From NCBI GenBank assembly GCA_947258795.1, contig CAMYJU010000005.1, forward strand, positions 1 to 64,000: a stretch of DNA of 64,000 nucleotides. Reading direction: 5' to 3'. The notes beneath the pieces were generated by a model that was given only the letters and a program-made list of their open reading frames with translations, was not told the DNA's origin and ran no database searches. A program made the translations under genes and the position numbers. This DNA comes from an uncultured Gammaproteobacteria bacterium (GTDB lineage Bacteria > Pseudomonadota > Gammaproteobacteria > DRJJ01). Positions 1 through 64,000 of this stretch are shown here, in pieces. Positions within the stretch are counted from its first letter, which is position 1. Every line of letters starts with the position of its first letter.

Positions 1-183
1 ATTCTCTATAAACTAGGCGCGCCCGTTATGCACCATTTTTAATACATTTGGGCAATAAGTGTGCATGTGGATTGATGGCGTATACTGTACAGACAAGGCA
101 CTTTTTAATACATTGTAATTAATCACAAACAATTTGCCCATGCGCTTTTAAAATATATAACGTACTTCCAAACTTAAGAATAA

Positions 184-1824
<1,641 letters not shown>

Positions 1825-1860
1825 CATCCTTGCCACACACCGTCATTGACAGCAAGACTG

Positions 1861-2274
1861 TTATAGTTTCCCGGCACGCTTGTCAGTATCGATCAGTTCG
1901 ATATTCAGTCCGTTTTTGGCGTACAGGAAAGCCACATCCTCATTATCAAATGCCTCGCCAGGCTGCGGCTCTACCAACAGACGTAAGCCTTTCCCCAGCA
2001 AGCCGTCTATCTCATCCGTCATGTCATCGCATTTGAAACATAAATGATGCAGCCCGCCGCCACGCCGGGCAAATGTATAAATGGGTGAAGTCTCGTCAGC
2101 CGGTGAGATCAGCTTGACAGGCATGGAACCGGATTTTTTCATGAACACTACCTTGACCTTTTGCCGGGTATTTAAAACCACCTCGGTATCCTGCTCATAC
2201 CCGAACACGTCTTTCCATTGCTGTATGCCATCCTCGATCTTCAGCACGACTATACCTATATGATCAGTATCCAT
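1861..2274 (-). CDS. VOC (glyoxalase/bleomycin-resistance fold) protein
   Basis: A 137-residue single-domain VOC protein resembling methylmalonyl-CoA epimerase and glyoxalase I. Likely metal ligands are the His of the opening MDTDHIGIVV, a His in GGGLHHLCF and the Glu of LNIELID. The reading frame is open further upstream, but that extension would overlap the preceding amidotransferase. The ATG at 2274 gives the classic VOC N-terminus and has a CCGGAG ribosome-binding site 16 bases downstream of the upstream gene. It is the last gene of the ACP-ligase-NadE-GNAT-amidotransferase operon. The substrate cannot be told from sequence; an epimerase or isomerase acting on an acyl thioester is one possibility. 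Confidence 0.8.
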   Translation of the reverse strand: MDTDHIGIVVLKIEDGIQQWKDVFGYEQDTEVVLNTRQKVKVVFMKKSGSMPVKLISPADETSPIYTFARRGGGLHHLCFKCDDMTDEIDGLLGKGLRLLVEPQPGEAFDNEDVAFLYAKNGLNIELIDTDKRAGKL

Positions 2275-2290
2275 TGCATGACTCCGGAGT

Positions 2291-4231
2291 TTATTGTCTG
2301 AATCGTGAATTAAATTCCTCAATAAATGTTTTGTGCCATAGCTGGGTAGACAAAATACCGACAAAGGCCATACTGTCCCGGATACTGCTGGCACGCCCTT
2401 TTTCAACCTTGTTCAGCAACCTGGTTACCCGGCCAGGGTCAAAGTACCCATAATCCCTGATCTTTTCCACACCCAACATTTCATACACATACTCAGGTAT
2501 TACGGGTTCAGTAAAGGCCGGGATATCCGGCGCACGGTAAGGCTGCTTGTAACGCTTTACAATCTCTGCCGGGATGATGTCCTGCATGGTCTGCTTTAGC
2601 AGGTACTTCTCATTTAGACCCTTCATACGCCAGACCGGATTCAGCCTGTTTACATACTCGATCAGACGATGATCCAGAAAAGGGAAACGCCCTTCCACTG
2701 AATGGCTCATCAACATTCGGTCACCCTGTGATGACAACAGGTATCCTGGCATCAGTGTCCTGGCCTCAAGAAACTGGGCGCGGTTGAACGGGTTCCATGA
2801 AGACAGCTCCCCAGGCAGCATCTCACTCAGGCCTGTCAGTACATCCTGTGGCAGCGCCTGTTTCAGACTATCGGAAAAAAATTCCTTCGCCTTCGCTGTT
2901 GTCTGCCAACGCGGCAAATGTGAAAACCAGGGTGAATCCGGCGTGTCCAGACCAACACCAAAAAAGTTTTTCAGGTAAGCCTGTGTCTGGGTACGCGTGA
3001 AGTCGAGATATGGGTACAGACGCTTGAGTAACAGGGGCCGTCGTTCAGACTGTGGCATCCTGGCCCAGAATTGCCTGATTTTGGCTTCCTTGAAAATATC
3101 GTATCCACCGAACACCTCATCAGCACCTTCACCGGTCAGCACCACCTTATATCCCATGTCATGTACCAGTCCTGACAAATGCATCATCGGTACAGGCGCG
3201 GTACGCAGTACCGGTGTTTCCATAAACCAGATCGCATCCGGGAAAGTTTCTGCGATGGAGTGCTTTTCACAAACAACGCGGCTATGGTCGGCCGAAAGCG
3301 ACTTGATCAAGGTGTCCTGGTATCCACTCTCATCAAGATCGTCAACATCAAATCCCAGTGAAAAAGTACGCAGCTGGGTATCAGTGTAGTGATGCATAAT
3401 CGAGACCAGGGCGGATGAATCCAGGCCTCCTGACAGATAGGCACCCACCGGCACGTCGGAACGCAAACGGATTCGGGTAGCATCAATCAGCAGTTCGGAT
3501 ACCGTTTCCCTGATCCTGTCTGCACTGTCTTGACAGTAGTCACCGTCAGGCGGATATCCCCATTCCCAGTAGGTATTTCGCGCAATCCCGCCTGGTGTTA
3601 CTTTCAGGTACTGCCCGGGTAAAACCGAGTGAACATTACTGAAAACAGTTCTATCGCCCGCCGTTGTCCAGAAGGTCATAATCTGGTCCAGTGCACAAGT
3701 ATCCAGCACAGGTGAGCGCTGCGTGCCTGCCAGAATCGCCTTTACTTCAGAGGCAAAAAACAGACGATTTTCAATAATAGTATAGAATAGCGGTGCAATA
3801 CCAACCCTGTCCCTGACCAGGTAAAGATATTTTTCAGCACTGTCCCACAAGGCAATGGCGAACTGGCCATTCAGGTACTCAGGAAAACGATCCCCGTATT
3901 CCTCATACAGATGCACAATCACTTCTGTATCCGTATGGGTATAAAACCGGTGACCTGACCGGATCAGCGATTCCCTGAGTTCGGGATAGTTATAGATCTC
4001 TCCATTAAATACAACCCGTATGGAACCCGTTTCATTATGGATAGGTTGTTTGCCATGCTCAAGATCGATGATACTAAGCCGCGTGTGCCCCAGACCCACA
4101 TACCCATCAAGATACATACCTGTATCATCCGGCCCGCGGTGACCGAGCACCTCCGTCATCCGTCTGATAACCGCCTCATCGCAACCCGGCATAGACGGTT
4201 GCAGATTAATCAGACCTGCAATACCGCACAT
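2291..4231 (-). CDS. Asparagine synthase-family amidotransferase (glutamine-hydrolysing)
   Basis: A 646-residue two-domain enzyme. The N-terminal Ntn glutaminase domain begins MCGIAG, so Cys2 is the nucleophile, and carries RGPDDTG. The C-terminal ATP-pyrophosphatase domain has the P-loop motif SGGLDSSAL near residue 265. Such proteins use glutamine-derived ammonia and ATP to amidate a carboxylate. The length and the company of an AMP ligase, ACP and GNAT match the amidotransferases of exopolysaccharide and natural-product loci better than a housekeeping AsnB. A second paralogue lies at 43910-45796. It sits 35 bases after the GNAT gene and 16 bases before the VOC gene, in one operon. The true acceptor is unknown. 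Confidence 0.85.
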   Translation of the reverse strand: MCGIAGLINLQPSMPGCDEAVIRRMTEVLGHRGPDDTGMYLDGYVGLGHTRLSIIDLEHGKQPIHNETGSIRVVFNGEIYNYPELRESLIRSGHRFYTHTDTEVIVHLYEEYGDRFPEYLNGQFAIALWDSAEKYLYLVRDRVGIAPLFYTIIENRLFFASEVKAILAGTQRSPVLDTCALDQIMTFWTTAGDRTVFSNVHSVLPGQYLKVTPGGIARNTYWEWGYPPDGDYCQDSADRIRETVSELLIDATRIRLRSDVPVGAYLSGGLDSSALVSIMHHYTDTQLRTFSLGFDVDDLDESGYQDTLIKSLSADHSRVVCEKHSIAETFPDAIWFMETPVLRTAPVPMMHLSGLVHDMGYKVVLTGEGADEVFGGYDIFKEAKIRQFWARMPQSERRPLLLKRLYPYLDFTRTQTQAYLKNFFGVGLDTPDSPWFSHLPRWQTTAKAKEFFSDSLKQALPQDVLTGLSEMLPGELSSWNPFNRAQFLEARTLMPGYLLSSQGDRMLMSHSVEGRFPFLDHRLIEYVNRLNPVWRMKGLNEKYLLKQTMQDIIPAEIVKRYKQPYRAPDIPAFTEPVIPEYVYEMLGVEKIRDYGYFDPGRVTRLLNKVEKGRASSIRDSMAFVGILSTQLWHKTFIEEFNSRFRQ

Positions 4232-4266
4232 ATTCCATCACCCGTATAAAAAAAACGGCGGCAAGC

Positions 4267-5325
4267 TCAGGTATCGTCATCACAGTTCATTAACAGCCAT
4301 TTTCTGCTGTCACCCATGTGTGACGTATCACCAATCGTGCTTTTACTGCTATAGAAAAATATGTCTCTCCCCTTGCTTCCCTGCATAAAACCCATTTTGA
4401 GCAGCCTGTCCTTCATGCGACTGTTTTCCAGCACTCCCGCATAGACCGACTCAGCCCTGCAACGGCGTATATACTTCAGAAAGAAGTAGATCAGGAAACC
4501 ACAAATATCATCGTCATCCTCAACCACGATATCCCGGATCTCGATAGAGCGTTTATCCTCCCGGTATACAATACATCCGAACATCACGCGCTTTTTCAGA
4601 TCAAAAATGCTAAAGATGTGGTTTTCATTATATGGATCTGATACATATTTCCAGTTCATGTACGCAGCGTTCTTGTCCAGACCAATATCAAACTGGTGTC
4701 TGCATCTGTCCCAGAGTTGCTCATATCGTTCATCAAAGATTTTTACCAGGGAATATTTCAGATTCTTTCGGAATGAGATCACATGTAACAGAGACTTGCA
4801 CCAGAGGTAAAAGTCTATAGGCAATGACACGACTTTACTGAGAATCCTGTTAAGGCCTCTTTTCTGCAGCTGCCTGTCCGCCTTCAGTATCCAGACCATG
4901 CGTATCATCGGCGCGATGAACTTGTATCCAACCCTTCTCATTACCAGAGCTGCCTGACGGTTTGGAAAGACATAGACTGTCGACACGGCACCTGCATCGA
5001 CCGCTTCCAGCAGAGTTCTTTGCAGCAGGATGGCCGCTTGTAATGAACGATGCTCCGGACAGATAAACAGGTCTCCCGCAATGGCGGATTGCTGCCTGCC
5101 ATTCATGTAAAGCAGACGCCGGGGGAAAAGCGATGTCATACCAACGTATTCGTCCGTACCTTCTACACGAGCCAGCCACACCAATGCACGTCCATCCGGG
5201 TTCTGTTCGTACAACCACTGGTACTTGTCATCCAGCCTCTGATCATGATGATTGTTCCAGAGGTCCAGTATGATCTCCCGGTCCCGATCCAGATCAGCCT
5301 GTATGACTTCATAACTCATTGGCAT
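4267..5325 (-). CDS. GNAT-superfamily protein, probably tandem GNAT domains
   Basis: A 352-residue cytoplasmic protein whose N-terminal half (about residues 5-150) has the GNAT pattern: a strand with VGMTSLFPRRL, then AGDLFICPEHRSLQAAILLQ as the acetyl-CoA loop and helix, and YVFPNRQAALVMRRVGYKF as the terminal strand. The C-terminal half (about 195-330) repeats the fold in weaker form, ending SVYAGVLENSRMKDRLLKMGF. It probably transfers an acyl group from acyl-CoA or acyl-carrier protein to an amine. The ACP three genes upstream makes an ACP-bound donor worth testing. Start is MPMSYEV, or ATG two codons later. It is separated from the NadE-like gene by 56 bases. Confidence 0.7.
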   Translation of the reverse strand: MPMSYEVIQADLDRDREIILDLWNNHHDQRLDDKYQWLYEQNPDGRALVWLARVEGTDEYVGMTSLFPRRLLYMNGRQQSAIAGDLFICPEHRSLQAAILLQRTLLEAVDAGAVSTVYVFPNRQAALVMRRVGYKFIAPMIRMVWILKADRQLQKRGLNRILSKVVSLPIDFYLWCKSLLHVISFRKNLKYSLVKIFDERYEQLWDRCRHQFDIGLDKNAAYMNWKYVSDPYNENHIFSIFDLKKRVMFGCIVYREDKRSIEIRDIVVEDDDDICGFLIYFFLKYIRRCRAESVYAGVLENSRMKDRLLKMGFMQGSKGRDIFFYSSKSTIGDTSHMGDSRKWLLMNCDDDT

Positions 5326-5381
5326 TATCTTGATGCCGATATGTTAGGCACAAATGACCCCGCTTATAAAATCCGCGTTTA

Positions 5382-6371
5382 TTATATTTCAGTTACTTCT
5401 TCTATCAATACGGCCTTACTATGCAGGTAATGCGTTGTACTGCGCTTTGCCTTTATGTCACTGTATATAAAAGCCGCCTGTTTTTCTTCTATACCCAAAG
5501 CCGATGCCAGCTCAGCTACCGGAATCTCATGGTTCAACGCCCATAACGCCAGATCCATACTTTGATATGGTAACGCAAAATAGAACTCATCCTGGCCCTG
5601 CTCAAGACTATAGGTGTCAGTGGTCGGCTGGGCATTGCATATATCTTCCGGCAGACCCATGAAACGCGCCAGGGCATAGACCTGGGTTTTGTATAAATGC
5701 GCTATCGGCTTGATATCTGCCGAACCATCCCCGTTTTTCACAAAAAAACCCTGGTCATACTCCAGTCTGTTTGGTGTGCCAACCACCGCATAATTCAGAC
5801 GATCAGCATGGAAATACTCAATTGTCTTGCGTATACGCTGCTTGTAATTCGTAGCCGCAACGATATGTAAATATTCCGGTAACGGCAAACGTTTCCTGTC
5901 ACGCTGACCGCCGGGGGACTCCACGACCAGATCAAAATGATTGATTTTCCCTTCTATCCCGCCTGATATGGCAATCTTGTTTTTCCAGCCATCCTGGTAT
6001 TCGGGAAACAGGTTTCTGATCGCATTGTCACGCCACTCGTAACATCCTACGGCCTCCAGTGTAGGAGCGATGTCATGTACCAGATAATTGATACCCAGAT
6101 GGTCCGCAAGCTGTTCTGCCTTGCTGCGACTGTCATCTGAAGAATCCTGTTCAGGCAGAATCAGACCAAACACCTTATTGACCCCGAGCGCCTGTACCGC
6201 CAGCGCTGTACAGACCGAGCTATCGATACCACCGGACATGGCCACTACCAGGCCACGCCTGTGTAAATCCTTGCGCATGATCTCGACTATTCTGGCGCCT
6301 ATTCTTTCCACCTCAGCAGCACAATCCAGTTCGAGAACCTTTTTACTCAATGTCATATCAGATGCATTCAT
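5382..6371 (-). CDS. NAD(+) synthase-like ATP-pyrophosphatase amidase (NadE family)
   Basis: A 329-residue NadE-type enzyme without a glutaminase domain. It shows the PP-loop MSGGIDSSVCTAL near residue 46, the VVGTPNRLEYDQGFFVKNGDG segment that matches the VVGTxNKxE...GxxTKxGDG block of NAD synthases, and AHLYKTQVYALAR. An extra block of about 30 residues rich in Gly, Pro and Arg lies before LPEYLHIVAATN. NadE family members adenylate a carboxylate and attack it with ammonia. Here the gene lies between an acyl ligase/ACP pair and an amidotransferase, so a specialised amidation of a pathway intermediate is as likely as NAD synthesis. A second housekeeping nadE elsewhere would support that. Start ATG 24 bases after the ligase gene. 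Confidence 0.75.
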   Translation of the reverse strand: MNASDMTLSKKVLELDCAAEVERIGARIVEIMRKDLHRRGLVVAMSGGIDSSVCTALAVQALGVNKVFGLILPEQDSSDDSRSKAEQLADHLGINYLVHDIAPTLEAVGCYEWRDNAIRNLFPEYQDGWKNKIAISGGIEGKINHFDLVVESPGGQRDRKRLPLPEYLHIVAATNYKQRIRKTIEYFHADRLNYAVVGTPNRLEYDQGFFVKNGDGSADIKPIAHLYKTQVYALARFMGLPEDICNAQPTTDTYSLEQGQDEFYFALPYQSMDLALWALNHEIPVAELASALGIEEKQAAFIYSDIKAKRSTTHYLHSKAVLIEEVTEI

Positions 6372-6395
6372 GAGCGTACTCTTCTTTATGTTTTT

Positions 6396-7913
6396 TTACT
6401 GTAGTAAATAGCGTTTGACCTTGCCAGAGGCTGTTTTAGGCAGTTCTTCAACATATTCTACATATTTTGGCATCTTGAATGCGGGCAGATTCCGGTGACA
6501 ATGGGACTTGATTCTTTTCTCGTCCGGGCTGACATGATTATTCAATACAACACACGCCTTGATTACCTCGCCCAGGATATCGTCTTTCACCCCCAGTACC
6601 GCGACTTCACGCACCTCATCCAGCTCCAGTAGCACTTCCTCAATCTCTTTGGGACTTATCCGGTGAGAACCGGATTTGATCATATCTGAAGATCGCCCGA
6701 TGATATAGAGGTAACCATCCTGATCACATTTTGCCAGATCACCTGTCTTGAGCCAGCCATCGCTCAGTACACTATCAGTCATACCCTGGTCCTGCCAGTA
6801 ACCCATCATGATATTCTCGCCACTGGCATATATCTCACCCGTTTCATCTACCTGGACGGGCCTGCCCAGCTTGTTCCTGACTTCTATGCTTACACCCGGT
6901 ATCGGTATTCCTATCGAGCCGGGTTTCCGGTCAAGCATATCCGGCGGCAAATAACTTAACCTCGCAGTGGCTTCCGTCTGACCATACATGACATAAAAAC
7001 GGATGTCCGGAAGCAGCTTGCGAACTCTTTGTATTTCTGAAGGCGCCATAGGCCCACCGGCCTGGGTCATATAGCGCAGGCCATGCAAATCATATTTCTC
7101 CAGTTCCACCCTGTTTAACAATAATGAATAGGTGGATGGTACGCCTGAAAAACCGGTCACTTTTTCATTCTGCATCTTTTCAACAATAAGATGTGGATAC
7201 ATCAGGCTGTTTTCGAGTATCAGGCAGGCACCCGATAACAGATGGGTATGCAGTACTGAATTTCCGTAAGAATAATAAAATGGCAGGATATTGACTATGC
7301 TGTCATCGGGCCCAAGATGCAGATATGAAATAATAGACTCGGTATTCCTGATCAGGTTCCGGTGACTCAGCATCACCCCCTTGGGCGAACCAGTGGTGCC
7401 GGACGTATAGATAATCGCTGCCAGGGATTGCTGACTGATTTCTTCCAGTGAGGGTTGTATAGCAGGGATGTCCAGAATATCCTGCCATGTTCCCGTTTCC
7501 CTGTTTAGCGCCTGGTGCAGTCTGTTTCCCAGCACAACACTGTGCATAGCCGAACCGGCTTTTTCAAGTAATTTGGGTGTAGCATATTTGTCCTGAACCA
7601 GCATGCAAACCGACCCGGAATGCTGCAGCCAGACAAGCAGGCTTCTGTCTTTTGCGGTGCCGTTCAGGCTGACCACGACACCGCCAGCGGCAAGAATACC
7701 GTAGTAGATGGTAATATATTCGATTGAATTATCGGCAATCAGGGCGACTTTTTCGCCCGGCTTCAGATTTTGTTGTTTGAGATAGGCCGTGACGCGGAAT
7801 ATGAGTTGCCACAACTCCCTGTAACTAATCAGTTCCTTCCCGCTCTTAACGGCTGGATTTTCAGGATAACGTTCAACCGTTACAGACAGGGCATGCAACA
7901 GGGATTGCATCAT
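6396..7913 (-). CDS. AMP-forming acyl-CoA/acyl-ACP ligase
   Basis: A 505-residue ANL-superfamily enzyme with the P-loop YTSGTTGSPKGVMLSH near residue 168, YGQTEATARLSYLP near 300, GWLKTGDLA and GRSSDMIKSGSHRISPKEIEE in the hinge region, and the catalytic Lys in PKTASGKVKRYLLQ at the extreme C-terminus. It activates a carboxylic acid as an acyl-adenylate and passes it to a thiol. The gene overlaps the ACP gene by four bases (ATGA), so the free ACP is the probable acceptor rather than CoA. Ligase plus ACP pairs occur in exosortase-A exopolysaccharide loci and at the start of lipopeptide pathways. Here it could load the starter unit for the assembly line at 12974-28371. Confidence 0.85.
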   Translation of the reverse strand: MMQSLLHALSVTVERYPENPAVKSGKELISYRELWQLIFRVTAYLKQQNLKPGEKVALIADNSIEYITIYYGILAAGGVVVSLNGTAKDRSLLVWLQHSGSVCMLVQDKYATPKLLEKAGSAMHSVVLGNRLHQALNRETGTWQDILDIPAIQPSLEEISQQSLAAIIYTSGTTGSPKGVMLSHRNLIRNTESIISYLHLGPDDSIVNILPFYYSYGNSVLHTHLLSGACLILENSLMYPHLIVEKMQNEKVTGFSGVPSTYSLLLNRVELEKYDLHGLRYMTQAGGPMAPSEIQRVRKLLPDIRFYVMYGQTEATARLSYLPPDMLDRKPGSIGIPIPGVSIEVRNKLGRPVQVDETGEIYASGENIMMGYWQDQGMTDSVLSDGWLKTGDLAKCDQDGYLYIIGRSSDMIKSGSHRISPKEIEEVLLELDEVREVAVLGVKDDILGEVIKACVVLNNHVSPDEKRIKSHCHRNLPAFKMPKYVEYVEELPKTASGKVKRYLLQ

Positions 7914-8179
7914 GCCGTTTTAGACTGAGTCCTTTTCTTGTCCAGAAATCTGATGATATTGTTTACAGAATCGAGATTTTCAGGAATCATTTCATCATCC
8001 TCAATCTTGATGGAAAAATCATCCTCGAGAAAATAAATCACTTCCAGCATACCGGTAGAATCGAGAATACCCATCTCCAGAAAGGAGTCATCATTGGATA
8101 ATGCCTTTTCATCATCCGTAAACAAATAGTTTTCCATAATAAAGCTACGTATTGCCTGGGTCTCACTCATTTGCTTCAT
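7910..8179 (-). CDS. Acyl carrier protein
   Basis: An acidic 89-residue carrier protein. Phosphopantetheine would attach to the Ser in MGILDSTGML, which matches the usual D-S-L environment with Thr in place of Leu after the Ser. The start may be the ATG at 8179 or the one three codons on at 8170; neither has a strong Shine-Dalgarno. It is the first gene of the minus-strand operon that ends with the VOC gene and overlaps the ligase by four bases. A 282-base AT-rich gap separates it from the divergent molybdenum hydroxylase genes and should hold both promoters. It is not the housekeeping fatty-acid AcpP, whose motif and context differ. Confidence 0.85.
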   Translation of the reverse strand: MKQMSETQAIRSFIMENYLFTDDEKALSNDDSFLEMGILDSTGMLEVIYFLEDDFSIKIEDDEMIPENLDSVNNIIRFLDKKRTQSKTA

Positions 8180-8461
8180 CCACTGCCTGTATGGCTTGAC
8201 TAATACATTACATTAAAGATGGTTATGCTAGCACATTACCCTTATTGTTTGCAGTTTTTCTATATATCTGTTTTATAGTAAATTTATATAACATCCGTCA
8301 GGAAGATGGCGCTCTGTCCCACTATACTTCGTAGCGCTGTGCTATCGATGCCATGCGGTCTGCCCTGTTGGCTAATACAGTACGACGCCCACCCGGCAAC
8401 AATTTACATTGTATTTCAGAAAGCATAGCATGACTGTACTACACACCATAATTGTAATGCT

Positions 8462-8935
8462 ATGACCGTACTCAATATTAATAACAATAAGCACCAGATC
8501 GATGCCAATGATGATATGCCTCTGCTCTGGGCGCTGAGAGATATCCTCGGCCTGACTGGAACCAAATACAGCTGCGGCTCGGGATACTGCGGTACCTGTA
8601 CCGTCATTGTAGATGGTTTAGCCCAAAGGGCCTGCATGCTGCCACTCAACAGTCTGGTGGGTAAACAGATCATCACCATCGAGGGCCTCTCAAGTGATTC
8701 ACTACATCCAGTACAACAGGCCTGGCTGGATGAGAATGTAAGTCAGTGTGGCTATTGCCAGACAGGACAGATCATGGCCGCTGTCGCACTGCTAAATGAA
8801 ATCCCAGACCCGGATGACCAGCAGATCGACAGGGCCATGGCCGGGCAACTTTGCCGATGCGGAACCTATCAACGTATCAGAAAGGCGATTCACCTGGCCT
8901 CATCGATGATGAAGACCAGCCAGGATGAAAAATAA
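8462..8935 (+). CDS. Molybdenum hydroxylase [2Fe-2S] subunit (IorA/xanthine dehydrogenase small-subunit type)
   Basis: A 157-residue iron-sulfur subunit. The N-terminal plant-type ferredoxin cluster is bound by Cys38, 43, 46 and 58 (C-x4-C-x2-C-x11-C), and the C-terminal helical domain supplies the second cluster through QCGYCQ (Cys96, 99) and LCRCGTY (Cys131, 133). It passes electrons out of the molybdopterin subunit encoded next. The pair resembles isoquinoline 1-oxidoreductase and periplasmic aldehyde dehydrogenases. There is no Tat signal, so it would have to be carried out folded with the large subunit, as known for this family. The ATG lacks an obvious ribosome-binding site. It is divergent from the ACP operon. 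Confidence 0.9.
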
Positions 8936-11078
8936 CATGACACGCTTGAGTCGACGTAATTTTATCAAGGTAAGCACTATAACCGGCACCGGTCTGATGT
9001 TAGGTTTTAATTTATCAGGCTGCAGTGACGATTCCGGTAATAGCGACAAGTCTTCAACTACATCATTCAATCCGAATGCCTGGCTCAGAATCACTGAAGA
9101 CAACAACATTACTATCATCGTTGCCGAATCGGAGATGGGTCAAGGCGTGATGACCTCCCTGCCCATGCTCATAGCCGAAGAACTGGAAGTAGATCTGAAC
9201 AAGGTAACGACCGAGCGCGCCCCGGTCGACCCGAAGTTCGGAAAACAGAAGACCGGTGGAAGTACCAGCATACGGGAGGCCTGGCATCCATTACGCCAGG
9301 CCGGCGCAATCGCCAGGGATATGCTGATTACAGCCGCCGCTACCACATGGAAAATCGCTGTATCTGATTGCAGTGCCAATAATGGCCATATAGAACATAC
9401 AATATCCGGTAAGCGCCTGAGTTATGGTGAACTGGCACCCCTGGCAGCAACCCTGCCCATCCCTGAAACTGCATTCCTGAAAAACCCGGAAGAGTTCAGG
9501 CTGATTGGAAAAAGCGTTCCTTTATTGAATGGACCGGACATGGTTACCGGCAAGACACTATTCGGGTCGGACGTCACCCTGCCTGATCTGCTGGTTGCCA
9601 CTATTGCCCATTGCCCGGTATTCGGCGGCCAACTCACCAGTATGGATGACAGCGAAACCAGAAAGATTCCGGGTGTACAGGATGTTGTCAGGATAGACAG
9701 CGGTGTCGCAGTTGTAGCCAGTCACTACTGGGCTGCACATAAAGGACTACAGTCCCTGAAGCTGGAATGGGACACGAAAGGTAATGAACGAATCAGCGAT
9801 CAGTCTATCATGGATCGCTTCAGCAGCCACCCGGACACAGCAAATGAAATCCTTTCGCAAACCGGTGATCCGGGTGCCGGGCTGCAACAGGCGAAAGAGA
9901 TTTTGGAAGCATTTTATACCACGCCATTTCAGGCACATGCGACCATGGAACCGATGAACTGCACAGCCCATGTCCATAACGGCGAATGCGACATCTGGGC
10001 GCCGACGCAGTCTCCCGATGATGCACAATATGTTGCCAGCACCTATATCCTGTCTACCACTGAAAAATTATTTGCAAAAATCAGACGCAAGATAAGTGAT
10101 GTCAGGCTGGATGCCATCAGGGTTCATACCACACAGATGGGCGGAGGCTTTGGCCGCCGGCTCGAGACGGATTACGTGGCTGAAGCGGTACAGTTATCAC
10201 TGGCCACAGGCAAGCCGGTCAAACTGATCTGGTCTCGCGAACAGGATATGCAACATGACTTTTACAGGCCCCTGACCCACCACCGGTTAAGCGGCGGTCT
10301 GGATACAAATAGCAGGATTTCAGCCTGGAAACATCATGTGATCGGACCATCACGAGGTAAGTCGACCGGTGGAGCTGAGCCGATCATCTATGCTGTCCCG
10401 GCATTCCAGCTCGGGTATACCGAAGATAACTATCCGGTCCCGACCGGGTATTGGCGCTCGGTAGGCAGCTCACACAATGGATTTGTTATCGAGTCTTTCG
10501 TTGATGAACTGGCATCCAGCGCCGGTGCTGACCCTTACCAGTTCCGGGCCGGCCTGCTGGAACACTCACCTCGTAACCTGGCCGTGCTAAGACTGGCTGC
10601 AGAAAAATCCGGCTGGGGAAGCCCGCTCGCCGAAAACACCGGAAGAGGTATAGCAGTCTTTGAATCCTATGGTTCACATGTAGCACAGGTTGCAGAGGTT
10701 ACAGTTACTCAATCCGGTACTGTCAGGGTAAACCGCGTCGTCTGTGCTGTCGATTGTGGTATTGCGGTCAACCCGGATACGATCAAGGCACAAATGGAAG
10801 GGGCTGTCGTGTTTGGGCTGACTGCCTGCCTGAAAAGCGCCATTAATATCGAAAAGGGACGGGTTATGCAGAGCAACTTTCATGATTTTCGGCTGCTTCG
10901 AATTGATGAAATGCCTGTTGTGGAAACGCATATCGTTGTCAGCGATGAAGAACCGGGCGGTATCGGAGAACCCGGCGTCCCGCCAATCGCGGCTGCCATT
11001 ACAAACGCGATTTATGCTGCAACCGGAGTGCGTATTCGCAGGCTGCCGGTGTCACCCGCCGACCTGGCCAGACACTAA
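8925..11078 (+). CDS. Molybdopterin-binding subunit of aldehyde/isoquinoline-type oxidoreductase, Tat-exported
   Basis: A 717-residue IorB-type large subunit that hydroxylates aldehydes or N-heterocycles with water. The N-terminus has the twin-arginine motif SRRNFIK at about residues 9-15, then a hydrophobic stretch ending in LSGC at residue 33. That is a lipobox, so the mature protein may be a periplasmic lipoprotein. Later motifs are the Mo-cofactor segment QMGGGFGRR near residue 405 and [13 protein letters not shown] near the C-terminus, with the probable catalytic Glu. The first ATG overlaps the small-subunit gene by 11 bases; the ATG at 8937 is an alternative. No Mo-cofactor insertion protein (XdhC/MocA) or cytochrome is adjacent. 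It converges with the glycosyltransferase-like gene; a link to the peptide pathway is unproven. Confidence 0.9.
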
Positions 11079-11115
11079 TCCTGTTTGCCAGTATTACGGA
11101 CAGTCTTAAACGAAA

Positions 11116-11982
11116 CTAGACGAATTCATTCCAGAAATGCTCGTCTTCTGACAAGCGTTGAAACAACATATTCGACTCTTCTGTATTTTTATCGATTATC
11201 CTGCGTATATCCCTGTACCAGTATGGATTGAAATACAGCCTTAGTAATATATCGCCTGTCATTCTGGTGAGCCTGGACCTGGAATGACGCGCCCTGTAAA
11301 TAAACCCTTTAAACCAGTATTTTTGTTCCAGCGGTATCGTGTCCTGTCGGCAGATAGGATCCCGAAAACCGGCACCATGATGATAAATCATATCTCCATA
11401 GATACCGTACCATACCGGATGCAGGTTTTTCCTGTTGGAGCGTTTTACCGGGTACCAGTCAATATTATTTGCTTCCAGCTTCTGTAACAGGTTGCCACCT
11501 GTATCTGTCACCCAGGTATCACTCATGTTTTTCCATTCATAGCCGGGCTTCCAGTCACCTTTTAGCTCTCTCCAGAATTTTACGGTCGTTGCACAATATA
11601 AGGGGTGCGGTTGAATATCATCCCCGTTCTCGCTTCTCTGTACCGCAATGAGGTGATGCTTTTCTATCAAATCACGTGTTTTTGACAGGTATTCGGTGAC
11701 TGGAAAGGCATCACCATCAAGAAATACCAGTAGATCATCATCATCGGCATCCTTGCAGGCAATATCAGCGAGGATATTCAGCTTGATCGAATGGCTGTAT
11801 GACATATAACAGGCATCGACACCCTCGGTAGATACAAAATCAAACTGATCCGAGACATCTTTATCGATACCACTTACAAAGGCATATATCTTGTAATTCT
11901 CGTGTGTGTACAGATCAAGATATTTTCTTTGCGGGGCTATCCATTTGTCATTACCCCAGTGCACTGTAAGAATATAGATCAT
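11116..11982 (-). CDS. Glycosyltransferase-like protein (GT-A type, family unassigned)
   Basis: A 288-residue soluble protein. An N-terminal strand IYILTVHWGNDKW leads to the motif LLVFLDGDAFPVTEYL near residue 87, where DGD could be the DxD metal and sugar-nucleotide site of a GT-A fold. Downstream are HPLYCATTVKFW and WYGIYGDMIYHHGAGFRDP, as in some conserved hypothetical glycosyltransferases. I do not recognise the exact family. It is the last gene of the minus-strand natural-product cluster, 108 AT-rich bases after the free sulfotransferase, so it may have its own promoter. It could glycosylate the peptide product or belong to polysaccharide assembly. Confidence 0.5.
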   Translation of the reverse strand: MIYILTVHWGNDKWIAPQRKYLDLYTHENYKIYAFVSGIDKDVSDQFDFVSTEGVDACYMSYSHSIKLNILADIACKDADDDDLLVFLDGDAFPVTEYLSKTRDLIEKHHLIAVQRSENGDDIQPHPLYCATTVKFWRELKGDWKPGYEWKNMSDTWVTDTGGNLLQKLEANNIDWYPVKRSNRKNLHPVWYGIYGDMIYHHGAGFRDPICRQDTIPLEQKYWFKGFIYRARHSRSRLTRMTGDILLRLYFNPYWYRDIRRIIDKNTEESNMLFQRLSEDEHFWNEFV

Positions 11983-12090
11983 GATTGATATTCAATAAAT
12001 ATTGTTTCAGGTGTATCGGCCTAATGGTCCAAAATAAAACATTATATTATGTATAGGATTTAATCAATCGCATTTCCATATTTTTTACAT

Positions 12091-12951
12091 TCACACCTCA
12101 AATCCAAGCTGGGTAACTTCAGAGATTTGCCTGTCGTTGAACAACCTGATATTCCTGTTTTTATATCTTCCTGTTGATGTTGGCTTTGAGAGATTAACCA
12201 GGCGACGGCATTCCTCGTCGGTTGTCTTGATATCCAGAAATTCGAGCAGCCTTTCCAGCTCAGGCTCGGGATTTTGGCAATATTCATCATAATTCAGCAA
12301 GTAGAAGTTGGAACCCAGGCTGTTACGGGCTGTCTCAATTGCCTGTTTATTACTGCGAATCCAGTATTCCAGTTGCATGTAGGGGATATTATCCTTCTCC
12401 AGATTGACACTCAAATCGTAACGATAGCCCCAGTATCTGAGCTGTTGTGTATTTGTACTAAAAGCCATATCCAGACCATGCCTGATAACATGTATGTATT
12501 TCATGTTCGGAAAGTAGTCAACCAGTTCCTGCAGAAACAAATGACTGATCGGCTCCTTCCAGCCCCAACGCGTCAGTTGATGCTTCCCTGAACACCAGTT
12601 TTGGGTAAACGCATGAATCAGCTCCTTTCTTCTACCCGACTTGATTGTCGACTTCCGGTACAGTGCTGTTATATACCTTATGATATCGGTCAGTGACCAG
12701 CCTTCCCCTGTCATACGCCTGGTAAACATGGATAGATAACGATCAAAATTCTCACGTCCTGTCGTTCTGATCCAGTCGGGCCTCTGGAATATTCGGGTAA
12801 ACAGCAGACTGTCATTCTGCTCGTCGATCTCGTCTCCCAGATAATATCCCAACTCCATCAGGGTCTGCGCTATCAGGCGTGTACCACTACCACCTAATGC
12901 ACCTATGACCACAGGATCTTTTTTTAACAATTTTGTTTCAGACATTTCCAT
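12091..12951 (-). CDS. PAPS-dependent sulfotransferase
   Basis: A 286-residue cytoplasmic sulfotransferase. The 5-prime phosphosulfate loop is GALGGSGTRLIAQTLMELGY near residue 18, and the 3-prime phosphate-binding segment is YIHVIRHGLDMAFSTN near residue 155. It would move sulfate from PAPS to a hydroxyl or amine. The gene starts 22 bases after the PKS/NRPS stop, so it is almost certainly in the same transcript and acts on the assembled product or a carrier-bound intermediate. It is separate from the sulfotransferase domain fused in the 953-aa NRPS. Start ATG at 12951, or the third codon at 12945. Confidence 0.75.
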   Translation of the reverse strand: MEMSETKLLKKDPVVIGALGGSGTRLIAQTLMELGYYLGDEIDEQNDSLLFTRIFQRPDWIRTTGRENFDRYLSMFTRRMTGEGWSLTDIIRYITALYRKSTIKSGRRKELIHAFTQNWCSGKHQLTRWGWKEPISHLFLQELVDYFPNMKYIHVIRHGLDMAFSTNTQQLRYWGYRYDLSVNLEKDNIPYMQLEYWIRSNKQAIETARNSLGSNFYLLNYDEYCQNPEPELERLLEFLDIKTTDEECRRLVNLSKPTSTGRYKNRNIRLFNDRQISEVTQLGFEV

Positions 12952-12973
12952 ATCGCACCACAGACTTCCATAA

Positions 12974-15900
12974 TTAGTTAAACAGGCGCTTGATCAGTTT
13001 ACTCATACTGCCTATCACTGATGATTTCCTGACATCCCTGGTTTGTACTGGTTGCTCTTCGCTCACATTCAAACCTGCCGCAATGTCGACCAACGGATAT
13101 AACACCAGATCCATCAAGGTGATATTGCTCTGCAATTCACTTCTAACCTGGTTAATAACCTGCATGGCCAACAGCGAATGCCCACCGATTTCAAAGAAAT
13201 TATCGCTTGACCTGATGCTGTCGATATATAACAGCGATTTCCATATTTCTGCCAGCTTCGTTTCCTCTGGCGACAGGGATTCAATCGCTTCTTCTGCAAT
13301 ACGGCTTTCCCCGAATGGCTCAGGCAGTTTTTTTCGGTCTATTTTCCCATTGGGTGTCTTCGGTACTTCCGCAAGTTCTATAAAAATCTGCGGTAACATG
13401 TACTTGGGCAGTGACTGGTTAAGATAGGATCGCAGGTCTGTCGAGGTCAGTGAGGCTTCATGTACAGGCACATAATAAGCCACCAGGCGACTATCTCCGG
13501 CACGTACCTCATGGATGGCCACAACACTTTCCTGTATGGCATCATGCTGATTCAGAATGGATTCGATTTCACCCAGTTCAATACGGTAACCACGGATCTT
13601 GACCTGGGAATCCAGGCGCCCATGAAATTCGATATTGCCATCCACCAGATACCTGGCTCCGTCACCCGTTCTGTAGAGTACGCTTTGTTCACTGGAAAAA
13701 GGATTCTGCACAAATCGCTCTTCGGTCAATTGCGGTCGATTCAGATAGCCTTTAGTGACACCTTCACCACCGATATACAACTCCCCGGGTACTCCCCATG
13801 GGGCCGGCTGCAGCGTCTGATCAAGGATATAGATCTGCGTATTGCCAATCGGCTTGCCAATGTGGACCGGGGCTGCAGGATCTTCTATCTGACAACAGGT
13901 AGACCATACGGTGGTCTCGGTCGGTCCATACATATTCCAGACACTGGCGGCCCTGCTACACAAATCACCAACCAGGTCGGCCGGCATCGCCTCCCCGCCA
14001 CACAGTATCTTCAGCTTGTCAGAACCCAGCCAGCCTGATCCGATCAGCATACGCCAGGTCCCCGGCGTCGCCTGCATGACGGTTGGCTGGTATTCCGCCA
14101 TCCGCTGTGACAATCGTATTCCATCCGATGACTCTTCGGCATCAACTATAAATACGGATGCGCCTGATATTAATGGTAAATACAGTTCCAGTACGGCAAT
14201 ATCAAATGACAGGGTCGTAATCGCCATCAGCCTGTCTTGATCACTCATCCCGGGTTGTTCCTGCATCGTGCACAGGAAATTAACTACACCCCGGTGTGGC
14301 ACCATGACACCCTTGGGTTTACCGGTCGAACCGGAAGTATAGATGATATAAGCCAGATCTTCCGGGGTGACATCCACTTCACCAGTCAGTTCGGAACTAC
14401 TGGCAGTTATAGCAGCCTGGTCCGTATCCAGGTTAATGAGCTGCAGGCCCTCGACGGGCAGACCTTCCAGAGACTGGCTATCAGCCACCAGATATTGCAG
14501 ACCGGAGTCCTCGACCATGAAATGCAGACGATCTTCCGGAAATTCCGGATCCAGCGGTACATAAGCGGCACCGGTTTTGAGTATTGCCAGTAAGGCAACC
14601 ACCATATCAACCGAACGTGTAACCGATAACCCGACCAGCGAGCGAACTTCAACTCCCTGCTTCTGTAAATAATGTGCCAACTGGCTGGAACGCTGTTCCA
14701 GCTCCTGATAACTGAGCTGATGACTGGTATCCGATACGGCAATGCTGTCAGCTCTGATCTTTACCTGCTCACTGACCAGATGATGCATGCATTGTTCTTT
14801 CGGATAGGCACGCCCGGTCCGGTTCCAGTCGTCCAGCAAATTGTGCCGCTCGGATTCTGTCAACAAGCCCAGCCTGGACAGGCTGCTATCCTGCTGCGCA
14901 AGAATTGATTCCAGCAAGTTGACATACAACGCCTGCCAATGCTCAATCGTCTGCTGATCAAACAGACTCTTGTTGTAGGTGCATTCCAGGTTGATATGCT
15001 CCTGATCCAGCAGCACATTGAAGAACAATTCAAATGTTTCAAAATGTCGGGGGTTTGAACCCTGGGTTATGTCGAGATTCTCGAAGTGTATACCACTGGC
15101 CAACTGGTCGATATTGAACACGACCGAGATTAACGGCAGGCGCGCAGGATCATGAGGAAACTCCAGATCGCCGACTACCGTTCCGTAGGTGCACAACTGA
15201 TGCTCAAACGACTCCAGCACTGTCGACTGGGTCGCTGTCAGCATCTCACTAAACGACTGCTTGCCATCGATCTCGATGCGCAAGGGCAGGAAATTCACAC
15301 AATGTCCGACCAGATCACGGCCACCGACCAGGGTTTGACCGGCAGCCGAAATACCGACATTAAATTCCGACTGGTAACTGAGACGATGTATCAGCACATT
15401 AAATACTGACAGCAGCAGACTGAATAAGGTTACTTTTCTACTCGATGCCAGCTGCCGTATGCGGGTCGCCAGGGTATCATCCAGGCGTTGCACTACCCTG
15501 TCTGCCTGATGGGTCTTTAATGGTGGTCGGGTATAGTCCAGCGGCAAATCAAGTGCCGGTGCCATATCAGCATGCTTGTCAACCCAGAAATGCCTGTCCA
15601 GTTCACGCTGTTGCTGCTGTTCTTCCTGGCATAACCACTGAGCATACTCCCTGAATTGCATCGGCTCTGGCGGCAGCTCACCGGTAAGCTGTGCACTGTA
15701 TAGCCGTCCGAGATCAGTTAACAGTGCGCCGGATGACCAGCCATCACAGGCGATATGATGAACCCCCAGAAACAGCACATGCGCCTGTTCAGACAATCGA
15801 TACAGACATAGCCTGTATAATGGACCATTTTCAAGGTCATAGGCTGTTTCCACATCCTTGTCAGCGTCTGCATGCAAACGTGCCTGTTGTGCCTCAGGTG

Positions 15901-18900
15901 ACAGGGTTTGCATATCAATACAGCGAACTTCCAGCTTATCAAGATGTGCACCGTAACGCGCCTTCCCTTCCTGACTGACAGTCAGACGCAAGGAGTCATG
16001 ACGGTTAATCATCAGCAGCAGGGCGTGATCCAGAATTTGTTTATCGAGCGTACCGGTCAGTTGTAATGTATTGGACAGGTTGTAGGCACACGATGCATTC
16101 TCTCCCAGGCAACAGGACAGCCAGACTTCCATTTGCCCATCGGTCAGGAACTGTTCTGCCGTCATTACAGCAGACGCCGGTATCATAGCTTCTGGCCGGG
16201 CAGTAGACGGCAGGAAACCACCCTGTTGCAGTGCTGCGACACTTTCTATAATAGCCAGTTTGACTGCTTCAAAATCCTGATCTGTATGTGCCGTTGAGAA
16301 GAACGATGAACGGCCTTCGGTAATATGGATACCCTTGTCCCGCAAATGATAATAAAGCAGGGTTGAATATTCCGGATGGCTGGTAAACTTGATATGGAAA
16401 AATGAACTGAAGGTCTCCACATGCAGCGGGGCGCCCATATTCATAAAGGCGTCATTCAGATCCTCAACAAACCGCTTCGTCCTGTTATTAAGCTGCTGTT
16501 GCAAGCCGGGACCCTGTTCACGCAAGTGCAGCAGTACCGCGCGGCAGGCAGCCAACGCCAATGGATGCCTGACAAAGGTACCTGCAAACCAGGTCACACC
16601 GGCTTCGGGTATGGAACCGTCACCGAACTGCCACATCCCCCCATCGAGGGCATCCAGATAACGATGATCTCCACTGACGATACCAATCGGCAGCCCACCA
16701 CCAACCACCTTGCCATAGGTCGCAATATCCGCCTTGACATCGAACAGGGCCTGCACCCCTCCCGGATGTGAACGAAATCCGGTGATCATTTCATCAAGCA
16801 CCAGTGCAATATCCAGCTCTCTGGTAAGCGTCCTGAGTTCTTTCAGGAAACTGACCGGCTGCGTGTCCGGGTGACGACTCTGTACCGGTTCAACCAGAAC
16901 TGCCGCAATGTCTCCGGCCTGTTCCCTGATTACCTCCAACGCGTGATTGTCGCCATATTCCAGTACCAGTACCTGTTCAACCATGTGCGGCAGAATACCT
17001 GGCGCCACCGGTATCGGACGTGCGCGATCACCCATGCTCAAACGCTTGACCAGCACCTCATCAAATATACCGTGGTAGGAGCCGGCAAAAATCACAATCT
17101 TGTCCCGTCCGGTCACGGTTCTCGCGACCCGAATCGCGGCCAGTACGGCCTCTGAACCGGTATTACAGAATGCCATACGCTCCATGCCGGTCATTTCACA
17201 GAACAGGCTGGCAGCCTCTCCGGCCAGTGGCGTTTGCGGGCCGATCTCATAGCCTTTGTGTAATTGCTCCTGAACAGCTGCACTGATAAATGCGGGTGTA
17301 TGGCCAAACAGGTTGACACCAAAACCCATGGCCATATCGATATACTCATTGCCATCGATATCCCATAGTCGGGAACCCGCAGACCGTTCTGCAACAACCG
17401 GATAGGCAATTTCTTTCCACAGCTTTCGAAAACCTGAAACAGTACGGGCGTCAGCGAGCTGTTTCCTGTTGGACTGAACCAACTCCCTGGAGGCCCTGGT
17501 CTTGCCGACGATACTTTCGATTAATGTATCCAGGTGTTTTTGTTGCTGCGCAGTCAGCCCTGAGCTGGCGCCGGTATCGATAGCCTTCCACGGCCCGGTC
17601 GTGATTTCAGGCTCATCGGTAGCCATTAACTCGCTGGCAGTGACCGCATGTTCTGATGTTGCTTCAGTCCCGGTCACAGGCTGTGCCAGCACTCCGCTGC
17701 CGGGCACCTGTTCAGCCTGGTTCTCCCTGATATAGTCTGTCAGGGCCGCCAGGTTTCCGAACTCCTCCATAACCTGTCTAAAGGTAATATTGACTGAAAA
17801 GCGTTTTTTTAATGCCAGGCTGACCTGGGTCAGCGCCAGTGAGTCGAACCCCAGTTCCAGAAAAGAAACATTGGGCCTGATCTGACCGGCTGACAGACCG
17901 CTAAGTTCAACCAGGATGTTTTTCAGCTCCTGCTCTATCGATGATTCGGTATCTGCCGATGCAGGCCCGGCCGAATCGGGCTGCTGTGTTGCATCCGAAA
18001 CCTCCGGGTATAACTGGTGGATGGTAGCCTTATGATGAGGTTTGCTTTCCCCCTCTATCCAGTAGCGCGTACGCTCGAATGCATAACCAGGGACTGAAAC
18101 ATGCTTGCGCTGTTCGTACTGGTAGTACTGGTCCCAGTCGACCTGCCCCCCTGCCGACCAGAGTTGACCGAGTGCGGATACCAGGCATGCCTGATCGTCG
18201 ATTTGCTCTTTTGGATACCGGATACTGTTGATCACGGCATGCGTGTCTTTAACCAGAGGATGCTGCCTGACAAAATTACACAAGGTCCTGCCCGGCCCCA
18301 TTTCGATAAAGCAGGCATTCTCTCTTTCCAGCAGTACCGCAAGCCCATCATAGAACCTTACGGTTTGGCGTAAGTGTTTTGACCAGTAGGCCGGATCAGT
18401 CGCCTGTTTATCGGTAATCCAGTCACCGGTCAGGTTAGATATAAACGGTATTTCAGGACGTGAAGGATTCGCAGACCTGGCCAGTTGTTCAAAGGGCTCC
18501 AGCGCAGCATCCATCATCGCGGAATGGAATGCATGTGAGGTTCGTAACTCCTGGTAACCTACCGATTGCTGTTGCAGGGTTTCCTGCAAGGCCTGCACAG
18601 ACTTGTGCGGTCCGGATACCACCGTCGCATTATTAGTATTGACGGTGGCGATCGAAATATCTACCGGCAACAGTCCAGACAGCTCATGTTCGGGCAGGGA
18701 AACCGCCAGCATACTGCCCGTGGACTGCTGCTGCATCAAACGTCCCCGTTCGGCCGCCAGCCTCAAGGCCTGCTCCAGGGTAAATACACCACTCAGACAG
18801 GCTGCCACATACTCACCGATACTGTGCCCGATCATTGCTGCAGGCTGTATACCCCAGCTCTGCCATAAACGCGACATCGCATATTCCGTTACGAACAGCG

Positions 18901-20698
18901 CGGGCTGGGTATATTGTGTCTGCTGCAATTGCTCGGCTGCCTGCTGCTCCTCGCCCGGCTGCGGATACATCAGTTGACGTATATCGGCTTCCAGTATGTC
19001 TTTCAGGAACAGCGCACAACTGTCTACCTGTTCACGGAAAACCGGTTCCGATTCGTACAGGCCACGGGCCATATTGGAATACTGTGCACCCTGACCTGAA
19101 AACATGAATATATGATCATCGCACACGGCATCCTGACGGCTTACAGCAGACCAGCTATCCTGCTGTGACAGACTGGTGTCACTCGCCTCACTGGAATTCC
19201 TGACCACCGCATAACTGCGACAGGTATAGGATTGACGATGCTGCTGCAGGGTATAGGCCACATCAGCCACTGACAGATCGGTGTTCGAACCCAGGTGTCT
19301 GCTCAGCTGTTGCTGTGCATCAGACAGCGACTGCTCGGTCCTGGCTGACAGCGGAATCAGTTGCCATGCCCTGCTGTCAGATGACGCACGGGTATCCGTC
19401 CAGCCTTCCAGTATGGCATGGAAGTTCGTACCACCCAGACCGAACGAACTGACACCGGCAAGGCGCTGTTGCTTGTCTTCCGGCCAGGAGGACATCTTGT
19501 CATTGACATAAAACGGGCTATTGTCGAAATCGATTTGCGGATTGGGACGCTTGTAATTAAGCGATGCCGGTATTTGACCATATTTCAGTGCCAGGGTGGT
19601 CTTGATCAGACCGGCGATACTGGCTCCGGCATCAAGATGACCGATATTGGTCTTGACCGAACCAATCGGGCAGTAGGCCTTCTTGTCCGTATATTCGCGG
19701 TAGGCCCTGGTCAGGGCAGCGATTTCTATCGGGTCACCAAGCGCTGTACCGGTACCATGTGCTTCGATATAACCCATATCTTCAATATTGATGTCTGCCA
19801 GTGACAGGGCATCACCAATCACGGCAGCCTGACCTTTCAGACCCGGTGCGGTAAACCCGATCTTGTCCGAACCGTCATTATTGATCGCGGTAGCGCGAAT
19901 CACTGCATGGATACTATCTCCATCAGTAATGGCGTCTTCCAGTGGTTTGAGTACGATGAAGCCCATACCACTACCCCGAACCATGCCCTTGGCATCAGCA
20001 TCAAAAGCACGACAGTATCCATCCGGTGACTGGGTTCCACCTTCCTGGTAATGGTAGCCACTTTGTAACGGCACCTGGATACGTCCACCACCAGCCAGTG
20101 CAACCTGGCAGTCCCCGGCCAGCAGACTCTGACAGGCAAGATGTACTGCAACACCGGATGAGGAACAGGCAGTCTGCACATCGATAGCAGGGCCGGTCAG
20201 ATTGAGCTTGAACGCCACACGTGTCGCAATATAGTCTTTCTCACTGCTTAACATGCTTTGATAGTCATCAAAGGCATGCAGCATTTCCGGATTGGCCGCA
20301 AACCGGTCGAGGATATAGGTATTACGGGCAACACCGCCAAACACGCCAACCTGAGCACCTTCCTGTCCGCTTACTATACCTGCGTCTTCGAGTGCCGCAC
20401 TGGCACACTCCAGGAAAATACGATGCTGAGGATCCATCAGCGCCGCTTCGCGCGGATTGTAGCCGAAGAATGATGCGTCAAAACAGTCTGCATCATCCAG
20501 CCAGGCGCCGGCCTTCACGTAATCCGGGTCACCAAGGGTTTCGATATCGATACCGGCCGCGATCAATTCATCGCGACTGAAGTGATGGATCGCAGACTGA
20601 CCTGAATGCAACAGCTCCCAGAACTGCTCAACAGAGTTAGCCCCCGGAAATCTGCATGCCATGCCGATGATGGCTATTTTGTCGGTCAAATCATCCAT
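12974..20698 (-). CDS. Hybrid PKS-NRPS: KS-AT-ACP-aminotransferase-C-A(Gly-like)-PCP
   Basis: A 2574-residue assembly-line protein. KS (about 5-430): active Cys178 in TACSSS, His314 in EAHGTGT, His354 in NIGHLDAG. AT (about 530-830): Ser626 in GHSIGEY and the HAFH motif at 722-725, typical of malonyl-CoA selection. ACP: Ser953 in ELGFDSL. Class III PLP aminotransferase (about 1060-1490): Lys1330 in ATYGKVVGGG, as in mycosubtilin and iturin synthases, where it turns a beta-keto thioester into a beta-amino acyl unit. C domain: HHIACDG at 1647-1653. A domain (about 1965-2480): deduced ten-residue code DILQLGMVWK, near the published Gly code. PCP: Ser2508 in GGHSLL. No ketoreductase, dehydratase or thioesterase is present. 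The C-terminus is a short amphipathic tail ending KLIKRLFN. It begins 23 bases after the A-PCP-sulfotransferase gene. Confidence 0.95.
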   Translation of the reverse strand: MDDLTDKIAIIGMACRFPGANSVEQFWELLHSGQSAIHHFSRDELIAAGIDIETLGDPDYVKAGAWLDDADCFDASFFGYNPREAALMDPQHRIFLECASAALEDAGIVSGQEGAQVGVFGGVARNTYILDRFAANPEMLHAFDDYQSMLSSEKDYIATRVAFKLNLTGPAIDVQTACSSSGVAVHLACQSLLAGDCQVALAGGGRIQVPLQSGYHYQEGGTQSPDGYCRAFDADAKGMVRGSGMGFIVLKPLEDAITDGDSIHAVIRATAINNDGSDKIGFTAPGLKGQAAVIGDALSLADINIEDMGYIEAHGTGTALGDPIEIAALTRAYREYTDKKAYCPIGSVKTNIGHLDAGASIAGLIKTTLALKYGQIPASLNYKRPNPQIDFDNSPFYVNDKMSSWPEDKQQRLAGVSSFGLGGTNFHAILEGWTDTRASSDSRAWQLIPLSARTEQSLSDAQQQLSRHLGSNTDLSVADVAYTLQQHRQSYTCRSYAVVRNSSEASDTSLSQQDSWSAVSRQDAVCDDHIFMFSGQGAQYSNMARGLYESEPVFREQVDSCALFLKDILEADIRQLMYPQPGEEQQAAEQLQQTQYTQPALFVTEYAMSRLWQSWGIQPAAMIGHSIGEYVAACLSGVFTLEQALRLAAERGRLMQQQSTGSMLAVSLPEHELSGLLPVDISIATVNTNNATVVSGPHKSVQALQETLQQQSVGYQELRTSHAFHSAMMDAALEPFEQLARSANPSRPEIPFISNLTGDWITDKQATDPAYWSKHLRQTVRFYDGLAVLLERENACFIEMGPGRTLCNFVRQHPLVKDTHAVINSIRYPKEQIDDQACLVSALGQLWSAGGQVDWDQYYQYEQRKHVSVPGYAFERTRYWIEGESKPHHKATIHQLYPEVSDATQQPDSAGPASADTESSIEQELKNILVELSGLSAGQIRPNVSFLELGFDSLALTQVSLALKKRFSVNITFRQVMEEFGNLAALTDYIRENQAEQVPGSGVLAQPVTGTEATSEHAVTASELMATDEPEITTGPWKAIDTGASSGLTAQQQKHLDTLIESIVGKTRASRELVQSNRKQLADARTVSGFRKLWKEIAYPVVAERSAGSRLWDIDGNEYIDMAMGFGVNLFGHTPAFISAAVQEQLHKGYEIGPQTPLAGEAASLFCEMTGMERMAFCNTGSEAVLAAIRVARTVTGRDKIVIFAGSYHGIFDEVLVKRLSMGDRARPIPVAPGILPHMVEQVLVLEYGDNHALEVIREQAGDIAAVLVEPVQSRHPDTQPVSFLKELRTLTRELDIALVLDEMITGFRSHPGGVQALFDVKADIATYGKVVGGGLPIGIVSGDHRYLDALDGGMWQFGDGSIPEAGVTWFAGTFVRHPLALAACRAVLLHLREQGPGLQQQLNNRTKRFVEDLNDAFMNMGAPLHVETFSSFFHIKFTSHPEYSTLLYYHLRDKGIHITEGRSSFFSTAHTDQDFEAVKLAIIESVAALQQGGFLPSTARPEAMIPASAVMTAEQFLTDGQMEVWLSCCLGENASCAYNLSNTLQLTGTLDKQILDHALLLMINRHDSLRLTVSQEGKARYGAHLDKLEVRCIDMQTLSPEAQQARLHADADKDVETAYDLENGPLYRLCLYRLSEQAHVLFLGVHHIACDGWSSGALLTDLGRLYSAQLTGELPPEPMQFREYAQWLCQEEQQQQRELDRHFWVDKHADMAPALDLPLDYTRPPLKTHQADRVVQRLDDTLATRIRQLASSRKVTLFSLLLSVFNVLIHRLSYQSEFNVGISAAGQTLVGGRDLVGHCVNFLPLRIEIDGKQSFSEMLTATQSTVLESFEHQLCTYGTVVGDLEFPHDPARLPLISVVFNIDQLASGIHFENLDITQGSNPRHFETFELFFNVLLDQEHINLECTYNKSLFDQQTIEHWQALYVNLLESILAQQDSSLSRLGLLTESERHNLLDDWNRTGRAYPKEQCMHHLVSEQVKIRADSIAVSDTSHQLSYQELEQRSSQLAHYLQKQGVEVRSLVGLSVTRSVDMVVALLAILKTGAAYVPLDPEFPEDRLHFMVEDSGLQYLVADSQSLEGLPVEGLQLINLDTDQAAITASSSELTGEVDVTPEDLAYIIYTSGSTGKPKGVMVPHRGVVNFLCTMQEQPGMSDQDRLMAITTLSFDIAVLELYLPLISGASVFIVDAEESSDGIRLSQRMAEYQPTVMQATPGTWRMLIGSGWLGSDKLKILCGGEAMPADLVGDLCSRAASVWNMYGPTETTVWSTCCQIEDPAAPVHIGKPIGNTQIYILDQTLQPAPWGVPGELYIGGEGVTKGYLNRPQLTEERFVQNPFSSEQSVLYRTGDGARYLVDGNIEFHGRLDSQVKIRGYRIELGEIESILNQHDAIQESVVAIHEVRAGDSRLVAYYVPVHEASLTSTDLRSYLNQSLPKYMLPQIFIELAEVPKTPNGKIDRKKLPEPFGESRIAEEAIESLSPEETKLAEIWKSLLYIDSIRSSDNFFEIGGHSLLAMQVINQVRSELQSNITLMDLVLYPLVDIAAGLNVSEEQPVQTRDVRKSSVIGSMSKLIKRLFN

Positions 20699-20721
20699 TT
20701 GAGGGGTCGAAGGAATACTGT

Positions 20722-23583
20722 CTACTTGTTCTGCTTACGTTGCCGGCGGTTACTCAATGCAGATCGGCGTTTTCCGGATTTGGCTGCCATCCTGGCCTGC
20801 CCTGCCGGTTGATTATATCCCAGTCTGACAGCCAGGTCCCATGTTGGTTCGCTTAAAAAATCATCGTTTTCAACACCCTGCCAGGCCTCAGCTACCTTCG
20901 GATTAATGGCCTTGTGTGCCAGCAGGTTGGTATCCCCCATCGGGATCGATACCTTGTGCAAACCATCAACCATCTTGCCCTGTATACCATCATACGGATT
21001 AACCAGGTTTTCATGATAACCGAGCCCCAGGGTCTGACATAGCCTACCCATTTCAGCGGCAGGATCATTGAGCATGTCCTCAAAACGCGTACGAAACCAC
21101 CGGTCCTCAGGTATCGTCTCCAGAAAGTTGACGATATTTCTGTGGGTAATCAGCCACACCAGTTCACCCAGCCTCCTCGGGCTAAAGGGTTGCTCACGCA
21201 AATACAGCACCTGCTCCATGTGGTAACGAACAAATGAATTTACCATCGCATAGGGATGGCGAACCAGGTGAATATACAGGGGCTTGTCAAAATCCTGCTC
21301 GGCCTTCTCCAGCGAGCGCATATCCAGACCATAAGACGGTGATTTGTCGACCAGCATCTGCTCGCCCAGCCAGCCCTGCAACTCGGCAAAAAACGCCTGA
21401 GTACTCAGGTTCCTGTCCTCGAAGTCAGACATAATCGCGGTGGCCTGATCCGCATCGCAGGACTTGATCTCCATAATCGCCCTAATAGTGCCTTCCCGCC
21501 ACAATTTGTATTTCCCGGAATACGCCTGTTTGCGTTCCTGCAAGGTATTAAAACCCAGTAACTGCAACTCGGCCGCTGCGAACAGATCAGGATGCCCGGC
21601 CAGCATAACCCTGAGCAGGGTGGTACCTGATCTGGGTGGCGCCAGGATAAAAATAGCCGGCGGATTTTTCCTGACAGCTTGTGTTTGTATCTGCTCCGGC
21701 AACATCACAATACAGGATTCCATGCGCTCGATATCGTTATTAGTCAGCTTGTCAGATACATTACTTTCACTGCCTGCATGAGCCGCGTCGCTTGCTGTTC
21801 CTGCAAACCTTTTCTTTACCGCGTCAGTGTAGTCTCTTTCAAGAAACCGGGCATAACTGGACACGGTAGGCGATTCAAATATGGTCAACACATAGATGAA
21901 TTCGCCGAGATCTTTTTGCAACTGACCAATAATGGCTGCTGCCTGTAACGATGTACCACCCAGATCAAAGAACCGGTCATTGATACCAACCTGCTCCAGC
22001 TCCAGCTCTTCCTGCCATAAATACACCAGGTGCTTTTCAATATCCGTCGTCGGTGTAACATATGCCTGATCCAGCACCGGTCTTTCCCTGCCGGGTCTGG
22101 GCAAGGCCTTGCGATCCAGCTTCCCGCTCACGGTCAGGGGCAGGCTGTCCATCAGCATGAACACCGATGGAACCATATGTTCGGGTAGACTCTCTTCAAC
22201 AAAGGTACGAACATCAGTAAGCGAGAATTCTGCTCCGGGATTCAGTACCAGATAAGCGACCAGTTTCTGGTTACCGGGTTTATCCTCTCTGAGCAACACC
22301 ACTGCCTGCTTTATCGAAGGATGTTTTTCAAGGTGCAGCTCGATTTCCCCGAGCTCTGTTCTGATGCCGCGGATTTTTACCTGGAAGTCTATACGCCCGA
22401 GAAACTCAACCGCACCGTTATCGCGTTTACGACCGATATCACCTGTTCGATACAGTCGCTGCCCCGGTGCTGCCGGATCCTCAACAAAACGCTCGGCTGT
22501 CAGCTCCGGACGATTCAGGTAACCACGCGCCACCTGGACCCCGCCTATACAGATCTCGCCTGCCTCGCCATCCGGGAGCGGACTTAGACTGTCATCCAGA
22601 ATCAGGATACTGGTGTTTGCGACTGGCCAGCCGATCGGGACCGTTTCTTCGTGATTACCACGCACACATTCCCACCAGGTCACATCAATCGCAGCCTCGG
22701 TCGGACCGTAAAGGTTATGCAGCTGCGCATCCAGTGTCTCGAAGAAGCAGTCACGCAGATCCGGTAGTAATGCCTCACCACTACAGATGACATGACGCAG
22801 GGATCGACAACTTGTTGCCAGCCCCGGTTCGTCCAGAAACAGGCGCAGCATGGATGGAACAAAATGCACGATACTGACCGATTCCTGTTCGATCAGCTTG
22901 GACATATAGGTACTGTCTTTATGACCGTCCGGACGCGCCAGCACCATGCTGGCACCGGTCATGATCGGCCAGAAAAACTCCCAGACAGAGACATCAAAGC
23001 TGTAAGGGGTCTTCTGCAGGATTCTGTCTGATGCATCGGCCTGGAAATGATCCTGCATCCATTGCAAGCGGTTACAGATACCCTGATGGGTATTCATAAC
23101 CCCCTTGGGCATACCGGTTGAGCCCGAGGTATAGATCACATAGGCGAGATCATCCGGCTGGATATCTGGCACAGTCAGCTCTGCTGAAAAAGATATTATC
23201 GCCTGCCAGTCGCTGTCGACACTAATGAGGTTATGCCTTGATGAAGATAAATCCGGCCTCAAGCTTTCCTGGGTCAATACACAAACCGGGTCTGCATCAC
23301 CCAGCATCACTGACAGTCTTTCTTCCGGGTATTCGGTATCGAGCGGGATATAGGCTGCACCGGCCTTCAGTATCGCCAGCAAGGCGACGACCATTTCCGG
23401 GGCGCGATGCATATACAGGGCAACCAGGCTGCCCTTATCCACACCCTGCTTGCATAAATAGGCAGCCAACTGTGTGGCCCGGCGATTGAGGTCTTCGTAT
23501 GAGAGCGCTTGACCGTCATAGATAACGGCTGGGTGATCCGGTGTGCGCGCTGCCTGCTGTTCAAATAATCCGTGTAATAGCAT
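20722..23583 (-). CDS. NRPS: A(Ser-like)-PCP-sulfotransferase
   Basis: A 953-residue protein that starts directly in an adenylation domain, with no condensation domain. A domain (1-495): YTSGSTGMPKG near 151, YGPTEAA near 292; the deduced code DVWHISLIDK differs by one residue from the published Ser code. PCP: Ser545 in DLGGTSLQ. A PAPS sulfotransferase domain follows (about 643-905) with APPRSGTTLLRVMLAGHP and HLVRHPYAMVNSF, closely resembling the CurM/olefin-synthase sulfotransferases that activate a beta-hydroxyl on a carrier-bound chain. The likely reaction is O-sulfonation of carrier-bound serine. Unlike CurM there is no thioesterase after it. The protein ends in a very basic tail (SGKRRSALSNRRQRKQNK). 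A 126-base gap separates it from the upstream NRPS gene. Confidence 0.93.
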   Translation of the reverse strand: MLLHGLFEQQAARTPDHPAVIYDGQALSYEDLNRRATQLAAYLCKQGVDKGSLVALYMHRAPEMVVALLAILKAGAAYIPLDTEYPEERLSVMLGDADPVCVLTQESLRPDLSSSRHNLISVDSDWQAIISFSAELTVPDIQPDDLAYVIYTSGSTGMPKGVMNTHQGICNRLQWMQDHFQADASDRILQKTPYSFDVSVWEFFWPIMTGASMVLARPDGHKDSTYMSKLIEQESVSIVHFVPSMLRLFLDEPGLATSCRSLRHVICSGEALLPDLRDCFFETLDAQLHNLYGPTEAAIDVTWWECVRGNHEETVPIGWPVANTSILILDDSLSPLPDGEAGEICIGGVQVARGYLNRPELTAERFVEDPAAPGQRLYRTGDIGRKRDNGAVEFLGRIDFQVKIRGIRTELGEIELHLEKHPSIKQAVVLLREDKPGNQKLVAYLVLNPGAEFSLTDVRTFVEESLPEHMVPSVFMLMDSLPLTVSGKLDRKALPRPGRERPVLDQAYVTPTTDIEKHLVYLWQEELELEQVGINDRFFDLGGTSLQAAAIIGQLQKDLGEFIYVLTIFESPTVSSYARFLERDYTDAVKKRFAGTASDAAHAGSESNVSDKLTNNDIERMESCIVMLPEQIQTQAVRKNPPAIFILAPPRSGTTLLRVMLAGHPDLFAAAELQLLGFNTLQERKQAYSGKYKLWREGTIRAIMEIKSCDADQATAIMSDFEDRNLSTQAFFAELQGWLGEQMLVDKSPSYGLDMRSLEKAEQDFDKPLYIHLVRHPYAMVNSFVRYHMEQVLYLREQPFSPRRLGELVWLITHRNIVNFLETIPEDRWFRTRFEDMLNDPAAEMGRLCQTLGLGYHENLVNPYDGIQGKMVDGLHKVSIPMGDTNLLAHKAINPKVAEAWQGVENDDFLSEPTWDLAVRLGYNQPAGQARMAAKSGKRRSALSNRRQRKQNK

Positions 23584-23709
23584 AGGTATTGAGTGCCTTT
23601 AACAAGGATATAAGACTCAACAGTATGGCATAGCCTGCACCCCTTGTTCTGCTGCTCCGAGCATAGATCCTGATTCAGACCGGGATTGTAGCACCTTACC
23701 GGCTATATA

Positions 23710-26700
23710 TCAGTTATTCCTCAGTTTACCTAACCACTTGGCCAGCATGGATTTTTCCTGTTTACCGGTCACTTTTTGCTCCATCAGTTTATCGCATTCC
23801 CTGGCAACTGCTTTCAAGTCTTCCTGGTAGATCGTAACCGCACTTAGATTGACTCCAAGCGTTTCACGTATCGTGGCCAGGGCCTGCATGGCCAGGATCG
23901 AATGACCACCGATAATGATAAAATTGTCGTCACGACTGACCCCATCGACCCCGACCAGTTCAGACCAGATCGCGGCCAGTACCTGCTCGGTTTCCGTCTC
24001 AGGTGGAATTATATCCCGGGAGGCGGTATCCACGGTTAACGGGGATGGCAGACGGTTACGATCCACTTTCCGGTTCGGCGTCAGTGGAAACTCACCCAGT
24101 TCCACAAAATGTTGCGGAATCATGTGATCAGGCAGTATTTCCCGTAGCGAGTTTCTCAGGCTGGTCGCGGTAGCCTGTGTCCCGGCACGAGACCTGTAAT
24201 AGGCCACCAGTCTTGGGGCATCTCCCTGCTGGGTATAAAGACTGGTAACCGCCTGCTCAACAGACGGATCCTGTTCCAGTGCCGAATCGATCTCGCCCAG
24301 TTCTATGCGGAAACCACGCAGCTTGACCTGATGATCCATCCTGCCCATGCAGATGAGCTGGCCGCTCTCACCGAGACATCCATAGTCACCGGTACGGTAA
24401 AGCCGCTGCTTGCCGACTCCTGGAATATCAAGCTCGACAAATCGCTGCCCGGTCAATTCAGGCCGGTTCAAATAGCCTCTTACCACCCCGTCTCCGGCGA
24501 TACATATCTCGCCCCGAATACCGGCAGGAACCGGTCGTAGCCGCTGGTCCAGTATATAGATCCGGGTATTGGCAAGTGGTTTACCTACCGGTATCTGCTT
24601 CTGCTCCTGCTTTACCTGGTAACTGCTGGACCAGATGGTGGTTTCAGTTGGACCATACATGTTGATCAGGGAAGTGGTATGGACCAGCTCACGGGCCAGG
24701 TTTTCTGTCATGCTTTCTCCGCCTATCAAAACATTTTTGATGCGGGAAAAAATAGCCGATGTTTGTGCATCCGCCAGCAGCATACCGGCCATCGAGGGTG
24801 TACATTGAAAATGGGTGACCTGGTATTTATCCACCAACGCAGGTAATGACATGGAAGCCTTGCTCTGCTCAGCGACCTTTTCTGCAACCAGTTGTTTAAG
24901 CTCATTCAGGTATGGCAGGTTCTCCAGTACCACGTCGGTATTAACACCATAATCAATCAAGCAGGCTATCTCATCAACACCGGCCTGATTGACCCGGCTG
25001 ATCATATCCAGACAATCCTCAGGCGAGCCGAACAAACCACTGGTACTGAAATAACGTTCGAATGCAAATTCAAGCAGATCATCGAGATCGGCATCCGAAA
25101 TAGCTTCGAAGTATTCATCCAGTGACTCACCCGTTTCCTCTGATGTTGCCTTGAATGTCGGGAAGTTCCACGCTGCTTTCTTGACCAGGAACATGGCGCT
25201 GGCCAGATATTTTTTCATCGGCGCCCTGGCAATTTCCTTTGCCTTTTCTGTAGAAGTACTGACCAGTGTGTGCAGCATCACCACCACATGGCCCTGCCCC
25301 GGATGCCCACATTGCCTCCAGGTACTCCGGTACAGTTCCAGTTTTTCTGCCAGCTCTTCTATCGTCTGACCAAGCAGATGGGTCAATATACCCGCACCTG
25401 CTTCGGCGGCCTTGACGAATGTTTCCGGGTTGCCGGCAACAGTCGCCCATACCGGCAACTCCTTCTGCACAGGCCGTGGCAAGGTGGATACCGTTACATC
25501 CCCCTTTGGACCAGGTAGAACCAGTGTTTCACCTTTCCATAAACGACGAAGTTGCTCGAGCGATTCAAACAGGATGGTTTTGGCATTGGTAAAGTTTTCG
25601 GGTTTGATCACAAAGTCCTCGGGTTGCCAGCCCGAAGCTACTGCCATACCGACACGACCATCAGACAGGTTATCCACTACCGCCCATTCCTCTGCGACAC
25701 GCACCGGATTATGCAGTGGTAGCACACAACTACCGGCCCTGATTTTTACATTTTTTGTGGCCACCGCCAGCGCAGCACTGGTGACAGACGGATTCGGGAA
25801 CAAGCCACCAAAATCGTGGAAATGACGTTCCGGTGTCCACACAGCGGTAAATCCGTTTTCATCGCCATATTTCGCACTTTCCAGTAACAGGCGATACTTG
25901 TTTTCGTTGCCCTGATCATCCGGGACCAGGTTCCAGTAAAACAGACTGAAATCAACCGGTCTGATGGCAGGCTTACTGTCAGGAACTTCATACCTTTCGG
26001 GTTCAACATAAAGCACAACTGTGAATCCACGTGTCAGTGTCCAGAACAACTCCAGTACCGAAATATCGAAGGAAATACTGGTTACCGCCAGCCAGGTACC
26101 CGGTTCGGGATGCTCCAGCACATCATCCATACCCGAAAAGAAATTCACAACATTGGCCTGCTCGACCACCACACCTTTGGGCTGACCTGTCGAGCCCGAT
26201 GTATAGATAACATAGGCCGCATTGGATGCATCAGTATCAAGCTCGGGATTCTCACTGCTGCACTGCTCGATCTGATCCAGGTCCTTTCTGTAGTTCACCA
26301 GTTCAAAATCTGCTTTTGTATCCCCCAACAGACTGTCGTCGTCGCTGATCACCACCTTCGATCCGGAATCCTCGACCATATACTGTATCCGGTGCCCTGG
26401 ATAGGCCGGGTCCAGTGGTACGTAGGCGCCCCCTGCCTTCAGGGTTGCCAGCAAGGCGATCATCATCTCAGTAGAGCGTTTCATATGTATGCCCACCAGC
26501 TGTTCCGGACCGACACCCTTGCCGATCAGATAGTGGGCCAGGCGATTGGCGCGCCTGTTTAGCTCCGCATAACTCAGTTCATCCTGGCCACACACCAACG
26601 CCAGCTGGTCAGGCGTTTTGGCTACCTGCCCGGCAAACAATTGTTGAATACCTTGCCTGTAGTCAACCTGCTTGCCTGTTGCATTCCAGTCAATCAGCAG

Positions 26701-28371
26701 GGACTGGATATCTTTCTGATCCAGCAGATTGACATCACATAGCAGCCTGTCCCGCCTGGGTAAATCCGAAACCAGCTGCCGAAATTGCTGCTGCATGATC
26801 TCGATCTGCCGGGCAGTATGCACATCAGCATGATAAAACCATTCCAGCCCGCTGAAATCATGCGCCGGGCGTATATACAATGCGGCAGATACTGCCGGTA
26901 TTTCATCCTGACCCGGTTCACCGGGGACAGCCAGAACAACCGGGAAAAGCCTGTCATCGGTATAGTAAGGTAAACTCCTGAGCTCAGGAGTACGTAAAGG
27001 CAAATCCGAGGCGAAGACGAGGTGCGTCTGAACTTCCCGGTACCCTGCCTCAATCATCCGGCAATGATCAGCAAACCCGGTTTCTGAATTAACATCATGG
27101 ATGAACGGGATACAAGTCTGATACAGATTGTGGTTCTTGCTTTCATGCAGCGCACTTACATCCAACACAAGGCCTGTGCTTTCATTACCGGTAAGACGGT
27201 ATAGATAGGCAAGCACAGCCGCCAGGAATGCAGGCATCATATCCAGACATTGCCTACCCGACAGTCCGGACAGTTCAGGCAGGTCCTGATGCCCTGCCCG
27301 GATCAGTGACTTGTTATCGACTGCCTGGCTGTCTCGTACATACGGCAGCGTTGTAAGCTGAAGCTCAGTCAGGTGCCTGATCCAAAAGGCCTCTTGCAAA
27401 CAGAAGTCTCTCCTGGTCTGCAACCCCTTCTCCAGAAGGGCCTCCTGGCCGGTATCCAGGCTATCACCAATATTCACGCCCGCGGCAGATAAAAATGCCC
27501 CTGGCTTTAACTCGCGAACTGACTGATCTGGCAAAACTGACAGACTGATATCCCTGGTCGCCGTACTGAACACAATGTTGCTGTCTGAATACGATACCAG
27601 CGTACCGGCAGGCATATTCGAAGATTGCTCGAGTACATCGGCCTGCCTGACAATCAATTGCCGATCATTGACCGGCAGTCGGGCAAGCCCGACCGGGTTG
27701 TAATAAGGCCCAAATTCCAGGGCACGTGTCAGTGCAGATATGGCTTCGGCCGGGCCGGACAGATCGATACCCAGTGACATTTCCTTGCAGGGAGGGCAAT
27801 AGCTAGCCTCATCCAATTGGTGCGCAACCGGTGATATTTTATCATTTTCGATATCATTCAGCAGTTCATTGAAGCAAGCCAGCCCCTGTTCAAGGCATTT
27901 GATATTCAGGCTGAAGGCGGTTTCATCAGTCGCAATCGGAAAGGTGTGTTGCTTGATTATATCGCCCGCATCTGCCTGCTCTGTCATCTGATGCCAGGTG
28001 ACACCATACTCAGCTTCCTGGTTCAGGATTGCCCAGACAGGTGCATTAATACCTGCATACCTTGGTAAAGGGCCATCATGAAAATTAATGGCCATACGAG
28101 CCGGTAACTTCAGGACCTCTGCCGGTATGATTTTCAGATTGACGATACTGAATAGATAATCGAATTGATACTTGTCCAGGTCTGCATAAGAACTACTTGT
28201 ATGTTCACGGTATTCCAGGGAATGCTCATTACACCAGGCTGCAACATCCGGGTCACTGGAGATGACCAGGCTGATGGTATGATCACGATCGAGCAGCTGT
28301 TGACCACACTCAATCAATAGTGACTGCTGACCAATTAATACGCAATTGAATTGTTTGCTGCTCGCGGACAT
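23710..28371 (-). CDS. NRPS: formyltransferase - half C domain - A(Gly-like) with inserted luciferase-like monooxygenase - PCP
   Basis: A 1553-residue protein. Residues 8-190 are a formyltransferase catalytic domain with INFHDGPLPRYAGINAP near 95, and 205-305 look like its C-terminal OB-fold domain. Residues 325-555 resemble only the C-terminal half of a condensation domain; no HHxxxDG is present. The adenylation domain spans 575-1440: YTSGSTGQPKG near 723 and SFDISVLELFW (A4) near 767, then a MupA/Atu3671-type flavin monooxygenase (about 798-1165), then the domain resumes at YQVTHFQCTPSMA and MYGPTETTIW (A5). The code DILQLGMIWK is Gly-like. PCP: Ser1492 region, IGGHSIL. An insertion at this site is known in MtaG and MelG, where it oxidises glycine. 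The tail ends KWLGKLRNN. Confidence 0.93.
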   Translation of the reverse strand: MSASSKQFNCVLIGQQSLLIECGQQLLDRDHTISLVISSDPDVAAWCNEHSLEYREHTSSSYADLDKYQFDYLFSIVNLKIIPAEVLKLPARMAINFHDGPLPRYAGINAPVWAILNQEAEYGVTWHQMTEQADAGDIIKQHTFPIATDETAFSLNIKCLEQGLACFNELLNDIENDKISPVAHQLDEASYCPPCKEMSLGIDLSGPAEAISALTRALEFGPYYNPVGLARLPVNDRQLIVRQADVLEQSSNMPAGTLVSYSDSNIVFSTATRDISLSVLPDQSVRELKPGAFLSAAGVNIGDSLDTGQEALLEKGLQTRRDFCLQEAFWIRHLTELQLTTLPYVRDSQAVDNKSLIRAGHQDLPELSGLSGRQCLDMMPAFLAAVLAYLYRLTGNESTGLVLDVSALHESKNHNLYQTCIPFIHDVNSETGFADHCRMIEAGYREVQTHLVFASDLPLRTPELRSLPYYTDDRLFPVVLAVPGEPGQDEIPAVSAALYIRPAHDFSGLEWFYHADVHTARQIEIMQQQFRQLVSDLPRRDRLLCDVNLLDQKDIQSLLIDWNATGKQVDYRQGIQQLFAGQVAKTPDQLALVCGQDELSYAELNRRANRLAHYLIGKGVGPEQLVGIHMKRSTEMMIALLATLKAGGAYVPLDPAYPGHRIQYMVEDSGSKVVISDDDSLLGDTKADFELVNYRKDLDQIEQCSSENPELDTDASNAAYVIYTSGSTGQPKGVVVEQANVVNFFSGMDDVLEHPEPGTWLAVTSISFDISVLELFWTLTRGFTVVLYVEPERYEVPDSKPAIRPVDFSLFYWNLVPDDQGNENKYRLLLESAKYGDENGFTAVWTPERHFHDFGGLFPNPSVTSAALAVATKNVKIRAGSCVLPLHNPVRVAEEWAVVDNLSDGRVGMAVASGWQPEDFVIKPENFTNAKTILFESLEQLRRLWKGETLVLPGPKGDVTVSTLPRPVQKELPVWATVAGNPETFVKAAEAGAGILTHLLGQTIEELAEKLELYRSTWRQCGHPGQGHVVVMLHTLVSTSTEKAKEIARAPMKKYLASAMFLVKKAAWNFPTFKATSEETGESLDEYFEAISDADLDDLLEFAFERYFSTSGLFGSPEDCLDMISRVNQAGVDEIACLIDYGVNTDVVLENLPYLNELKQLVAEKVAEQSKASMSLPALVDKYQVTHFQCTPSMAGMLLADAQTSAIFSRIKNVLIGGESMTENLARELVHTTSLINMYGPTETTIWSSSYQVKQEQKQIPVGKPLANTRIYILDQRLRPVPAGIRGEICIAGDGVVRGYLNRPELTGQRFVELDIPGVGKQRLYRTGDYGCLGESGQLICMGRMDHQVKLRGFRIELGEIDSALEQDPSVEQAVTSLYTQQGDAPRLVAYYRSRAGTQATATSLRNSLREILPDHMIPQHFVELGEFPLTPNRKVDRNRLPSPLTVDTASRDIIPPETETEQVLAAIWSELVGVDGVSRDDNFIIIGGHSILAMQALATIRETLGVNLSAVTIYQEDLKAVARECDKLMEQKVTGKQEKSMLAKWLGKLRNN

Positions 28372-28386
28372 CGTTGTTACCCGTGA

Positions 28387-29277
28387 TTAGCGAACGTCAT
28401 GTTCTAAACGCTGTTGTCCATATGAGTTCTCCAGCCACTGCCTGATACGGGCCGTCAATAACTCGCGTTGTGATAAAAAAGTATAGGTGTGATCCGACAA
28501 CCTGTACAACTCAACATCAAGCAAATCCTCAAAATCCAGTGTAGGGAAACTGTCCCGAATCTGCCCCGGATAATTGATCATCCATAATTCCGAAGCCGTA
28601 AACAGAAACAGCATATGGACCTTGCGACTGATCAGTTCAGCATAATCCTTTATGGCTACATTTTTGTCCGGCAATTTCCAGAAATAACTGTCATCTGCTT
28701 CCGGACCACTTATCACCTGTTTTCGTGGTTTCAGTTTTCTTAGCCACTTTTTGATAAAGTTCTTCCATTTTCCGGCAATAAAAAGTTTACCACTGACTTT
28801 TTTCACCTTCTCCATCAGCTTGAGAAAATAGGTGTGACGGGTTGGATAGGCATACCCGCCCATAAACACACACCCGGTAACACGCTCATCGGCCACTGCG
28901 GCACGATGCGCATTGTCGGCACCGGTACAAAGCCCGATCAGTATGAATTTTTCCGATCCTTTCTGCTTCCCGAGAAAATCCATTGCCTCCTTGATCTCGC
29001 CAACAGCTCGTTCCTGATAACTCGGGTTGGCTTTTCTTGTCTGACTGTCACCGATGGCAGACAGATCAAACCTGAGTACCGTATAACCCTGGTCAGCTAT
29101 GTCCCTGGCCATTTCCACAGCCAGCCTGTGCGGGCCAACATGATGAATCAGGCCGGAATTAAGGATAATGACCGTAGGCAAACCCTGCTTTTGCTGACTG
29201 GCTTCCGGTTCAGTGACTACCCCAACCAGTGAATTTCCCATGCCGAATGTATAGACCTTTTCCACATCAGCCCCCAT
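28387..29277 (-). CDS. Alpha/beta hydrolase with Cys at the nucleophile elbow
   Basis: A 296-residue alpha/beta hydrolase-fold protein. The oxyanion-side motif is NSGLIHHVGPHRL near residue 41, and the nucleophile elbow reads LIGLCTGADNA, placing Cys117 where Ser normally sits. A candidate catalytic His lies in LSDHTYTF near the C-terminus. Cys-type thioesterases are known in some NRPS systems, so this free enzyme is a candidate for product release or editing, given that no assembly-line protein has a thioesterase domain. Paired hydrolases of this size also accompany exosortase-A loci. The frame is open to a TTG at 29295, but ATG 29277 is preferred; it overlaps the preceding hydrolase by 11 bases. 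The NRPS start follows after 15 bases. Confidence 0.8.
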   Translation of the reverse strand: MGADVEKVYTFGMGNSLVGVVTEPEASQQKQGLPTVIILNSGLIHHVGPHRLAVEMARDIADQGYTVLRFDLSAIGDSQTRKANPSYQERAVGEIKEAMDFLGKQKGSEKFILIGLCTGADNAHRAAVADERVTGCVFMGGYAYPTRHTYFLKLMEKVKKVSGKLFIAGKWKNFIKKWLRKLKPRKQVISGPEADDSYFWKLPDKNVAIKDYAELISRKVHMLFLFTASELWMINYPGQIRDSFPTLDFEDLLDVELYRLSDHTYTFLSQRELLTARIRQWLENSYGQQRLEHDVR

Positions 29278-30061
29278 CAGCAAGAAATGTTGCAATACTT
29301 TGTAACAATACCGGAGATATCAGTGCCAGCTTCAGTGATTCGACACCATGCCAGACATCGTCATTCGGGACATAGTTACAGACTACTGGCAGATTCTTTT
29401 GTTGCATATTTTCCAGCAGGCTCTTGTAAACAGGCTTTTCTTCCGTAATAGTCAAACTGATGCTGCTAGCCTGCATGATTACGTTGTTCAGCTTCACACC
29501 CGATATGGATTCAAGTACCGCATCCGGAAAGTGAAACCCGAAGAACTCGTTGCCTGTATGAGGCATTTCCGTGATAGAGTGATTGATTCGGTCTCTATGC
29601 TGTTCCAGCAATGCCTGCTCCATATCCATCATATCCTGCACATAGGCCTCGCCATCAGTCACCGGATCCCAAAGTACCAGCTTGTTCAGCCTGGTTTCTG
29701 ATGATGCCAGTGCCGCCAGTGCGGCCCCGAAGCGCACCCCGATGACCGACAGCCGGGAAACAGCAGACATATCCTTTAACTCGGTAAGTGCGGTCTTGAT
29801 ATCCTGCAGCCACTGACTAACATCCCCTTCATCGGTCCGGCCTGCTGAGTTTCCGGATCCATAGTAATCAAACCGCAGCACATGGAATCCAAGGCTGGTC
29901 AATCTGCCGGTTAACTGGGTCAGCACGCGATGAGTACGGATATACTCCTCACCGGTTGGGTAACAGATCAGCACCGCTTCATCACGGTATTGTTGTGCGG
30001 CAGGTGGATGGTATACGCCGTAAAGCTGCTTATTGGTATCACCAAAAAAAAACGGATTCAT
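29267..30061 (-). CDS. Alpha/beta hydrolase-fold protein with Arg at the nucleophile elbow
   Basis: A 264-residue alpha/beta hydrolase-fold protein, first gene of the natural-product operon. The core strand and oxyanion region LICYPTGEEYIRTHR and the following LRFDYYGSGNSAG are well kept, but the elbow reads SVIGVRFGAALAA, so Arg110 occupies the nucleophile position. It may be non-catalytic, act as a partner of the Cys-elbow paralogue that overlaps its 3-prime end, or use another residue. The third to sixth codons form a run of nine T on the coding strand (FFF), where slippage could occur. A 12-base palindrome lies just upstream of its start, and a purine-rich GGGGAG serves as ribosome-binding site. 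Confidence 0.75.
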   Translation of the reverse strand: MNPFFFGDTNKQLYGVYHPPAAQQYRDEAVLICYPTGEEYIRTHRVLTQLTGRLTSLGFHVLRFDYYGSGNSAGRTDEGDVSQWLQDIKTALTELKDMSAVSRLSVIGVRFGAALAALASSETRLNKLVLWDPVTDGEAYVQDMMDMEQALLEQHRDRINHSITEMPHTGNEFFGFHFPDAVLESISGVKLNNVIMQASSISLTITEEKPVYKSLLENMQQKNLPVVCNYVPNDDVWHGVESLKLALISPVLLQSIATFLADGG

Positions 30062-30090
30062 TCTCTGTTTTCTCTCCCCACCTTATATAA

Positions 30091-30102
30091 TTGGTATACC
30101 AA
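30091..30102. promoter_or_regulatory. Perfect 12-bp palindrome, candidate operator of the natural-product operon
   Basis: TTGGTATACCAA is a perfect inverted repeat lying 30-41 bases upstream of the first hydrolase start, inside an AT-rich stretch that could carry a -10 element. The half-site TTGGT/ACCAA resembles operators of FadR-subgroup GntR regulators such as PdhR and LldR. That resemblance is the only evidence; no regulator gene lies in the window. Confidence 0.4.
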
Positions 30103-30691
30103 CACGTATAGGCCTTGTACACCACATGCATTGTTCTCAGCATGCTTCCATAACTTAGTCTTCAAACTAGTGCGTATCCCGGCTTGGCAATAATGCTTGC
30201 TGAAACACGCTATTCCGGGGATCAGCCGACACGAAGCAGAATTTTTTTCTTTAAATACATGCGCTTATATTATAATCATATTAGTAAAGAATAACATGGC
30301 CATAACCGCCCTGTCGAGCTGTCAACCAGACCGATATTACACCAGGAACCGTGTATTTTTCCATTACATATTTAGGGTTTAGCAGGCGGGCCGCCCGCCC
30401 TGCCTGGACCGATAACTTGACCCTGACTGATGCCTAGCCTGTATCTCAGGCACATCAGGATGAAAACTCCGGAACCGGTTATGAGAACAAGCATAGAGCC
30501 CAGTCCGGGGATGCACCGGTTACTGGATATTAATTAGCCACCTGTCCAGTCAACTACCCACATAAACGGATATAACCGACGTTGCGCTACGACAGCGACA
30601 GCATTGAGCGCTTCATGCCTGCAATGCGTAGTGCCCAGCCAACTCTGACGGGTGTGCGACATGCGGCAACACCCCCGCTTCTGACCGGAGG

Positions 30692-30711
30692 AATGTGAAA
30701 TCAGTCACATT
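30692..30711. promoter_or_regulatory. CRP/Vfr-like binding site
   Basis: The segment reads AATGTGA, six bases, then TCACATT: a perfect inverted repeat with the exact core TGTGA-N6-TCACA of the CRP/Vfr consensus. It lies about 143 bases upstream of the lipoprotein start and far (about 630 bases) from the hydrolase start. Activation of the lipoprotein gene is therefore the simpler reading. Confidence 0.55.
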
Positions 30712-30853
30712 TTTACCCATCCTGTAGTCGTAGCTGTCTGTCGTCATTGTTCAAAAGGTGACGTATGACACAAAGCTCAGCCGCGTTTTGAACGAAGATA
30801 TCACACAGGAAATGGTAATAATACCTTGATATCAATAATACAGGTACTTGCAG

Positions 30854-31249
30854 ATGTTACGGACAAGCACAAAGCTCACGAATGTTATTGCACTCATTTT
30901 TGCCAGCACGCTGCTCACTGCATGTGGTGGCGGTGGCGGTGGCAGCACTGCCGATGATGGCGGTGGCGGCAATCCACCACCATCCGGTTCAGGCTCTATC
31001 ACACTATCCTGGGTTGCACCTGCAACCCGCACAGATGGTAATCAGCTCTCACTGTCTGAAGTTGGTGGATACAAGGTATACATAGGTACCAGCTCAGGTA
31101 ACTATAACGCTCCGGTCGATGTCGGGACTGCTACCACGCACACTTTCAATGATCTTGGACAGGGCAACTACTACTTGGCCGTTGCTGTTTATGACACCAA
31201 CCTACAGGACAGCACACCATCAGGTGAGGTCACAGCCGCGATCAACTGA
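30854..31249 (+). CDS. Small lipoprotein with fibronectin type III-like domain
   Basis: A 131-residue secreted protein. The signal peptide runs from MLRTSTKLTNVIALIFAST to the lipobox LTAC at about residue 25, followed by a glycine run (GGGGGGS) and a Gly/Pro spacer to about residue 50. The remainder, from SITLSWVAPATRTDG through GGYKVYIGTSSGNYNAPVDV to TFNDLGQGNYYLAVAVYD, has the strand pattern of a single Fn3 domain. It is probably anchored in the outer membrane and displayed on a flexible linker. The frame is open to a TTG at 30848; the ATG at 30854 is preferred. It is monocistronic and followed by a hairpin terminator. Function unknown; carbohydrate or surface binding is possible. Confidence 0.75.
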   Translation: MLRTSTKLTNVIALIFASTLLTACGGGGGGSTADDGGGGNPPPSGSGSITLSWVAPATRTDGNQLSLSEVGGYKVYIGTSSGNYNAPVDVGTATTHTFNDLGQGNYYLAVAVYDTNLQDSTPSGEVTAAIN

Positions 31250-31278
31250 AAATAGTCAGACCACGGAAATAGATAAAA

Positions 31279-31309
31279 GGCACCCTGAATAAACCGGGTG
31301 TCTTTTTTA
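31279..31309. terminator. Rho-independent terminator, probably bidirectional
   Basis: GGCACCC and GGGTGTC form a seven-pair stem (one G-T pair) around a ten-base loop, followed by TTTTTTATT. It lies 30 bases after the lipoprotein stop and between convergent genes. On the other strand the same hairpin is followed by CTTTTA, so it may also end the O-antigen ligase transcript. Confidence 0.8.
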
Positions 31310-31350
31310 TTGCATATACACTATCTGCGGCTGACTCATACCCGGCCTTG

Positions 31351-32823
31351 TTATTTGATAATTTTTGCCGGTTTTTCAATTTTCGCCCACAAATCGGGCT
31401 CAGTTGATCCATCAGATTCCTTCATCAGCTCGTTATACTGATTGCGCTGCACATAAACACGCAACATCAACGCTATCATGCACCACATACTGACCGCACC
31501 TGTGGCCGGATAGAAGGTCTGTGAACCGGTCGAACCGATCAACTGCGCCCCGACAAACGCAAGCGTACCGCCACCAATTGCAATATACAGCTTGTTGGTG
31601 CTGTCTCGTAGCAAATTAATCGAAAACCGTACAAAGATGTAGAACAGCAGGAAAACCGGGATGGATAATATCCAGCCATTATCAAACAGTAGTTGCAAAT
31701 AGGCATTATGCGGGTGCGGAAAGGCCTCGCGGAAGTTTCTGCCCAGGTAGGCACTCAGGCCACTCCTTTGCATGCCCTTGCGGCCCCAACCGAATAATGG
31801 TTTATCACCGATGTAATCGATCACGTACGGCCACATAACAGTCCGACCGGCCGTAATGGTGTACAGATCGGCGCCTCCCGTGGTCGATGTCATGGTATCC
31901 GCGTCCAGGTCTTCGTGCCGTTCTTCTGCGGTATCCTCTGTAAAGCCCTGGGTCATTCTTTCCATGACCGAGGGAATTGCCAGGCCAATCAGTAATACAG
32001 CCAAAGGTGCGAGAATCAGGAACTTGCGCCATCGATAATAGGTCAGCACCACAGCAACGGCAATCCAGGAGACAATCCCGATACGACCTCCGGTCAGAAC
32101 CATACCCAGTGCCGTTACCGCACATCCACCCAGGGCCATAAATGACAGGAACTTGTTGGTCAAAACTTCACGATAGGCATAGATGGCCCATGATGCACCG
32201 GCCAGCATGATGGCCAGATCCGAGCGGTAGTAGCCGATTTCCCTGTCGAGCACCCTGGCCGCCCTGTCCTTCAATGCATCGCCATCTGTAATTTCCGTGA
32301 GCGGCATCCATCGGATAACCTGCAATGCCAGAAGCACGTTTAACAGCAGGATAGATGCGTATGCAAACTTCAGGCGTTGTTCATTGGTACAGCCGATATA
32401 AATCAGAAACGCCGGAACCAGGTACTTGAATGTATTGATCACATCATCGACAAACAGGCCAAATACACTCGGCGGTTCGGCACCCGTACCGAGCGCGAAG
32501 ATGATCATCTCTTTTGGATCAATCAGCTCGCGAATTGTGGCAATCACGATAATGGCGATATAAAGCTTGAAATACCTGCTCAGGTTCTCTGGCATATCCC
32601 ATTTCAGGCCATCACGTTTCCTGGACGCCAGATAGGCCATCAGGATAAAGGCGAGCAGGATATTCCAGAAGTTCATGCCCGGTATACCGAGCATGGACTT
32701 GGGCATATCCGGCCGCTCGACCAGTGCCATCAGCACAATCAGGCCACACAGTGATTTATACCAGTCCTTAAACGCGTATAAACAAAGAAACGGTATCGCC
32801 AGTGAAAGTAAATATAAACGCAT
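31351..32823 (-). CDS. O-antigen ligase/polymerase family membrane protein
   Basis: A 490-residue polytopic inner-membrane protein with about ten to twelve hydrophobic segments and a long periplasmic loop after VMERMTQGFTEDT. That loop contains the WaaL/Wzy signature region GRTVMWPYVIDYIGDKPLFGWG and HPHNAYLQLLFDNG, the latter with the conserved His of the O-antigen ligase domain (PF04932). It would polymerise lipid-linked repeat units or join polymer to an acceptor. It is the last gene of a four-gene minus-strand operon and starts two bases after the glycosyltransferase stop, without its own Shine-Dalgarno, suggesting translational coupling. Confidence 0.85.
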   Translation of the reverse strand: MRLYLLSLAIPFLCLYAFKDWYKSLCGLIVLMALVERPDMPKSMLGIPGMNFWNILLAFILMAYLASRKRDGLKWDMPENLSRYFKLYIAIIVIATIRELIDPKEMIIFALGTGAEPPSVFGLFVDDVINTFKYLVPAFLIYIGCTNEQRLKFAYASILLLNVLLALQVIRWMPLTEITDGDALKDRAARVLDREIGYYRSDLAIMLAGASWAIYAYREVLTNKFLSFMALGGCAVTALGMVLTGGRIGIVSWIAVAVVLTYYRWRKFLILAPLAVLLIGLAIPSVMERMTQGFTEDTAEERHEDLDADTMTSTTGGADLYTITAGRTVMWPYVIDYIGDKPLFGWGRKGMQRSGLSAYLGRNFREAFPHPHNAYLQLLFDNGWILSIPVFLLFYIFVRFSINLLRDSTNKLYIAIGGGTLAFVGAQLIGSTGSQTFYPATGAVSMWCMIALMLRVYVQRNQYNELMKESDGSTEPDLWAKIEKPAKIIK

Positions 32824-32825
32824 GT

Positions 32826-33971
32826 CTAGGAAGAAACACCGGAGAATGCAGACATAAACCTTGGTATCGCAGCATTCAAGGTATGATTCTCCAGATAATA
32901 TAGCCTTACTTTATCGGATAACGTCAACCATGCCTGAGCATCAGCGCATACTTCACTAATATCAGTGGCAAGTTCATCCACTGTATTGACCACTCTACCA
33001 AGTCCGTTTACTGCAATGATATGATCCGGGTCGAATGTCGTGACCACAGGTATCCCGTAACTCCAGGCTTCCATAAAGGTAGTCGGAAAACCCTCGATGA
33101 TCGAGGTACAACAAAGGACCGATGCCTGCATGAATAACCCAGGCAAGGCCGCTTCGGGCACCCTGCCGTGCATGGTCACATTTTCGATGCCATCAGCCCT
33201 GCTGATCAGGCCATGCGAATAGTCAGACTCGGTATTCGGGGTACCTACGACATCAAACTGATATTCAGGGCACCGCTCGGCCAGATCCAGTAACCACTCC
33301 AGGCGTTTGACATCAATAATACGTCCTACCCATAACACCTTGATATGTTCAGGATCAGGTGCTGCCGGGGCCTTGAATTCATGCTCTGAAGGTCCCTGGA
33401 AGGGCATCGGTATGACTGCGGATGGTTTTGCAAAGGTATCTGACATCAGTTTTTGCTGGGTCGTGGTCTGCGATATCACCAGATCTGACTGCTTCAGTCC
33501 ATAACGGTATAGCGCACGTTCCCGTCGCACCGGTAAAAACGGCAGATCCGCAACACAATCGGCATCACTGGCGACACAAAATACAAATTGCCTGCGTATG
33601 CCTGCAAATCCCCTGCAACCCATCGCCACCTGCCCGGTTTCGCTACCGGACCCCATCTGGATATAAAGGGCGGCATTGGCCTTTTTCATCGCCGACCACA
33701 GAACGGTCATACGAGGATGGAAAAACCTCAGACCCGGCAAACCCGCGTCCTGAGAGAAACTGCTGATTACCGTAATGCCATCATGTTGTTCAACATCCTT
33801 CTGGCCATGATCATAGGTAATAAACGCGACGTTCAACCCTGCCTCAACCATACCTGTGGCCAGGGCTACCAGTTGCTTTTCCACACCGCCCAGGTATCTG
33901 GGTACCTCAGCACCCGATAGCAGGTCATAGCACTTTAACCCGACAAAACAAACATCATGGGCAACACTCAA
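32826..33971 (-). CDS. GT4-family glycosyltransferase
   Basis: A 381-residue GT-B glycosyltransferase. The N-terminal domain has the acceptor loop YLGGVEKQL near residue 27. The C-terminal domain carries VLWVGRIIDVKRLEWLL near 215 and the E-x7-E donor site in SIIEGFPTTFMEAWSYG near 300. It adds a hexose from a nucleotide sugar to a lipid-linked acceptor at the cytoplasmic face. The start is a TTG that overlaps the preceding epimerase stop as TTGA, with GGAGG eight bases upstream. No ATG is available nearby, so the unusual start is likely real and signals coupling. Confidence 0.85.
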   Translation of the reverse strand: MSVAHDVCFVGLKCYDLLSGAEVPRYLGGVEKQLVALATGMVEAGLNVAFITYDHGQKDVEQHDGITVISSFSQDAGLPGLRFFHPRMTVLWSAMKKANAALYIQMGSGSETGQVAMGCRGFAGIRRQFVFCVASDADCVADLPFLPVRRERALYRYGLKQSDLVISQTTTQQKLMSDTFAKPSAVIPMPFQGPSEHEFKAPAAPDPEHIKVLWVGRIIDVKRLEWLLDLAERCPEYQFDVVGTPNTESDYSHGLISRADGIENVTMHGRVPEAALPGLFMQASVLCCTSIIEGFPTTFMEAWSYGIPVVTTFDPDHIIAVNGLGRVVNTVDELATDISEVCADAQAWLTLSDKVRLYYLENHTLNAAIPRFMSAFSGVSS

Positions 33972-34879
33972 GCCTGTGCCTCCACAAACATATCCTGTAA
34001 CGACTGTTCCAGTGAAATCGCCGGTTTCCAGGTCGTTGCAGACAGGATTTTGCTGTTATCGCCATAAACCCGGTCAAGATCCACACGCTGAAAGCGGCTC
34101 TTGTCGATCTCAACCGTATGCCTGTTCTCGCTGTATGCCGAGAACAGGTCGATTAATTTTTCTATTTTTGTTGGCTGTCCGGTACACACGTTATAGCTCT
34201 GTCCTGCTACACCGTGAGTAGCAAGTATCCAGTAGGCTGCCACTGCATCACGAATATCCAGAAAATCGCGTTCAGACTTCGTGTTACCGACCTTGATCAC
34301 TTCAGCACCGGACTGAGCAAACTGTTTGCACAAGGACCCGGCAACCCATTTATCCGGCAGGCCAGGACCAATCAGGTTGAATGTTCTGGCGATAACCACA
34401 TCTATTCCGTATTGCTCACCAAGATCCAGTGCCAACCTGCTCTGCGCCCACTTGGAACGGCCATACACGGATTCACCACCAACAGGATCTGTTTCAGATA
34501 AATAACCGTCTGCCTTGCTCAGGTACTCGGCAGCAGAACCAACATTCAGGAAACGAATCCCCTTTTTCCCTGAGCCTGCAAGACCACGTATCAGGTTGAC
34601 GCACGCCGCCACATTAACATGCCACTTATCAGCATCTGACATGGGTGAGGTTACAGCGGCCAGATGTATAACGAAATCTGGCGGTTCATCCTGCACCAGT
34701 TGGTACACCGCGTTATTCTGGGTCAGATCAACAGCGTAGTAGGCATCCAGCCCTTCCGGCCCGTTTTCTGAACGCCCCTGCCCGACAATACGGGGACGAT
34801 CTGGCAACTGGTTCAGATAATCGACCAGGTGTTTACCGGTAAAACCGGTGACACCGGTAATCCACACCGTTGAGGTCAC
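33968..34879 (-). CDS. NAD(P)-dependent sugar-nucleotide reductase/epimerase (extended SDR)
   Basis: A 303-residue extended SDR enzyme with the N-terminal Rossmann loop WITGVTGFTGKHL, the serine-containing segment LNVGSAAEYL near residue 110 and the catalytic pair YGRSK near 140. The overall pattern resembles GDP-4-keto-6-deoxy-D-mannose reductase (Rmd) and related 4-reductases more than RmlD. It would finish a deoxy- or epimerised nucleotide sugar whose activated form comes from the guanylyl/uridylyltransferase-like gene upstream. The GTG start overlaps that gene by four bases (GTGA) and has a GGAGG site. The exact sugar is unresolved. Confidence 0.75.
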   Translation of the reverse strand: MTSTVWITGVTGFTGKHLVDYLNQLPDRPRIVGQGRSENGPEGLDAYYAVDLTQNNAVYQLVQDEPPDFVIHLAAVTSPMSDADKWHVNVAACVNLIRGLAGSGKKGIRFLNVGSAAEYLSKADGYLSETDPVGGESVYGRSKWAQSRLALDLGEQYGIDVVIARTFNLIGPGLPDKWVAGSLCKQFAQSGAEVIKVGNTKSERDFLDIRDAVAAYWILATHGVAGQSYNVCTGQPTKIEKLIDLFSAYSENRHTVEIDKSRFQRVDLDRVYGDNSKILSATTWKPAISLEQSLQDMFVEAQA

Positions 34880-35619
34880 GAACTGCCTCCGAGAAACATG
34901 CCTTCCTGCTGCTCGAATTGCTGCTGTGCGAGCGCATAGTCATCCATGCGGCCGATATCCAGCCAGTAACAGTCATCTTCACGATACAGGGCTACCTTGC
35001 CTCCGCTTTCGTGTACCTTGAGCACCAGGTCAGGCATATCCAGGTACTCTCCCTGCTTGATATGTTGCATCGCCCCCTTGCCAATGACATTCACCCCCAT
35101 ACTGACCTCATAATGGAAAGTCGGTTTCTCACGAAAACCCTGGAACCGGCCATCTACATCGCTGTCGACTACGCCAAAATCGATTCTGACGTCGCGCTTG
35201 TACACCCCGACCGTGATATCCGCCTGTTCAGATTCGTGGTAGTCAACCATTTTGCCAAAGTCCAGCGTGGTCAGCAGATCACCATTCATGACAATAAACG
35301 GGTCGGTCAGACCCTCTATTTCTGCTAGAGGCGCTGCGGTACCCAGCGGTGCATCCTCGCTCGAGTAGGTGATGTTCAGCCCGTACTTCGAACCGTCCCC
35401 ACATACCGCCATAATCAACTCGGCCAGATAGCCGGTACAGATATTGACGTCGGTCAGCCCGGTTCCCTGAAGCTGGCGTAGCAATATCTCGATAATCGGC
35501 TTGTTTCCGAGTGGAACCAATGGCTTGGGGAATACCGCTGTCAGCGGCCTGAGCCGGGTGCCTTTACCACCAGCCAGAATAACCGCCTTGGTTTCTCGAG
35601 TGCCGTTTGCAGCAACCAT
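34876..35619 (-). CDS. Sugar-1-phosphate nucleotidyltransferase
   Basis: A 247-residue nucleotidyltransferase. The N-terminal signature is VILAGGKGTRLRPLTAVFPKP at about residues 12-32, with the metal-binding MNGDLLTTLDF near 110 and GFREKP near 158. It lacks the C-terminal hexapeptide or cupin domains of longer homologues, so it resembles HddC-type guanylyltransferases of heptose and mannose pathways. The product would feed the reductase encoded next. It is the first gene of the minus-strand operon 35619-31351, with a GAGAGGA ribosome-binding site, and is divergent from the dehydrogenase gene. Confidence 0.8.
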   Translation of the reverse strand: MVAANGTRETKAVILAGGKGTRLRPLTAVFPKPLVPLGNKPIIEILLRQLQGTGLTDVNICTGYLAELIMAVCGDGSKYGLNITYSSEDAPLGTAAPLAEIEGLTDPFIVMNGDLLTTLDFGKMVDYHESEQADITVGVYKRDVRIDFGVVDSDVDGRFQGFREKPTFHYEVSMGVNVIGKGAMQHIKQGEYLDMPDLVLKVHESGGKVALYREDDCYWLDIGRMDDYALAQQQFEQQEGMFLGGSS

Positions 35620-35683
35620 AATTTATCCTCTCATTATTGTTCGATTGCAGCCACACCGGGCGTAAAAAGCATATCCGCAATAC

Positions 35684-35744
35684 ATGACATTGTCATGAAC
35701 TTGACAACTGAATGCAAGAAAAAGTACGTAATATCAGTACTTTT
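35684..35744. promoter_or_regulatory. Two inverted repeats in the divergent promoter region of the nucleotide-sugar genes
   Basis: CATGACA-T-TGTCATG at 35684-35698 is a perfect 15-base palindrome. AAAAGTAC (35720-35727) and GTACTTTT (35737-35744) form a second perfect repeat with a nine-base spacer. Both lie within the 257-base gap between the divergent nucleotidyltransferase and dehydrogenase genes and could be operator sites; the regulator is unknown. Confidence 0.4.
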
Positions 35745-35876
35745 AGGGCATCAGCGGATTGAATATTGCCACCCGGATTGATACCATACGGATCGGTTTG
35801 TCAAATGGCTACAAGGTCAAAAAAACGCCACACTCAGCCAATAATAATACCCTGAACACAGATTACGGAGCCTTGT

Positions 35877-37337
35877 GTGAATAACAAGTACAAGTCCATA
35901 GCGGACGTTCTCGAAACCTTGGGACTGGACAGCAACAAGATCAATCCCGAATTGCCCATCGTTTGTATACAGGGGCTGGGATTTGTCGGCACGGCCATGG
36001 CCGTCGCGGTTGCCAGCGCCAGGGATGATCAGGGCAAACCCTACTTCAATGTCATTGGTGTTGACCTGCCCAACCCGGCCGGCGAGGACAAGGTCAAGCA
36101 GATCAACTCGGGTATCCTGCCGATCGAAACAACCGATCCGAAACTGCAGGAATATTTCCAGAAGTCGCACCAGCAAGGCAACCTGATCGCCACTACTGAC
36201 TCGGCTGTTTTCTCCCTCGCTCAAACCATACTCGTCGACGTGCATCTGGATGTCATTGATAACGCCGGTGAGTTCGCGATGGGCCTGGTCGATTTCAGAA
36301 AGGCACTGCAGATGGTCGGCGAATACATGCAAGCTGATTGCCTGGTGATCATCGAAACCACCGTACCACCAGGTGCCTGCAAATATGTCGTGGTTCCGGA
36401 GTTACGCGAGTGTTTTGAGAAGCGCGGGCTCGATCCGGACAAACTGCTGGTCGCCCACTCCTACGAGCGCGTGATGCCGGGAGATGAATACCTGGATTCG
36501 ATCATCAATTTCTGGCGCGTATTCTCGGGCTACACACCTGAGGCAGGTGACCGCTGCGAAGACTTTATGTCCAAAGTCATCAATATTGAAAAGTACCCGC
36601 TCACCCGCCTGCACACCACCATGGCCTCGGAAACCGCGAAGGTAATGGAAAACAGTTACCGCGCAATGAATATCGCTTTCATCGAGGAATGGAGCCGGTT
36701 TGCAGAAGCAGCCGGATTCGACCTGTTCGAGGTGGTCAACGCCATACGGATGAGACCAACCCATAACAATATACGCCAACCCGGTTTCGGTGTCGGTGGT
36801 TACTGTCTTACCAAAGACCCGTTGTTTGCAGAACTGGCTGCCGAGAAACTGTTTGGACTGGAAGGCATCAAGTTTCCTTTTTGTACGCAGGCAGTACAAA
36901 CCAACCGGGTCATGCCACTGGTGTCACTGGACAAACTGAAAACACTGTTTGACGGCAAGCTCGAAGGAAAAAAGATTCTGCTGCTCGGTATCAGTTACCG
37001 GCAGGACGTAGGGGATACCCGCTATTCGCCATCGGAGACCTTCGTCAGCAGTGCACAGGAACAGGGGGCTGAGGTCAGCTTCCATGACCCGATGGTCCCG
37101 TACTGGGCTGAAATGAATACCGAAACACCAAAAGAGATTCCCGACCCGTATGTCATGGATGCCGTTGTCCTTGCCGTACCGCACCGGGAATACCTGGAAC
37201 TGGATATCAAGTCCTGGCTGGGTAATGCCAGACCGATTATCCTGGATGCCAATAACGTCCTGAGCGATGCCAAACGTGCCGAACTCAGGACCAACGATAT
37301 TACTGTCTATAGCATAGGGCGAGGAGAAGGTTTGTGA
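35877..37337 (+). CDS. Nucleotide-sugar dehydrogenase (UDP-glucose/GDP-mannose dehydrogenase family)
   Basis: A 486-residue enzyme with three domains. NAD is bound at IQGLGFVGTAMAVAVA near residue 32, after an N-terminal extension of about 25 residues. The active-site Cys is in GVGGYCLTKDP near 303, with Thr where family members usually have Pro. The C-terminal UDPGDH domain carries LLGISYRQDVGDTRYSPS. It would oxidise a nucleotide-linked hexose at C6 to the uronic acid. The GTG start has ACGGAG six bases upstream. The 3-prime end overlaps the epimerase gene by four bases (GTGA), so the two form a coupled pair making an acidic sugar, possibly later decarboxylated or epimerised. Confidence 0.85.
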   Translation: MNNKYKSIADVLETLGLDSNKINPELPIVCIQGLGFVGTAMAVAVASARDDQGKPYFNVIGVDLPNPAGEDKVKQINSGILPIETTDPKLQEYFQKSHQQGNLIATTDSAVFSLAQTILVDVHLDVIDNAGEFAMGLVDFRKALQMVGEYMQADCLVIIETTVPPGACKYVVVPELRECFEKRGLDPDKLLVAHSYERVMPGDEYLDSIINFWRVFSGYTPEAGDRCEDFMSKVINIEKYPLTRLHTTMASETAKVMENSYRAMNIAFIEEWSRFAEAAGFDLFEVVNAIRMRPTHNNIRQPGFGVGGYCLTKDPLFAELAAEKLFGLEGIKFPFCTQAVQTNRVMPLVSLDKLKTLFDGKLEGKKILLLGISYRQDVGDTRYSPSETFVSSAQEQGAEVSFHDPMVPYWAEMNTETPKEIPDPYVMDAVVLAVPHREYLELDIKSWLGNARPIILDANNVLSDAKRAELRTNDITVYSIGRGEGL

Positions 37338-38326
37338 GCAAGATTCTGATTACAGGTTGCGCCGGCTTTATCGGTTATCACTTATCCAGGTATTTACTGG
37401 AGAACGGCTACGAGATCGATATCGTTGATAATTTCTCACGCGCGGTCAAGGACCCGGAACTTGAAAAGTTGATCGAGGAACCGAAGGTCAATGCGATCAC
37501 CCTGGACCTGCTGCAACCGGGTGCACTGGATACGTTGCCGGATGATTACACCTATATCTATCACCTGGCCGCGATTATCGGTGTCGCCAATGTTATGGAC
37601 CGTCCCTATGCGGTACTGGATGATAATGTACGCCTGGTCTCAACCATGCTGGCCTTTGCCGAACGCCAGAAAAACCTGAAGCGTTTTCTGTTTGCGTCTA
37701 CCAGTGAAGTCTATGCCGGCACACTGAAGCATTTCACACTGGACCTGCCTACACCGGAATCCACGCCCCTGGCGGTAACGGACCTGAACCATCCGCGTAC
37801 CTCATATATGCTATCCAAGATCTACGGAGAGGCGATGTGTAACCAGTCACCGGTACCGACCACCAATTTCCGGCCGCATAATATCTTCGGCCCACGCATG
37901 GGCATGGCGCATGTCGTACCCGAACTGCTGAAAAAGGCCTACAACGCAGAACCAAACTCGAAGCTGGAAGTATTCTCTGTCGATCACAAACGCACATTCT
38001 GCTATATCGACGACGCGGTCAAGATGCTGAAAATGATGGCCGAGTCTGATAACTGTGAAAACGAGACCCTGAACCTCGGTAACCAGATACCTGAGATTAC
38101 CATCGGTGAAGTAGCCGATATCGTTATCAATACAGTAGGCACTCCATTGACACAGGACCCTCAACCGGCACAACCCGGCTCACCACTGCGCCGCTGCCCG
38201 GACATGACCAAGGTCACCGGCCTGATCGGCTACGAGGCCCAGATTGGTCCGGAAGAAGGGATCAAGCGGACCTTTGACTGGTATAAAGAAACTATTTTCG
38301 ATGCCGGTGGTATTACCGCAAAGTAA
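37334..38326 (+). CDS. NAD-dependent nucleotide-sugar epimerase/decarboxylase (extended SDR)
   Basis: A 330-residue extended SDR protein with Rossmann loop ITGCAGFIGYHLS, AAIIGV after the fourth strand, ASTSEVYAG near residue 122 and the catalytic YMLSK near 158. GFGPRMGMAHV-type binding residues appear as NIFGPRMGMAHVVPE, and RTFCYIDDAV matches the conserved RDF-V-DV block of epimerases. It probably acts on the uronic acid nucleotide made by the preceding dehydrogenase. The coupled start is GTG. No terminator was found between it and the convergent acyltransferase gene. Confidence 0.85.
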   Translation: MSKILITGCAGFIGYHLSRYLLENGYEIDIVDNFSRAVKDPELEKLIEEPKVNAITLDLLQPGALDTLPDDYTYIYHLAAIIGVANVMDRPYAVLDDNVRLVSTMLAFAERQKNLKRFLFASTSEVYAGTLKHFTLDLPTPESTPLAVTDLNHPRTSYMLSKIYGEAMCNQSPVPTTNFRPHNIFGPRMGMAHVVPELLKKAYNAEPNSKLEVFSVDHKRTFCYIDDAVKMLKMMAESDNCENETLNLGNQIPEITIGEVADIVINTVGTPLTQDPQPAQPGSPLRRCPDMTKVTGLIGYEAQIGPEEGIKRTFDWYKETIFDAGGITAK

Positions 38327-38381
38327 AACACCCTGCTACATGACCGGATAGTACTCCGATTACCTGAGCGGGTGGGCGCAG

Positions 38382-39485
38382 TCAGCGTCCGCCCCGTCTG
38401 GCCTGGGCAAGTCTGAGCCAAACCACCCTTGAACTTCCTGAAAAGTGATTGAAAGCCCGAGTCATCGCGCTCTTCAACACGGGCGCGTATTTCCGCTCGA
38501 TGAAGAAGTGTATGAAGTAGGACAGCAGGACCATTAACAATACGACCAACATCAACAATATGTATTTGTTAACCGCTTCAGAAAAGGTGGTTAGCAGCAT
38601 AAAACCGATGTTCTGGTGAATCAGGTAGAGTGGATATGTCAATATGCCAACATAATAGAAAGAAGGCCTGGCCAGCAGGTATGTCTTCTTTAACGACACC
38701 AGAAAAAACAGGACAAAGAATGAAAACAGAACCGTCGCAATAATCTCAAAGCTGAATTCAGTATTGAATTTAGCATTCATGTTGGGCAGGTCCACATATG
38801 CATGCTGGAGTACCAACAGAAAACCGGTCAATACCAGGAACAGTTTTTTCAGGTCCATACCTTCATGGCGAATCAGAAAGAATACAGCACCTGCTATAAA
38901 GTACCCACTCTGCGCCGGGATCAGGAAAAAATTCAGAAACCCCGGACCGCCAAAATTATTCAGAACCACACTTGCCATCGTCCACACAAATAAAAACAGC
39001 TGGATCCGGTGAATCTGCTTAATCATCAACAAAAGGAAAATCAGCAGGTAAAACCTCAACTCGACCAGCAAGGTCCAGTAAACCGCATCAATATGCTTCA
39101 CACCCACAAAGGAATGAATCATGGTCAGATTAACCAGATATTGCTGGAATGTCGCACTGTATTGCGGGCCCTGGTATATCAGGATGCAGATAAATGTCAG
39201 CGTCACGGAAAACCAGTACGCCGGGTATAAGCGGATAACACGGGATATGACAAAATGTGAGCTGTCCCTGTTCAACGCAGTCATCAGAATGACAAAACCG
39301 CTGATAATGAAAAACAGATCTATTCCCAGATAGCCATACTTAAATATTAATCCCATCACCGGAAACTCGATCGGACTATAGTCACCAGCTGCAAAGCCAC
39401 GATAGGTATAGTGATACATCACCACTGACATTGCCGCCAGGAATCGAAACAGGTCTATCTCATAAAACCGGTATTTCTCAGCCAT
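38382..39485 (-). CDS. Acyltransferase family 3 (OafA-type) membrane protein
   Basis: A 367-residue polytopic inner-membrane protein with about ten hydrophobic segments. It starts YRFYEIDLFRFLAAMSVVMYHY, carrying the R-x10-H motif of the acyltransferase 3 family, and has DLFFIISGFVI near residue 55. Such enzymes O-acetylate sugars of O-antigen or exopolysaccharide in the periplasm, taking acetyl groups from the cytoplasm. It is followed in membrane-polymer logic by the SGNH hydrolase gene lying 14 bases upstream in the same operon; acyltransferase and SGNH pairs are common. The C-terminus ends in a short basic tail (ARRGGR). Confidence 0.85.
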   Translation of the reverse strand: MAEKYRFYEIDLFRFLAAMSVVMYHYTYRGFAAGDYSPIEFPVMGLIFKYGYLGIDLFFIISGFVILMTALNRDSSHFVISRVIRLYPAYWFSVTLTFICILIYQGPQYSATFQQYLVNLTMIHSFVGVKHIDAVYWTLLVELRFYLLIFLLLMIKQIHRIQLFLFVWTMASVVLNNFGGPGFLNFFLIPAQSGYFIAGAVFFLIRHEGMDLKKLFLVLTGFLLVLQHAYVDLPNMNAKFNTEFSFEIIATVLFSFFVLFFLVSLKKTYLLARPSFYYVGILTYPLYLIHQNIGFMLLTTFSEAVNKYILLMLVVLLMVLLSYFIHFFIERKYAPVLKSAMTRAFNHFSGSSRVVWLRLAQARRGGR

Positions 39486-39499
39486 TCCTTAATCCCGTA

Positions 39500-40243
39500 T
39501 TAAAGCACTTTTCTCAACTGGTTAATCCAGAGACGGTAAGCATGCTGATTCAGATGCAAACCGTCTCCTGTATGAAATTTATCGGCAAGGTTGCCGGAAT
39601 CATCAGTCAACAGGTGATTGATTTCCAGATAGTCGCAGTTATCGGTTTGACCGCAAAGCCGGGCCAGATGCCCGTTGAGTGCAGAAATCCGGTCGTTACT
39701 CCTGTGCCTCACCGTCAGGCTGTCAGTATCAACAGGAAAAATTGCCGCCAACACAATTCGCACCTTACCAGGGACACCGTTAAGGATATTGTCAATATTT
39801 TCCAGTATTTCGCTATTGGGACGCCTGATCAGATCATTCGTCCCTACTGATAAAACAACCGATCTGGCCTGCTTGACTGACTGATAGCGTGGTAGTCTCG
39901 TTTTTACACCCAGGGTCGTATCACCGCCGATGCCAAAGTTGACTGCTTGCCCATTCACACATGTGACACAAAGACGCTGTACGATGCTGTCTCCGAAAAA
40001 CAGGACTGAACCCGCCGGTACCTGGGCATCCACACCCTGGTGATAACTCAGCATTTCATCATAAAATTTATTTGGTTCTGCAGGCAAACTACCCATCCTT
40101 AGTTTAAGCTGGTCTAGTAAATCCGTTCGCATGAGAGCAAAAACCAATAGCAAATGAATGACCAGGATATATCCGGGAACAATCCAGCGGCCAAAGCGTC
40201 TTCCTGATTTACCAGGCCTTGATGGTGTCGTCCTTGTTTTCAT
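39500..40243 (-). CDS. SGNH/GDSL hydrolase, membrane-anchored
   Basis: A 247-residue protein with a basic N-terminus and one transmembrane segment at about 19-38 (WIVPGYILVIHLLLVFALM), placing the catalytic domain in the periplasm. SGNH motifs are visible: FFGDSIVQ (Ser), NFGIGGDT (Gly), LSVGTNDLI (Asn) and DGLHLN (catalytic Asp and His) near the C-terminus. It may add or remove acetyl groups on polysaccharide. It is the first gene of the pair with the acyltransferase, and its upstream region is shared with the divergent beta-helix gene. Confidence 0.85.
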   Translation of the reverse strand: MKTRTTPSRPGKSGRRFGRWIVPGYILVIHLLLVFALMRTDLLDQLKLRMGSLPAEPNKFYDEMLSYHQGVDAQVPAGSVLFFGDSIVQRLCVTCVNGQAVNFGIGGDTTLGVKTRLPRYQSVKQARSVVLSVGTNDLIRRPNSEILENIDNILNGVPGKVRIVLAAIFPVDTDSLTVRHRSNDRISALNGHLARLCGQTDNCDYLEINHLLTDDSGNLADKFHTGDGLHLNQHAYRLWINQLRKVL

Positions 40244-40671
40244 GGTTATTCCATAGCCGAACTGGTGGCTAACATTATCAAATAATGACGTATGATCCCA
40301 GATGGGATTGCCGCATATTAGCTGTTTTTTATATTCACATATAAAAAATAACGATATTCACAGCAAATCACGGTATAATAGATAGAAAAGTATAATTAGC
40401 TTACATTGTTTAAGGAAATAGACACTAAAAGACTGTGCGACAGGCTGGACGGAACCATCACCTCACCTAAGCTGTAGTAAAACGTGAACCGTTCGTTATC
40501 ACACAGACTCAAGCCGGGATGGCATCGTGATATCTATTGAATTGCGACCTATATCACTGTATCAGGGCCTATTTACACTAGAATGCTATCAAGTTGGTTA
40601 TTGTTTATGTCGATGTATAACACATCATAGTCATAAACTGTATTTGCTGCTTATACAGCACGGAGATAGAA
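40244..40671. other. Non-coding divergent intergenic region
   Basis: A 428-base AT-rich gap between the SGNH hydrolase and beta-helix genes. A TATAAT hexamer occurs at about 40375-40380 without a convincing -35. A short inverted repeat CTGTAT/ATACAG (40638-40643 and 40653-40658) sits just before the ribosome-binding site of the beta-helix gene and could form a leader hairpin. I see no gene in it. Confidence 0.5.
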
Positions 40672-42396
40672 ATGTTCAAATACGTCAGATTGTTTACATT
40701 GTTTGCATCGCTAGTATTAGTTTCGATAGCGCATGCGTACAATCCACCCATTGGGATTCCTGCTCCATCGTTTGGTATCGATGAACAGGCGCCTGCATGG
40801 CCAGCTGAATGGCCAAGCGCCCAGTCAGCCAATCATTACTACATCGACAATTCACACCCGCAGGCTACGGATTCAAACAATCCGAACGGTTATCCTGACA
40901 AACCAAGGCTGACCATACCAGCTGCCAATTTCTCGGCTGGCTCTTATGTAGAAATGAATGGTGGTCCGTATACCAATACCATCGGCCCACAGTTCAACTG
41001 TACCCAGGCCGCCCCCTGCTGGCTGCGTGGTGGTAGTTCAACCAACAAAACTGTTCTTAATGGTGGCAACCTGCGTATCAGGGATTCGAGCTATCTGATT
41101 ATTGAAAACTTTGACCTGAACGGTGGCACAGGTGGAATCGGTGTAAGTGGTAATAACACACACCATATCTCTATCCGCAATTCAAGCGTTCAGAACAAGC
41201 CATGGCCGGGTGGTGCCACAACCGCTATCTCCCTGGTTCCTGATACAGGTGGCAAGGTTCACGATATCGTTATTTACAATATGTATTTTGCTGAACTGGG
41301 TGACTGGCAGGCTCAGACAGATACAGATTATCATGGCGTTGGTCCCAGCCTGTGGGGTAGGGACAGCACCACCGAAGAATACAATATCTGGTTCCTGGAC
41401 AGCACCTGTTATCATATTTCCGGAAACTGTATCCAGGTAAACGGTGCCAACTGGCCTAACAGCTATCAGTATCTGCACCATATTTATATCGGCCGCATGA
41501 CATCACACTCTAACAGACAGTCCGGTCTGGGCTTCAAGCAGTGTCGTGATGTCGTTGCCTCAGAAAACCTGATCTATGACCAGCGCTCATTCGGTGCCCA
41601 GCCGGGCAGTGCTGTGGTTATCCAGTATGGCCAGGAAAACCTCTGGCTGATCCATAATACGATCCATTCCAGTAACTTCGGGATCAGGCAGTCAGACACC
41701 CCACCTGCTGCAGCGAACTTCAATACCTATTTCGTTGGCAATACGATCCACAACATTCATCCTCAGAATCTGGCCAACTACAACCCGAACGACGCATGGC
41801 GTCCCGGCCAGGCCATTTCATTCTGGCACGGCAATACCGTCAGACATGTCGTCGATAACACCATTTATGACGTTCATGGAGGGATCACGGGCATCTATGA
41901 CGGTGGAATGGAACTGTCGGGCAACCTGATCTCGGAGATTGATTCACAGGACAAGTTCTTGTGGATTGATCATCCTGCCAAGAATGGCAACGCCAAAATA
42001 AACGACAACCTGTTCTTCGACTCTGATGGTGATTTCCATATCAAGTGGAACTGGACAGATTACTTCAGCTTGTCTGACTTCCAGAATGGGACCGGTCAAT
42101 GTTCTAACTGTACAATCGCCGACCCACGCTTCATTGATGCCACTAACCAGGATTTCAGACTGGGCAATGACTCTGCCGGCAAGTCCATGAGAACCAACGT
42201 CGATGATGTCTATACAACATTCTTCAACCTGTATGGCATCGATATCAGACGTGACCCTGCCGGTACTGCCAGACCTGTTACAGGTGGCGCTGTCGGTGCG
42301 TATGAGTCAATCGACCAGGGCGGTGGTGGTTCCACACCATTACCTTCACCACCTAGCCCACCACCGCTGCCATCAGCAACGGTAACTTCAGGCTAA
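40672..42396 (+). CDS. Secreted right-handed parallel beta-helix protein with Pro-rich C-terminus
   Basis: A 574-residue exported protein. The signal peptide FKYVRLFTLFASLVLVSIAHA is followed directly by YNPPIG. From about residue 70 to 480 short repeating strands with stacked Asn, Ile and His (for example NNTHHISIRNSSV, IWFLDSTCYHISGNCIQV, IYDVHGGITGIYDGGMELSGN) form a parallel beta-helix, as in polysaccharide lyases, epimerases and adhesins. Paired cysteines (QFNCTQAAPC, GQCSNCT) suggest disulfides. The end is GGGGS, then a Pro/Ser tail (PLPSPPSPPPLPSATVTSG) without a PEP-CTERM, LPXTG or transmembrane anchor. It lies within the polysaccharide locus, so binding to or cleaving of the polymer is plausible. 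GGAG lies seven bases before the ATG. Confidence 0.8.
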   Translation: MFKYVRLFTLFASLVLVSIAHAYNPPIGIPAPSFGIDEQAPAWPAEWPSAQSANHYYIDNSHPQATDSNNPNGYPDKPRLTIPAANFSAGSYVEMNGGPYTNTIGPQFNCTQAAPCWLRGGSSTNKTVLNGGNLRIRDSSYLIIENFDLNGGTGGIGVSGNNTHHISIRNSSVQNKPWPGGATTAISLVPDTGGKVHDIVIYNMYFAELGDWQAQTDTDYHGVGPSLWGRDSTTEEYNIWFLDSTCYHISGNCIQVNGANWPNSYQYLHHIYIGRMTSHSNRQSGLGFKQCRDVVASENLIYDQRSFGAQPGSAVVIQYGQENLWLIHNTIHSSNFGIRQSDTPPAAANFNTYFVGNTIHNIHPQNLANYNPNDAWRPGQAISFWHGNTVRHVVDNTIYDVHGGITGIYDGGMELSGNLISEIDSQDKFLWIDHPAKNGNAKINDNLFFDSDGDFHIKWNWTDYFSLSDFQNGTGQCSNCTIADPRFIDATNQDFRLGNDSAGKSMRTNVDDVYTTFFNLYGIDIRRDPAGTARPVTGGAVGAYESIDQGGGGSTPLPSPPSPPPLPSATVTSG

Positions 42397-42407
42397 TACT
42401 GAAGCCA

Positions 42408-42441
42408 ACAAAAAAGGCCCGGTTCCGCCGGGCCTTTTTTT
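42408..42441. terminator. Strong bidirectional Rho-independent terminator
   Basis: GGCCCGG and CCGGGCC form a perfect seven-pair stem with a five-base loop. It is flanked by a run of A on the left and of T on the right, so it works in both directions between the convergent beta-helix and CapK-like genes. Confidence 0.9.
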
Positions 42442-42454
42442 ATACCGGTATGTT

Positions 42455-43870
42455 TTATGAATTGTCTTTCTTGATATGTTGGTCTACATAAACTGATTTA
42501 CCCATCCGGGTCAGTTTGATCTCTTCTACCACCCTGATCGTGAAATTCAGGCGATCGTCAAACTTCCTGCCCATATTTTCCTGTATCCTGACCTGGTCCG
42601 TATCGGTAAACCTGCCAGCAGGCACAATTTTCAGTTCTGCAACACCTGGCTGATCCTGATAAAACTGGAACTGCCGGACATTGTCAAAGGTGTCATCATG
42701 CATATTCAGGGAAGTCCATGATATTTCGGCACCGTCACTGGCGATCAGGTATTCCTGTGTACGGTGTCCCTGTATATCCCTGATAACAGGATGATTCCGG
42801 CCACATGCCTCACAGTGATCCGAAACATAGGTGGCAAAATCTCCTGTCCTGTATCTGATAAATGGCATGGCCTTGTTGATAAAACCCGTCCCGACAATCT
42901 CGCCTCTTTCCCCCGGCGTTGTTACCGCTTTGCCGTGTTTATCAATCAGCTCGAAATAGCCATAGGTAGGCCAGACATGGTAGTCGCTTGAGTGTTCACA
43001 CTCGGATGCACAGACCAGCTTTTCTGTATGACCGTAACACGAGAAATAGCGTGTTCCGAAAACCTCCTCAGCCAGTTTCCGCTGATCATCATAAATAATT
43101 TCTGATTCTGCGATGATACCCCTGATATTCCCGGGTGCAGCCATGCCACTGGTCTTGAGATAACGCGCTAACGCTGCGACAGATGACGGATAGACATGTA
43201 AATAGCAGCTCCCTAGTGTAGCCACATGGTTTATGTATCGACCCATATTCTCTTCAGTCATATGAAAATTACTGTAGTAGTGATGCCTCAGTAAAGGGTC
43301 GTATTCATGCCTGAGTCCATTACGATCTGCTTCGACCACTCTTCCCCGGAATACTGCCATAGTATCCCCAAGACGGTATCCTGCCCGCGACCAGCTGGAA
43401 ACCAGATAGGCATACTCTATTGCCGACCGGTTGGAGCCGATATAGAACTGCATAGGCATACCGGAGGTACCACCGGTCGATACCAGGTCGACATTCCGGT
43501 CGTCCGCTGGTACCGTCAGCATGTCTTCGGAGTGCCGCAGCAAGGTCTCCTTGCTAATTATTGGCAAGTTGGAGAACTGACCCAGGTCAGTAAATTCATC
43601 GGGGTGAAATCCTGCATCGTCAAACTGTTTTCTGTAAAAACCAGAATTCCTGTAGGCATGAGCGCAGATTTCAACTAATTTCTGCAATTGATACCGCCTG
43701 ATCTGCTCTTCACTCCACCACTGTGAATCATGCAGGAATGCATACGTGTTCCGATATTGCTTGCCAAACACATAACCCAGGGGTACCAGGCCGATCAGCC
43801 TGCCGGCCAGTGACTTTAGTGGTGCAGGCAAGGCCTCCCACATATTCTTTTTTGATATGGCTAGTTTCAT
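42455..43870 (-). CDS. CapK/PaaK-like (phenylacetate-CoA ligase family) protein
   Basis: A 471-residue adenylate-forming protein of the kind found in capsule and exopolysaccharide loci (CapK). It shows the nucleotide-binding STGGTSGMPMQFY near residue 131, SCYGHTEKLVCASECEH near 277, YRTGDFATYVSDHCEACGRNHP near 355 with a CxxC pair that may hold zinc, and a PaaK-type C-terminal domain ending KMGKSVYVDQHI (written TRMGKSVYVD in the sequence). It presumably activates a carboxylic acid that decorates a sugar. It is the last gene of the large minus-strand operon starting at 53041, ended by the hairpin at 42408. Confidence 0.8.
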   Translation of the reverse strand: MKLAISKKNMWEALPAPLKSLAGRLIGLVPLGYVFGKQYRNTYAFLHDSQWWSEEQIRRYQLQKLVEICAHAYRNSGFYRKQFDDAGFHPDEFTDLGQFSNLPIISKETLLRHSEDMLTVPADDRNVDLVSTGGTSGMPMQFYIGSNRSAIEYAYLVSSWSRAGYRLGDTMAVFRGRVVEADRNGLRHEYDPLLRHHYYSNFHMTEENMGRYINHVATLGSCYLHVYPSSVAALARYLKTSGMAAPGNIRGIIAESEIIYDDQRKLAEEVFGTRYFSCYGHTEKLVCASECEHSSDYHVWPTYGYFELIDKHGKAVTTPGERGEIVGTGFINKAMPFIRYRTGDFATYVSDHCEACGRNHPVIRDIQGHRTQEYLIASDGAEISWTSLNMHDDTFDNVRQFQFYQDQPGVAELKIVPAGRFTDTDQVRIQENMGRKFDDRLNFTIRVVEEIKLTRMGKSVYVDQHIKKDNS

Positions 43871-43909
43871 GATGCAGGCGATATAAATATCCTGAGAGAA
43901 CCAATACAG

Positions 43910-45796
43910 TCAGACGGAAATCCTGGCAAGGGTTTCCGTATCCTGCCTGATAAAAATACGATACCAGATTTCCAGTATCAAAATAGACCAGAGACGTGTC
44001 TGGTTTCCATGCACTTCATAGGCTGAGCCGGAAAGTGCCTGTAGCGCTTCCTGATTCAGGATACCGTCCTGCACAAGAACACTGTCATGCAAATATATTT
44101 TTACCAACGCAGCCAGCCATTCCTGCACGGGCGAGCCAAACGGTTTCTTTCTTCTCCAGACTATATCCTCTGGCAGAAACTTGCCCGCAACCTTTCTGAG
44201 TACCTGCTTCCCTTCATGACCATGTATCTTGTTGCCTACTGGCACTCTTGATAAATACTCGATAACCCTGTGATCCAGGAATGGTACACGCACCTCCAGG
44301 CCCACTGCCATACTGAGCTTGTCCGTCCGGGAAAGAATATAATCCACCATACGATACCTGGCATCGATTGAAGGTGAAAAATCTGTACCCGAGTGTTTTC
44401 CATTTTCCAACAGTTCGTCCAGGTCACGATCAATATAGGTATGCCGGTCAATATCCGATACAGCTGAACCGTACAGATCAGCCCTGTTCTCCCTGGTATT
44501 CAGGGTTGACCACTTCATGAATAACTCTTTTTCATTATCAGTCAATACAGCTGACAATGCCCGATGTTTCAGATTATCGTGCCTTGTATCCAGAAACTTC
44601 CTGGCCAGACCCCTCAGTACACCCGGGGCTATACGCATCCTGTTCTGGATTTTCTGCAAGCAATAGTACCGATAGCCATACAGGAATTCATCTGCACCCT
44701 CACCTGATAAAATAACCGTCACGTCTTCCCGTGCAAATTCACATAATTTCGCATACGGCGGCAACAGGTCTTCAGAAACCGGCTCGTCCATATGCCAAAC
44801 CAGTTTGGGCAAGCCATTCACAGCATAGTCATTCCCGCACTCAATAAAATGATGATCAGTGTTGACATGTTGAGCGACGATATCGGCATAACCACGCTCA
44901 TCGTGACGACTTTCTTCAAGTTGATAACCGACACAGAAGGTCTTCGGTATGTGTTCCGAATCCAGGTTTTTAGCCAGCAACGCAGTCACGATACTCGAGT
45001 CCAGTCCACCACTAAGAAAGCTGCCGAGCGGTACATCACTCACCAGCCTGTCTTTTACAGCAAGAGTCAGAATACTTTCCAGTTCTTCCGCTTGCTCATC
45101 AATACCTTTATTTTCAGGTGTAGGCTCTGGTAACTCCCAGTATTTTCGTATCGCAAGTTCACCGGATTTATACGTTGCAATACATCCCGGTTGCAGCTTT
45201 TTAATTCCCTTGAACATTGTTGACGGACCTGGCACGTAGCCATAGGTCAGGTAATCATCCAGGGAGGCCATATCCATGGCCCGTTCCACTTCAGGCAACT
45301 CAAGCAAGGACTTGATTTCTGACGAAAATGCAAAAAAATTGCCATGCCGGATGTAATATAGCGGTTTGATGCCCAGCCTGTCTCTTGCGACAATGGTATT
45401 ACCAGTCACCGTATCGAACAGACAAAATGTAAACATACCGACAAAACGGTGTATTACCTCCTCACCCCATTCTTCATATCCGTGTAATATCACCTCTGTA
45501 TCAGAATGCGATTTGAACTCATGCCCTGCCTGCTCAAGATCCTTGCGAATTTCGGCAAAATTGTAGATCTCACCATTAAAAACAACCCATAACTTACCAT
45601 CCTCGTTACACATGGGCTGGTGGCCTTGTTCACTCAGATCTATAATCGACAGACGCCTGTGACCTAGAACAACACCATCCCCATTGGTAAATGACTTGAT
45701 TCCGCTATCATCAGGACCACGATGCGCAATCACATCCAGCATCTTTTTCATCAGATCATGATCATTCTTTCCAATTATTCCTGCGATACCACACAT
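43910..45796 (-). CDS. asnB: Asparagine synthase (glutamine-hydrolysing) family amidotransferase
   Basis: A 628-residue amidotransferase with the same two-domain layout as the gene at 2291-4231. The N-terminus MCGIAGIIG supplies the Cys2 nucleophile, with AHRGPDDSG following. The ATP-pyrophosphatase domain has LSGGLDSSIVTALL near residue 258, LSGEGADEFLYGY near 360 and MAVGLEVRVPFLDHRVIEYL near 480. It may make asparagine or amidate a uronic acid or other carboxylate of the polysaccharide. Its place between a CapK-like ligase and glycosyltransferases favours the second. It is in the minus-strand operon, 39 bases before the CapK-like gene. The gene symbol is by family only. Confidence 0.85.
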   Translation of the reverse strand: MCGIAGIIGKNDHDLMKKMLDVIAHRGPDDSGIKSFTNGDGVVLGHRRLSIIDLSEQGHQPMCNEDGKLWVVFNGEIYNFAEIRKDLEQAGHEFKSHSDTEVILHGYEEWGEEVIHRFVGMFTFCLFDTVTGNTIVARDRLGIKPLYYIRHGNFFAFSSEIKSLLELPEVERAMDMASLDDYLTYGYVPGPSTMFKGIKKLQPGCIATYKSGELAIRKYWELPEPTPENKGIDEQAEELESILTLAVKDRLVSDVPLGSFLSGGLDSSIVTALLAKNLDSEHIPKTFCVGYQLEESRHDERGYADIVAQHVNTDHHFIECGNDYAVNGLPKLVWHMDEPVSEDLLPPYAKLCEFAREDVTVILSGEGADEFLYGYRYYCLQKIQNRMRIAPGVLRGLARKFLDTRHDNLKHRALSAVLTDNEKELFMKWSTLNTRENRADLYGSAVSDIDRHTYIDRDLDELLENGKHSGTDFSPSIDARYRMVDYILSRTDKLSMAVGLEVRVPFLDHRVIEYLSRVPVGNKIHGHEGKQVLRKVAGKFLPEDIVWRRKKPFGSPVQEWLAALVKIYLHDSVLVQDGILNQEALQALSGSAYEVHGNQTRLWSILILEIWYRIFIRQDTETLARISV

Positions 45797-45863
45797 ATAC
45801 GTTCTTTCCCAAGCTTGTTTTTATTATGCCGCGACATCTCGACCAAGATCTGCCGCTCCGGCA

Positions 45864-46976
45864 TCAGTACTGTGTATCTATAGAGCATTTACCCGATTTC
45901 AGCGCCTTATACATCGAAATAAATTCTCCGGCTACAATCCGTTTATCAAACTTCTTTGCCAGTTCTTTTTCATTTTTACTCATTCTTGTTGCCAACTCAG
46001 TATCGTTCAGCAATTTCATGATTGCATCAGCAAGCTTACCCGGGTCCCTGGGAGGTATAAACAGGCAATGCTCTCCGTCCTTCATCCAGTCAGCTGTTGC
46101 ACGCATTCTGGTGGTTATCACCGGCAAACCGGATGCCATAGAATGAAAAACCACCATCGGCATTCCTTCTTCATGATAGGTTGGAAATACCAGCATATCC
46201 GAACTTATATATGCGTTGACCGTATCATCTTCCGGGATATATCCTGTAAATGTCACTTTGTCTTTCAGGCCGTAATCAAGGCTCATCTTTTCATACTTTT
46301 CCTTTACCGGCCCGTCTCCGGCAAATACCGTATGAATATCCCTGTCTTTCAGGATAATCTTCATCGCCTCGATCACCTCATTCAGTCCCTTGCTCTCGAT
46401 AAATCTGGCAATAAACAGAAGCAAAGGCACATCCTCAGGAATCCCGTGCTCCTTACGAAAATCAATTTTTGCTTCATATCGGTCAAAATCCAGCGCATTC
46501 TTTACAACCACAAAACAGTCTTTCGGGAACTTTTGTATAAAGTTTTCCTTTTCCTCACCTGACAGAAGACATATCACATTGGAGCCTCTGATAATAATCC
46601 ATATCAGGATACGCCAGAACCTACCGGCATTATTGAGCAAGGCCTGGTCACTGCCATGGAATTTGGTTATCACCCTTTGCCCAAGCAATCTTGCTACCGG
46701 TACAAAGAATATATCCCTTACTATGGCCCTCTTATCAAATGACGAATTAAACTGGACCATATCCGGCCTGACTTTAATGATCATTACAATCAGTTTGAAC
46801 AAGTCGCTTAAGCGGCTGACAATTTTTGTAAACAGACTTTCATCATGGACTCTCCCACCATAGATAAAGGAATGCACATCGATCCCCTGCCTGCCCAACT
46901 CGTCATACAACAGATACAGGTGAGATGGCGGACCACCCCTAACTCTCTTGTCTGGAAGAGTCATAAGTACTTTCAT
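45864..46976 (-). CDS. GT4-family glycosyltransferase
   Basis: A 370-residue GT-B enzyme. The N-terminal nucleotide-poor domain begins MKVLMTLPDKRVRGGPPSHLYLL. The donor domain has LLLFIARFIESKGLNEVIEAM near residue 190 and the E-x7-E site in PTYHEEGMPMVVFHSMASGLP near 280. FHGSDQALL near 120 fits the acceptor cleft of the family. It transfers a sugar during repeat-unit assembly. Codon use is more AT-rich than in the housekeeping block, as is usual for polysaccharide loci. Starts with ATG, 157 bases after the deacetylase gene. Confidence 0.87.
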   Translation of the reverse strand: MKVLMTLPDKRVRGGPPSHLYLLYDELGRQGIDVHSFIYGGRVHDESLFTKIVSRLSDLFKLIVMIIKVRPDMVQFNSSFDKRAIVRDIFFVPVARLLGQRVITKFHGSDQALLNNAGRFWRILIWIIIRGSNVICLLSGEEKENFIQKFPKDCFVVVKNALDFDRYEAKIDFRKEHGIPEDVPLLLFIARFIESKGLNEVIEAMKIILKDRDIHTVFAGDGPVKEKYEKMSLDYGLKDKVTFTGYIPEDDTVNAYISSDMLVFPTYHEEGMPMVVFHSMASGLPVITTRMRATADWMKDGEHCLFIPPRDPGKLADAIMKLLNDTELATRMSKNEKELAKKFDKRIVAGEFISMYKALKSGKCSIDTQY

Positions 46977-47133
46977 TCACGGGTCTCCCGTTTGTATAGA
47001 CTAGGGCTTGTTGTAAGCCAGCCACCCTATTTTATTAATGTGACTGATCTTGTTCCGTTGATACTGGTTTAATACCCTGACCAACATTCGATTTCGATGC
47101 TCTGACAAAACTGATATACCTTGACAAGGCTTC

Positions 47134-48183
47134 TCATGCCCTGAGCCTTGATTTGAGCTCGGCCAGATAATGCTGCAGACCAGTCAGATGCAGCATGCAT
47201 TCATTATCACCACCTTTGGTAGGAAACGATATGCGTTTGAGCGAGAACAGGTTGTCTCCTTTGCTATTAAGACCCGGTTCAGTTGTCACCCCGGAAATAT
47301 AACCGCATTTTTCGGCAATGGTGATGGTCTCGGAGTTATAACTCCCGACCGGATAGCAAATATGCTTACAGACCTCACCAAGCTCCTTCTCCATAATCAG
47401 TTTTGACTTGTCCAGTTGCAGGCTCATCTCGGCTGTATCAAGCTGTCCCAACCGGTAATGATCAACTGTATGACTGCCATACTCGGCATCAGTATGATTT
47501 GTTTTACGTATTTCATCCCATGTAAGCAATCCTGACCAGCCATCCGATTCGAATATATCGGAGAGTGACTTACCACTCTCTTTCTCCAGATCTTCCGACA
47601 GTTCATTAAGTTTTTTCGTGCAAACTATCTCATCCTGATATTGCTCCCTGAACAACGTTCTCAGGTCAGAATAGCTTTTCTTAAATTCTTCGCGACTGGC
47701 AGCCTGAATGGTGGAACTACTGTCCCCCACACTGATTTTCCTGCCATTTATTTTCACGCTCTGCAAGGCATAATCAAGACGATCAATCAAAAACGCAGAT
47801 CTTTCAGTAACAAATTTCGTTGCAACAAATATAGTCGCTGTCACACCATATTTTTTCAGTATCGGCAAGGCATGTGTTATATTGTTCCGATAGCCGTCAT
47901 CGAATGTCAGAACGATACAATTCCGTTCAAGCCTCTTGTTTCCGGATAGCATATCAACAGCATCGTCTAGGGATACAAATTGGTAATATCTGGACAACAT
48001 ACCCAGATACCTGTCAAGGCGCTCCCGGGACAACCTGTCCCATAGCGGATTCCATGACGGATCTGCTTCATGGTCGATCACTCCATGCAGCATCAGAATA
48101 TTTATCTTGTCCCGGTTAATATAGACCCAGACCCTCAATAATCCGCTATATCGTACAAACGCGAAAAATATTTTTTTGATCAT
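47134..48183 (-). CDS. Polysaccharide deacetylase (NodB homology domain)
   Basis: A 349-residue carbohydrate esterase family 4 protein. ILMLHGVIDHEADPSWNPLWDRLSRERL near residue 28 leads to the catalytic motif VLTFDDGYRNNITHALP near 90. Metal-binding motif 2 is YGSHTVDHYRLG near 240, and CYPVGSYNS near 285 is the third conserved block. It would remove N- or O-acetyl groups from lipid-linked or polymeric sugar. No classic signal peptide is seen, only a mildly hydrophobic N-terminus, so acting on a cytoplasmic substrate is possible. Members of this family recur in exosortase-A loci. Confidence 0.85.
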   Translation of the reverse strand: MIKKIFFAFVRYSGLLRVWVYINRDKINILMLHGVIDHEADPSWNPLWDRLSRERLDRYLGMLSRYYQFVSLDDAVDMLSGNKRLERNCIVLTFDDGYRNNITHALPILKKYGVTATIFVATKFVTERSAFLIDRLDYALQSVKINGRKISVGDSSSTIQAASREEFKKSYSDLRTLFREQYQDEIVCTKKLNELSEDLEKESGKSLSDIFESDGWSGLLTWDEIRKTNHTDAEYGSHTVDHYRLGQLDTAEMSLQLDKSKLIMEKELGEVCKHICYPVGSYNSETITIAEKCGYISGVTTEPGLNSKGDNLFSLKRISFPTKGGDNECMLHLTGLQHYLAELKSRLRA

Positions 48184-48230
48184 TCTGCTAATCCTCGACT
48201 GATCAGTCTCACCCGGTAGTCCGGTCTGGT

Positions 48231-49373
48231 TTATATTGCGTTCTGACTCTTAATTAATTTTTTGTAAAGGGTAATTGTTCTTCCAGCCACTGAATCCGGG
48301 TGATATTTGCTACGAGCCTCAGTAATTGCAGCCCCAGAAACCCTCTTATGACAATCTTCATCCTTGATCAGTAACAAAATTCTGTCTGCCAGTTCCTCTG
48401 GATTATCCGGATCGATCAGGAACCCCGTCTTGCCTTCATTAATCATGTATGGCATACCGCAGGTATTAGTTGATATTGGCGGTACTCCCATGGCCATAGC
48501 TTCCGCAATCGCCATAGGCGCATTTTCCTGCCTGGACGGCAGCACAAATACAGATGCGCTGGACAATTCTTCCTTGACCTTGTCCTGGTCCACCCTTCCC
48601 AACAAGTTCACGTATTCTCCGATACCTAGATTATCAATTGTACTCTTGATTACACTAAAATAGCCCGGGTCACTTGCCTCACCGGCGATATGAACAGAAA
48701 TGTTTTTTTCACTCTTGATTACATAAGGTATTGCCTTGAGCAAGGCAATCACGTTTTTTCTCGGGTTCAGCCATCCCGCAAAAAATATCCTTCCAGCTAC
48801 AGGAACACTTTCAGTATTAAAATAGTCTGCAGAAATGGCATTCTCGATATCATATATGTTCGCATTGGTATGTTTTTCAATTTCCTTTCTGACATACGGG
48901 ATAATCGAGATGATATGCTTCTGCCGGGCCAGTCCGATTTTTTCGACCTGTTTCCATATTTTCGCCCTGATCCACCAGAATCGTCTTCTTTCGGTCCCCA
49001 GGTTCAAGCTGTCAAACCCATGCACCGTAAAAACAGACGGGATACCTATATCACCCATTCCCAGGCCGTAGGTTTCCTGAAAATGTACGACATCCGGCTG
49101 TAGTGATCTGATATATTGTTTTAGTCTTTTTTTACCAGGACCTGCCAATATATCGATAAACATCGGAACAGGGTTGTCGGGCAATCGATGTATCGTAATC
49201 CCTTCCTGCACCTCTGTTGAAACTTCACTGCGACCTTTCTCGAGTGTAACAATGTGAAGTTCTACCTCTGAACTGGCCATCAGACCTCTTGCAAGTCCGA
49301 TTGTGGCCGTCTCGACACCGCCCCTGGGGTGATTGATATCAGAAGGAAACCGGCTGAACATCGCAACTTTCAT
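48231..49373 (-). CDS. GT4-family glycosyltransferase
   Basis: A 380-residue GT-B glycosyltransferase beginning MKVAMFSRFPSDINHPRGGVETATIGLARGL, where GGVE is the usual acceptor loop. The donor domain has RIFFAGWLNPRKNVIALLKAI near residue 217 and the E-x7-E site in PSRQENAPMAIAEAMAMGVPP near 300. It acts at the cytoplasmic face of the membrane on the growing repeat unit. It sits between the flippase and deacetylase genes of the minus-strand operon, 40 bases after the flippase stop. Confidence 0.87.
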   Translation of the reverse strand: MKVAMFSRFPSDINHPRGGVETATIGLARGLMASSEVELHIVTLEKGRSEVSTEVQEGITIHRLPDNPVPMFIDILAGPGKKRLKQYIRSLQPDVVHFQETYGLGMGDIGIPSVFTVHGFDSLNLGTERRRFWWIRAKIWKQVEKIGLARQKHIISIIPYVRKEIEKHTNANIYDIENAISADYFNTESVPVAGRIFFAGWLNPRKNVIALLKAIPYVIKSEKNISVHIAGEASDPGYFSVIKSTIDNLGIGEYVNLLGRVDQDKVKEELSSASVFVLPSRQENAPMAIAEAMAMGVPPISTNTCGMPYMINEGKTGFLIDPDNPEELADRILLLIKDEDCHKRVSGAAITEARSKYHPDSVAGRTITLYKKLIKSQNAI

Positions 49374-49413
49374 CGTAAGTATATTTCCTGATACAAGTTA
49401 TTAACTCTGGTCA

Positions 49414-50982
49414 CTATCTGGCGGGTGAAAACTTTTTCATATAACCCGATAATTTGCCCCGCTGATCTGTCGTCAGCAGCAATTTCCAGTACAGCAATGA
49501 AAGTATTAATCCGCCGGACAACAAGCCACCAAGCAATGCCAACAGCCTGCTGTCTTCAAACATTACACGGTTCAGCAGAATAACGCCCAGAAAGACACAG
49601 CATATTAACACCGGTGTTACGAAGGCCCTTTTCAGATACTGGTATATTGGTATTTTCACAAGCCTGCAGGCGTATATCGGTATAACAATTCCTGCGCCCA
49701 GTATCTCCGACAACACAAATAGTACAGCAGCATTTATCAGACTCCATCCCGTTTCACTGAAATATATATAACCTGGTATAAACACCAGCAATATAATAAC
49801 AAACGATATCAGACCAAGCCTGCCATGCATATTCATCCCAATCAGGATGCGGACAGTTGTTTGCTGGGAGGCCTGAAGGAATGTTCCAATTGCCAGCAGA
49901 ATGATTAATGGCTGATTGATATAGTCATCCCCCATCCAGATTCCGATGATTACATCGCCATAGGCAGCAATAACTATTAACAGGGGTAAGGTAATGGATA
50001 CGCTGATACGGGTGGTTTCCAGAATGAAATCACGAATCCCCTTATCATCTCCTGACGCCTGCAAGGCACCTGCAGTCGGCGTAAGCACAAAACTGAAACG
50101 GGATATAAACGTGCCCACATACTTGACCAGTACCACAGGCCTGGTAAAAACTGCCAGCGCAGCCGGACCCAGTGAAGCAGCTATAATTACATTGATTGTT
50201 TGCAGCAATATTATTCTGGGCATAACCACTGCAACCGTCTTCAGGCCAAAAACCAGCATCTCTTTGGCGGTCGCCATACTCGCTGAAGAAAAAGCCACAT
50301 TAATATCAGTACATAGTTTCCGCGAGACAAAATAGCGCGCCAACATGAATATACATGTGACTGCAAAGTAAACCACACTCAAACTGATAAGCCCGCCACC
50401 CATCAGTAACGCAGCAATCATCCCGATTGTACTGGCAATTCGGGACAGGGAATTTATGCCATTAACAATATCCCAGCGATGATAGCCCGCTATAACACCC
50501 CTCGATGAATCAAACAGCATTTCTACCGCCAGGCCGGCGCCAAGGAAAAACACTACCAGGCTGGCGACCTCAGTCTGATCACCAAGCCGGTCAGAGAAAT
50601 ACACCGGCACTATAAAATACAATAAAGCGGTTACAGATATAACGAATATCGCGATCAGTATCTGCAACATCACGACCGTCGAAACGGTTTCGCCCAGCTT
50701 ATCCAGTTCACCCGTGGTCCTGTATCTTGGAACAAACCTGTTCAGTGCTGCCGCCAGGCCCAGACCCGACATGCTCAGGTAGTTGATAAAGGTCCAGCTG
50801 AAATCCCAGATACCCAGCGCAAACTGACCTTCATAGTTGTCGATCAGTCGCGGCATGATAAATCCCGCAATCAGAAATATCACGTATGCGACCCAGCCGG
50901 TCAGAACATTGGAAATCATCCTGTCTTTACCGGTAAGGTCTTCCTTTTTTTCCGAACTTTCCGGTTCGCTGGAATCAGACAT
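49414..50982 (-). CDS. Wzx-type polysaccharide flippase (MATE/MOP superfamily)
   Basis: A 522-residue membrane protein with about fourteen hydrophobic segments after a charged cytoplasmic N-terminus (SSEPESSEKKEDLTGKDR). The pattern, with GWVAYVIFLIAGFIMPRLI opening helix one and GLAAALNRFVPRYR after helix two, matches polysaccharide biosynthesis proteins of the MOP superfamily. It would flip lipid-linked repeat units to the periplasm for polymerisation by the Wzy/WaaL-like protein at 31351. The ATG overlaps the stop of the preceding CelD-like gene by one base (TAATG), so the two are translationally coupled. Confidence 0.87.
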   Translation of the reverse strand: MSDSSEPESSEKKEDLTGKDRMISNVLTGWVAYVIFLIAGFIMPRLIDNYEGQFALGIWDFSWTFINYLSMSGLGLAAALNRFVPRYRTTGELDKLGETVSTVVMLQILIAIFVISVTALLYFIVPVYFSDRLGDQTEVASLVVFFLGAGLAVEMLFDSSRGVIAGYHRWDIVNGINSLSRIASTIGMIAALLMGGGLISLSVVYFAVTCIFMLARYFVSRKLCTDINVAFSSASMATAKEMLVFGLKTVAVVMPRIILLQTINVIIAASLGPAALAVFTRPVVLVKYVGTFISRFSFVLTPTAGALQASGDDKGIRDFILETTRISVSITLPLLIVIAAYGDVIIGIWMGDDYINQPLIILLAIGTFLQASQQTTVRILIGMNMHGRLGLISFVIILLVFIPGYIYFSETGWSLINAAVLFVLSEILGAGIVIPIYACRLVKIPIYQYLKRAFVTPVLICCVFLGVILLNRVMFEDSRLLALLGGLLSGGLILSLLYWKLLLTTDQRGKLSGYMKKFSPAR

Positions 50983-52088
50983 TATTCTTTTTCATGCTGC
51001 TTGAAGAAACGACCAGTTGGCCATATACACGCCTTGAACAGGACCATGTTTCTGGGTGACTTCATACCTATCAAGAGGTCATAGCATGCCCTGGCCTTTC
51101 CTCCCCACCGCCTTTTATGCTCGGTATGCTCGCCCAGAAAATCATAATCTGATAGACCTTCCCTGATACACTCATCCATTACATACAAACGCAAGGTATT
51201 ACCCGCACCGGAGGACTTCGCAGGATCAAACCCCTCCTGTATCTGATTGTACCTGTTATTATAAACATAGCCCAGCTGTACCGCCTTGATGGTATCTTCC
51301 TGATGCAGGGCATACATGCGCAACCATCCTTGCCGTAATGCCTCCGGGACAAATTTTCGATAGAAGTCGACTTCTTTGGGCCTGCGTTCAAACATTCCTG
51401 TCAAGCCCTTGTTGCCCCACCTGACATCATGCAAACTGAACAGCGCATCGAGATACTGGTCCACATCCTGTTCGTTCACACATTTTGTTACGTTAAATCC
51501 CCCCTGAGTGAGCACCTTTTTCTCATCACGTCTTAGCTGTGAACGCATATTCCGTGATAACAAATCTATATACCCACCCTCATAGCCCTCAAGGGATATT
51601 TCGCTGGAGTTAGTTCTCCTGTTATTGATAAAAAACCCTCTTTTTGCCGCCTTGAAGATGCTTCTCGCCTGACTTCCCCAGGTCCTGACACCCTGCATCC
51701 ATAAGCAATCCCATTGGTCCCTGACGCTTCCCAGCATATCAATAATTGCGTTATACACTTCATCAGATTGTTCAGAGTCTGGAACTATCCACGCCGGATA
51801 CTCGGAGCCGCTGGCCGAGTCAGCAAGTATACGCAGTACCTTGTAACGCAGGGTCTTGCATAACCTGTATTCGACTACATAAAAAGGAGCCAGCCCGATA
51901 ATATGTCCATCGTGATCACTTACGGTTACGACAAATGGCTCAACATCATTTTTGAAAGTATCTTTCCAGGTGTTAATCCATTCCCAACGTAAAAAGATTG
52001 AGTCCGCCCCAGACCTGGATAACAGGTTGTTCCATTGATCCGAAATTTTCGTCAATTCGTCCCATTGCCTGATCAAACCTGTCTTCAT
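50982..52088 (-). CDS. CelD/BcsL-like GNAT (FemAB-related) acyltransferase
   Basis: A 368-residue protein of the CelD/BcsL acetyltransferase type. Characteristic parts are IFLRWEWINTWKDTF near residue 31, the basic RNMRSQLRRDEKKVL near 180, SLHDVRWGNKGLTG near 218 and the C-terminal GYVYNNRYNQIQEGFDPAKSSGAGNTLRLYVMDECIREG followed by YDFLGEHTEHKRRWG. The fold is that of FemAB-like aminoacyl or acyltransferases. In polysaccharide loci such proteins are thought to attach acyl or amino-acyl groups to sugars. It lies between the sulfotransferase and flippase genes in the same operon. Donor and acceptor are unknown. Confidence 0.75.
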   Translation of the reverse strand: MKTGLIRQWDELTKISDQWNNLLSRSGADSIFLRWEWINTWKDTFKNDVEPFVVTVSDHDGHIIGLAPFYVVEYRLCKTLRYKVLRILADSASGSEYPAWIVPDSEQSDEVYNAIIDMLGSVRDQWDCLWMQGVRTWGSQARSIFKAAKRGFFINNRRTNSSEISLEGYEGGYIDLLSRNMRSQLRRDEKKVLTQGGFNVTKCVNEQDVDQYLDALFSLHDVRWGNKGLTGMFERRPKEVDFYRKFVPEALRQGWLRMYALHQEDTIKAVQLGYVYNNRYNQIQEGFDPAKSSGAGNTLRLYVMDECIREGLSDYDFLGEHTEHKRRWGGKARACYDLLIGMKSPRNMVLFKACIWPTGRFFKQHEKE

Positions 52089-52111
52089 ATAAGTCCCTGG
52101 AACAGCCCTTA

Positions 52112-53041
52112 CTACTCGTAACCCAACTGACGATTAACCATTCCTGCCAAAGAAGAAAATGTTTCCAGCTCCTCATGCCCCAGGCTTTGCTTCCACTTTT
52201 CATCCATTCTGATTTCACTGGTTGAGCTTAGCCTCATTGCATTTCCCAGTATGTGATGATTGGTATTCCGGTAATCGAGATTCACCACCTCATCATCCAC
52301 CCCGATAAACCTGAAAATATCGGCCAGTACCTTGTCAGGCTCCTCACATAAATGCTCATACACCACCTTCATCTCCTGACCCGGCCTCAGATAGGATTCC
52401 ATCCGCCGGATTTCGGTCATGGAATGCAGCCACTCATTGACAGCCACATCCATACCGACTTCGTAGTGACGCATAAATGAATTGGTTACCCCCCTGCCAT
52501 CCCGGGTCAGGTTAATCACCTTGATATTCCATAGCCCGGATTGATTCAGTAACTGCAGCCTGACCGGATCCTTGGATCCATCGAGAAAAACCCTGCCCCC
52601 CTGCAGATTACAGATCACCTCAATCATGTGCCGGTTTTTATCGAGTATATCAAGACGCGTAGTATTGCAGCCCGGAAGCATTGCTATTGCCGACTTCCTG
52701 ACAGCTTCAAACAACCCCCCCCTGACACTCGCGCGCAATACTCTGTCACACAGTTCTGTATCTGCGCGGAAGTTTGTACCGAAATGATAGATATCCAGTG
52801 GCGATTTCCGCCCATTCATACCCTGCTGCAAGCTGTCCCAGAACGGACATTCCTTTAGCAGGGATCCGCAAGAACAGGAATAGCTGTCTATATCGCCCAG
52901 TGACGTAGCCTTTAATTCCCCAATGGTTGAAATTTCCGGGTGTGTTGCCAGAAGATAGGTCAACAGAGTCGACCCGGAATAGCTGGGCGACATAATATAT
53001 ACCAGCTCCCGCTTCCCTGCGTCAGTATTACTTATATTCAT
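52112..53041 (-). CDS. PAPS-dependent sulfotransferase
   Basis: A 309-residue sulfotransferase with the phosphosulfate loop IMSPSYSGSTLLTYLLATHP near residue 17 and the 3-prime phosphate site INLTRDGRGVTNSF near 178. A cluster of cysteines (YSCSCGSLLKECPFW) lies near residue 54, a pattern seen in sulfotransferases of bacterial exopolysaccharide loci. It may sulfate a lipid-linked sugar. It is the first gene of the minus-strand polysaccharide operon and lies 60 bases after purA with no visible terminator, so some read-through from purA is possible. Confidence 0.8.
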   Translation of the reverse strand: MNISNTDAGKRELVYIMSPSYSGSTLLTYLLATHPEISTIGELKATSLGDIDSYSCSCGSLLKECPFWDSLQQGMNGRKSPLDIYHFGTNFRADTELCDRVLRASVRGGLFEAVRKSAIAMLPGCNTTRLDILDKNRHMIEVICNLQGGRVFLDGSKDPVRLQLLNQSGLWNIKVINLTRDGRGVTNSFMRHYEVGMDVAVNEWLHSMTEIRRMESYLRPGQEMKVVYEHLCEEPDKVLADIFRFIGVDDEVVNLDYRNTNHHILGNAMRLSSTSEIRMDEKWKQSLGHEELETFSSLAGMVNRQLGYE

Positions 53042-53101
53042 CCCAGCCTCTTATGTTGTATTGCTATAGCTGATATCACGCCACCCTGATACTGTAAACA
53101 C

Positions 53102-54427
<1,326 letters not shown>

Positions 54428-54503
54428 TTATAAAACTGGCCCGGTATCAGGTAACCGGGCAAAACTGTATGCTGTCTTGATTCAAAGACAGACCTGATGT
54501 GCT

Positions 54504-55703
54504 CTAGATGATATCCCTTACTGTCCAGTCGCTTCCCTGCTTAACCAATTCCCGGTTACAACCGAAATCTTTCGGCACGCCGCTCTGACCGGGCAAGGCA
54601 TGCACCACCCGCTCCCCCTCGGCACGAAGATTCTTGATAGCTGTTCGCAAATCAGCATCATCGCCGGCTGGCGCCATAATGGAATTCATATCCGTCGCAT
54701 CCGGTAAGGATGCGGACAAGTCCATCAGGGTACTGAGATCCGCACTAAACCCGGTAGCGGGACGCGAACGGCCAAACACCTCGCCAATACCATCGTATCG
54801 TCCACCGCGGGCGATTTCTTCACCATAACCGGTTGTAAACGCCGCAAACACGATACCACTGTGATACTGGTAGCCACGCAGCTCGGCCAGATCGATGTGT
54901 ACCGGCAAATCCGGATAATCGCGCTGTAACAAGTTAACCAGCTGCGACAGTTCCGTGAGAGCGGCCTGAACCGGGTCAGGTGCTTCAGACAAAGCCGTCC
55001 GCGCCTTTTCCAGTATATCGGCGTTACCATTCAACTCGGGCAGGATAGTCAACATGTCCCGTACCGCCCCGCCTATCTGCTGCTCATCCAGTAATTCACC
55101 GATCTCGGGATTGGCCTTGCGCTGCATGGCGTCAAACAAGCCCATTTCAGCATCGGCGTCCAGACCGGCCTGCGCAACCAGACTACGGAAGATCATCACG
55201 TGACCCAGATCGAGGTAGACATCCCTGACGCCGGTAATACGCAGGGTCTCCATCATCAGCTCAATAACTTCCAGCACACTTTCCATGCCAGCATGACCGA
55301 AGAGCTCACAACCCGCCTGTATCGGGGCGCGTGAGCCGGAGAAGCCTTGCGGGGTCGTGCGTAGCACCGTCCCCAGATAACACAGGCGCACCGGCAAATC
55401 ACTCTTCATGATGTGCGCATCGATACGGGCAGCCTGCGGCGTCATATCGGAACGCAGACCCATCTGCCTGCCCGTGACCGGATCGGTGACACGAAACGTA
55501 CTCAGGTCCAGGTCATGACCGGTGCCGGTCAACAAGGACTCAAGAAATTCCAGGAATGGCGGCATGATCTGCTCATAGCCCCAGCGGCTATAACTGTCCA
55601 GCAACGCCCGGCGCAAGGTTTCCAGGATAACTGATTGATCTGGCAGTAGTTCTTCGATGCCATCCGGTAGAACCCAACGGTTCTGTTGTGTACCTGTATT
55701 CAT
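54504..55703 (-). CDS. hisZ: ATP phosphoribosyltransferase regulatory subunit HisZ
   Basis: A 399-residue class II histidyl-tRNA synthetase paralogue that pairs with short-form HisG to make the first enzyme of histidine synthesis. The N-terminus RWVLPDGIEELLPDQS and the segments TFRVTDPVTGRQMGLRSDMTPQAARI and GCELFGHAGMESVLEVIELM are typical, while the anticodon-binding domain of true HisRS is missing. Its presence implies a hisG of the short type elsewhere. It is followed by purA, the usual arrangement outside enteric bacteria. Confidence 0.95.
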   Translation of the reverse strand: MNTGTQQNRWVLPDGIEELLPDQSVILETLRRALLDSYSRWGYEQIMPPFLEFLESLLTGTGHDLDLSTFRVTDPVTGRQMGLRSDMTPQAARIDAHIMKSDLPVRLCYLGTVLRTTPQGFSGSRAPIQAGCELFGHAGMESVLEVIELMMETLRITGVRDVYLDLGHVMIFRSLVAQAGLDADAEMGLFDAMQRKANPEIGELLDEQQIGGAVRDMLTILPELNGNADILEKARTALSEAPDPVQAALTELSQLVNLLQRDYPDLPVHIDLAELRGYQYHSGIVFAAFTTGYGEEIARGGRYDGIGEVFGRSRPATGFSADLSTLMDLSASLPDATDMNSIMAPAGDDADLRTAIKNLRAEGERVVHALPGQSGVPKDFGCNRELVKQGSDWTVRDII

Positions 55704-56018
55704 TATTCTTTTCTAAAAATCACAAAGTGTCGATTTTACCCTGACTGGCAGGCGACCACCAGCTTTAGGCCAGGTCTTTTTCCCTGTAAATTTTGTGACT
55801 TATTATCCTTTTAATTACAAAGTCTTGGAAATGACTGGTACAGTTTGCCCATGGTACCAGCAAACCAGGAAAGACTGACCGGGCATTAGTGGATTTGACC
55901 GGGTATAACTGCCGGTTTTGCCCATTTTACAAGGACAATAGACATATGCCGGCAAACAGGAAATAGTAGTGTTTCTGCGCTTATGCAGCACCCTGGTTTC
56001 GTGGGGCCAGCACCATAC
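55704..56018. other. Non-coding gap upstream of hisZ
   Basis: A 315-base stretch between the DUF2065 and hisZ genes with no supported gene. It contains the candidate promoter at 55802-55831. No tRNA, repeat or clear terminator was seen. Confidence 0.6.
55802..55831 (-). promoter_or_regulatory. Possible sigma-70 promoter for hisZ-purA
   Basis: On the minus strand TTTCCA and GATAAT are separated by 18 bases, about 100 bases before the hisZ ATG. The -35 is weak, so this is only a candidate. Confidence 0.3.
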
Positions 56019-56201
56019 TCAGCGGACCAAATACAGCAGCAACAGTCCGGTCAGCATACTGAACAGGCCGGACAGGCGCAGGCTACGGGTATTCATGGCG
56101 GCCATTTGCCTGATCACACGTCGCAACGCATCCGGACTCAGAAACGGCAAGATGCCTTCCAGCACCAGCATTAACGCCAGCGCTGTCAACAATTCTGTCA
56201 T
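56019..56201 (-). CDS. DUF2065 (YjeT-like) small membrane protein
   Basis: A 60-residue protein with two hydrophobic helices (ELLTALALMLVLEGILPFL and LSGLFSMLTGLLLLYLV) around a basic loop containing RRVIRQMAAM. It belongs to the DUF2065/YjeT family, encoded next to hflC in many gammaproteobacteria. Function is unknown; a link to the HflKC membrane complex is suggested only by position. The frame is open upstream into hflC, but the ATG at 56201 gives the family N-terminus and lies 40 bases after hflC. Confidence 0.85.
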   Translation of the reverse strand: MTELLTALALMLVLEGILPFLSPDALRRVIRQMAAMNTRSLRLSGLFSMLTGLLLLYLVR

Positions 56202-56241
56202 TCCAGTTCGGCTACAGGTCGCGTGTCGATGCCGGCTGAGA

Positions 56242-57108
56242 CTATTTCGAGGCCTTGCCGAAGTAACGGAAGAATTCCGAATCCGGTTCCAGTACCAACA
56301 CATCACTCTTGTCATTGAATGATTTGCGATAGGCGTTCAGGCTGCGATAGAAATCATAAAAGTCCGCATCCTGGGTGTAGGCCCTGGCATAGGTTTCGGT
56401 TGCCTGGGCATCACCGGAACCGCGAATTTCCTCGGACTTGCGATTGGCAGCTGCAAGCATCTCGGTGCGTTTACGGTCGGCCCGGGCACGAATAATCTTG
56501 GCTTCCTTCTGACCCTTGGCTCGATGCTCCTTGGCAATACGTTCACGTTCGGCACTCATACGCAGGAATACTGATTCACGCACCTTGGGTGGCAACTCGA
56601 TCTGCTTGATACGCACATCAATGACCTCGATCCCGAACGGGCTCAGTTTGTCATTGGCATTGGTTGCCACGTTATTCATGATGGTCGCGCGATCACCGGA
56701 AACCACTTCACGTATGGTGCGGTCACCCAGTTCTGATTGCAGACCATCCTTGATGGTTTGTGACATACGTGCCTCGGCATCCGCCTCGCGCCCGCCAAAG
56801 GTGCGGTAGAAATCGGGTACCTCGGAAATGCGCCATTTGACAAAATAGTCGACCAGTACGTTCTTTTTCTCACCGGTCAGGATCTCTTCCGGGCGCGAAT
56901 CCAGCGTCAGGATACGTTTGTCAAACTTGCTGACATTATTGACGAACGGTATCTTGAAATAAAGGCCAGGTTCAAAATCGGAACGAATGATCTTGCCCAG
57001 CTGGAACTTGATCGCATATTCACGCTGATCCACGGTGAACGCTGACAACGCCACACCCCCCAGGACTGCAGCAAGCACAAAGATGACCAACATTTTATTC
57101 ATGCTCAT
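56242..57108 (-). CDS. hflC: HflC, SPFH-domain protease modulator
   Basis: A 288-residue inner-membrane protein with an N-terminal transmembrane anchor (MLVIFVLAAVLGGVALSAF) and a periplasmic SPFH/band 7 domain from about residue 25 to 200, including GLYFKIPFVNNVSKFDKRILTLDSRP-type sequence. With HflK it forms the cage around FtsH that restrains proteolysis of membrane proteins. The coiled region rich in Ala, Arg and Glu (residues 190-240) is typical. The gene starts two bases after hflK stops. Confidence 0.96.
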   Translation of the reverse strand: MSMNKMLVIFVLAAVLGGVALSAFTVDQREYAIKFQLGKIIRSDFEPGLYFKIPFVNNVSKFDKRILTLDSRPEEILTGEKKNVLVDYFVKWRISEVPDFYRTFGGREADAEARMSQTIKDGLQSELGDRTIREVVSGDRATIMNNVATNANDKLSPFGIEVIDVRIKQIELPPKVRESVFLRMSAERERIAKEHRAKGQKEAKIIRARADRKRTEMLAAANRKSEEIRGSGDAQATETYARAYTQDADFYDFYRSLNAYRKSFNDKSDVLVLEPDSEFFRYFGKASK

Positions 57109-57110
57109 GA

Positions 57111-58265
57111 CTAGCGCCCCTCTCTGCCACGTTGCAAGGTCCTGTCCAGTACATTCCTGCGTGTGGAAGTTTCATTAGTACCCGGTGCAGGCGATTCAGT
57201 ATTACTCATATCGGTCATCGGCGGCGCCTGTCTCATAAAGCGGTCGAGTGGTAAATACATGATATTACCGCCACTGGATACCTTCACCACCACCTTGCTG
57301 ACTGATGACATCACGTCTTCCATCATTTCGATATACAGGCGCCGACGGGTGACATCCGGCGCCTTTTTATATTCCTTCAGGGTCTGCACAAAGCGGCTGG
57401 TTTCACCACGCGCCAGCTCGATCACCTGTTGACGATAGGCCTCTGCCTCCTCAACCAGACGCTGCGCATCACCTTCCGCCTTGGGCAGGATATCAAACTC
57501 ATAGGCCTCCGCCTGTTTCTTGTAGCGGTCCTCGTCCTCAAGGGCCTTGGTGGCATCGACAAACGCTGCCTGTACTTCCTGTGGTGGCTGCAGACTACGC
57601 AGGTTGGCTTTGATCACATTCAGCCCGGTGACGTATTTATCGAGTATGATCTGGATCTTCTTTTGCGCTTCATTCACGAGTACCGCACGACCACCAGTCG
57701 CACTGAGGATTTCATCCAGGGTCTTGTCACCCACCACCTCACGTATCGCGCTCTCCGACGCCTCTCTGAGGGTGTAATCGGGATCACGTACATTAAACAG
57801 GAAATTCTTGATATCCTTGACCTGGTACTGCACGGCCAGGTCAACCTGGATCATGTTTTCATCCTTGGTCAACATCAATGCACGATGGCTGGCTTCTCGC
57901 AGTTCGGTGACATTGACCTTTTCGACACTCTGTATCGGAATGGGAATATGCCAGTGTGGGCCAGGGCCAACGGTATCACTGTATTCACCGAATGTCAGGA
58001 CAACACCCCGTTCGGCCGGATCAACAATATAGATGCCTGACAGCATCCAGATGATGATACCGATAATCAGTAGCAGACCAATACCGAATGGCAGACCTTC
58101 AGAACCCTCACCGGAACCCGTCTTACGCGGGCCACCGCCAAACAGACCACCGAGCTTGCCTTGCAGCTTTCGTAATACCTCATCCAGATCGGGTGGACCA
58201 TCCTGGCGATTCTTCTGACCCCAGGGATCCTTGTCTTTGCCATTACCCGGTTCGTTCCAGGCCAT
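57111..58265 (-). CDS. hflK: HflK, SPFH-domain protease modulator
   Basis: A 384-residue partner of HflC. A Gly- and charge-rich cytoplasmic N-terminus (MAWNEPGNGKDKDPWGQ, then GGLFGGGPRKTG) precedes one transmembrane helix (LLLIIGIIIWMLSGIYIV) and the SPFH domain starting VDPAERGVVLTFGEY. The frame extends upstream to 58310, but the MAWNEPG start at 58265 matches known HflK N-termini and leaves 46 bases after hflX. It acts with HflC on FtsH in the inner membrane. Confidence 0.96.
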   Translation of the reverse strand: MAWNEPGNGKDKDPWGQKNRQDGPPDLDEVLRKLQGKLGGLFGGGPRKTGSGEGSEGLPFGIGLLLIIGIIIWMLSGIYIVDPAERGVVLTFGEYSDTVGPGPHWHIPIPIQSVEKVNVTELREASHRALMLTKDENMIQVDLAVQYQVKDIKNFLFNVRDPDYTLREASESAIREVVGDKTLDEILSATGGRAVLVNEAQKKIQIILDKYVTGLNVIKANLRSLQPPQEVQAAFVDATKALEDEDRYKKQAEAYEFDILPKAEGDAQRLVEEAEAYRQQVIELARGETSRFVQTLKEYKKAPDVTRRRLYIEMMEDVMSSVSKVVVKVSSGGNIMYLPLDRFMRQAPPMTDMSNTESPAPGTNETSTRRNVLDRTLQRGREGR

Positions 58266-58311
58266 AGTGCACACTCCAAAGTTAATACTGCATCGTTTAA
58301 AGGGAGTCATT

Positions 58312-59625
58312 CTAGGTTGCTACACGCTGTCCGGCAAGATGTATTTGATCATCCGGCGAAAATTCCAGCCGATCATCCTCCGATAACATCCTGTCCAGAC
58401 TGGCACGATCCAATTGTACCCTGATTAACCAGGCACCATCATCGGCACAACTCTCCTCCAGTACCGCATCCAGCCGATACAGCCTCGCACGACTATCACC
58501 GCACTGTACCGGAACACGTAACCAGCCGGTCTCGCGACCGGCCAGCAGGGTATCCGATATCGCCTGTTCCAGCAGATCCATACCTGTGCCGGTCTGCGCT
58601 GATAGCCACACACGCTTGACCCGTCCGTCACGGTCGTATTCGACCCGGGGCTCGCGGTCGATCGCGTCTATCTTGTTATATACCTCGATACACGGCACAT
58701 CCTGTGCGCCGATCTGTGCCAGCACCTCGTTAACCTGTTCGATGTAGGCGTCACGTGCGTCGTCGCTGGCGTCAATCACATGCAGGAGCAGGTCGGCACG
58801 ACTGGTCTCTTCCAGGGTCGACTTGAATGATTCAACCAGGTCATGCGGTAACTTGCGAATAAAACCCACCGTATCGGCCAGTACCGCCTGCTCGATACCG
58901 GGCAGGCTGATCCGGCGCAGGGTCGGGTCCAGGGTCGCAAACAACTGGTCGGCCACATAGACATCCGCAGCGGTAATCCGGTTAAACAGCGTCGACTTGC
59001 CGGCATTGGTGTAACCGGCCAGCGAAATCAGTGGTACCGCGGCACGCTGCCGTGCACGGCCACTTTGTTTGCGCTGGCTGAGTACCCGTTCCAGCTTCTG
59101 CTTTAACTGTTTGATACGCTGGCCGATCAAACGACGGTCGGTTTCCAGCTGACTTTCACCCGGGCCACGTACCCCGATACCGCCGCGTTGTCTCTCCAGG
59201 TGGGTCCAGCCCCGTATCAGACGGGTGGACAGGTGCGTCAACTGTGCCAGCTCTACCTGCAACTTGCCTTCATGGGTACGGGCACGCTGAGCAAAGATAT
59301 CCAGGATCAGGCCGGTACGGTCAAACACGCGGCACTTCAGGCGGCGTTCCAGATTACGTTCCTGTGACGGTGTCAGGGAATGATCGAATAACACCAGGTC
59401 GGCCTTGCCGGCCTTGACCATTTCGACCAGTTCTTCTGTCTTGCCACTGCCGATGAAAAAACGTGGATCCGGCGTGTTCCTTCTGGTAGTACAGATACCC
59501 ACAGTCTCGGCACCTGCAGAACGGCACAGGATTTCAAATTCCTTCAGATCCTCGATACTGGATGTACCTGGCAGATCCACATGAACCAGGACAGCACGTT
59601 CGCGTGCCAGATCAGCAGACACCAA
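58312..59625 (-). CDS. hflX: GTPase HflX
   Basis: A 437-residue ribosome-associated GTPase that splits stalled or heat-damaged ribosomes. The N-terminal HflX domain includes GICTTRRNTPDPRFFIGSGKTEEL near residue 43. The G domain has GYTNAGKSTLFN (G1) near 205, DTVGFI (G3) near 252 and NKID (G4) near 318. The start is either TTG at 59625 or GTG at 59622; AGAGGG lies just upstream. It follows hfq in the standard cluster. Confidence 0.96.
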   Translation of the reverse strand: MVSADLARERAVLVHVDLPGTSSIEDLKEFEILCRSAGAETVGICTTRRNTPDPRFFIGSGKTEELVEMVKAGKADLVLFDHSLTPSQERNLERRLKCRVFDRTGLILDIFAQRARTHEGKLQVELAQLTHLSTRLIRGWTHLERQRGGIGVRGPGESQLETDRRLIGQRIKQLKQKLERVLSQRKQSGRARQRAAVPLISLAGYTNAGKSTLFNRITAADVYVADQLFATLDPTLRRISLPGIEQAVLADTVGFIRKLPHDLVESFKSTLEETSRADLLLHVIDASDDARDAYIEQVNEVLAQIGAQDVPCIEVYNKIDAIDREPRVEYDRDGRVKRVWLSAQTGTGMDLLEQAISDTLLAGRETGWLRVPVQCGDSRARLYRLDAVLEESCADDGAWLIRVQLDRASLDRMLSEDDRLEFSPDDQIHLAGQRVAT

Positions 59626-59642
59626 TACTGCCCTCTAACAGA

Positions 59643-59900
59643 TTAAAAATTGCCAGGTTCTGACTCCTGTGAATGTTCATCACCGGCCGCCAGACGCACG
59701 TTCCTTGCAGGAACGACTGTAGAAATTGCATGTTTGTAAACCATTTGACTTACGGTGTTCTTTAACAGCACGACAAATTGGTCGAATGATTCAATTTGCC
59801 CCTGCAATTTGATCCCGTTAACCAGAAAAATTGATACAGGAATGCGCTCTTTACGCAGGGCATTTAGGAATGGTTCTTGTAATGATTGCCCTTTGGCCAT
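59643..59900 (-). CDS. hfq: RNA chaperone Hfq
   Basis: An 85-residue Sm-like protein that forms a hexamer and pairs small RNAs with mRNAs. The N-terminus [20 protein letters not shown], the Sm1 segment [21 protein letters not shown] and the Sm2 motif [10 protein letters not shown] are nearly invariant. The frame is open for a further 59 codons upstream, but the ATG at 59900 is the family start and has AAGGAGA before it. A gap of 173 bases separates it from miaA and probably contains its own promoter. Confidence 0.98.
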
Positions 59901-60073
59901 ATTGGCTCTCCTTCTTTTAATTGTCTGATCCAAGATTATCCTCGGTCTGTTTTTTGATAAGTGGGGTCGAACACCAAAAAGTTCAAGTACGGGTGACAAT
60001 CTGTCGGATAGTCGACACCCATGGCCTGAAAAGGCAGGCCTTAAAATAATAATTATAACACACGGAAGCCCGT

Positions 60074-61024
60074 TCAATTGCCCTGTGTAACAAACTCTTT
60101 CAATAAATTCATTAGCTTATCTATGGAAATGGCCTGTTCAGCAATCTGTTCATAGTCTGCCTGCTCACCCCTGAGCCAGGTCAGCTGACGTTTGGCCAGC
60201 TGCCGGGTTGCGGCCACACCTTTTTGAATTAATTCAGAATAATTATATTCCCCTGCTAAATATCCGGATACTTGTCGATAACCGACTGCGCGAAAGGCCG
60301 GTGCGGACTCGTCCAGCCGGTATTGCTGCTGTATCGCCCTAACCTCATCGAGCAGCCCCTGCTCCAGCATCTGCTCGAAACGCAGTGCAATCCGCTGGTG
60401 CAGTATTTCCCGCTTCAGCGGTCGAATAATGATCCTGAATACCCGGTACGGCAATTCCTGTTGTTGCTGACGCGCGTGCATTTCACTGAGCGGGATACCA
60501 GTGATTTCGTAGACCTCCAGCGCGCGCTGAATACGCTGCGGATCACTGGCATGTATCCGGGCCGCGCTGTCCGGGTCAAGCTGCTTGAGTCGCGCATGCA
60601 TAGCCTCCCAGCCGAGTTGTTGCGCCTGTTCGGAAAGTCTTTCCCTGATCTGCGGGTCGGCATCGGGCAAATCGGCCAGACCGTGTTCCAGTGCGCGAAA
60701 GTACAGCATGGTTCCACCCACCAGCAGCGGGATGCGTCCGGCATCGACCGATTGTTGCATCAAGCCTAAGGCATCCTGACGAAATTCGGCAGCTGAATAG
60801 GACTGGTCCGGATCACGGATGTCGATTAAATGATGCGGAAAACGCGCGAGCTCTTCCGCGGTGGGCTTGGCCGTGCCGATATCCATACCGCGGTAAATCA
60901 TCGCTGAATCGACACTGATGATATCGACCGGTAGGCGTTTGGCCAGTTGCATCGCCAGTTCGGTCTTACCGCAGGCGGTTGGTCCCATGATAAAGATGGC
61001 TGGGGGTTTGTTTGTGGCCAGCAT
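60074..61024 (-). CDS. miaA: tRNA dimethylallyltransferase MiaA
   Basis: Adds a dimethylallyl group to A37 of tRNAs reading codons that begin with U. The 316-residue protein has the P-loop [16 protein letters not shown] near residue 12, [17 protein letters not shown] near 40 and [12 protein letters not shown] near 100. The start may be GTG at 61027 or ATG at 61024; the ATG is preferred. An inverted repeat element separates it from mutL. Confidence 0.97.
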
Positions 61025-61042
61025 CACTACTGCCTATTAGCC

Positions 61043-61144
61043 TCCCTCTCCCTGAGGGAGAGGGCTGGGGTGAGGGGATCAAAATATCCAAGGGAAAGTT
61101 TTATATATCCCCTCATCCTAACCTTCTCCCTCAGGGAGAAGGGA
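61043..61144. repeat. Long imperfect inverted repeat (CCCTCTCCCTGAGGGAG family)
   Basis: Arms of about 36 bases at 61043-61079 and 61109-61144 are inverted copies with about five mismatches. Each contains its own smaller palindrome (CTCCCTCAGGGAG). The whole could fold into a large hairpin with a 30-base AT-rich loop. Sequences of this CCCTCTCCCTGAGGGAGAGGG type are scattered in many proteobacterial genomes as intergenic palindromic elements. It lies between mutL and miaA and may affect read-through. Confidence 0.8.
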
Positions 61145-61200
61145 CTACTCCGATTGATTCCGTTTGCTGATGTCATCTCTGCAAAATTTAAACATTCATT

Positions 61201-62973
61201 TTAGCGGCCGCGCATAAACAGGCTGTCCAGTTCCTGCACGGTTAACTGTCTCCAGGTCGGACGGCCATGATTGCACTGGCCGCTGCGCTCGGTCTGTTCC
61301 ATCGATCGTAACAGGGCGTTCATTTCCTCTACACCCAGACGGCGATTGGCCCGTACCGAACCATGGCAGGCCATGGTTGACAGTACCTCGTTAACCGCCT
61401 CATCCAGACGCAGACTGCTGCCATGCTGGACCAGGTCGGCCAGTACATCACGTGCCAGCTTGACCACATCCGCATCACGCAGCAGGCTCGGCACCTGCCG
61501 CACCACCAGCGTATCCGGGCCACTGCGGTCCAGCTCAAATCCAAGCCGCCTGAACAGATCACTGTGCTGTTCGGCAATATCGGCCTCGCGCTCGCTGACC
61601 TGGAACCGTTCCGGCACCAGCATCGGCTGGGCACGTACTTCGCCTTGCTGCATAGCTGTTTTCAGTCGCTCATAGGTAATCCGCTCATGGGCGGCATGCA
61701 TATCCACGATCACCAGGCCCGCGGCATTCTGGGCCAGTACATAGATGCCGTGTAACTGTGCCAGCGCATAGCCCAGTGGCGGTATCGTCTCCTGCTCGTC
61801 AGCGGATGCTTCAGCTTCGACCTGCGGCGCCTGTTGTGCAAGCGTCTGATACGCGTCGACGTTTTCATTGGCCGCGAAAGGTATGCCGGATTGCCGGGGA
61901 GCACGTCCTGAATAGGCCACCGCCTGTTGCGACGCAGGCGCTGCAACATTGCCGCTCAGCAGTGATTCAGCCCGCTGTGGATCAGGTCGCACCCCGGCCA
62001 GCGCCTGATGGATGGCATGAAACAGAAAATCATGTACCAGCCGCCCATCACGGAAACGCACCTCGGTCTTGGCCGGGTGGGCATTCACATCGACCAGTGT
62101 TGGCGGCAGCTCCAGGTAAAGCACAAACGCCGGCTGGCGGCCGTGATACATCACGTCGGTATAGGCCTGTCGAACCGCATGCGCGACCAGTTTGTCACGC
62201 ACCATGCGCCGGTTCACAAAGAAATACTGCATGTCAGCCTGGCTGCGTGAAAATGCAGGGCTTGCAATCCAGCCCCACAGGCGAAAGTCTGCATGACTGA
62301 CATCGATACTGATGGCGTGCTCGCGAAACTCATTACCCAGCACCTCGGTGACACGCTGTAACTGTTCTGCTGTATCCCGCGCCGGTTTATAGATGCGCCG
62401 GGAACGCTTGTTGTGGCTGAAACGAAATTCCACCTCAAAGCGACTCAGTACCAGTTTCTGTACCAGCTTGTCGATATGTCCAAACTCGGTACTATCCGTA
62501 CGCAGGAATTTGCGCCGGGCCGGTGTGTTGTAGAACAGGTCGCGTATCTCGATACTGGTCCCGACCGGATGGGCAGCCGGTACGACCTCCTCGCTGTCCG
62601 GGTTGATAGACCAGGCCTGGTCCGCACCGATCTCACAAGACACCAGACTCAGGCGGGAAACTGAGCGGATACTGGGCAGGGCCTCGCCACGAAAGCCCAG
62701 GCTGGACACTGACTCCAGATCTTCCAATGAACGGATTTTACTGGTCGCATGGCGCAGCAATGACATTGGCAGTTCTTCGCGCGTCATCCCCTGACCGTTA
62801 TCACGTATCCGAATCAGTCGCTTGCCGCCTTGTTCAATATCGATTTCAATACGCGTCGCCCCTGCGTCAAGACAGTTTTCCAGCAGTTCCTTGACCACCG
62901 ATGCCGGACGTTCGACCACCTCTCCGGCAGCGATCTGGTCGACAAGTTGGTCAGGCAGGGTCTGGATTCTCAT
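61201..62973 (-). CDS. mutL: DNA mismatch repair protein MutL
   Basis: A 590-residue mismatch repair protein. The GHKL ATPase domain carries IAAGEVVERPASVVKELLEN near residue 11, DNGQGM near 60 and SLGFRGEALPSI near 92. The C-terminal dimerisation domain ends with CHGSVRANRRL and CNHGRPT. The start MRIQTLP at 62973 fits the family; the frame also allows ATG at 62982. It couples mismatch recognition by MutS to strand incision. It lies 98 bases after amiB. Confidence 0.97.
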   Translation of the reverse strand: MRIQTLPDQLVDQIAAGEVVERPASVVKELLENCLDAGATRIEIDIEQGGKRLIRIRDNGQGMTREELPMSLLRHATSKIRSLEDLESVSSLGFRGEALPSIRSVSRLSLVSCEIGADQAWSINPDSEEVVPAAHPVGTSIEIRDLFYNTPARRKFLRTDSTEFGHIDKLVQKLVLSRFEVEFRFSHNKRSRRIYKPARDTAEQLQRVTEVLGNEFREHAISIDVSHADFRLWGWIASPAFSRSQADMQYFFVNRRMVRDKLVAHAVRQAYTDVMYHGRQPAFVLYLELPPTLVDVNAHPAKTEVRFRDGRLVHDFLFHAIHQALAGVRPDPQRAESLLSGNVAAPASQQAVAYSGRAPRQSGIPFAANENVDAYQTLAQQAPQVEAEASADEQETIPPLGYALAQLHGIYVLAQNAAGLVIVDMHAAHERITYERLKTAMQQGEVRAQPMLVPERFQVSEREADIAEQHSDLFRRLGFELDRSGPDTLVVRQVPSLLRDADVVKLARDVLADLVQHGSSLRLDEAVNEVLSTMACHGSVRANRRLGVEEMNALLRSMEQTERSGQCNHGRPTWRQLTVQELDSLFMRGR

Positions 62974-63071
62974 AACTGGCATTGTAACAAATGCCTGTCG
63001 TGGCGCGTATGACAAAAACACACCATTCGGAATGCAGCGGCAGCGCTGCTTTAGGGGCTTATTTAAACAAT

Positions 63072-64000
63072 CTAACTATCACTGCTCACCGGGATACGCA
63101 ATACCTGCCCCACCTTCAGGCGATCGGACTTGAGACTGTTATAACGTTTCAGAATCATCAGGCTGACCTGATAACGCTGGGCGATATCGGACAGGGTATC
63201 GCCACGCGCGATGGTATGACGTCTGCCGGCCAGCCGTGTCCCGGGTACAATATTCCTGGAGAAATATTGCTTGATGCCTTTATAGATTGCCCTGGCTACC
63301 TTTTGCTGATGACGCGCACTGCGCAGATTGCGCTCCTCTTTCGGGTTCGAGATAAACGCGGTCTCGACCAGGATAGACGGAATATCCGGAGATTTCAGCA
63401 CCACAAAGCCGGCCTGTTGTGGCCGGGGCTTATGCACCTTGCCCACCTTGCGTAATTCACGCAGCACGTAGCGCGACAATTCCACGCTGGCCTCGATGGT
63501 ACCGTTCATCGACAGGTCGAGCAGTACTGCGGCAAGCAAACCATCCTTGTCGTCCAGGCTCACACCCCCAATATGATCAGCGGCGTTTTCCCGCTCCGCC
63601 AGCCAGCGGGCGGCCTCGTTACTGGCCCCGCGATGGGACAGGGCGTATACCGATGAGCCGTGCGCACGCTTGTCCCTGAACGCATCGGCATGAATGGAGA
63701 TAAACATATCGGCATGGGCACGCCTGGCCAGTTCGGTGCGCTTGCGCAGGCTGATATAGTAATCGCCCTTACGGATCATCACCGCGCGCATACCATAGGT
63801 ATTGTTCACCAGTTTTTCCAGTTTCTTCGCGATCGCAAACACGGCGTCTTTTTCACGCGTACCCTTATTGCCTATTGCGCCCGGGTCTTCACCACCGTGC
63901 CCGGCATCAATTGCTATGACCAGGTCACGCTGCCCCTTGCGTTGCTGTTGTTTGGCCGTGATCACCGGCTTTTTGACCTTGTCGGCCTGATACAAATCCA
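63072..64000 (-). CDS. amiB: N-acetylmuramoyl-L-alanine amidase AmiB (partial, runs off the right edge)
   Basis: A periplasmic zinc amidase that cleaves septal peptidoglycan. The Amidase_3 domain carries VIAIDAGHGGEDPGAIG, FISIHADAFRD (zinc His) and ILVETAFISNPKEE (catalytic Glu). A C-terminal LysM domain follows (RRHTIARGDTLSDIAQRYQV to VGQVLRIPV). The N-terminal signal peptide and AMIN domain expected for AmiB would lie beyond base 64000, so the start is not in the window. It heads the conserved amiB-mutL-miaA-hfq order. Confidence 0.95.
   Translation of the reverse strand, partial: DLYQADKVKKPVITAKQQQRKGQRDLVIAIDAGHGGEDPGAIGNKGTREKDAVFAIAKKLEKLVNNTYGMRAVMIRKGDYYISLRKRTELARRAHADMFISIHADAFRDKRAHGSSVYALSHRGASNEAARWLAERENAADHIGGVSLDDKDGLLAAVLLDLSMNGTIEASVELSRYVLRELRKVGKVHKPRPQQAGFVVLKSPDIPSILVETAFISNPKEERNLRSARHQQKVARAIYKGIKQYFSRNIVPGTRLAGRRHTIARGDTLSDIAQRYQVSLMILKRYNSLKSDRLKVGQVLRIPVSSDS

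Follow-up and report, generated by a model that had tools for sequence, protein, structure and literature searches.

An assembly line with formyltransferase, monooxygenase, aminotransferase and sulfotransferase domains within an EPS locus of an uncultured gammaproteobacterium

What does an assembly line with such an assortment of domains make, and does it serve a free natural product or the polysaccharide locus around it? The genes lie at 11116-30061 on the minus strand of the window, by which we mean the whole 64,000-nucleotide stretch of DNA analyzed (Table 1). A sequence-only reading had described seven genes here in one direction and treated them as a natural-product cluster that stands alone, its parts not known together elsewhere. 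Its coordinates were correct, all frames are open, and its domain reading was borne out by the Pfam and NCBIfam profiles on which the domain calls in the seven genes are based. Intergenic gaps measure 15-126 bases, and hyd1 and hyd2 overlap by 29 bases (the TTG start of hyd1 is uncertain), an arrangement that fits a single operon; a sigma-70 promoter scan 5′ of it returned sites no more numerous than in shuffled sequence. Catalytic motifs are intact across P0003, P0002 and P0001 and, with every catalytic domain present, the assembly line appears functional. The genome also carries a PPTase-family gene.

Table 1. Features of the assembly-line genes and the surrounding locus, in window coordinates
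Feature	Position	Strand	Description
Neighboring operon	1861-8179	-	AMP ligase, NAD-synthase-like, GNAT-like, asparagine-synthase amidotransferase, glyoxalase-like
Acyl carrier protein	7910-8179	-	In neighboring operon
Xanthine-dehydrogenase-family oxidoreductase	8462-11078	+	2Fe-2S 8462-8935, molybdopterin subunit 8925-11078
P0004	11116-11982	-	Family-less; LDGDAFP motif; possible GT-A glycosyltransferase
P0005	12091-12951	-	Free sulfotransferase
P0001	12974-20698	-	KS-AT(malonyl)-ACP-aminotransferase-C-A(Gly)-PCP; 2574 aa
Class-III aminotransferase domain (AMT)	16199-17521	-	Closest solved relative mycosubtilin synthase AMT 6kfm
P0002	20722-23583	-	A(Ser)-PCP-sulfotransferase (Sulfotransfer_3); 953 aa
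Sulfotransferase domain (ST) of P0002	20803-21660	-	CurM/OLS-type by PDB sequence comparison
P0003	23710-28371	-	FT-half C-A(Gly)[LLM insert]-PCP; 1553 aa
PCP of P0003	23824-23982	-	GGHS
Luciferase-like FMN monooxygenase (LLM, TIGR04020)	24895-25950	-	Inside A domain, between A4 (FDIS) and A5 (YGPTE)
Half condensation domain (half C)	26662-27441	-	C-terminal lobe only
Formyltransferase domain (FT)	27442-28371	-	Fmt/ArnA fold
hyd1	28387-29295	-	Alpha/beta hydrolase; top NCBIfam hydr1_PEP, below cut-off
hyd2	29267-30061	-	Alpha/beta hydrolase; top NCBIfam hydr2_PEP, below cut-off; predicted release enzyme in trans
EPS genes	31351-53041		Wzy-like ligase, GT4s, nucleotide-sugar enzymes, CapK-like, amidotransferase, deacetylase, flippase
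FemAB-like GNAT	50982-52088		Within EPS genes
Sulfotransferase	52112-53041		Within EPS genes

P0003 resembles the MupA/Atu3671-family LLM synthetases: its LLM scores 478.6 bits on TIGR04020, above the curated cut-off of 244, and full-length plasmid homologues bearing this NCBI name have the identical FT-half C-A-LLM-PCP order. The closest solved relative of the LLM is PuwE (6ket, E = 3e-109). The half C, itself an earlier claim, matches a C domain over the C-terminal lobe with 97.6% probability, and HHxxxDG is absent from P0003 and from 91 FT-LLM proteins scanned. The A domain code, alignment-based like all three in the window (Gly, Ser and Gly), reads Gly, with the pocket pattern D-I-L-x-x-G-M-I/V-W kept in at least 85 of 91 FT-LLM proteins, while FT residues N96-F-H98 and D134 are invariant in 12 relatives. 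As in LgrA, the FT is fused ahead of A-PCP, but P0003 has a half C and an LLM insert in addition.

Full-length relatives with this architecture occur on plasmids and in 80 fetched genome loci, at about 40% identity, the 80 loci spanning at least 10 phyla. EPS genes are strongly enriched around them: at least two strict EPS genes lie within 10 kb in 44 of 59 loci, compared with 2 of 34 control stretches of the same genomes, a phylogenetically non-independent test with many Rhodobacteraceae and a mostly proteobacterial reference set. Thirteen loci scored zero EPS genes, Chloroflexi and Myxococcus among them. The window shares the EPS neighborhood, the cassette lying inside an EPS locus that spans about 1.9-53 kb. 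The usual partner of the FT-LLM protein is a one-module KS-AT-KR-DH-ACP-TE synthase, of the KR-DH type in 62 of the 80 loci. The window has instead KS-AT-ACP-AMT-C-A-PCP plus A-PCP-ST; neither the aminotransferase synthase nor the ST part is present in any of the 80. P0003 carries FT, half C, TIGR04020-split A and PCP on a single chain, and the window is a rare variant of the FT-half C-A[LLM]-PCP cassette.

The second half of the line has relatives of its own. The architecture of P0001 is common in rhizobia, and lines of this type with a matching Gly code (DILQLGMVWK in P0001) sit in EPS loci of four rhizobia. The window keeps the rhizobial cassette order, an A-bearing gene followed by KS-AT-ACP-AMT-C-A(Gly)-PCP, but lacks the separate C-domain gene that comes next in rhizobia. 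Motifs of P0001 are intact (KS Cys/His/His, PLP Lys, C HHIACDG and carriers), its AT is malonyl-type (HAFH), and it has no thioesterase. PuwE and MycA share its aminotransferase class and KS-AT-ACP-AMT-C-A-PCP order, but the line here has no fatty-acyl ligase start and no thioesterase, and its LLM resides in a separate protein, inside the A domain of P0003. PuwE itself is arranged as KS-AT-ACP-AmT-Ox-C-A-PCP and makes a free lipopeptide (PMC4219810).

Of the precedents named in the sequence-only reading, LgrA (for FT-A overall), mycosubtilin synthase and CurM proved to be the best solved relatives, CurM together with OLS; for the monooxygenase, likened there to MtaG/MelG, the closest solved relative is PuwE and not MtaG. 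Its picture of a stand-alone cluster with unique parts is incomplete: the P0003 architecture is widespread, that of P0001 is common in rhizobia, both are found in EPS loci, and the EPS locus around the cluster had been left out of account. We reject uniqueness of single parts, each of which has many relatives, those of P0003 and P0001 being full-length. No other locus holds the full set, and what is unusual is the combination of parts within this window, not the parts singly. A literature search of open-access papers found no described pathway with all of them, as had been supposed, and no described EPS-linked NRPS/PKS system. An NRPS gene is reported on a plasmid of Phaeobacter inhibens that has many polysaccharide genes, with no link drawn between them (PMC4062626).

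On balance, we consider with modest confidence that the assembly line belongs to the EPS locus, where it would make a short aminoacyl or acyl group for the polysaccharide or its lipid-linked precursor. The gene neighborhood is what points to attachment to polysaccharide, and the occurrence of related lines in polysaccharide regions of many bacteria suggests that they may be used to decorate the slime coat. The main rival is a stand-alone small molecule, an ordinary secreted natural product (a beta-amino acyl peptide bearing formyl and/or sulfate groups), its genes lying by chance within the EPS locus or being co-regulated with it. The architecture is typical of natural-product lines, PuwE among them (PMC4219810), and the FT-LLM relatives L032 and L059 adjoin other NRPS genes, with EPS genes not detected there. 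However, both halves of the line recur beside EPS genes in unrelated bacteria, and neither a dedicated exporter nor a resistance gene was seen in the 11-30 kb region, which makes a secreted product a serious but rather unlikely alternative.

It is improbable that the substrate of the FT is an amino sugar in the polysaccharide, with A-LLM-PCP as a separate activity. The best PDB sequence match of the FT is the GDP-perosamine N-formyltransferase WbkC, then ArnA, and sugar formyltransferases resemble it in sequence more closely than LgrA does. The fold search of P0003, in which all top matches listed match the FT, nevertheless fits methionyl-tRNA formyltransferase at least equally well, and in all 80 fetched loci FT and LLM share one frame, the FT being fused to A[LLM]-PCP. 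A siderophore or metal-binding peptide is less plausible still: a looser aminotransferase-containing rhizobial relative (L184) adjoins a TonB receptor and a ferric reductase, but there is no iron-uptake gene among the window genes scanned, nor are there iron genes in annotated EPS-located relatives.

For an EPS-linked line, we infer the following product and starter order. The LLM would hydroxylate the alpha-carbon of carrier-bound Gly, and the FT would formylate the nitrogen of the same residue. The CurM-type ST would sulfate carrier-bound Ser at the beta-hydroxyl, and this sulfate may be a final group or a leaving group toward dehydroalanine or aziridine. The KS of P0001 would accept one of these aminoacyl starters before malonyl is added; canonical FT cassettes point to the Gly unit, and the rhizobial A / KS-AT-ACP-AMT-C-A-PCP cassettes to the Ser unit. 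The aminotransferase would then form a beta-amine and C-A-PCP would append Gly, after which hyd1/hyd2, acting in trans, may release the product or pass it on, and enzymes of the surrounding locus may attach it.

A role for the hydrolases in release is probable, since they occur only where the partner synthase is without a thioesterase. hyd1 is absent from all TE-bearing loci (0/55) and present in all three complete TE-less PKS loci without further NRPS; hyd1 and hyd2 occur together only in loci with a TE-less PKS. Strong hyd1 matches were found in 4 of 25 genomes, exactly those with hyd1 beside the FT gene. By NCBIfam the locus also shares with the exosortase-A associated set a related hydrolase pair, AMP ligase, carrier protein and amidotransferase. 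However, hyd1 and hyd2 score below the curated cut-offs of TIGR03100 and TIGR03101 (67.8 vs 168 and 103.9 vs 203 bits, respectively), and the exosortase that the genome carries is located elsewhere.

The A domain of P0002 carries a Ser code (DVWHISLIDK). Its ST matches 4gox (OLS) and 4gbm (CurM) alike, with E about 2e-62, and has intact PSB loop, RHPY and GLH motifs. Unlike the CurM/OLS enzymes, it follows a Ser A-PCP, not a reducing PKS module, and P0002 ends after the ST, without the thioesterase expected of an ST-TE module; CurM-type decarboxylative alkene formation is therefore not expected. In two other gammaproteobacteria the ST comes after a Thr module, which argues that this ST belongs with hydroxy-amino-acid modules. 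The free sulfotransferase P0005 has no sequence relative in the PDB. PAPS supply counts against the EPS reading: it is unexplained, because neither an APS kinase nor CysD is found in the genome (assembly 97% complete), where the only sulfate-activation gene found is a Sat-type ATP sulfurylase. A PF01583 match at C3:203253 was rejected as an APS kinase, since the frame resembles a phosphotransferase/AAA kinase and the TIGR00455 profile gave no match.

More tentatively, dedicated NRPS/PKS lines in many phyla may build peptide-polyketide groups and attach them to EPS, with alpha-hydroxy-formyl-Gly as a common element, to which the window would add Ser O-sulfation on the carrier, serving dehydration or ring closure, and a hydrolase pair that acts as the transferase. 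If the product is polysaccharide-attached, assembly-line enzymes would constitute a general route to the modification of surface polymers in bacteria. Many NRPS/PKS clusters regarded as orphans, in Rhodobacteraceae, rhizobia and further phyla, would in that case be surface-decoration genes rather than genes for antibiotics or siderophores. Cultured carriers permit a direct test of EPS decoration, and a possible use of CurM-type sulfotransferases on amino acids can be tested with the arrangements A(Ser)-PCP-ST and A(Thr)-PCP-ST.

At the edge of the operon, P0004 had been called glycosyltransferase-like. Only the LDGDAFP motif suggests such a function; no Pfam or NCBIfam family matches above cut-off, and a fold search was set aside on account of the poor model (pLDDT 39.6). 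Among 369 genomes of gammaproteobacteria, one other has a relative with 44-46% identity. Relatives of the adjacent molybdopterin subunit lie directly upstream of the FT gene in two of the FT-LLM loci (L034 and L037).

The seven genes at 11116-30061 form a tightly packed block with all frames open in one direction. Pfam and NCBIfam searches bear out the domains named in the sequence-only reading, its sole weak label being that of P0004 as glycosyltransferase-like. The half C domain of P0003, which follows a formyltransferase (FT), is likewise genuine, as its ~260 residues align at 97.6% probability with the C-terminal lobe of the C domain found elsewhere in the cluster, with the HHxxxDG motif absent. 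In an AlphaFold model of P0003 residues 1-575 (pLDDT 82), the matches to methionyl-tRNA and ArnA formyltransferases span the first ~310 residues. Active-site motifs are retained in the KS, AT, ACP, aminotransferase (AMT), C, A, PCP, FT and sulfotransferase (ST) domains.

Features of the window discussed in the text
Position	Strand	Feature
1861-8179	-	Carrier protein, AMP ligase, NAD-synthase-like, GNAT-like, asparagine-synthase amidotransferase, glyoxalase-like protein
8462-11078		Molybdenum oxidoreductase, two subunits, adjoining the cluster
11116-11982	-	P0004, glycosyltransferase-like
12091-12951	-	P0005, free ST
12974-20698	-	P0001, KS-AT-ACP-AMT-C-A3-PCP
20722-23583	-	P0002, A2-PCP-ST
23710-28371	-	P0003, FT-half C-A1 with monooxygenase insert-PCP
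28387-29295	-	hyd1, alpha/beta hydrolase
29267-30061	-	hyd2, alpha/beta hydrolase
30848-31249	+	Small open frame between two gene blocks; lipoprotein-like signal, Gly-rich linker
31351-53041		Wzy-like ligase, glycosyltransferases, nucleotide-sugar enzymes, CapK-like ligase, second amidotransferase, deacetylase, flippase (49414-50982), FemAB-like GNAT, ST (52112-53041)

Given the genes on either side and the housekeeping genes past 53 kb, the assembly line sits in the middle of an exopolysaccharide (EPS) locus. Its relatives occupy similar settings. In tblastn searches of plasmids, the full P0003 architecture occurs at ~40% identity in alphaproteobacteria and also in Deinococcus, where the FT has a separate frame. 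Scanning genome contigs gave 80 loci that, judged by record title, span at least 10 phyla, and FT and the luciferase-like monooxygenase (LLM) share one frame in every one. Annotated loci are flanked by flippases, sugar transferases, exosortase, Wza/Wzc-type genes and PPTase. At least two strict EPS genes were present in 44 of 59 loci of at least 20 kb versus 2 of 34 control stretches of ~20 kb drawn from these genomes at set positions (Fisher p = 4e-11), the loci being non-independent and the reference set mostly from proteobacteria. Zero scores in other groups are thus partly a blind spot; locus L043 scores zero, yet contains deacetylases, a GT2 domain and an amidotransferase.

Plasmids of rhizobia and Variovorax carry full-length relatives of P0001 (41-43% identity over 96-98%). 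The order A / KS-AT-ACP-AMT-C-A(Gly code)-PCP / C recurs in Rhizobium CCGE531, Rhizobium SL42, Ensifer canadensis and Sinorhizobium fredii NXT3, with sugar transferase, GT4, Wza or flippase genes alongside. An EPS-locus setting thus holds for the AMT line as well, irrespective of FT-LLM. A looser relative in Allorhizobium ampelinum lies beside iron-uptake genes. The rhizobial EPS loci L180-L183 hold cassettes of this A / KS-AT-ACP-AMT-C-A(Gly)-PCP / C order.

That such assembly lines decorate EPS is a reading favoured, though not proved, by the evidence. Each part by itself is of a known kind, and so are the two half-lines. No pathway combining all the parts was known to the sequence-only reading, and none is described in open-access papers, where we also found no description of whole assembly lines in an EPS setting. 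The window's combination has no second instance among the relatives examined.

The neighbour of the FT-LLM gene is a KS-AT-KR-DH PKS in 62 of the 80 loci, with a thioesterase in 55. None of these 55 carries hyd1, whereas hyd1 with adjacent hyd2 is found in all three complete loci whose PKS lacks a thioesterase (L034, L043, L088), the remaining four being truncated by the locus end or, in L056, running on into another NRPS (Fisher p between 1e-4 and 9e-4). L080, without a nearby PKS, likewise has the pair, and among 25 carrier genomes strong hyd1 matches occur only in these four, beside the FT gene. The window's line lacks a thioesterase and begins with hyd2-hyd1. A second NRPS/PKS locus of the same genome (contig 3, 1-44 kb) has hyd2-hyd1 at its end, near a flippase 39% identical to that of the window. 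Together, this exclusion, layout and second locus support a release or transfer step carried out by hyd1/hyd2.

The alignment-based specificity codes of A1 (DILQLGMIWK), A2 (DVWHISLIDK) and A3 (DILQLGMVWK) presumably predict Gly, Ser and Gly; a literature search for these codes yielded genome papers only. MupA and MtaG, which share family TIGR04020 with the LLM, modify carrier-bound thioesters at the alpha position. In PuwE, another member, the Ox domain was inferred to hydroxylate C-2 in forming a 3-amino-2-hydroxy acyl chain (PMC4219810). Alpha-hydroxylation of Gly would thus be the expected chemistry. Together with FT, the LLM would yield an N-formyl-alpha-hydroxyglycyl unit, which could shed formamide. 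L034 and L037 each have a relative of the molybdenum oxidoreductase's Mo subunit no more than 300 bases upstream of the FT gene; this enzyme may therefore be part of the pathway, for instance as the oxidiser of an aldehyde product.

The ST in P0002 is a CurM/OLS-type domain. Two other gammaproteobacteria encode C-A(Thr code)-PCP-ST-C-A-PCP-TE, with the ST mid-chain and, in one, the N-terminus off the contig. In all three the ST follows a hydroxy-amino-acid module, a position that, from sequence, fits side-chain hydroxyl sulfation on the carrier, the sulfate being kept or lost. An Agrobacterium vitis plasmid encodes A-PCP-ST-TE beside cysND, ectB and a 2OG-Fe dioxygenase, an arrangement suggestive of a small amino-acid product whose release is triggered by sulfation. 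In the 97.3%-complete assembly of the window's genome, no convincing match to APS kinase and no CysD were found; a Sat-type ATP sulfurylase is encoded, and the sulfotransferase genes or domains number at least four. Besides the P0002 domain, the window's EPS locus contains two free ST genes (12091-12951 and 52112-53041), which possibly act in polysaccharide sulfation.

Follow-up and report, generated by a model that had tools for sequence, protein, structure and literature searches.

We analysed a window of 64,000 nucleotides from contig CAMYJU010000005.1 of an uncultured gammaproteobacterium. A run of genes, all on the reverse strand, encodes two alpha/beta hydrolases, a formyltransferase-containing protein, a putative loading protein with a sulfotransferase (ST) domain, a multidomain protein that opens with a ketosynthase (KS), a stand-alone sulfotransferase and a protein of 288 amino acids. 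These genes, the domains of the loading protein and one further sulfotransferase gene of the window are as follows:

11116..11982, reverse strand: 288-aa protein without family match in domain searches, last gene of the run
12091..12951, reverse strand: stand-alone sulfotransferase (Pfam)
12974..20698, reverse strand: KS-AT-ACP-AmT-C-A(Gly)-PCP protein of 2574 aa, which would take the starter unit (Pfam domains, code, motifs)
20722..23583, reverse strand: predicted A(Ser)-PCP-ST loading protein of 953 aa (open reading frame, Pfam domains, code)
20809..21660, reverse strand: CurM-type sulfotransferase domain of the loading protein, residues 642-925 (Pfam, PDB sequence search, conserved columns, predicted model)
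21841..22020, reverse strand: peptidyl carrier domain (PCP) of the loading protein, residues 522-581, DLGGTS (Pfam, motif)
22120..23565, reverse strand: adenylation (A) domain of the loading protein, residues 7-488, code DVWHISLID (Pfam, motif alignment)
23710..28371, reverse strand: formyltransferase, partial C domain, A(Gly) domain with an embedded luciferase-like monooxygenase, and PCP (domains, code)
28387..29295, reverse strand: alpha/beta hydrolase related to exosortase-A hydrolase 1, a possible release enzyme (profile match below cut-off)
29267..30061, reverse strand: alpha/beta hydrolase related to exosortase-A hydrolase 2 (profile match below cut-off)
52112-53041: third sulfotransferase (domain search)

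The loading protein is encoded by a single open reading frame with an ATG start, in which Pfam searches delimited AMP-binding (residues 7-356, E = 4e-99), AMP-binding_C (413-488), PP-binding (522-581) and Sulfotransfer_3 (642-857, E = 1.5e-27) regions. The A-PCP-ST architecture that a preliminary description of this DNA had proposed thus occupies exactly one frame, and the Pfam domains agree with two absences recorded there, namely of a C domain at the N-terminus and of a thioesterase (TE) after the ST. The frame ends 28 residues past the ST domain and the next gene opens with the KS. The carrier domain has its serine motif (DLGGTS), and the motif APPRSGTTLLRVMLAGHP is present in the protein. 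The specificity code of the A domain, read by motif alignment at the GrsA positions, is DVWHISLID, which matches the Ser code at eight of nine positions. By this code the loading A domain is predicted to be of the Ser type, in support of the serine loading suggested earlier. Two homologous A domains from the loci L024 and L051 introduced below are 57% identical to it and have the codes DVWHISLVD and DVWHISLID, respectively.

When compared with PDB sequences, the ST domain matched those of CurM (4gbm, E = 1.1e-61) and of a Synechococcus olefin synthase (4gox, E = 5.8e-61), followed by tyrosylprotein sulfotransferases with E values of at least 5e-4. A model from AlphaFold2, for which 18 sequences were used (pLDDT 85.5), resembled the same two structures (4gbm: Z 36.2, rmsd 1.8 Å over 280 residues; 4gox: Z 35.9, rmsd 1.5 over 269 residues), with weaker fold matches to TPST1 (Z 20.2) and heparan-type enzymes (Z ~14). 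Matches at E ~1e-61 and Z ~36 are not due to chance, and the domain, 39% identical to the CurM ST, is by sequence and predicted fold a carrier-borne sulfotransferase of the CurM/olefin-synthase (OLS) type, as had been proposed. A grouping with carbohydrate sulfotransferases, which the preliminary description had named as evidence to the contrary, was not seen: there were none among the nine PDB sequences up to E 1, and with heparan-type enzymes at Z ~14 against 36 we rejected this identity. The domain keeps 44 of 45 near-invariant columns (at least 93% conserved across 89 rows of relatives), the PAPS loop belonging to this conserved core, and its sole departure is at residue 887 (F to L). It is apparently intact.

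The supply of PAPS is less apparent. In the source genome, which is 97.3% complete, we found no APS kinase (the best match, with 21.9 bits, was a protein of 524 aa resembling, by eye, a phosphotransferase or ATPase) and neither CysD nor CysH above cut-off, so that a source of PAPS is not visible there. These absences would suit an ST domain that no longer sulfates and that, without PAPS, has become a passive part of a serine loading module. Such a loss of activity is nonetheless improbable in view of the 44 columns retained, of an ATP sulfurylase match in the same genome (a 417-aa frame), of its several other sulfotransferase genes and of the sister species G001 (81% complete), where the ATP sulfurylase and APS kinase parts both have a match. 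All eight other genomes of the loading clade described below have a strong APS kinase (best matches of 194-241 bits). In one of them, that of L030, it lies within a 594-aa frame that by eye also contains ATP sulfurylase, on the contig of the ST and ~30 kb away from it. Because the source genome holds several sulfotransferase genes, we regard an assembly gap as more likely than a true absence of APS kinase, although the gap still counts against sulfation.

To place the loading protein among its relatives, we scanned a collection of 84,980 species with two peptide patterns and an alignment made from four STs, and 80 of 174 related loci were kept (several end at contig ends). Their architectures included CurM/OLS-type polyketide synthase (PKS) termini, PCP-ST-C modules that open peptide synthetases or lie inside them, a few ends of the ST-TE type and frames in which the ST is the sole recognised domain. 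A further set shares the layout of the window, an A-PCP-ST followed by KS-AT-ACP-AmT-C-A-PCP, and counts nine loci from six phyla, the window included. The KS protein directly follows A-PCP-ST in a Trueperaceae MAG (L024), a member of the Gemmatimonadetes (L030), Pedosphaera (L035) and a member of the Anaerolineae (L051), whereas both parts are joined in one polypeptide in a member of the Bacteroidota (L025) and in two Saprospiraceae/Saprospirales loci (L038, L040); in a third locus of the latter group (L026), PCP-ST-KS is also one chain, its A domain being lost at the contig end.

In a maximum-likelihood tree of 89 STs and one outgroup (matches of fewer than 200 profile positions or 230 residues were excluded), the nine loading-module STs, labelled by architecture before the tree was made, formed one clade (support 100/98). 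A separate PKS clade of 21 rows (100/100) has 19 of 20 rows labelled PKS-TE, the exception being L079; 30 of the 87 inner branches are open, which affects the deep branching. The STs of the window and of CurM fall in separate clades and, with no TE after the ST and the ST outside the PKS-terminator clade, we rejected a decarboxylating terminator of the CurM type (ACP-ST-TE). A FastTree phylogeny of 48 KS rows, drawn solely from the loci at hand, likewise gave a single clade (support 1.0) for the KS domains of these nine loci, distinct from two further KS domains of AmT modules (L047, L080). Since the two clades agree, the pair travels together as an inherited unit conserved across phyla and not as a chance neighbourhood. 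Carrier-borne sulfation seems here to have been moved to chain initiation, in a real and conserved variant distinct from a terminator of the CurM type.

Within the same class, matches to the ST at E ≤ 1e-30 occur in 6 of 369 genomes, the source genome among them; the five others, where read, are C-A-PCP-ST-C synthetases, PKS-ST-TE or carrier-ST proteins. The ST is thus rare in this class, and its gene is missing from the sister species G001 of the same genus, whose genome is 81% complete, which counts against the function proposed below. The PCP-ST-C modules of cyanobacterial loci (L027, L029, L031, L032, L036, L037, L039, L043, L045, L048, L049) are 46-49% identical to the window ST, against 39% for that of CurM; the one module checked for it, in L029, contains an FkbM-type methyltransferase.

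The KS protein starts 23 bases downstream of the loading gene, and its KS is the most likely recipient of the seryl thioester. Its AT has an HAFH motif, a sign of malonyl specificity, its aminotransferase (AmT) is of class III and resembles glutamate-1-semialdehyde aminomutase, and its A-domain code, DILQLGMVW, reads as Gly; the next module also has a Gly code in L024 and L030. The order of domains is like that of KS-AT-ACP-AmT-C-A-PCP modules of the McyE/iturin type. In the latter, however, other acyl chains enter the KS, and no ST-bearing aminoacyl carrier is known to stand before it.

This arrangement bears on two earlier proposals. The expectation of partners in trans holds insofar as a partner is needed, but this would be a ketosynthase instead of the C domain or thioesterase that had been envisaged. 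In addition, an N-vinyl amide or enamine formed from the sulfated serine by decarboxylative elimination, with a thioesterase acting in trans, is not supported for this gene. CurM logic (in passages of PMC6274090) and the two nearby alpha/beta hydrolases speak for it. However, a KS follows the ST in the window and in all eight other loci of the clade, within one chain in four of them, and with A-PCP-ST fused to or directly before the KS the carboxyl carbon of serine is needed for a C-C bond; there is also no C domain to acylate serine first. With a KS next in a conserved pair, and given that this chemistry needs both a TE and an acylated serine, neither of which the window has, we rejected it here as very improbable. 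A layout that fits the vinyl-amide idea does occur elsewhere, as C-A(Ser)-PCP-ST-TE in L067.

Two loading-type proteins precede the single KS module of the window, the other being the formyltransferase protein, whose embedded monooxygenase corresponds to TIGR04020 and whose A-domain code (DILQLGMIW) reads as Gly. It is conceivable that the latter primes the KS and that A-PCP-ST feeds another partner, the sulfated serine being used elsewhere, for instance on a polysaccharide, all the more so as separate PKS partners accompany the formyltransferase protein in other loci. Nevertheless, A-PCP-ST is fused to or lies directly before the KS in the eight other loci of the clade, where the formyltransferase protein was absent within the 10 kb fetched around each, and the KS and ST clades agree, which makes this division of labour doubtful.

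The substrates of carrier-borne STs were compared through the codes of A domains. Of the 40 that immediately precede PCP-ST, 18 have Ser/Thr codes (12 Ser, 6 Thr), against 7 of 80 among the other A domains of the same loci (2 more with gaps were omitted), an odds ratio of 8.5 (Fisher p = 1e-5) from counts that are not independent by descent, L070 and L076 coming from one genome. The codes of L053 and L142, among the 40, look misaligned and were counted as other. This enrichment argues that the ST goes with beta-hydroxy amino acids. The remaining 22 of the 40 codes, including those of 4 of the 8 readable loading modules, are neither Ser nor Thr, which speaks against the proposal. In the loading clade the code is that of Ser in the window, L024 and L051 and that of Thr in L035, the A domain of L026 being cut, and it reads DVLMNSLVN in L025, L038 and L040 and DVTHLGLVA in L030; these modules may require a hydroxylated residue or a different reading of the code. 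As the wider scan shows Ser or Thr codes in many PCP-ST-C modules of peptide synthetases, product predictions may lack residues that are sulfated or dehydrated.

The sequence of the window encodes an A domain of the Ser type, a carrier, an apparently intact ST of the CurM type and, directly after, the KS-AT-ACP-AmT-C-A(Gly)-PCP protein. We propose, with a probability of about 50% for the whole, that the 953-aa protein serves a hybrid NRPS-PKS line as its loading module, and that serine is O-sulfated in cis, extended, transaminated and joined to glycine on this line. The A domain would load L-Ser onto the carrier, and the ST, acting in cis with PAPS, would sulfate the beta-hydroxyl of the serine. 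The O-sulfoseryl thioester would then pass to the KS of the next protein, which would extend it with malonyl, the class III aminotransferase would convert the beta-keto group into an amine and the C domain would couple the resulting 3,4-diamino-5-sulfooxypentanoyl unit to glycine. Release would require a trans-acting partner, and one of the two alpha/beta hydrolases may have this role. Both fall below curated cut-offs (67.8 versus 168.45 bits for TIGR03100; 103.9 versus 202.75 bits for TIGR03101), and homologues of both stand after the NRPS in L030. In the weakest step of the proposal, the product would probably serve or decorate the exopolysaccharide made by the surrounding genes.

As for the fate of the sulfate, we lean slightly towards its being kept in the product, as in the glyceric-acid loading modules of cyanopeptolins, and not expelled at once as in CurM. 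Domain searches detected no dehydratase, lyase or TE in the gene run of the window, which complicates any assignment of this fate. In other synthetases, 35 of 41 C domains located after an ST have a recognisable HHxxxDG motif, and none of the 35 has the extra His (HHHxxxDG) that marks nocardicin-type domains. The C domain of the window line reads HHIACDG with Val before it. We accordingly rejected the formation of a nocardicin-like beta-lactam by the C domain after the ST; ordinary C domains after STs and a gene run with neither TE nor lyase mildly favour retention.

Alternatively, the sulfate might be a leaving group, lost by beta-elimination to a dehydroalanyl unit or displaced by a neighbouring amine to give an aziridine, azetidine or lactam, so that the ST would create a reactive or cyclic starter. 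A beta-sulfate on a seryl thioester is prone to elimination as a matter of general chemistry, and an O-sulfoseryl thioester could eliminate spontaneously. To judge from the domain order, extension by the KS would leave the C3 and C4 amines adjacent to the sulfate-bearing C5, and sulfate is known as a leaving group in aziridine formation, a use for which we found no paper in open-licence PubMed Central. CurM and, as proposed, HlaB employ the same type of ST to install a leaving group (passages of PMC6274090). We nevertheless consider expulsion possible but clearly the less probable fate, since no TE, dehydratase or lyase belongs to the gene run, the C domains after STs elsewhere are ordinary and the window ST lies outside the CurM clade. 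The terms 'sulfo' and 'sulfat' are absent from the main text of a 2023 review of dehydroamino acids (PMC10880069, term search). The boldest version, in which seryl or threonyl thioesters are O-sulfated in cis and the sulfate leaves by intramolecular displacement after extension and transamination, yielding an aziridine, azetidine or lactam as a strained or cyclic form of the diamino acid that in this organism is joined to glycine and either incorporated into the exopolysaccharide or released with it, appears rather unlikely; if true, it would represent a widespread, undescribed initiation logic.

Several known systems share features with the proposed loading module. The STs of CurM (4gbm) and of the olefin synthase (4gox) are like that of the window in fold, in PAPS-loop motif and in their position right after a carrier, but they act on a polyketide beta-hydroxyl upstream of a decarboxylating TE, whereas the window has a Ser A domain before the ST and a KS after it. 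According to passages of PMC6274090, CurM and, as proposed, HlaB lose the sulfate in TE-coupled decarboxylation; the haliamide protein HlaB, with an ST of the CurM type in a hybrid PKS-NRPS, has it in terminal position with a TE and a proposed terminal alkene as product, unlike the window. The cyanopeptolins can carry sulfated glyceric acid, and their Planktothrix synthetase has glyceric-acid and ST domains (passages of PMC2533009 and PMC6070996). This synthetase (oci) has in common with the window a hydroxylated starter and an ST in the starter part (PMC2533009, same passages). In oci, however, glyceric acid is followed by a C domain, whereas in the window an A domain for an amino acid, with the code for Ser, takes the place of a glyceric-acid loading domain and a KS comes next. 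PAPS-dependent sulfonation of a carrier-bound substrate is also described for SulN of sulfazecin, a separate trans-acting enzyme whose target is a nitrogen within a tripeptide (passages of PMC11298585). A search of titles and abstract openings in open-licence PubMed Central returned no description of an A-PCP-ST loading module before a KS. Sulfotransferases of the CurM type are known from chain release, while here one would act at the start of the chain, on an amino acid destined for extension by a KS, which would offer a way to place a sulfate or a built-in leaving group in a starter unit. A siderophore lead (fabrubactin) that we also followed led nowhere.

The loading protein and its KS partner sit in an exopolysaccharide locus. 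The rest of it is largely devoted to polysaccharide synthesis, with glycosyltransferases, UDP-sugar enzymes, a polysaccharide-synthesis membrane protein, an ACP-ligase pair, an O-antigen-ligase-like protein, amidotransferases that match the XrtA type below cut-off and the third sulfotransferase. Comparable genes surround some relatives, such as a UDP-glucose dehydrogenase and an AAA_31 protein near L024, and a TIGR03097-like ligase (below cut-off) together with relatives of the window's glycosyltransferases near L030. The formyltransferase-A-monooxygenase protein has relatives of ~40% identity on alphaproteobacterial plasmids, and 7 of its 29 matching records cover at least 80% of its length. 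In all six loci L139 and L145-L149, they adjoin a protein of the KS-AT-KR-PCP(-TE) type, and in the four with annotation (L139, L145, L147 and L149) polysaccharide or exosortase genes are nearby; for L146 and L148 the records have no annotation at that place. As both these relatives and the loading pair are found near polysaccharide genes, the window may combine two polysaccharide-linked assembly units. The genes purA and hisZ at the end of the window suggest a gammaproteobacterium, and an exosortase is encoded on another contig of the source genome.

In genomes other than that of the window, related proteins, here designated by locus number, continue from the sulfotransferase (ST) directly into a TE domain:

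L067:2-4975, C-A(Ser)-PCP-ST-TE synthetase of a Thiotrichaceae MAG, assigned from its domains and A-domain code
L004:18051-21698, A-PCP-ST-TE protein on the Agrobacterium vitis plasmid pRvVAT039a

By CurM logic, that is, sulfation of a beta-hydroxyl followed by TE-coupled decarboxylation to a terminal alkene, the layout of the L067 synthetase would yield an N-vinyl amide. The plasmid protein has the A-domain code DAEVVGAVA, and near its gene lie cysN and cysD as well as genes for a diaminobutyrate transaminase and a methyltransferase.

Several cyanobacterial proteins (L029, L031, L032, L036, L037, L039, L043, L045, L048 and L049) start with PCP-ST-C. In L029, the one checked, an FkbM-type methyltransferase precedes the carrier, a layout reminiscent of the glyceric-acid modules of cyanopeptolins. 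Two genomes from the same class as that of the window (L140, L141) have an A(Thr)-PCP-ST-C-A(Gly)-PCP-TE arrangement; L033, from a Thiotrichaceae MAG, has it with one more C match.

The window itself encodes further proteins:

8462-11078, plus strand, molybdenum-hydroxylase-type pair (iron-sulfur and molybdopterin subunits), with assembly-line genes on one side and an ACP-ligase pair on the other
23710-28371, formyltransferase, partial C, A(Gly) with an embedded luciferase-like monooxygenase, and PCP
52112-53041, minus strand, third sulfotransferase of the window, among polysaccharide genes

Relatives of the formyltransferase protein are found on alphaproteobacterial plasmids beside a PKS, in loci that are mostly of polysaccharide or exosortase type. 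Elsewhere in the genome to which the window belongs, contigs C3 and C29 contain additional NRPS condensation domains, one of which, on C29, lies close to a PF00685 sulfotransferase.

Follow-up and report, generated by a model that had tools for sequence, protein, structure and literature searches.

MtaG and MelG, of the myxothiazol and melithiazol pathways, are known for an oxygenase that interrupts a glycine adenylation (A) domain between motifs A4 and A5 (PMC10204066). In these terminators the chain is condensed onto glycine, the glycyl residue is then hydroxylated at its alpha carbon by the monooxygenase (MOX) within the A domain, and the thioesterase (TE) that follows removes glyoxylate to give an amide (PMC10204066). 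SolF, of the solanimycin pathway, also carries a flavin monooxygenase within a glycine A domain and hydroxylates the glycyl alpha carbon, but its insert lies between a8 and a9 of an internal module, and the product contains alpha-hydroxyglycine (PMC10204066). The OX domain of PuwE (PDB accession code: 6KET) is a luciferase-like monooxygenase (LLM) that lies outside any A domain, with an aminotransferase on one side and an NRPS module on the other, where it is proposed to alpha-hydroxylate beta-aminoacyl units (PMC4219810). At the start of other assembly lines, a formyltransferase (FT) followed by a glycine A domain and a peptidyl carrier protein (PCP) has been proposed as the chain starter in conglobatin (CongA) and oxazolomycin, passing formylglycine, which becomes an oxazole, to a ketosynthase (KS); that account describes no oxygenase insert and mentions no condensation-like (C-like) linker in these starters (PMC4504003).

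We consider here an NRPS protein (protein 1) encoded in a stretch of 64,000 nucleotides from an uncultured gammaproteobacterium, the whole of which we call the window. As in MtaG and MelG, a glycine A domain is interrupted between A4 and A5 by an LLM-type oxygenase; unlike them, protein 1 has an FT and a degenerate C-like linker, lacks a TE and stands in an initiating position. With the conglobatin and oxazolomycin starters it shares the formyltransferase, the predicted glycine loading and the KS that it would feed. The kind of interruption is thus already known; it stands here in another functional position than the first-pass annotation of the window had proposed.

Domain order and the oxygenase insert

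Protein 1 is a single uninterrupted open reading frame of 1553 residues on the reverse strand (28371-23710), with the order FT, C-like linker, first part of the A domain, LLM, second part of the A domain, PCP; the coordinates that follow are on the same strand. The first part of the A domain (residues 575-788, 26008-26649) holds A1 to A4, with the A4 motif FDISVLELFW at 26041-26070. The second part (residues 1175-1450, 24022-24849) holds A5 to A10 and the rest of the glycine code, and the PCP with Ser1491 in a GGHS motif (23782-24009) follows. Pfam likewise splits the AMP-binding domain, with its first half at residues 580-793, Bac_luciferase at 816-1134 and then the remainder.

The NCBIfam model TIGR04020 matches the insert over its whole length (positions 1-341 of 341; residues 808-1159, window 25950-24895) with E 1e-143 and 478.6 bits, against a cut-off of 244.45, which bears out the earlier assignment to the MupA/Atu3671-type monooxygenases. 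An alignment with two A domains of the operon that have no insert places the insertion at about residues 789-1174, between A4 (residue 768) and A5 (NMYGPTE, residue 1237), in the loop past the post-A4 strand and ahead of the helix that leads toward YQVTHFQCTPS. The break after A4 was therefore read correctly from the first, and the range first given for the insert, 24877-25980, is accurate and corresponds to residues 798-1165. To compare with MtaG and MelG we use as stand-ins myxobacterial C-A(LLM)-PCP-TE modules of their architecture, taken from genomes of the family of a Myxococcus record; in the alignment their insertion site is identical. The TIGR04020 score, together with the same layout in 84 of 84 homologues, excludes a chance arrangement.

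Does the insert leave the A fold intact? In a model of residues 566-1452 built from 37 sequences (mean pLDDT 85, pTM 0.58), the A core superposes across the insert on the TycA/PheA structures (Z 53.4, 387 aligned residues, rmsd 1.8, over model range 1-780). The LLM of the model matches the PuwE OX domain in a fold search (TMt 0.90, 47% identity), and the same structure, 6KET, is found by sequence with E 1e-106. Because of these two matches, both the A fold and the LLM fold are predicted to be intact, domain by domain, the overall pTM being 0.58. Across 119 LLM domains 65 residues are common to at least 95%, and protein 1 has no substitution at any residue conserved in at least 90% of them, its sole departure from the conserved positions being one inserted residue, G821. 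With its conserved residues kept, the insert is a putative FMN-dependent oxygenase.

In PheA numbering the substrate code is D769, I770, L773, Q1189, L1215, G1217, M1238, I1246, W1247 and K1435 (DILQLGMIWK), which predicts glycine as the substrate. Exactly this code is carried by all of four MOX-interrupted glycine-activating domains (PMC12283262), so that the earlier description of the code as close to glycine is upheld. The 84 FT-type homologues have DILQ[MFL]GMIWK with few exceptions, and DILQLGMVW, the code of the A domain without insert in protein 3, is also present in 6 of the 84 LLM-interrupted A domains.

The formyltransferase domain and the linker behind it

The N-terminal FT domain (residues 1-305, 27457-28371, Pfam PF00551) contains the catalytic residues N96, H98 and D134, which are kept in 84, 84 and 83 of the 84 homologues respectively, and its predicted fold is that of ArnA/FMT (Z 26.6, 291 residues, rmsd 3.0). 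Protein 1 also has sequence and fold matches to LgrA, the initiation module of linear gramicidin, which has a formyltransferase as well. LgrA loads valine, has no LLM, and has its F domain joined directly to the A domain.

In protein 1 the FT and the A domain are separated by some 260 residues of C-like linker (residues 306-565, 26677-27456). The HHxxxDG motif is absent from this linker and from all 84 FT-type homologues (0/84), and is present in the myxobacterial modules L139 and L141. Pfam Condensation has no match in the linker, and a sequence search of the PDB finds none for it; it weakly resembles the N-terminal region of the TIGR03443 model (positions 330-664). The matches listed by a fold search with a model of the FT and linker are formyltransferases, none of which classifies the linker. 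Judged by its sequence, condensation activity is not expected of it.

A Pfam domain search finds no TE in protein 1, whose C-terminal end is the PCP. The N-terminal FT, the missing HHxxxDG motif and the missing TE together give protein 1 the layout of an initiation module: an FT, then A and PCP without an active C motif. Most likely it is a starter module feeding a ketosynthase. These three features, which the first-pass annotation did not mention, change its interpretation. Of the products that it had suggested, an alpha-oxidised glycine, here perhaps N-formylated, stands as a reasonable proposal; the primary amide does not, as there is no upstream chain, C motif or TE.

Relatives, trees and the operon

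A genome scan with a query that held both FT and LLM gives at least 569 relatives. The sample of 84 used throughout, the best 80 of these plus four plasmid copies, is skewed towards the strongest matches; each of the 84 encodes FT and LLM in a single open reading frame. Their records are labelled Alphaproteobacteria, Burkholderiales, Gammaproteobacteria, Chloroflexi, Acidobacteria, Planctomycetes, Myxococcota, Gemmatimonadetes, Cyanobacteria and others, and hundreds of genomes, spread over many phyla, contain the FT-LLM module. The viral contigs searched contain no relatives of protein 1. NCBI names the relatives after their LLM, and the "MupA/Atu3671 family FMN-dependent luciferase-like monooxygenase" proteins of Aminobacter, Shinella, Aliiroseovarius, Ruegeria and others are full-length FT-C-like-A(LLM)-PCP proteins of about 40% identity. 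In the literature searched, we find no product described for an FT-LLM starter module, and nothing on Atu3671 or on a formyltransferase and a luciferase-like monooxygenase together.

The usual partner of these relatives is a PKS with the order KS-AT-KR-DH-ACP-TE, often with a phosphopantetheinyl transferase (PPTase) gene. Within the stretch in view, a KS-KR-DH type I PKS is present at 64 of the 84 loci, a PKS frame with a TE at 57/84 and a PPTase at 46/84. Of the 75 loci of at least 15 kb, 48 have glycosyltransferase or flippase genes from five common neighbour families close by, a count that has no control set beside it. In two loci, from records labelled Comamonas sp. KCTC 72670 (L032) and Myxococcus sp. 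CA023 (L033), the FT-LLM and PKS genes agree closely in arrangement and length; a label may be wrong, or the locus may have moved. Separately, the genomes of the family of a Myxococcus record (L104, L105, L121-L130 and others) contain many internal A(LLM)-C modules, with several LLM-containing genes per genome; in this family oxygenase-interrupted A domains are far commoner than MtaG and MelG alone.

In the tree of LLM domains, that of protein 1 pairs with one from Oleiphilus (L021; support 0.999) among the FT types, and the LLMs embedded in myxobacterial A domains form a clade nested within these. PuwE, whose OX domain is of the same kind and fold, is set apart with other LLMs that are not embedded in an A domain (0.965), so that the LLM of protein 1 does not group with the aminotransferase-linked OX domains. 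When the A cores are aligned with the insert left out, the FT-type and MtaG-like interrupted A domains fall together in a single clade (0.918), from which all sampled uninterrupted A domains, that of protein 3 included, are absent. The likeness first drawn to MtaG and MelG thus extends from the insertion site to the A domain itself, and the insertion is homologous with that of the MtaG-like modules; the simplest reading is that one insertion event lies behind both. The idea that the A domain of protein 3 is an interrupted one that has lost its insert is rejected, since it falls outside this clade. A KS tree with few outgroups and midpoint rooting joins the protein 3 KS to 64 partner KSs and to two that are encoded downstream of myxobacterial A(LLM) modules (0.993). 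Because the KS of the window groups with the partner KSs, protein 1 likely provides a polyketide starter unit.

The operon runs from two hydrolases through proteins 1, 2 and 3 to a sulfotransferase, with gaps of -29, 15, 126, 23 and 22 bp, and protein 1 is the first of its three synthases by gene order. Protein 2 (20722-23583, reverse strand) consists of an A domain, a PCP and a sulfotransferase, with no C domain. The code of its A domain is DVWHISLID, which is serine-like. Protein 3 (12974-20698, reverse strand) has the order KS-AT-ACP-aminotransferase-C-A-PCP, with HAFH (malonyl-type) in the AT, HHIACDG in the C domain and the near-glycine code DILQLGMVW. A stand-alone sulfotransferase (12091-12951, reverse strand) completes the operon. 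The window is unusual in these partners, which differ from the PKS of the Aminobacter and Ruegeria type of relative; within the stretch in view the set is found in 0 of the 84 relatives. Protein 2 could possibly sulfate its carrier-bound serine, perhaps on the way to dehydroalanine or to a sulfate ester. A few genomes of the class have related long frames that carry this sulfotransferase, and a further NRPS locus of the same genome (L149, contig C29) has a sulfotransferase gene.

The two alpha/beta hydrolases (28387-29295, 15 bp before protein 1, and 29267-30061, overlapping the first; both on the reverse strand) resemble the models of exosortase-A-associated hydrolases 1 and 2 (hydr1_PEP and hydr2_PEP) respectively, with scores below cut-off. 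They may serve as off-loading thioesterases for NRPS/PKS lines that have no TE. Homologues of the pair or of one member lie near the FT-LLM genes at four loci (L021, L031, L072 and L080), those of the first hydrolase being next to these genes in L021, L072 and L080. Elsewhere in this genome another PKS/NRPS locus (L148, contig C3, 4018-19986) ends in a similar pair, as in the window. A block of exopolysaccharide type at 31351-53041 contains Wzy-like, glycosyltransferase, nucleotidyltransferase, dehydratase, acyltransferase, amidotransferase, flippase, GNAT and sulfotransferase genes. Two asparagine-synthase-like amidotransferases (2291-4231 and 43910-45796, reverse strand) score below the cut-off of the XrtA/PEP-CTERM amidotransferase model, which they resemble, and a molybdenum hydroxylase pair (2Fe-2S and XdhA-like subunits; 8462-11078, forward strand) adjoins the operon on the opposite strand. 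A PP-loop cyclodehydratase like CongE, which would point to an oxazole, is rejected as a candidate here: the PP-loop protein encoded close by (5382-6371) proves to be an NAD synthase.

A proposed starter unit and its alternatives

We propose that protein 1 initiates a chain and hands a formylated, alpha-hydroxylated glycyl unit to the KS of protein 3, and we regard this scheme as a whole as somewhat more probable than not. The interrupted A domain, to go by its code, would load glycine onto its own PCP. By analogy with LgrA, whose F domain acts on a PCP-bound residue as cited in PMC4504003, and with CongA, the FT domain would formylate the glycyl amine. The embedded LLM, with FMNH2 and O2, would then hydroxylate the carrier-bound glycine at its alpha carbon; MtaG, MelG and PuwE offer the analogies that make alpha-oxidation at this stage a reasonable expectation. 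The KS tree and the gene order suggest that the N-formyl-alpha-hydroxyglycyl unit, or a glyoxylyl unit if formamide is lost, would pass to the KS of protein 3, where malonyl extension, transamination and a further condensation would follow. As there is no TE, release is assigned to the two hydrolases of the operon, which would probably carry it out. Some features count against the scheme: protein 2, which lacks a C domain, fits it at no clear place, the C-like linker between FT and A has no counterpart in LgrA, and the outgroups of the KS tree are few.

The next question is whether the formamide nitrogen is kept. Hydroxylated formylglycyl-PCP might lose formamide, so that a glyoxylyl thioester is delivered or glyoxylate is released, much as the hydroxylated glycyl of the Mta and Mel lines collapses to an amide and a glyoxylyl thioester (PMC10204066); insertion site, code and clade are all of the MtaG/MelG kind. 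SolF, however, retains its alpha-hydroxyglycine (PMC10204066), and in myxobacteria many A(LLM) modules lie inside the line, ahead of a C or KS domain; cleavage there would cost them the chain. A formyltransferase dedicated to the module is also easier to explain if the formyl group stays. Since internal modules precede C or KS and solanimycin B keeps its hydroxyglycine, we favour retention and consider a glyoxylyl starter unlikely.

The LLM might instead act further down the line, hydroxylating the beta-aminoacyl product of the KS-aminotransferase module of protein 3 at its alpha carbon. The KS-AT-ACP-aminotransferase order of that protein and the proposed role of the PuwE OX domain beside an aminotransferase (PMC4219810) speak for such a reaction, but the aminotransferase-linked LLMs form their separate clade, the majority of the family is partnered by KS-AT-KR-DH PKSs that have no aminotransferase, and the LLM sits inside a glycine A domain throughout the family. 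We think this improbable.

An LLM that is inactive and merely structural would leave a module that starts with N-formylglycine as in conglobatin, where FT-A(Gly)-PCP starters are described with no mention of an oxygenase insert (PMC4504003). The unbroken set of conserved LLM residues argues against it, as does the insert kept in 84 of 84 FT-type relatives, though the query that selected them contained the LLM, and we rate it very improbable. Primary-amide release, in which protein 1 would off-load a peptide or polyketide chain as MtaG and MelG do, agrees with the insertion site, the code and the LLM family, but is rejected as highly implausible for a protein with an N-terminal FT, no upstream chain, no active-site C motif and no TE, which gene order places first among three synthases.

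We return to the N-formyl-alpha-hydroxyglycyl starter. A tentative extension, to which we give a modest chance, well below even, is that it belongs to a widespread and undescribed biosynthetic line, in which this starter, a masked aldehyde, receives one or a few ketide units and is attached to, or used with, an exopolysaccharide; the variant in the window would add transamination and sulfation. A single protein of 1553 residues makes a concrete in vitro test of the proposed starter possible. If the proposal is right, insertion of an oxygenase at A4-A5, as two myxobacterial terminators are known to have it, would be widespread in starter modules too, and one insertion event would lie behind both uses. 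The starter unit, which is described in no paper that we find, would then be common to hundreds of genomes from many phyla and would often be encoded within exopolysaccharide loci.
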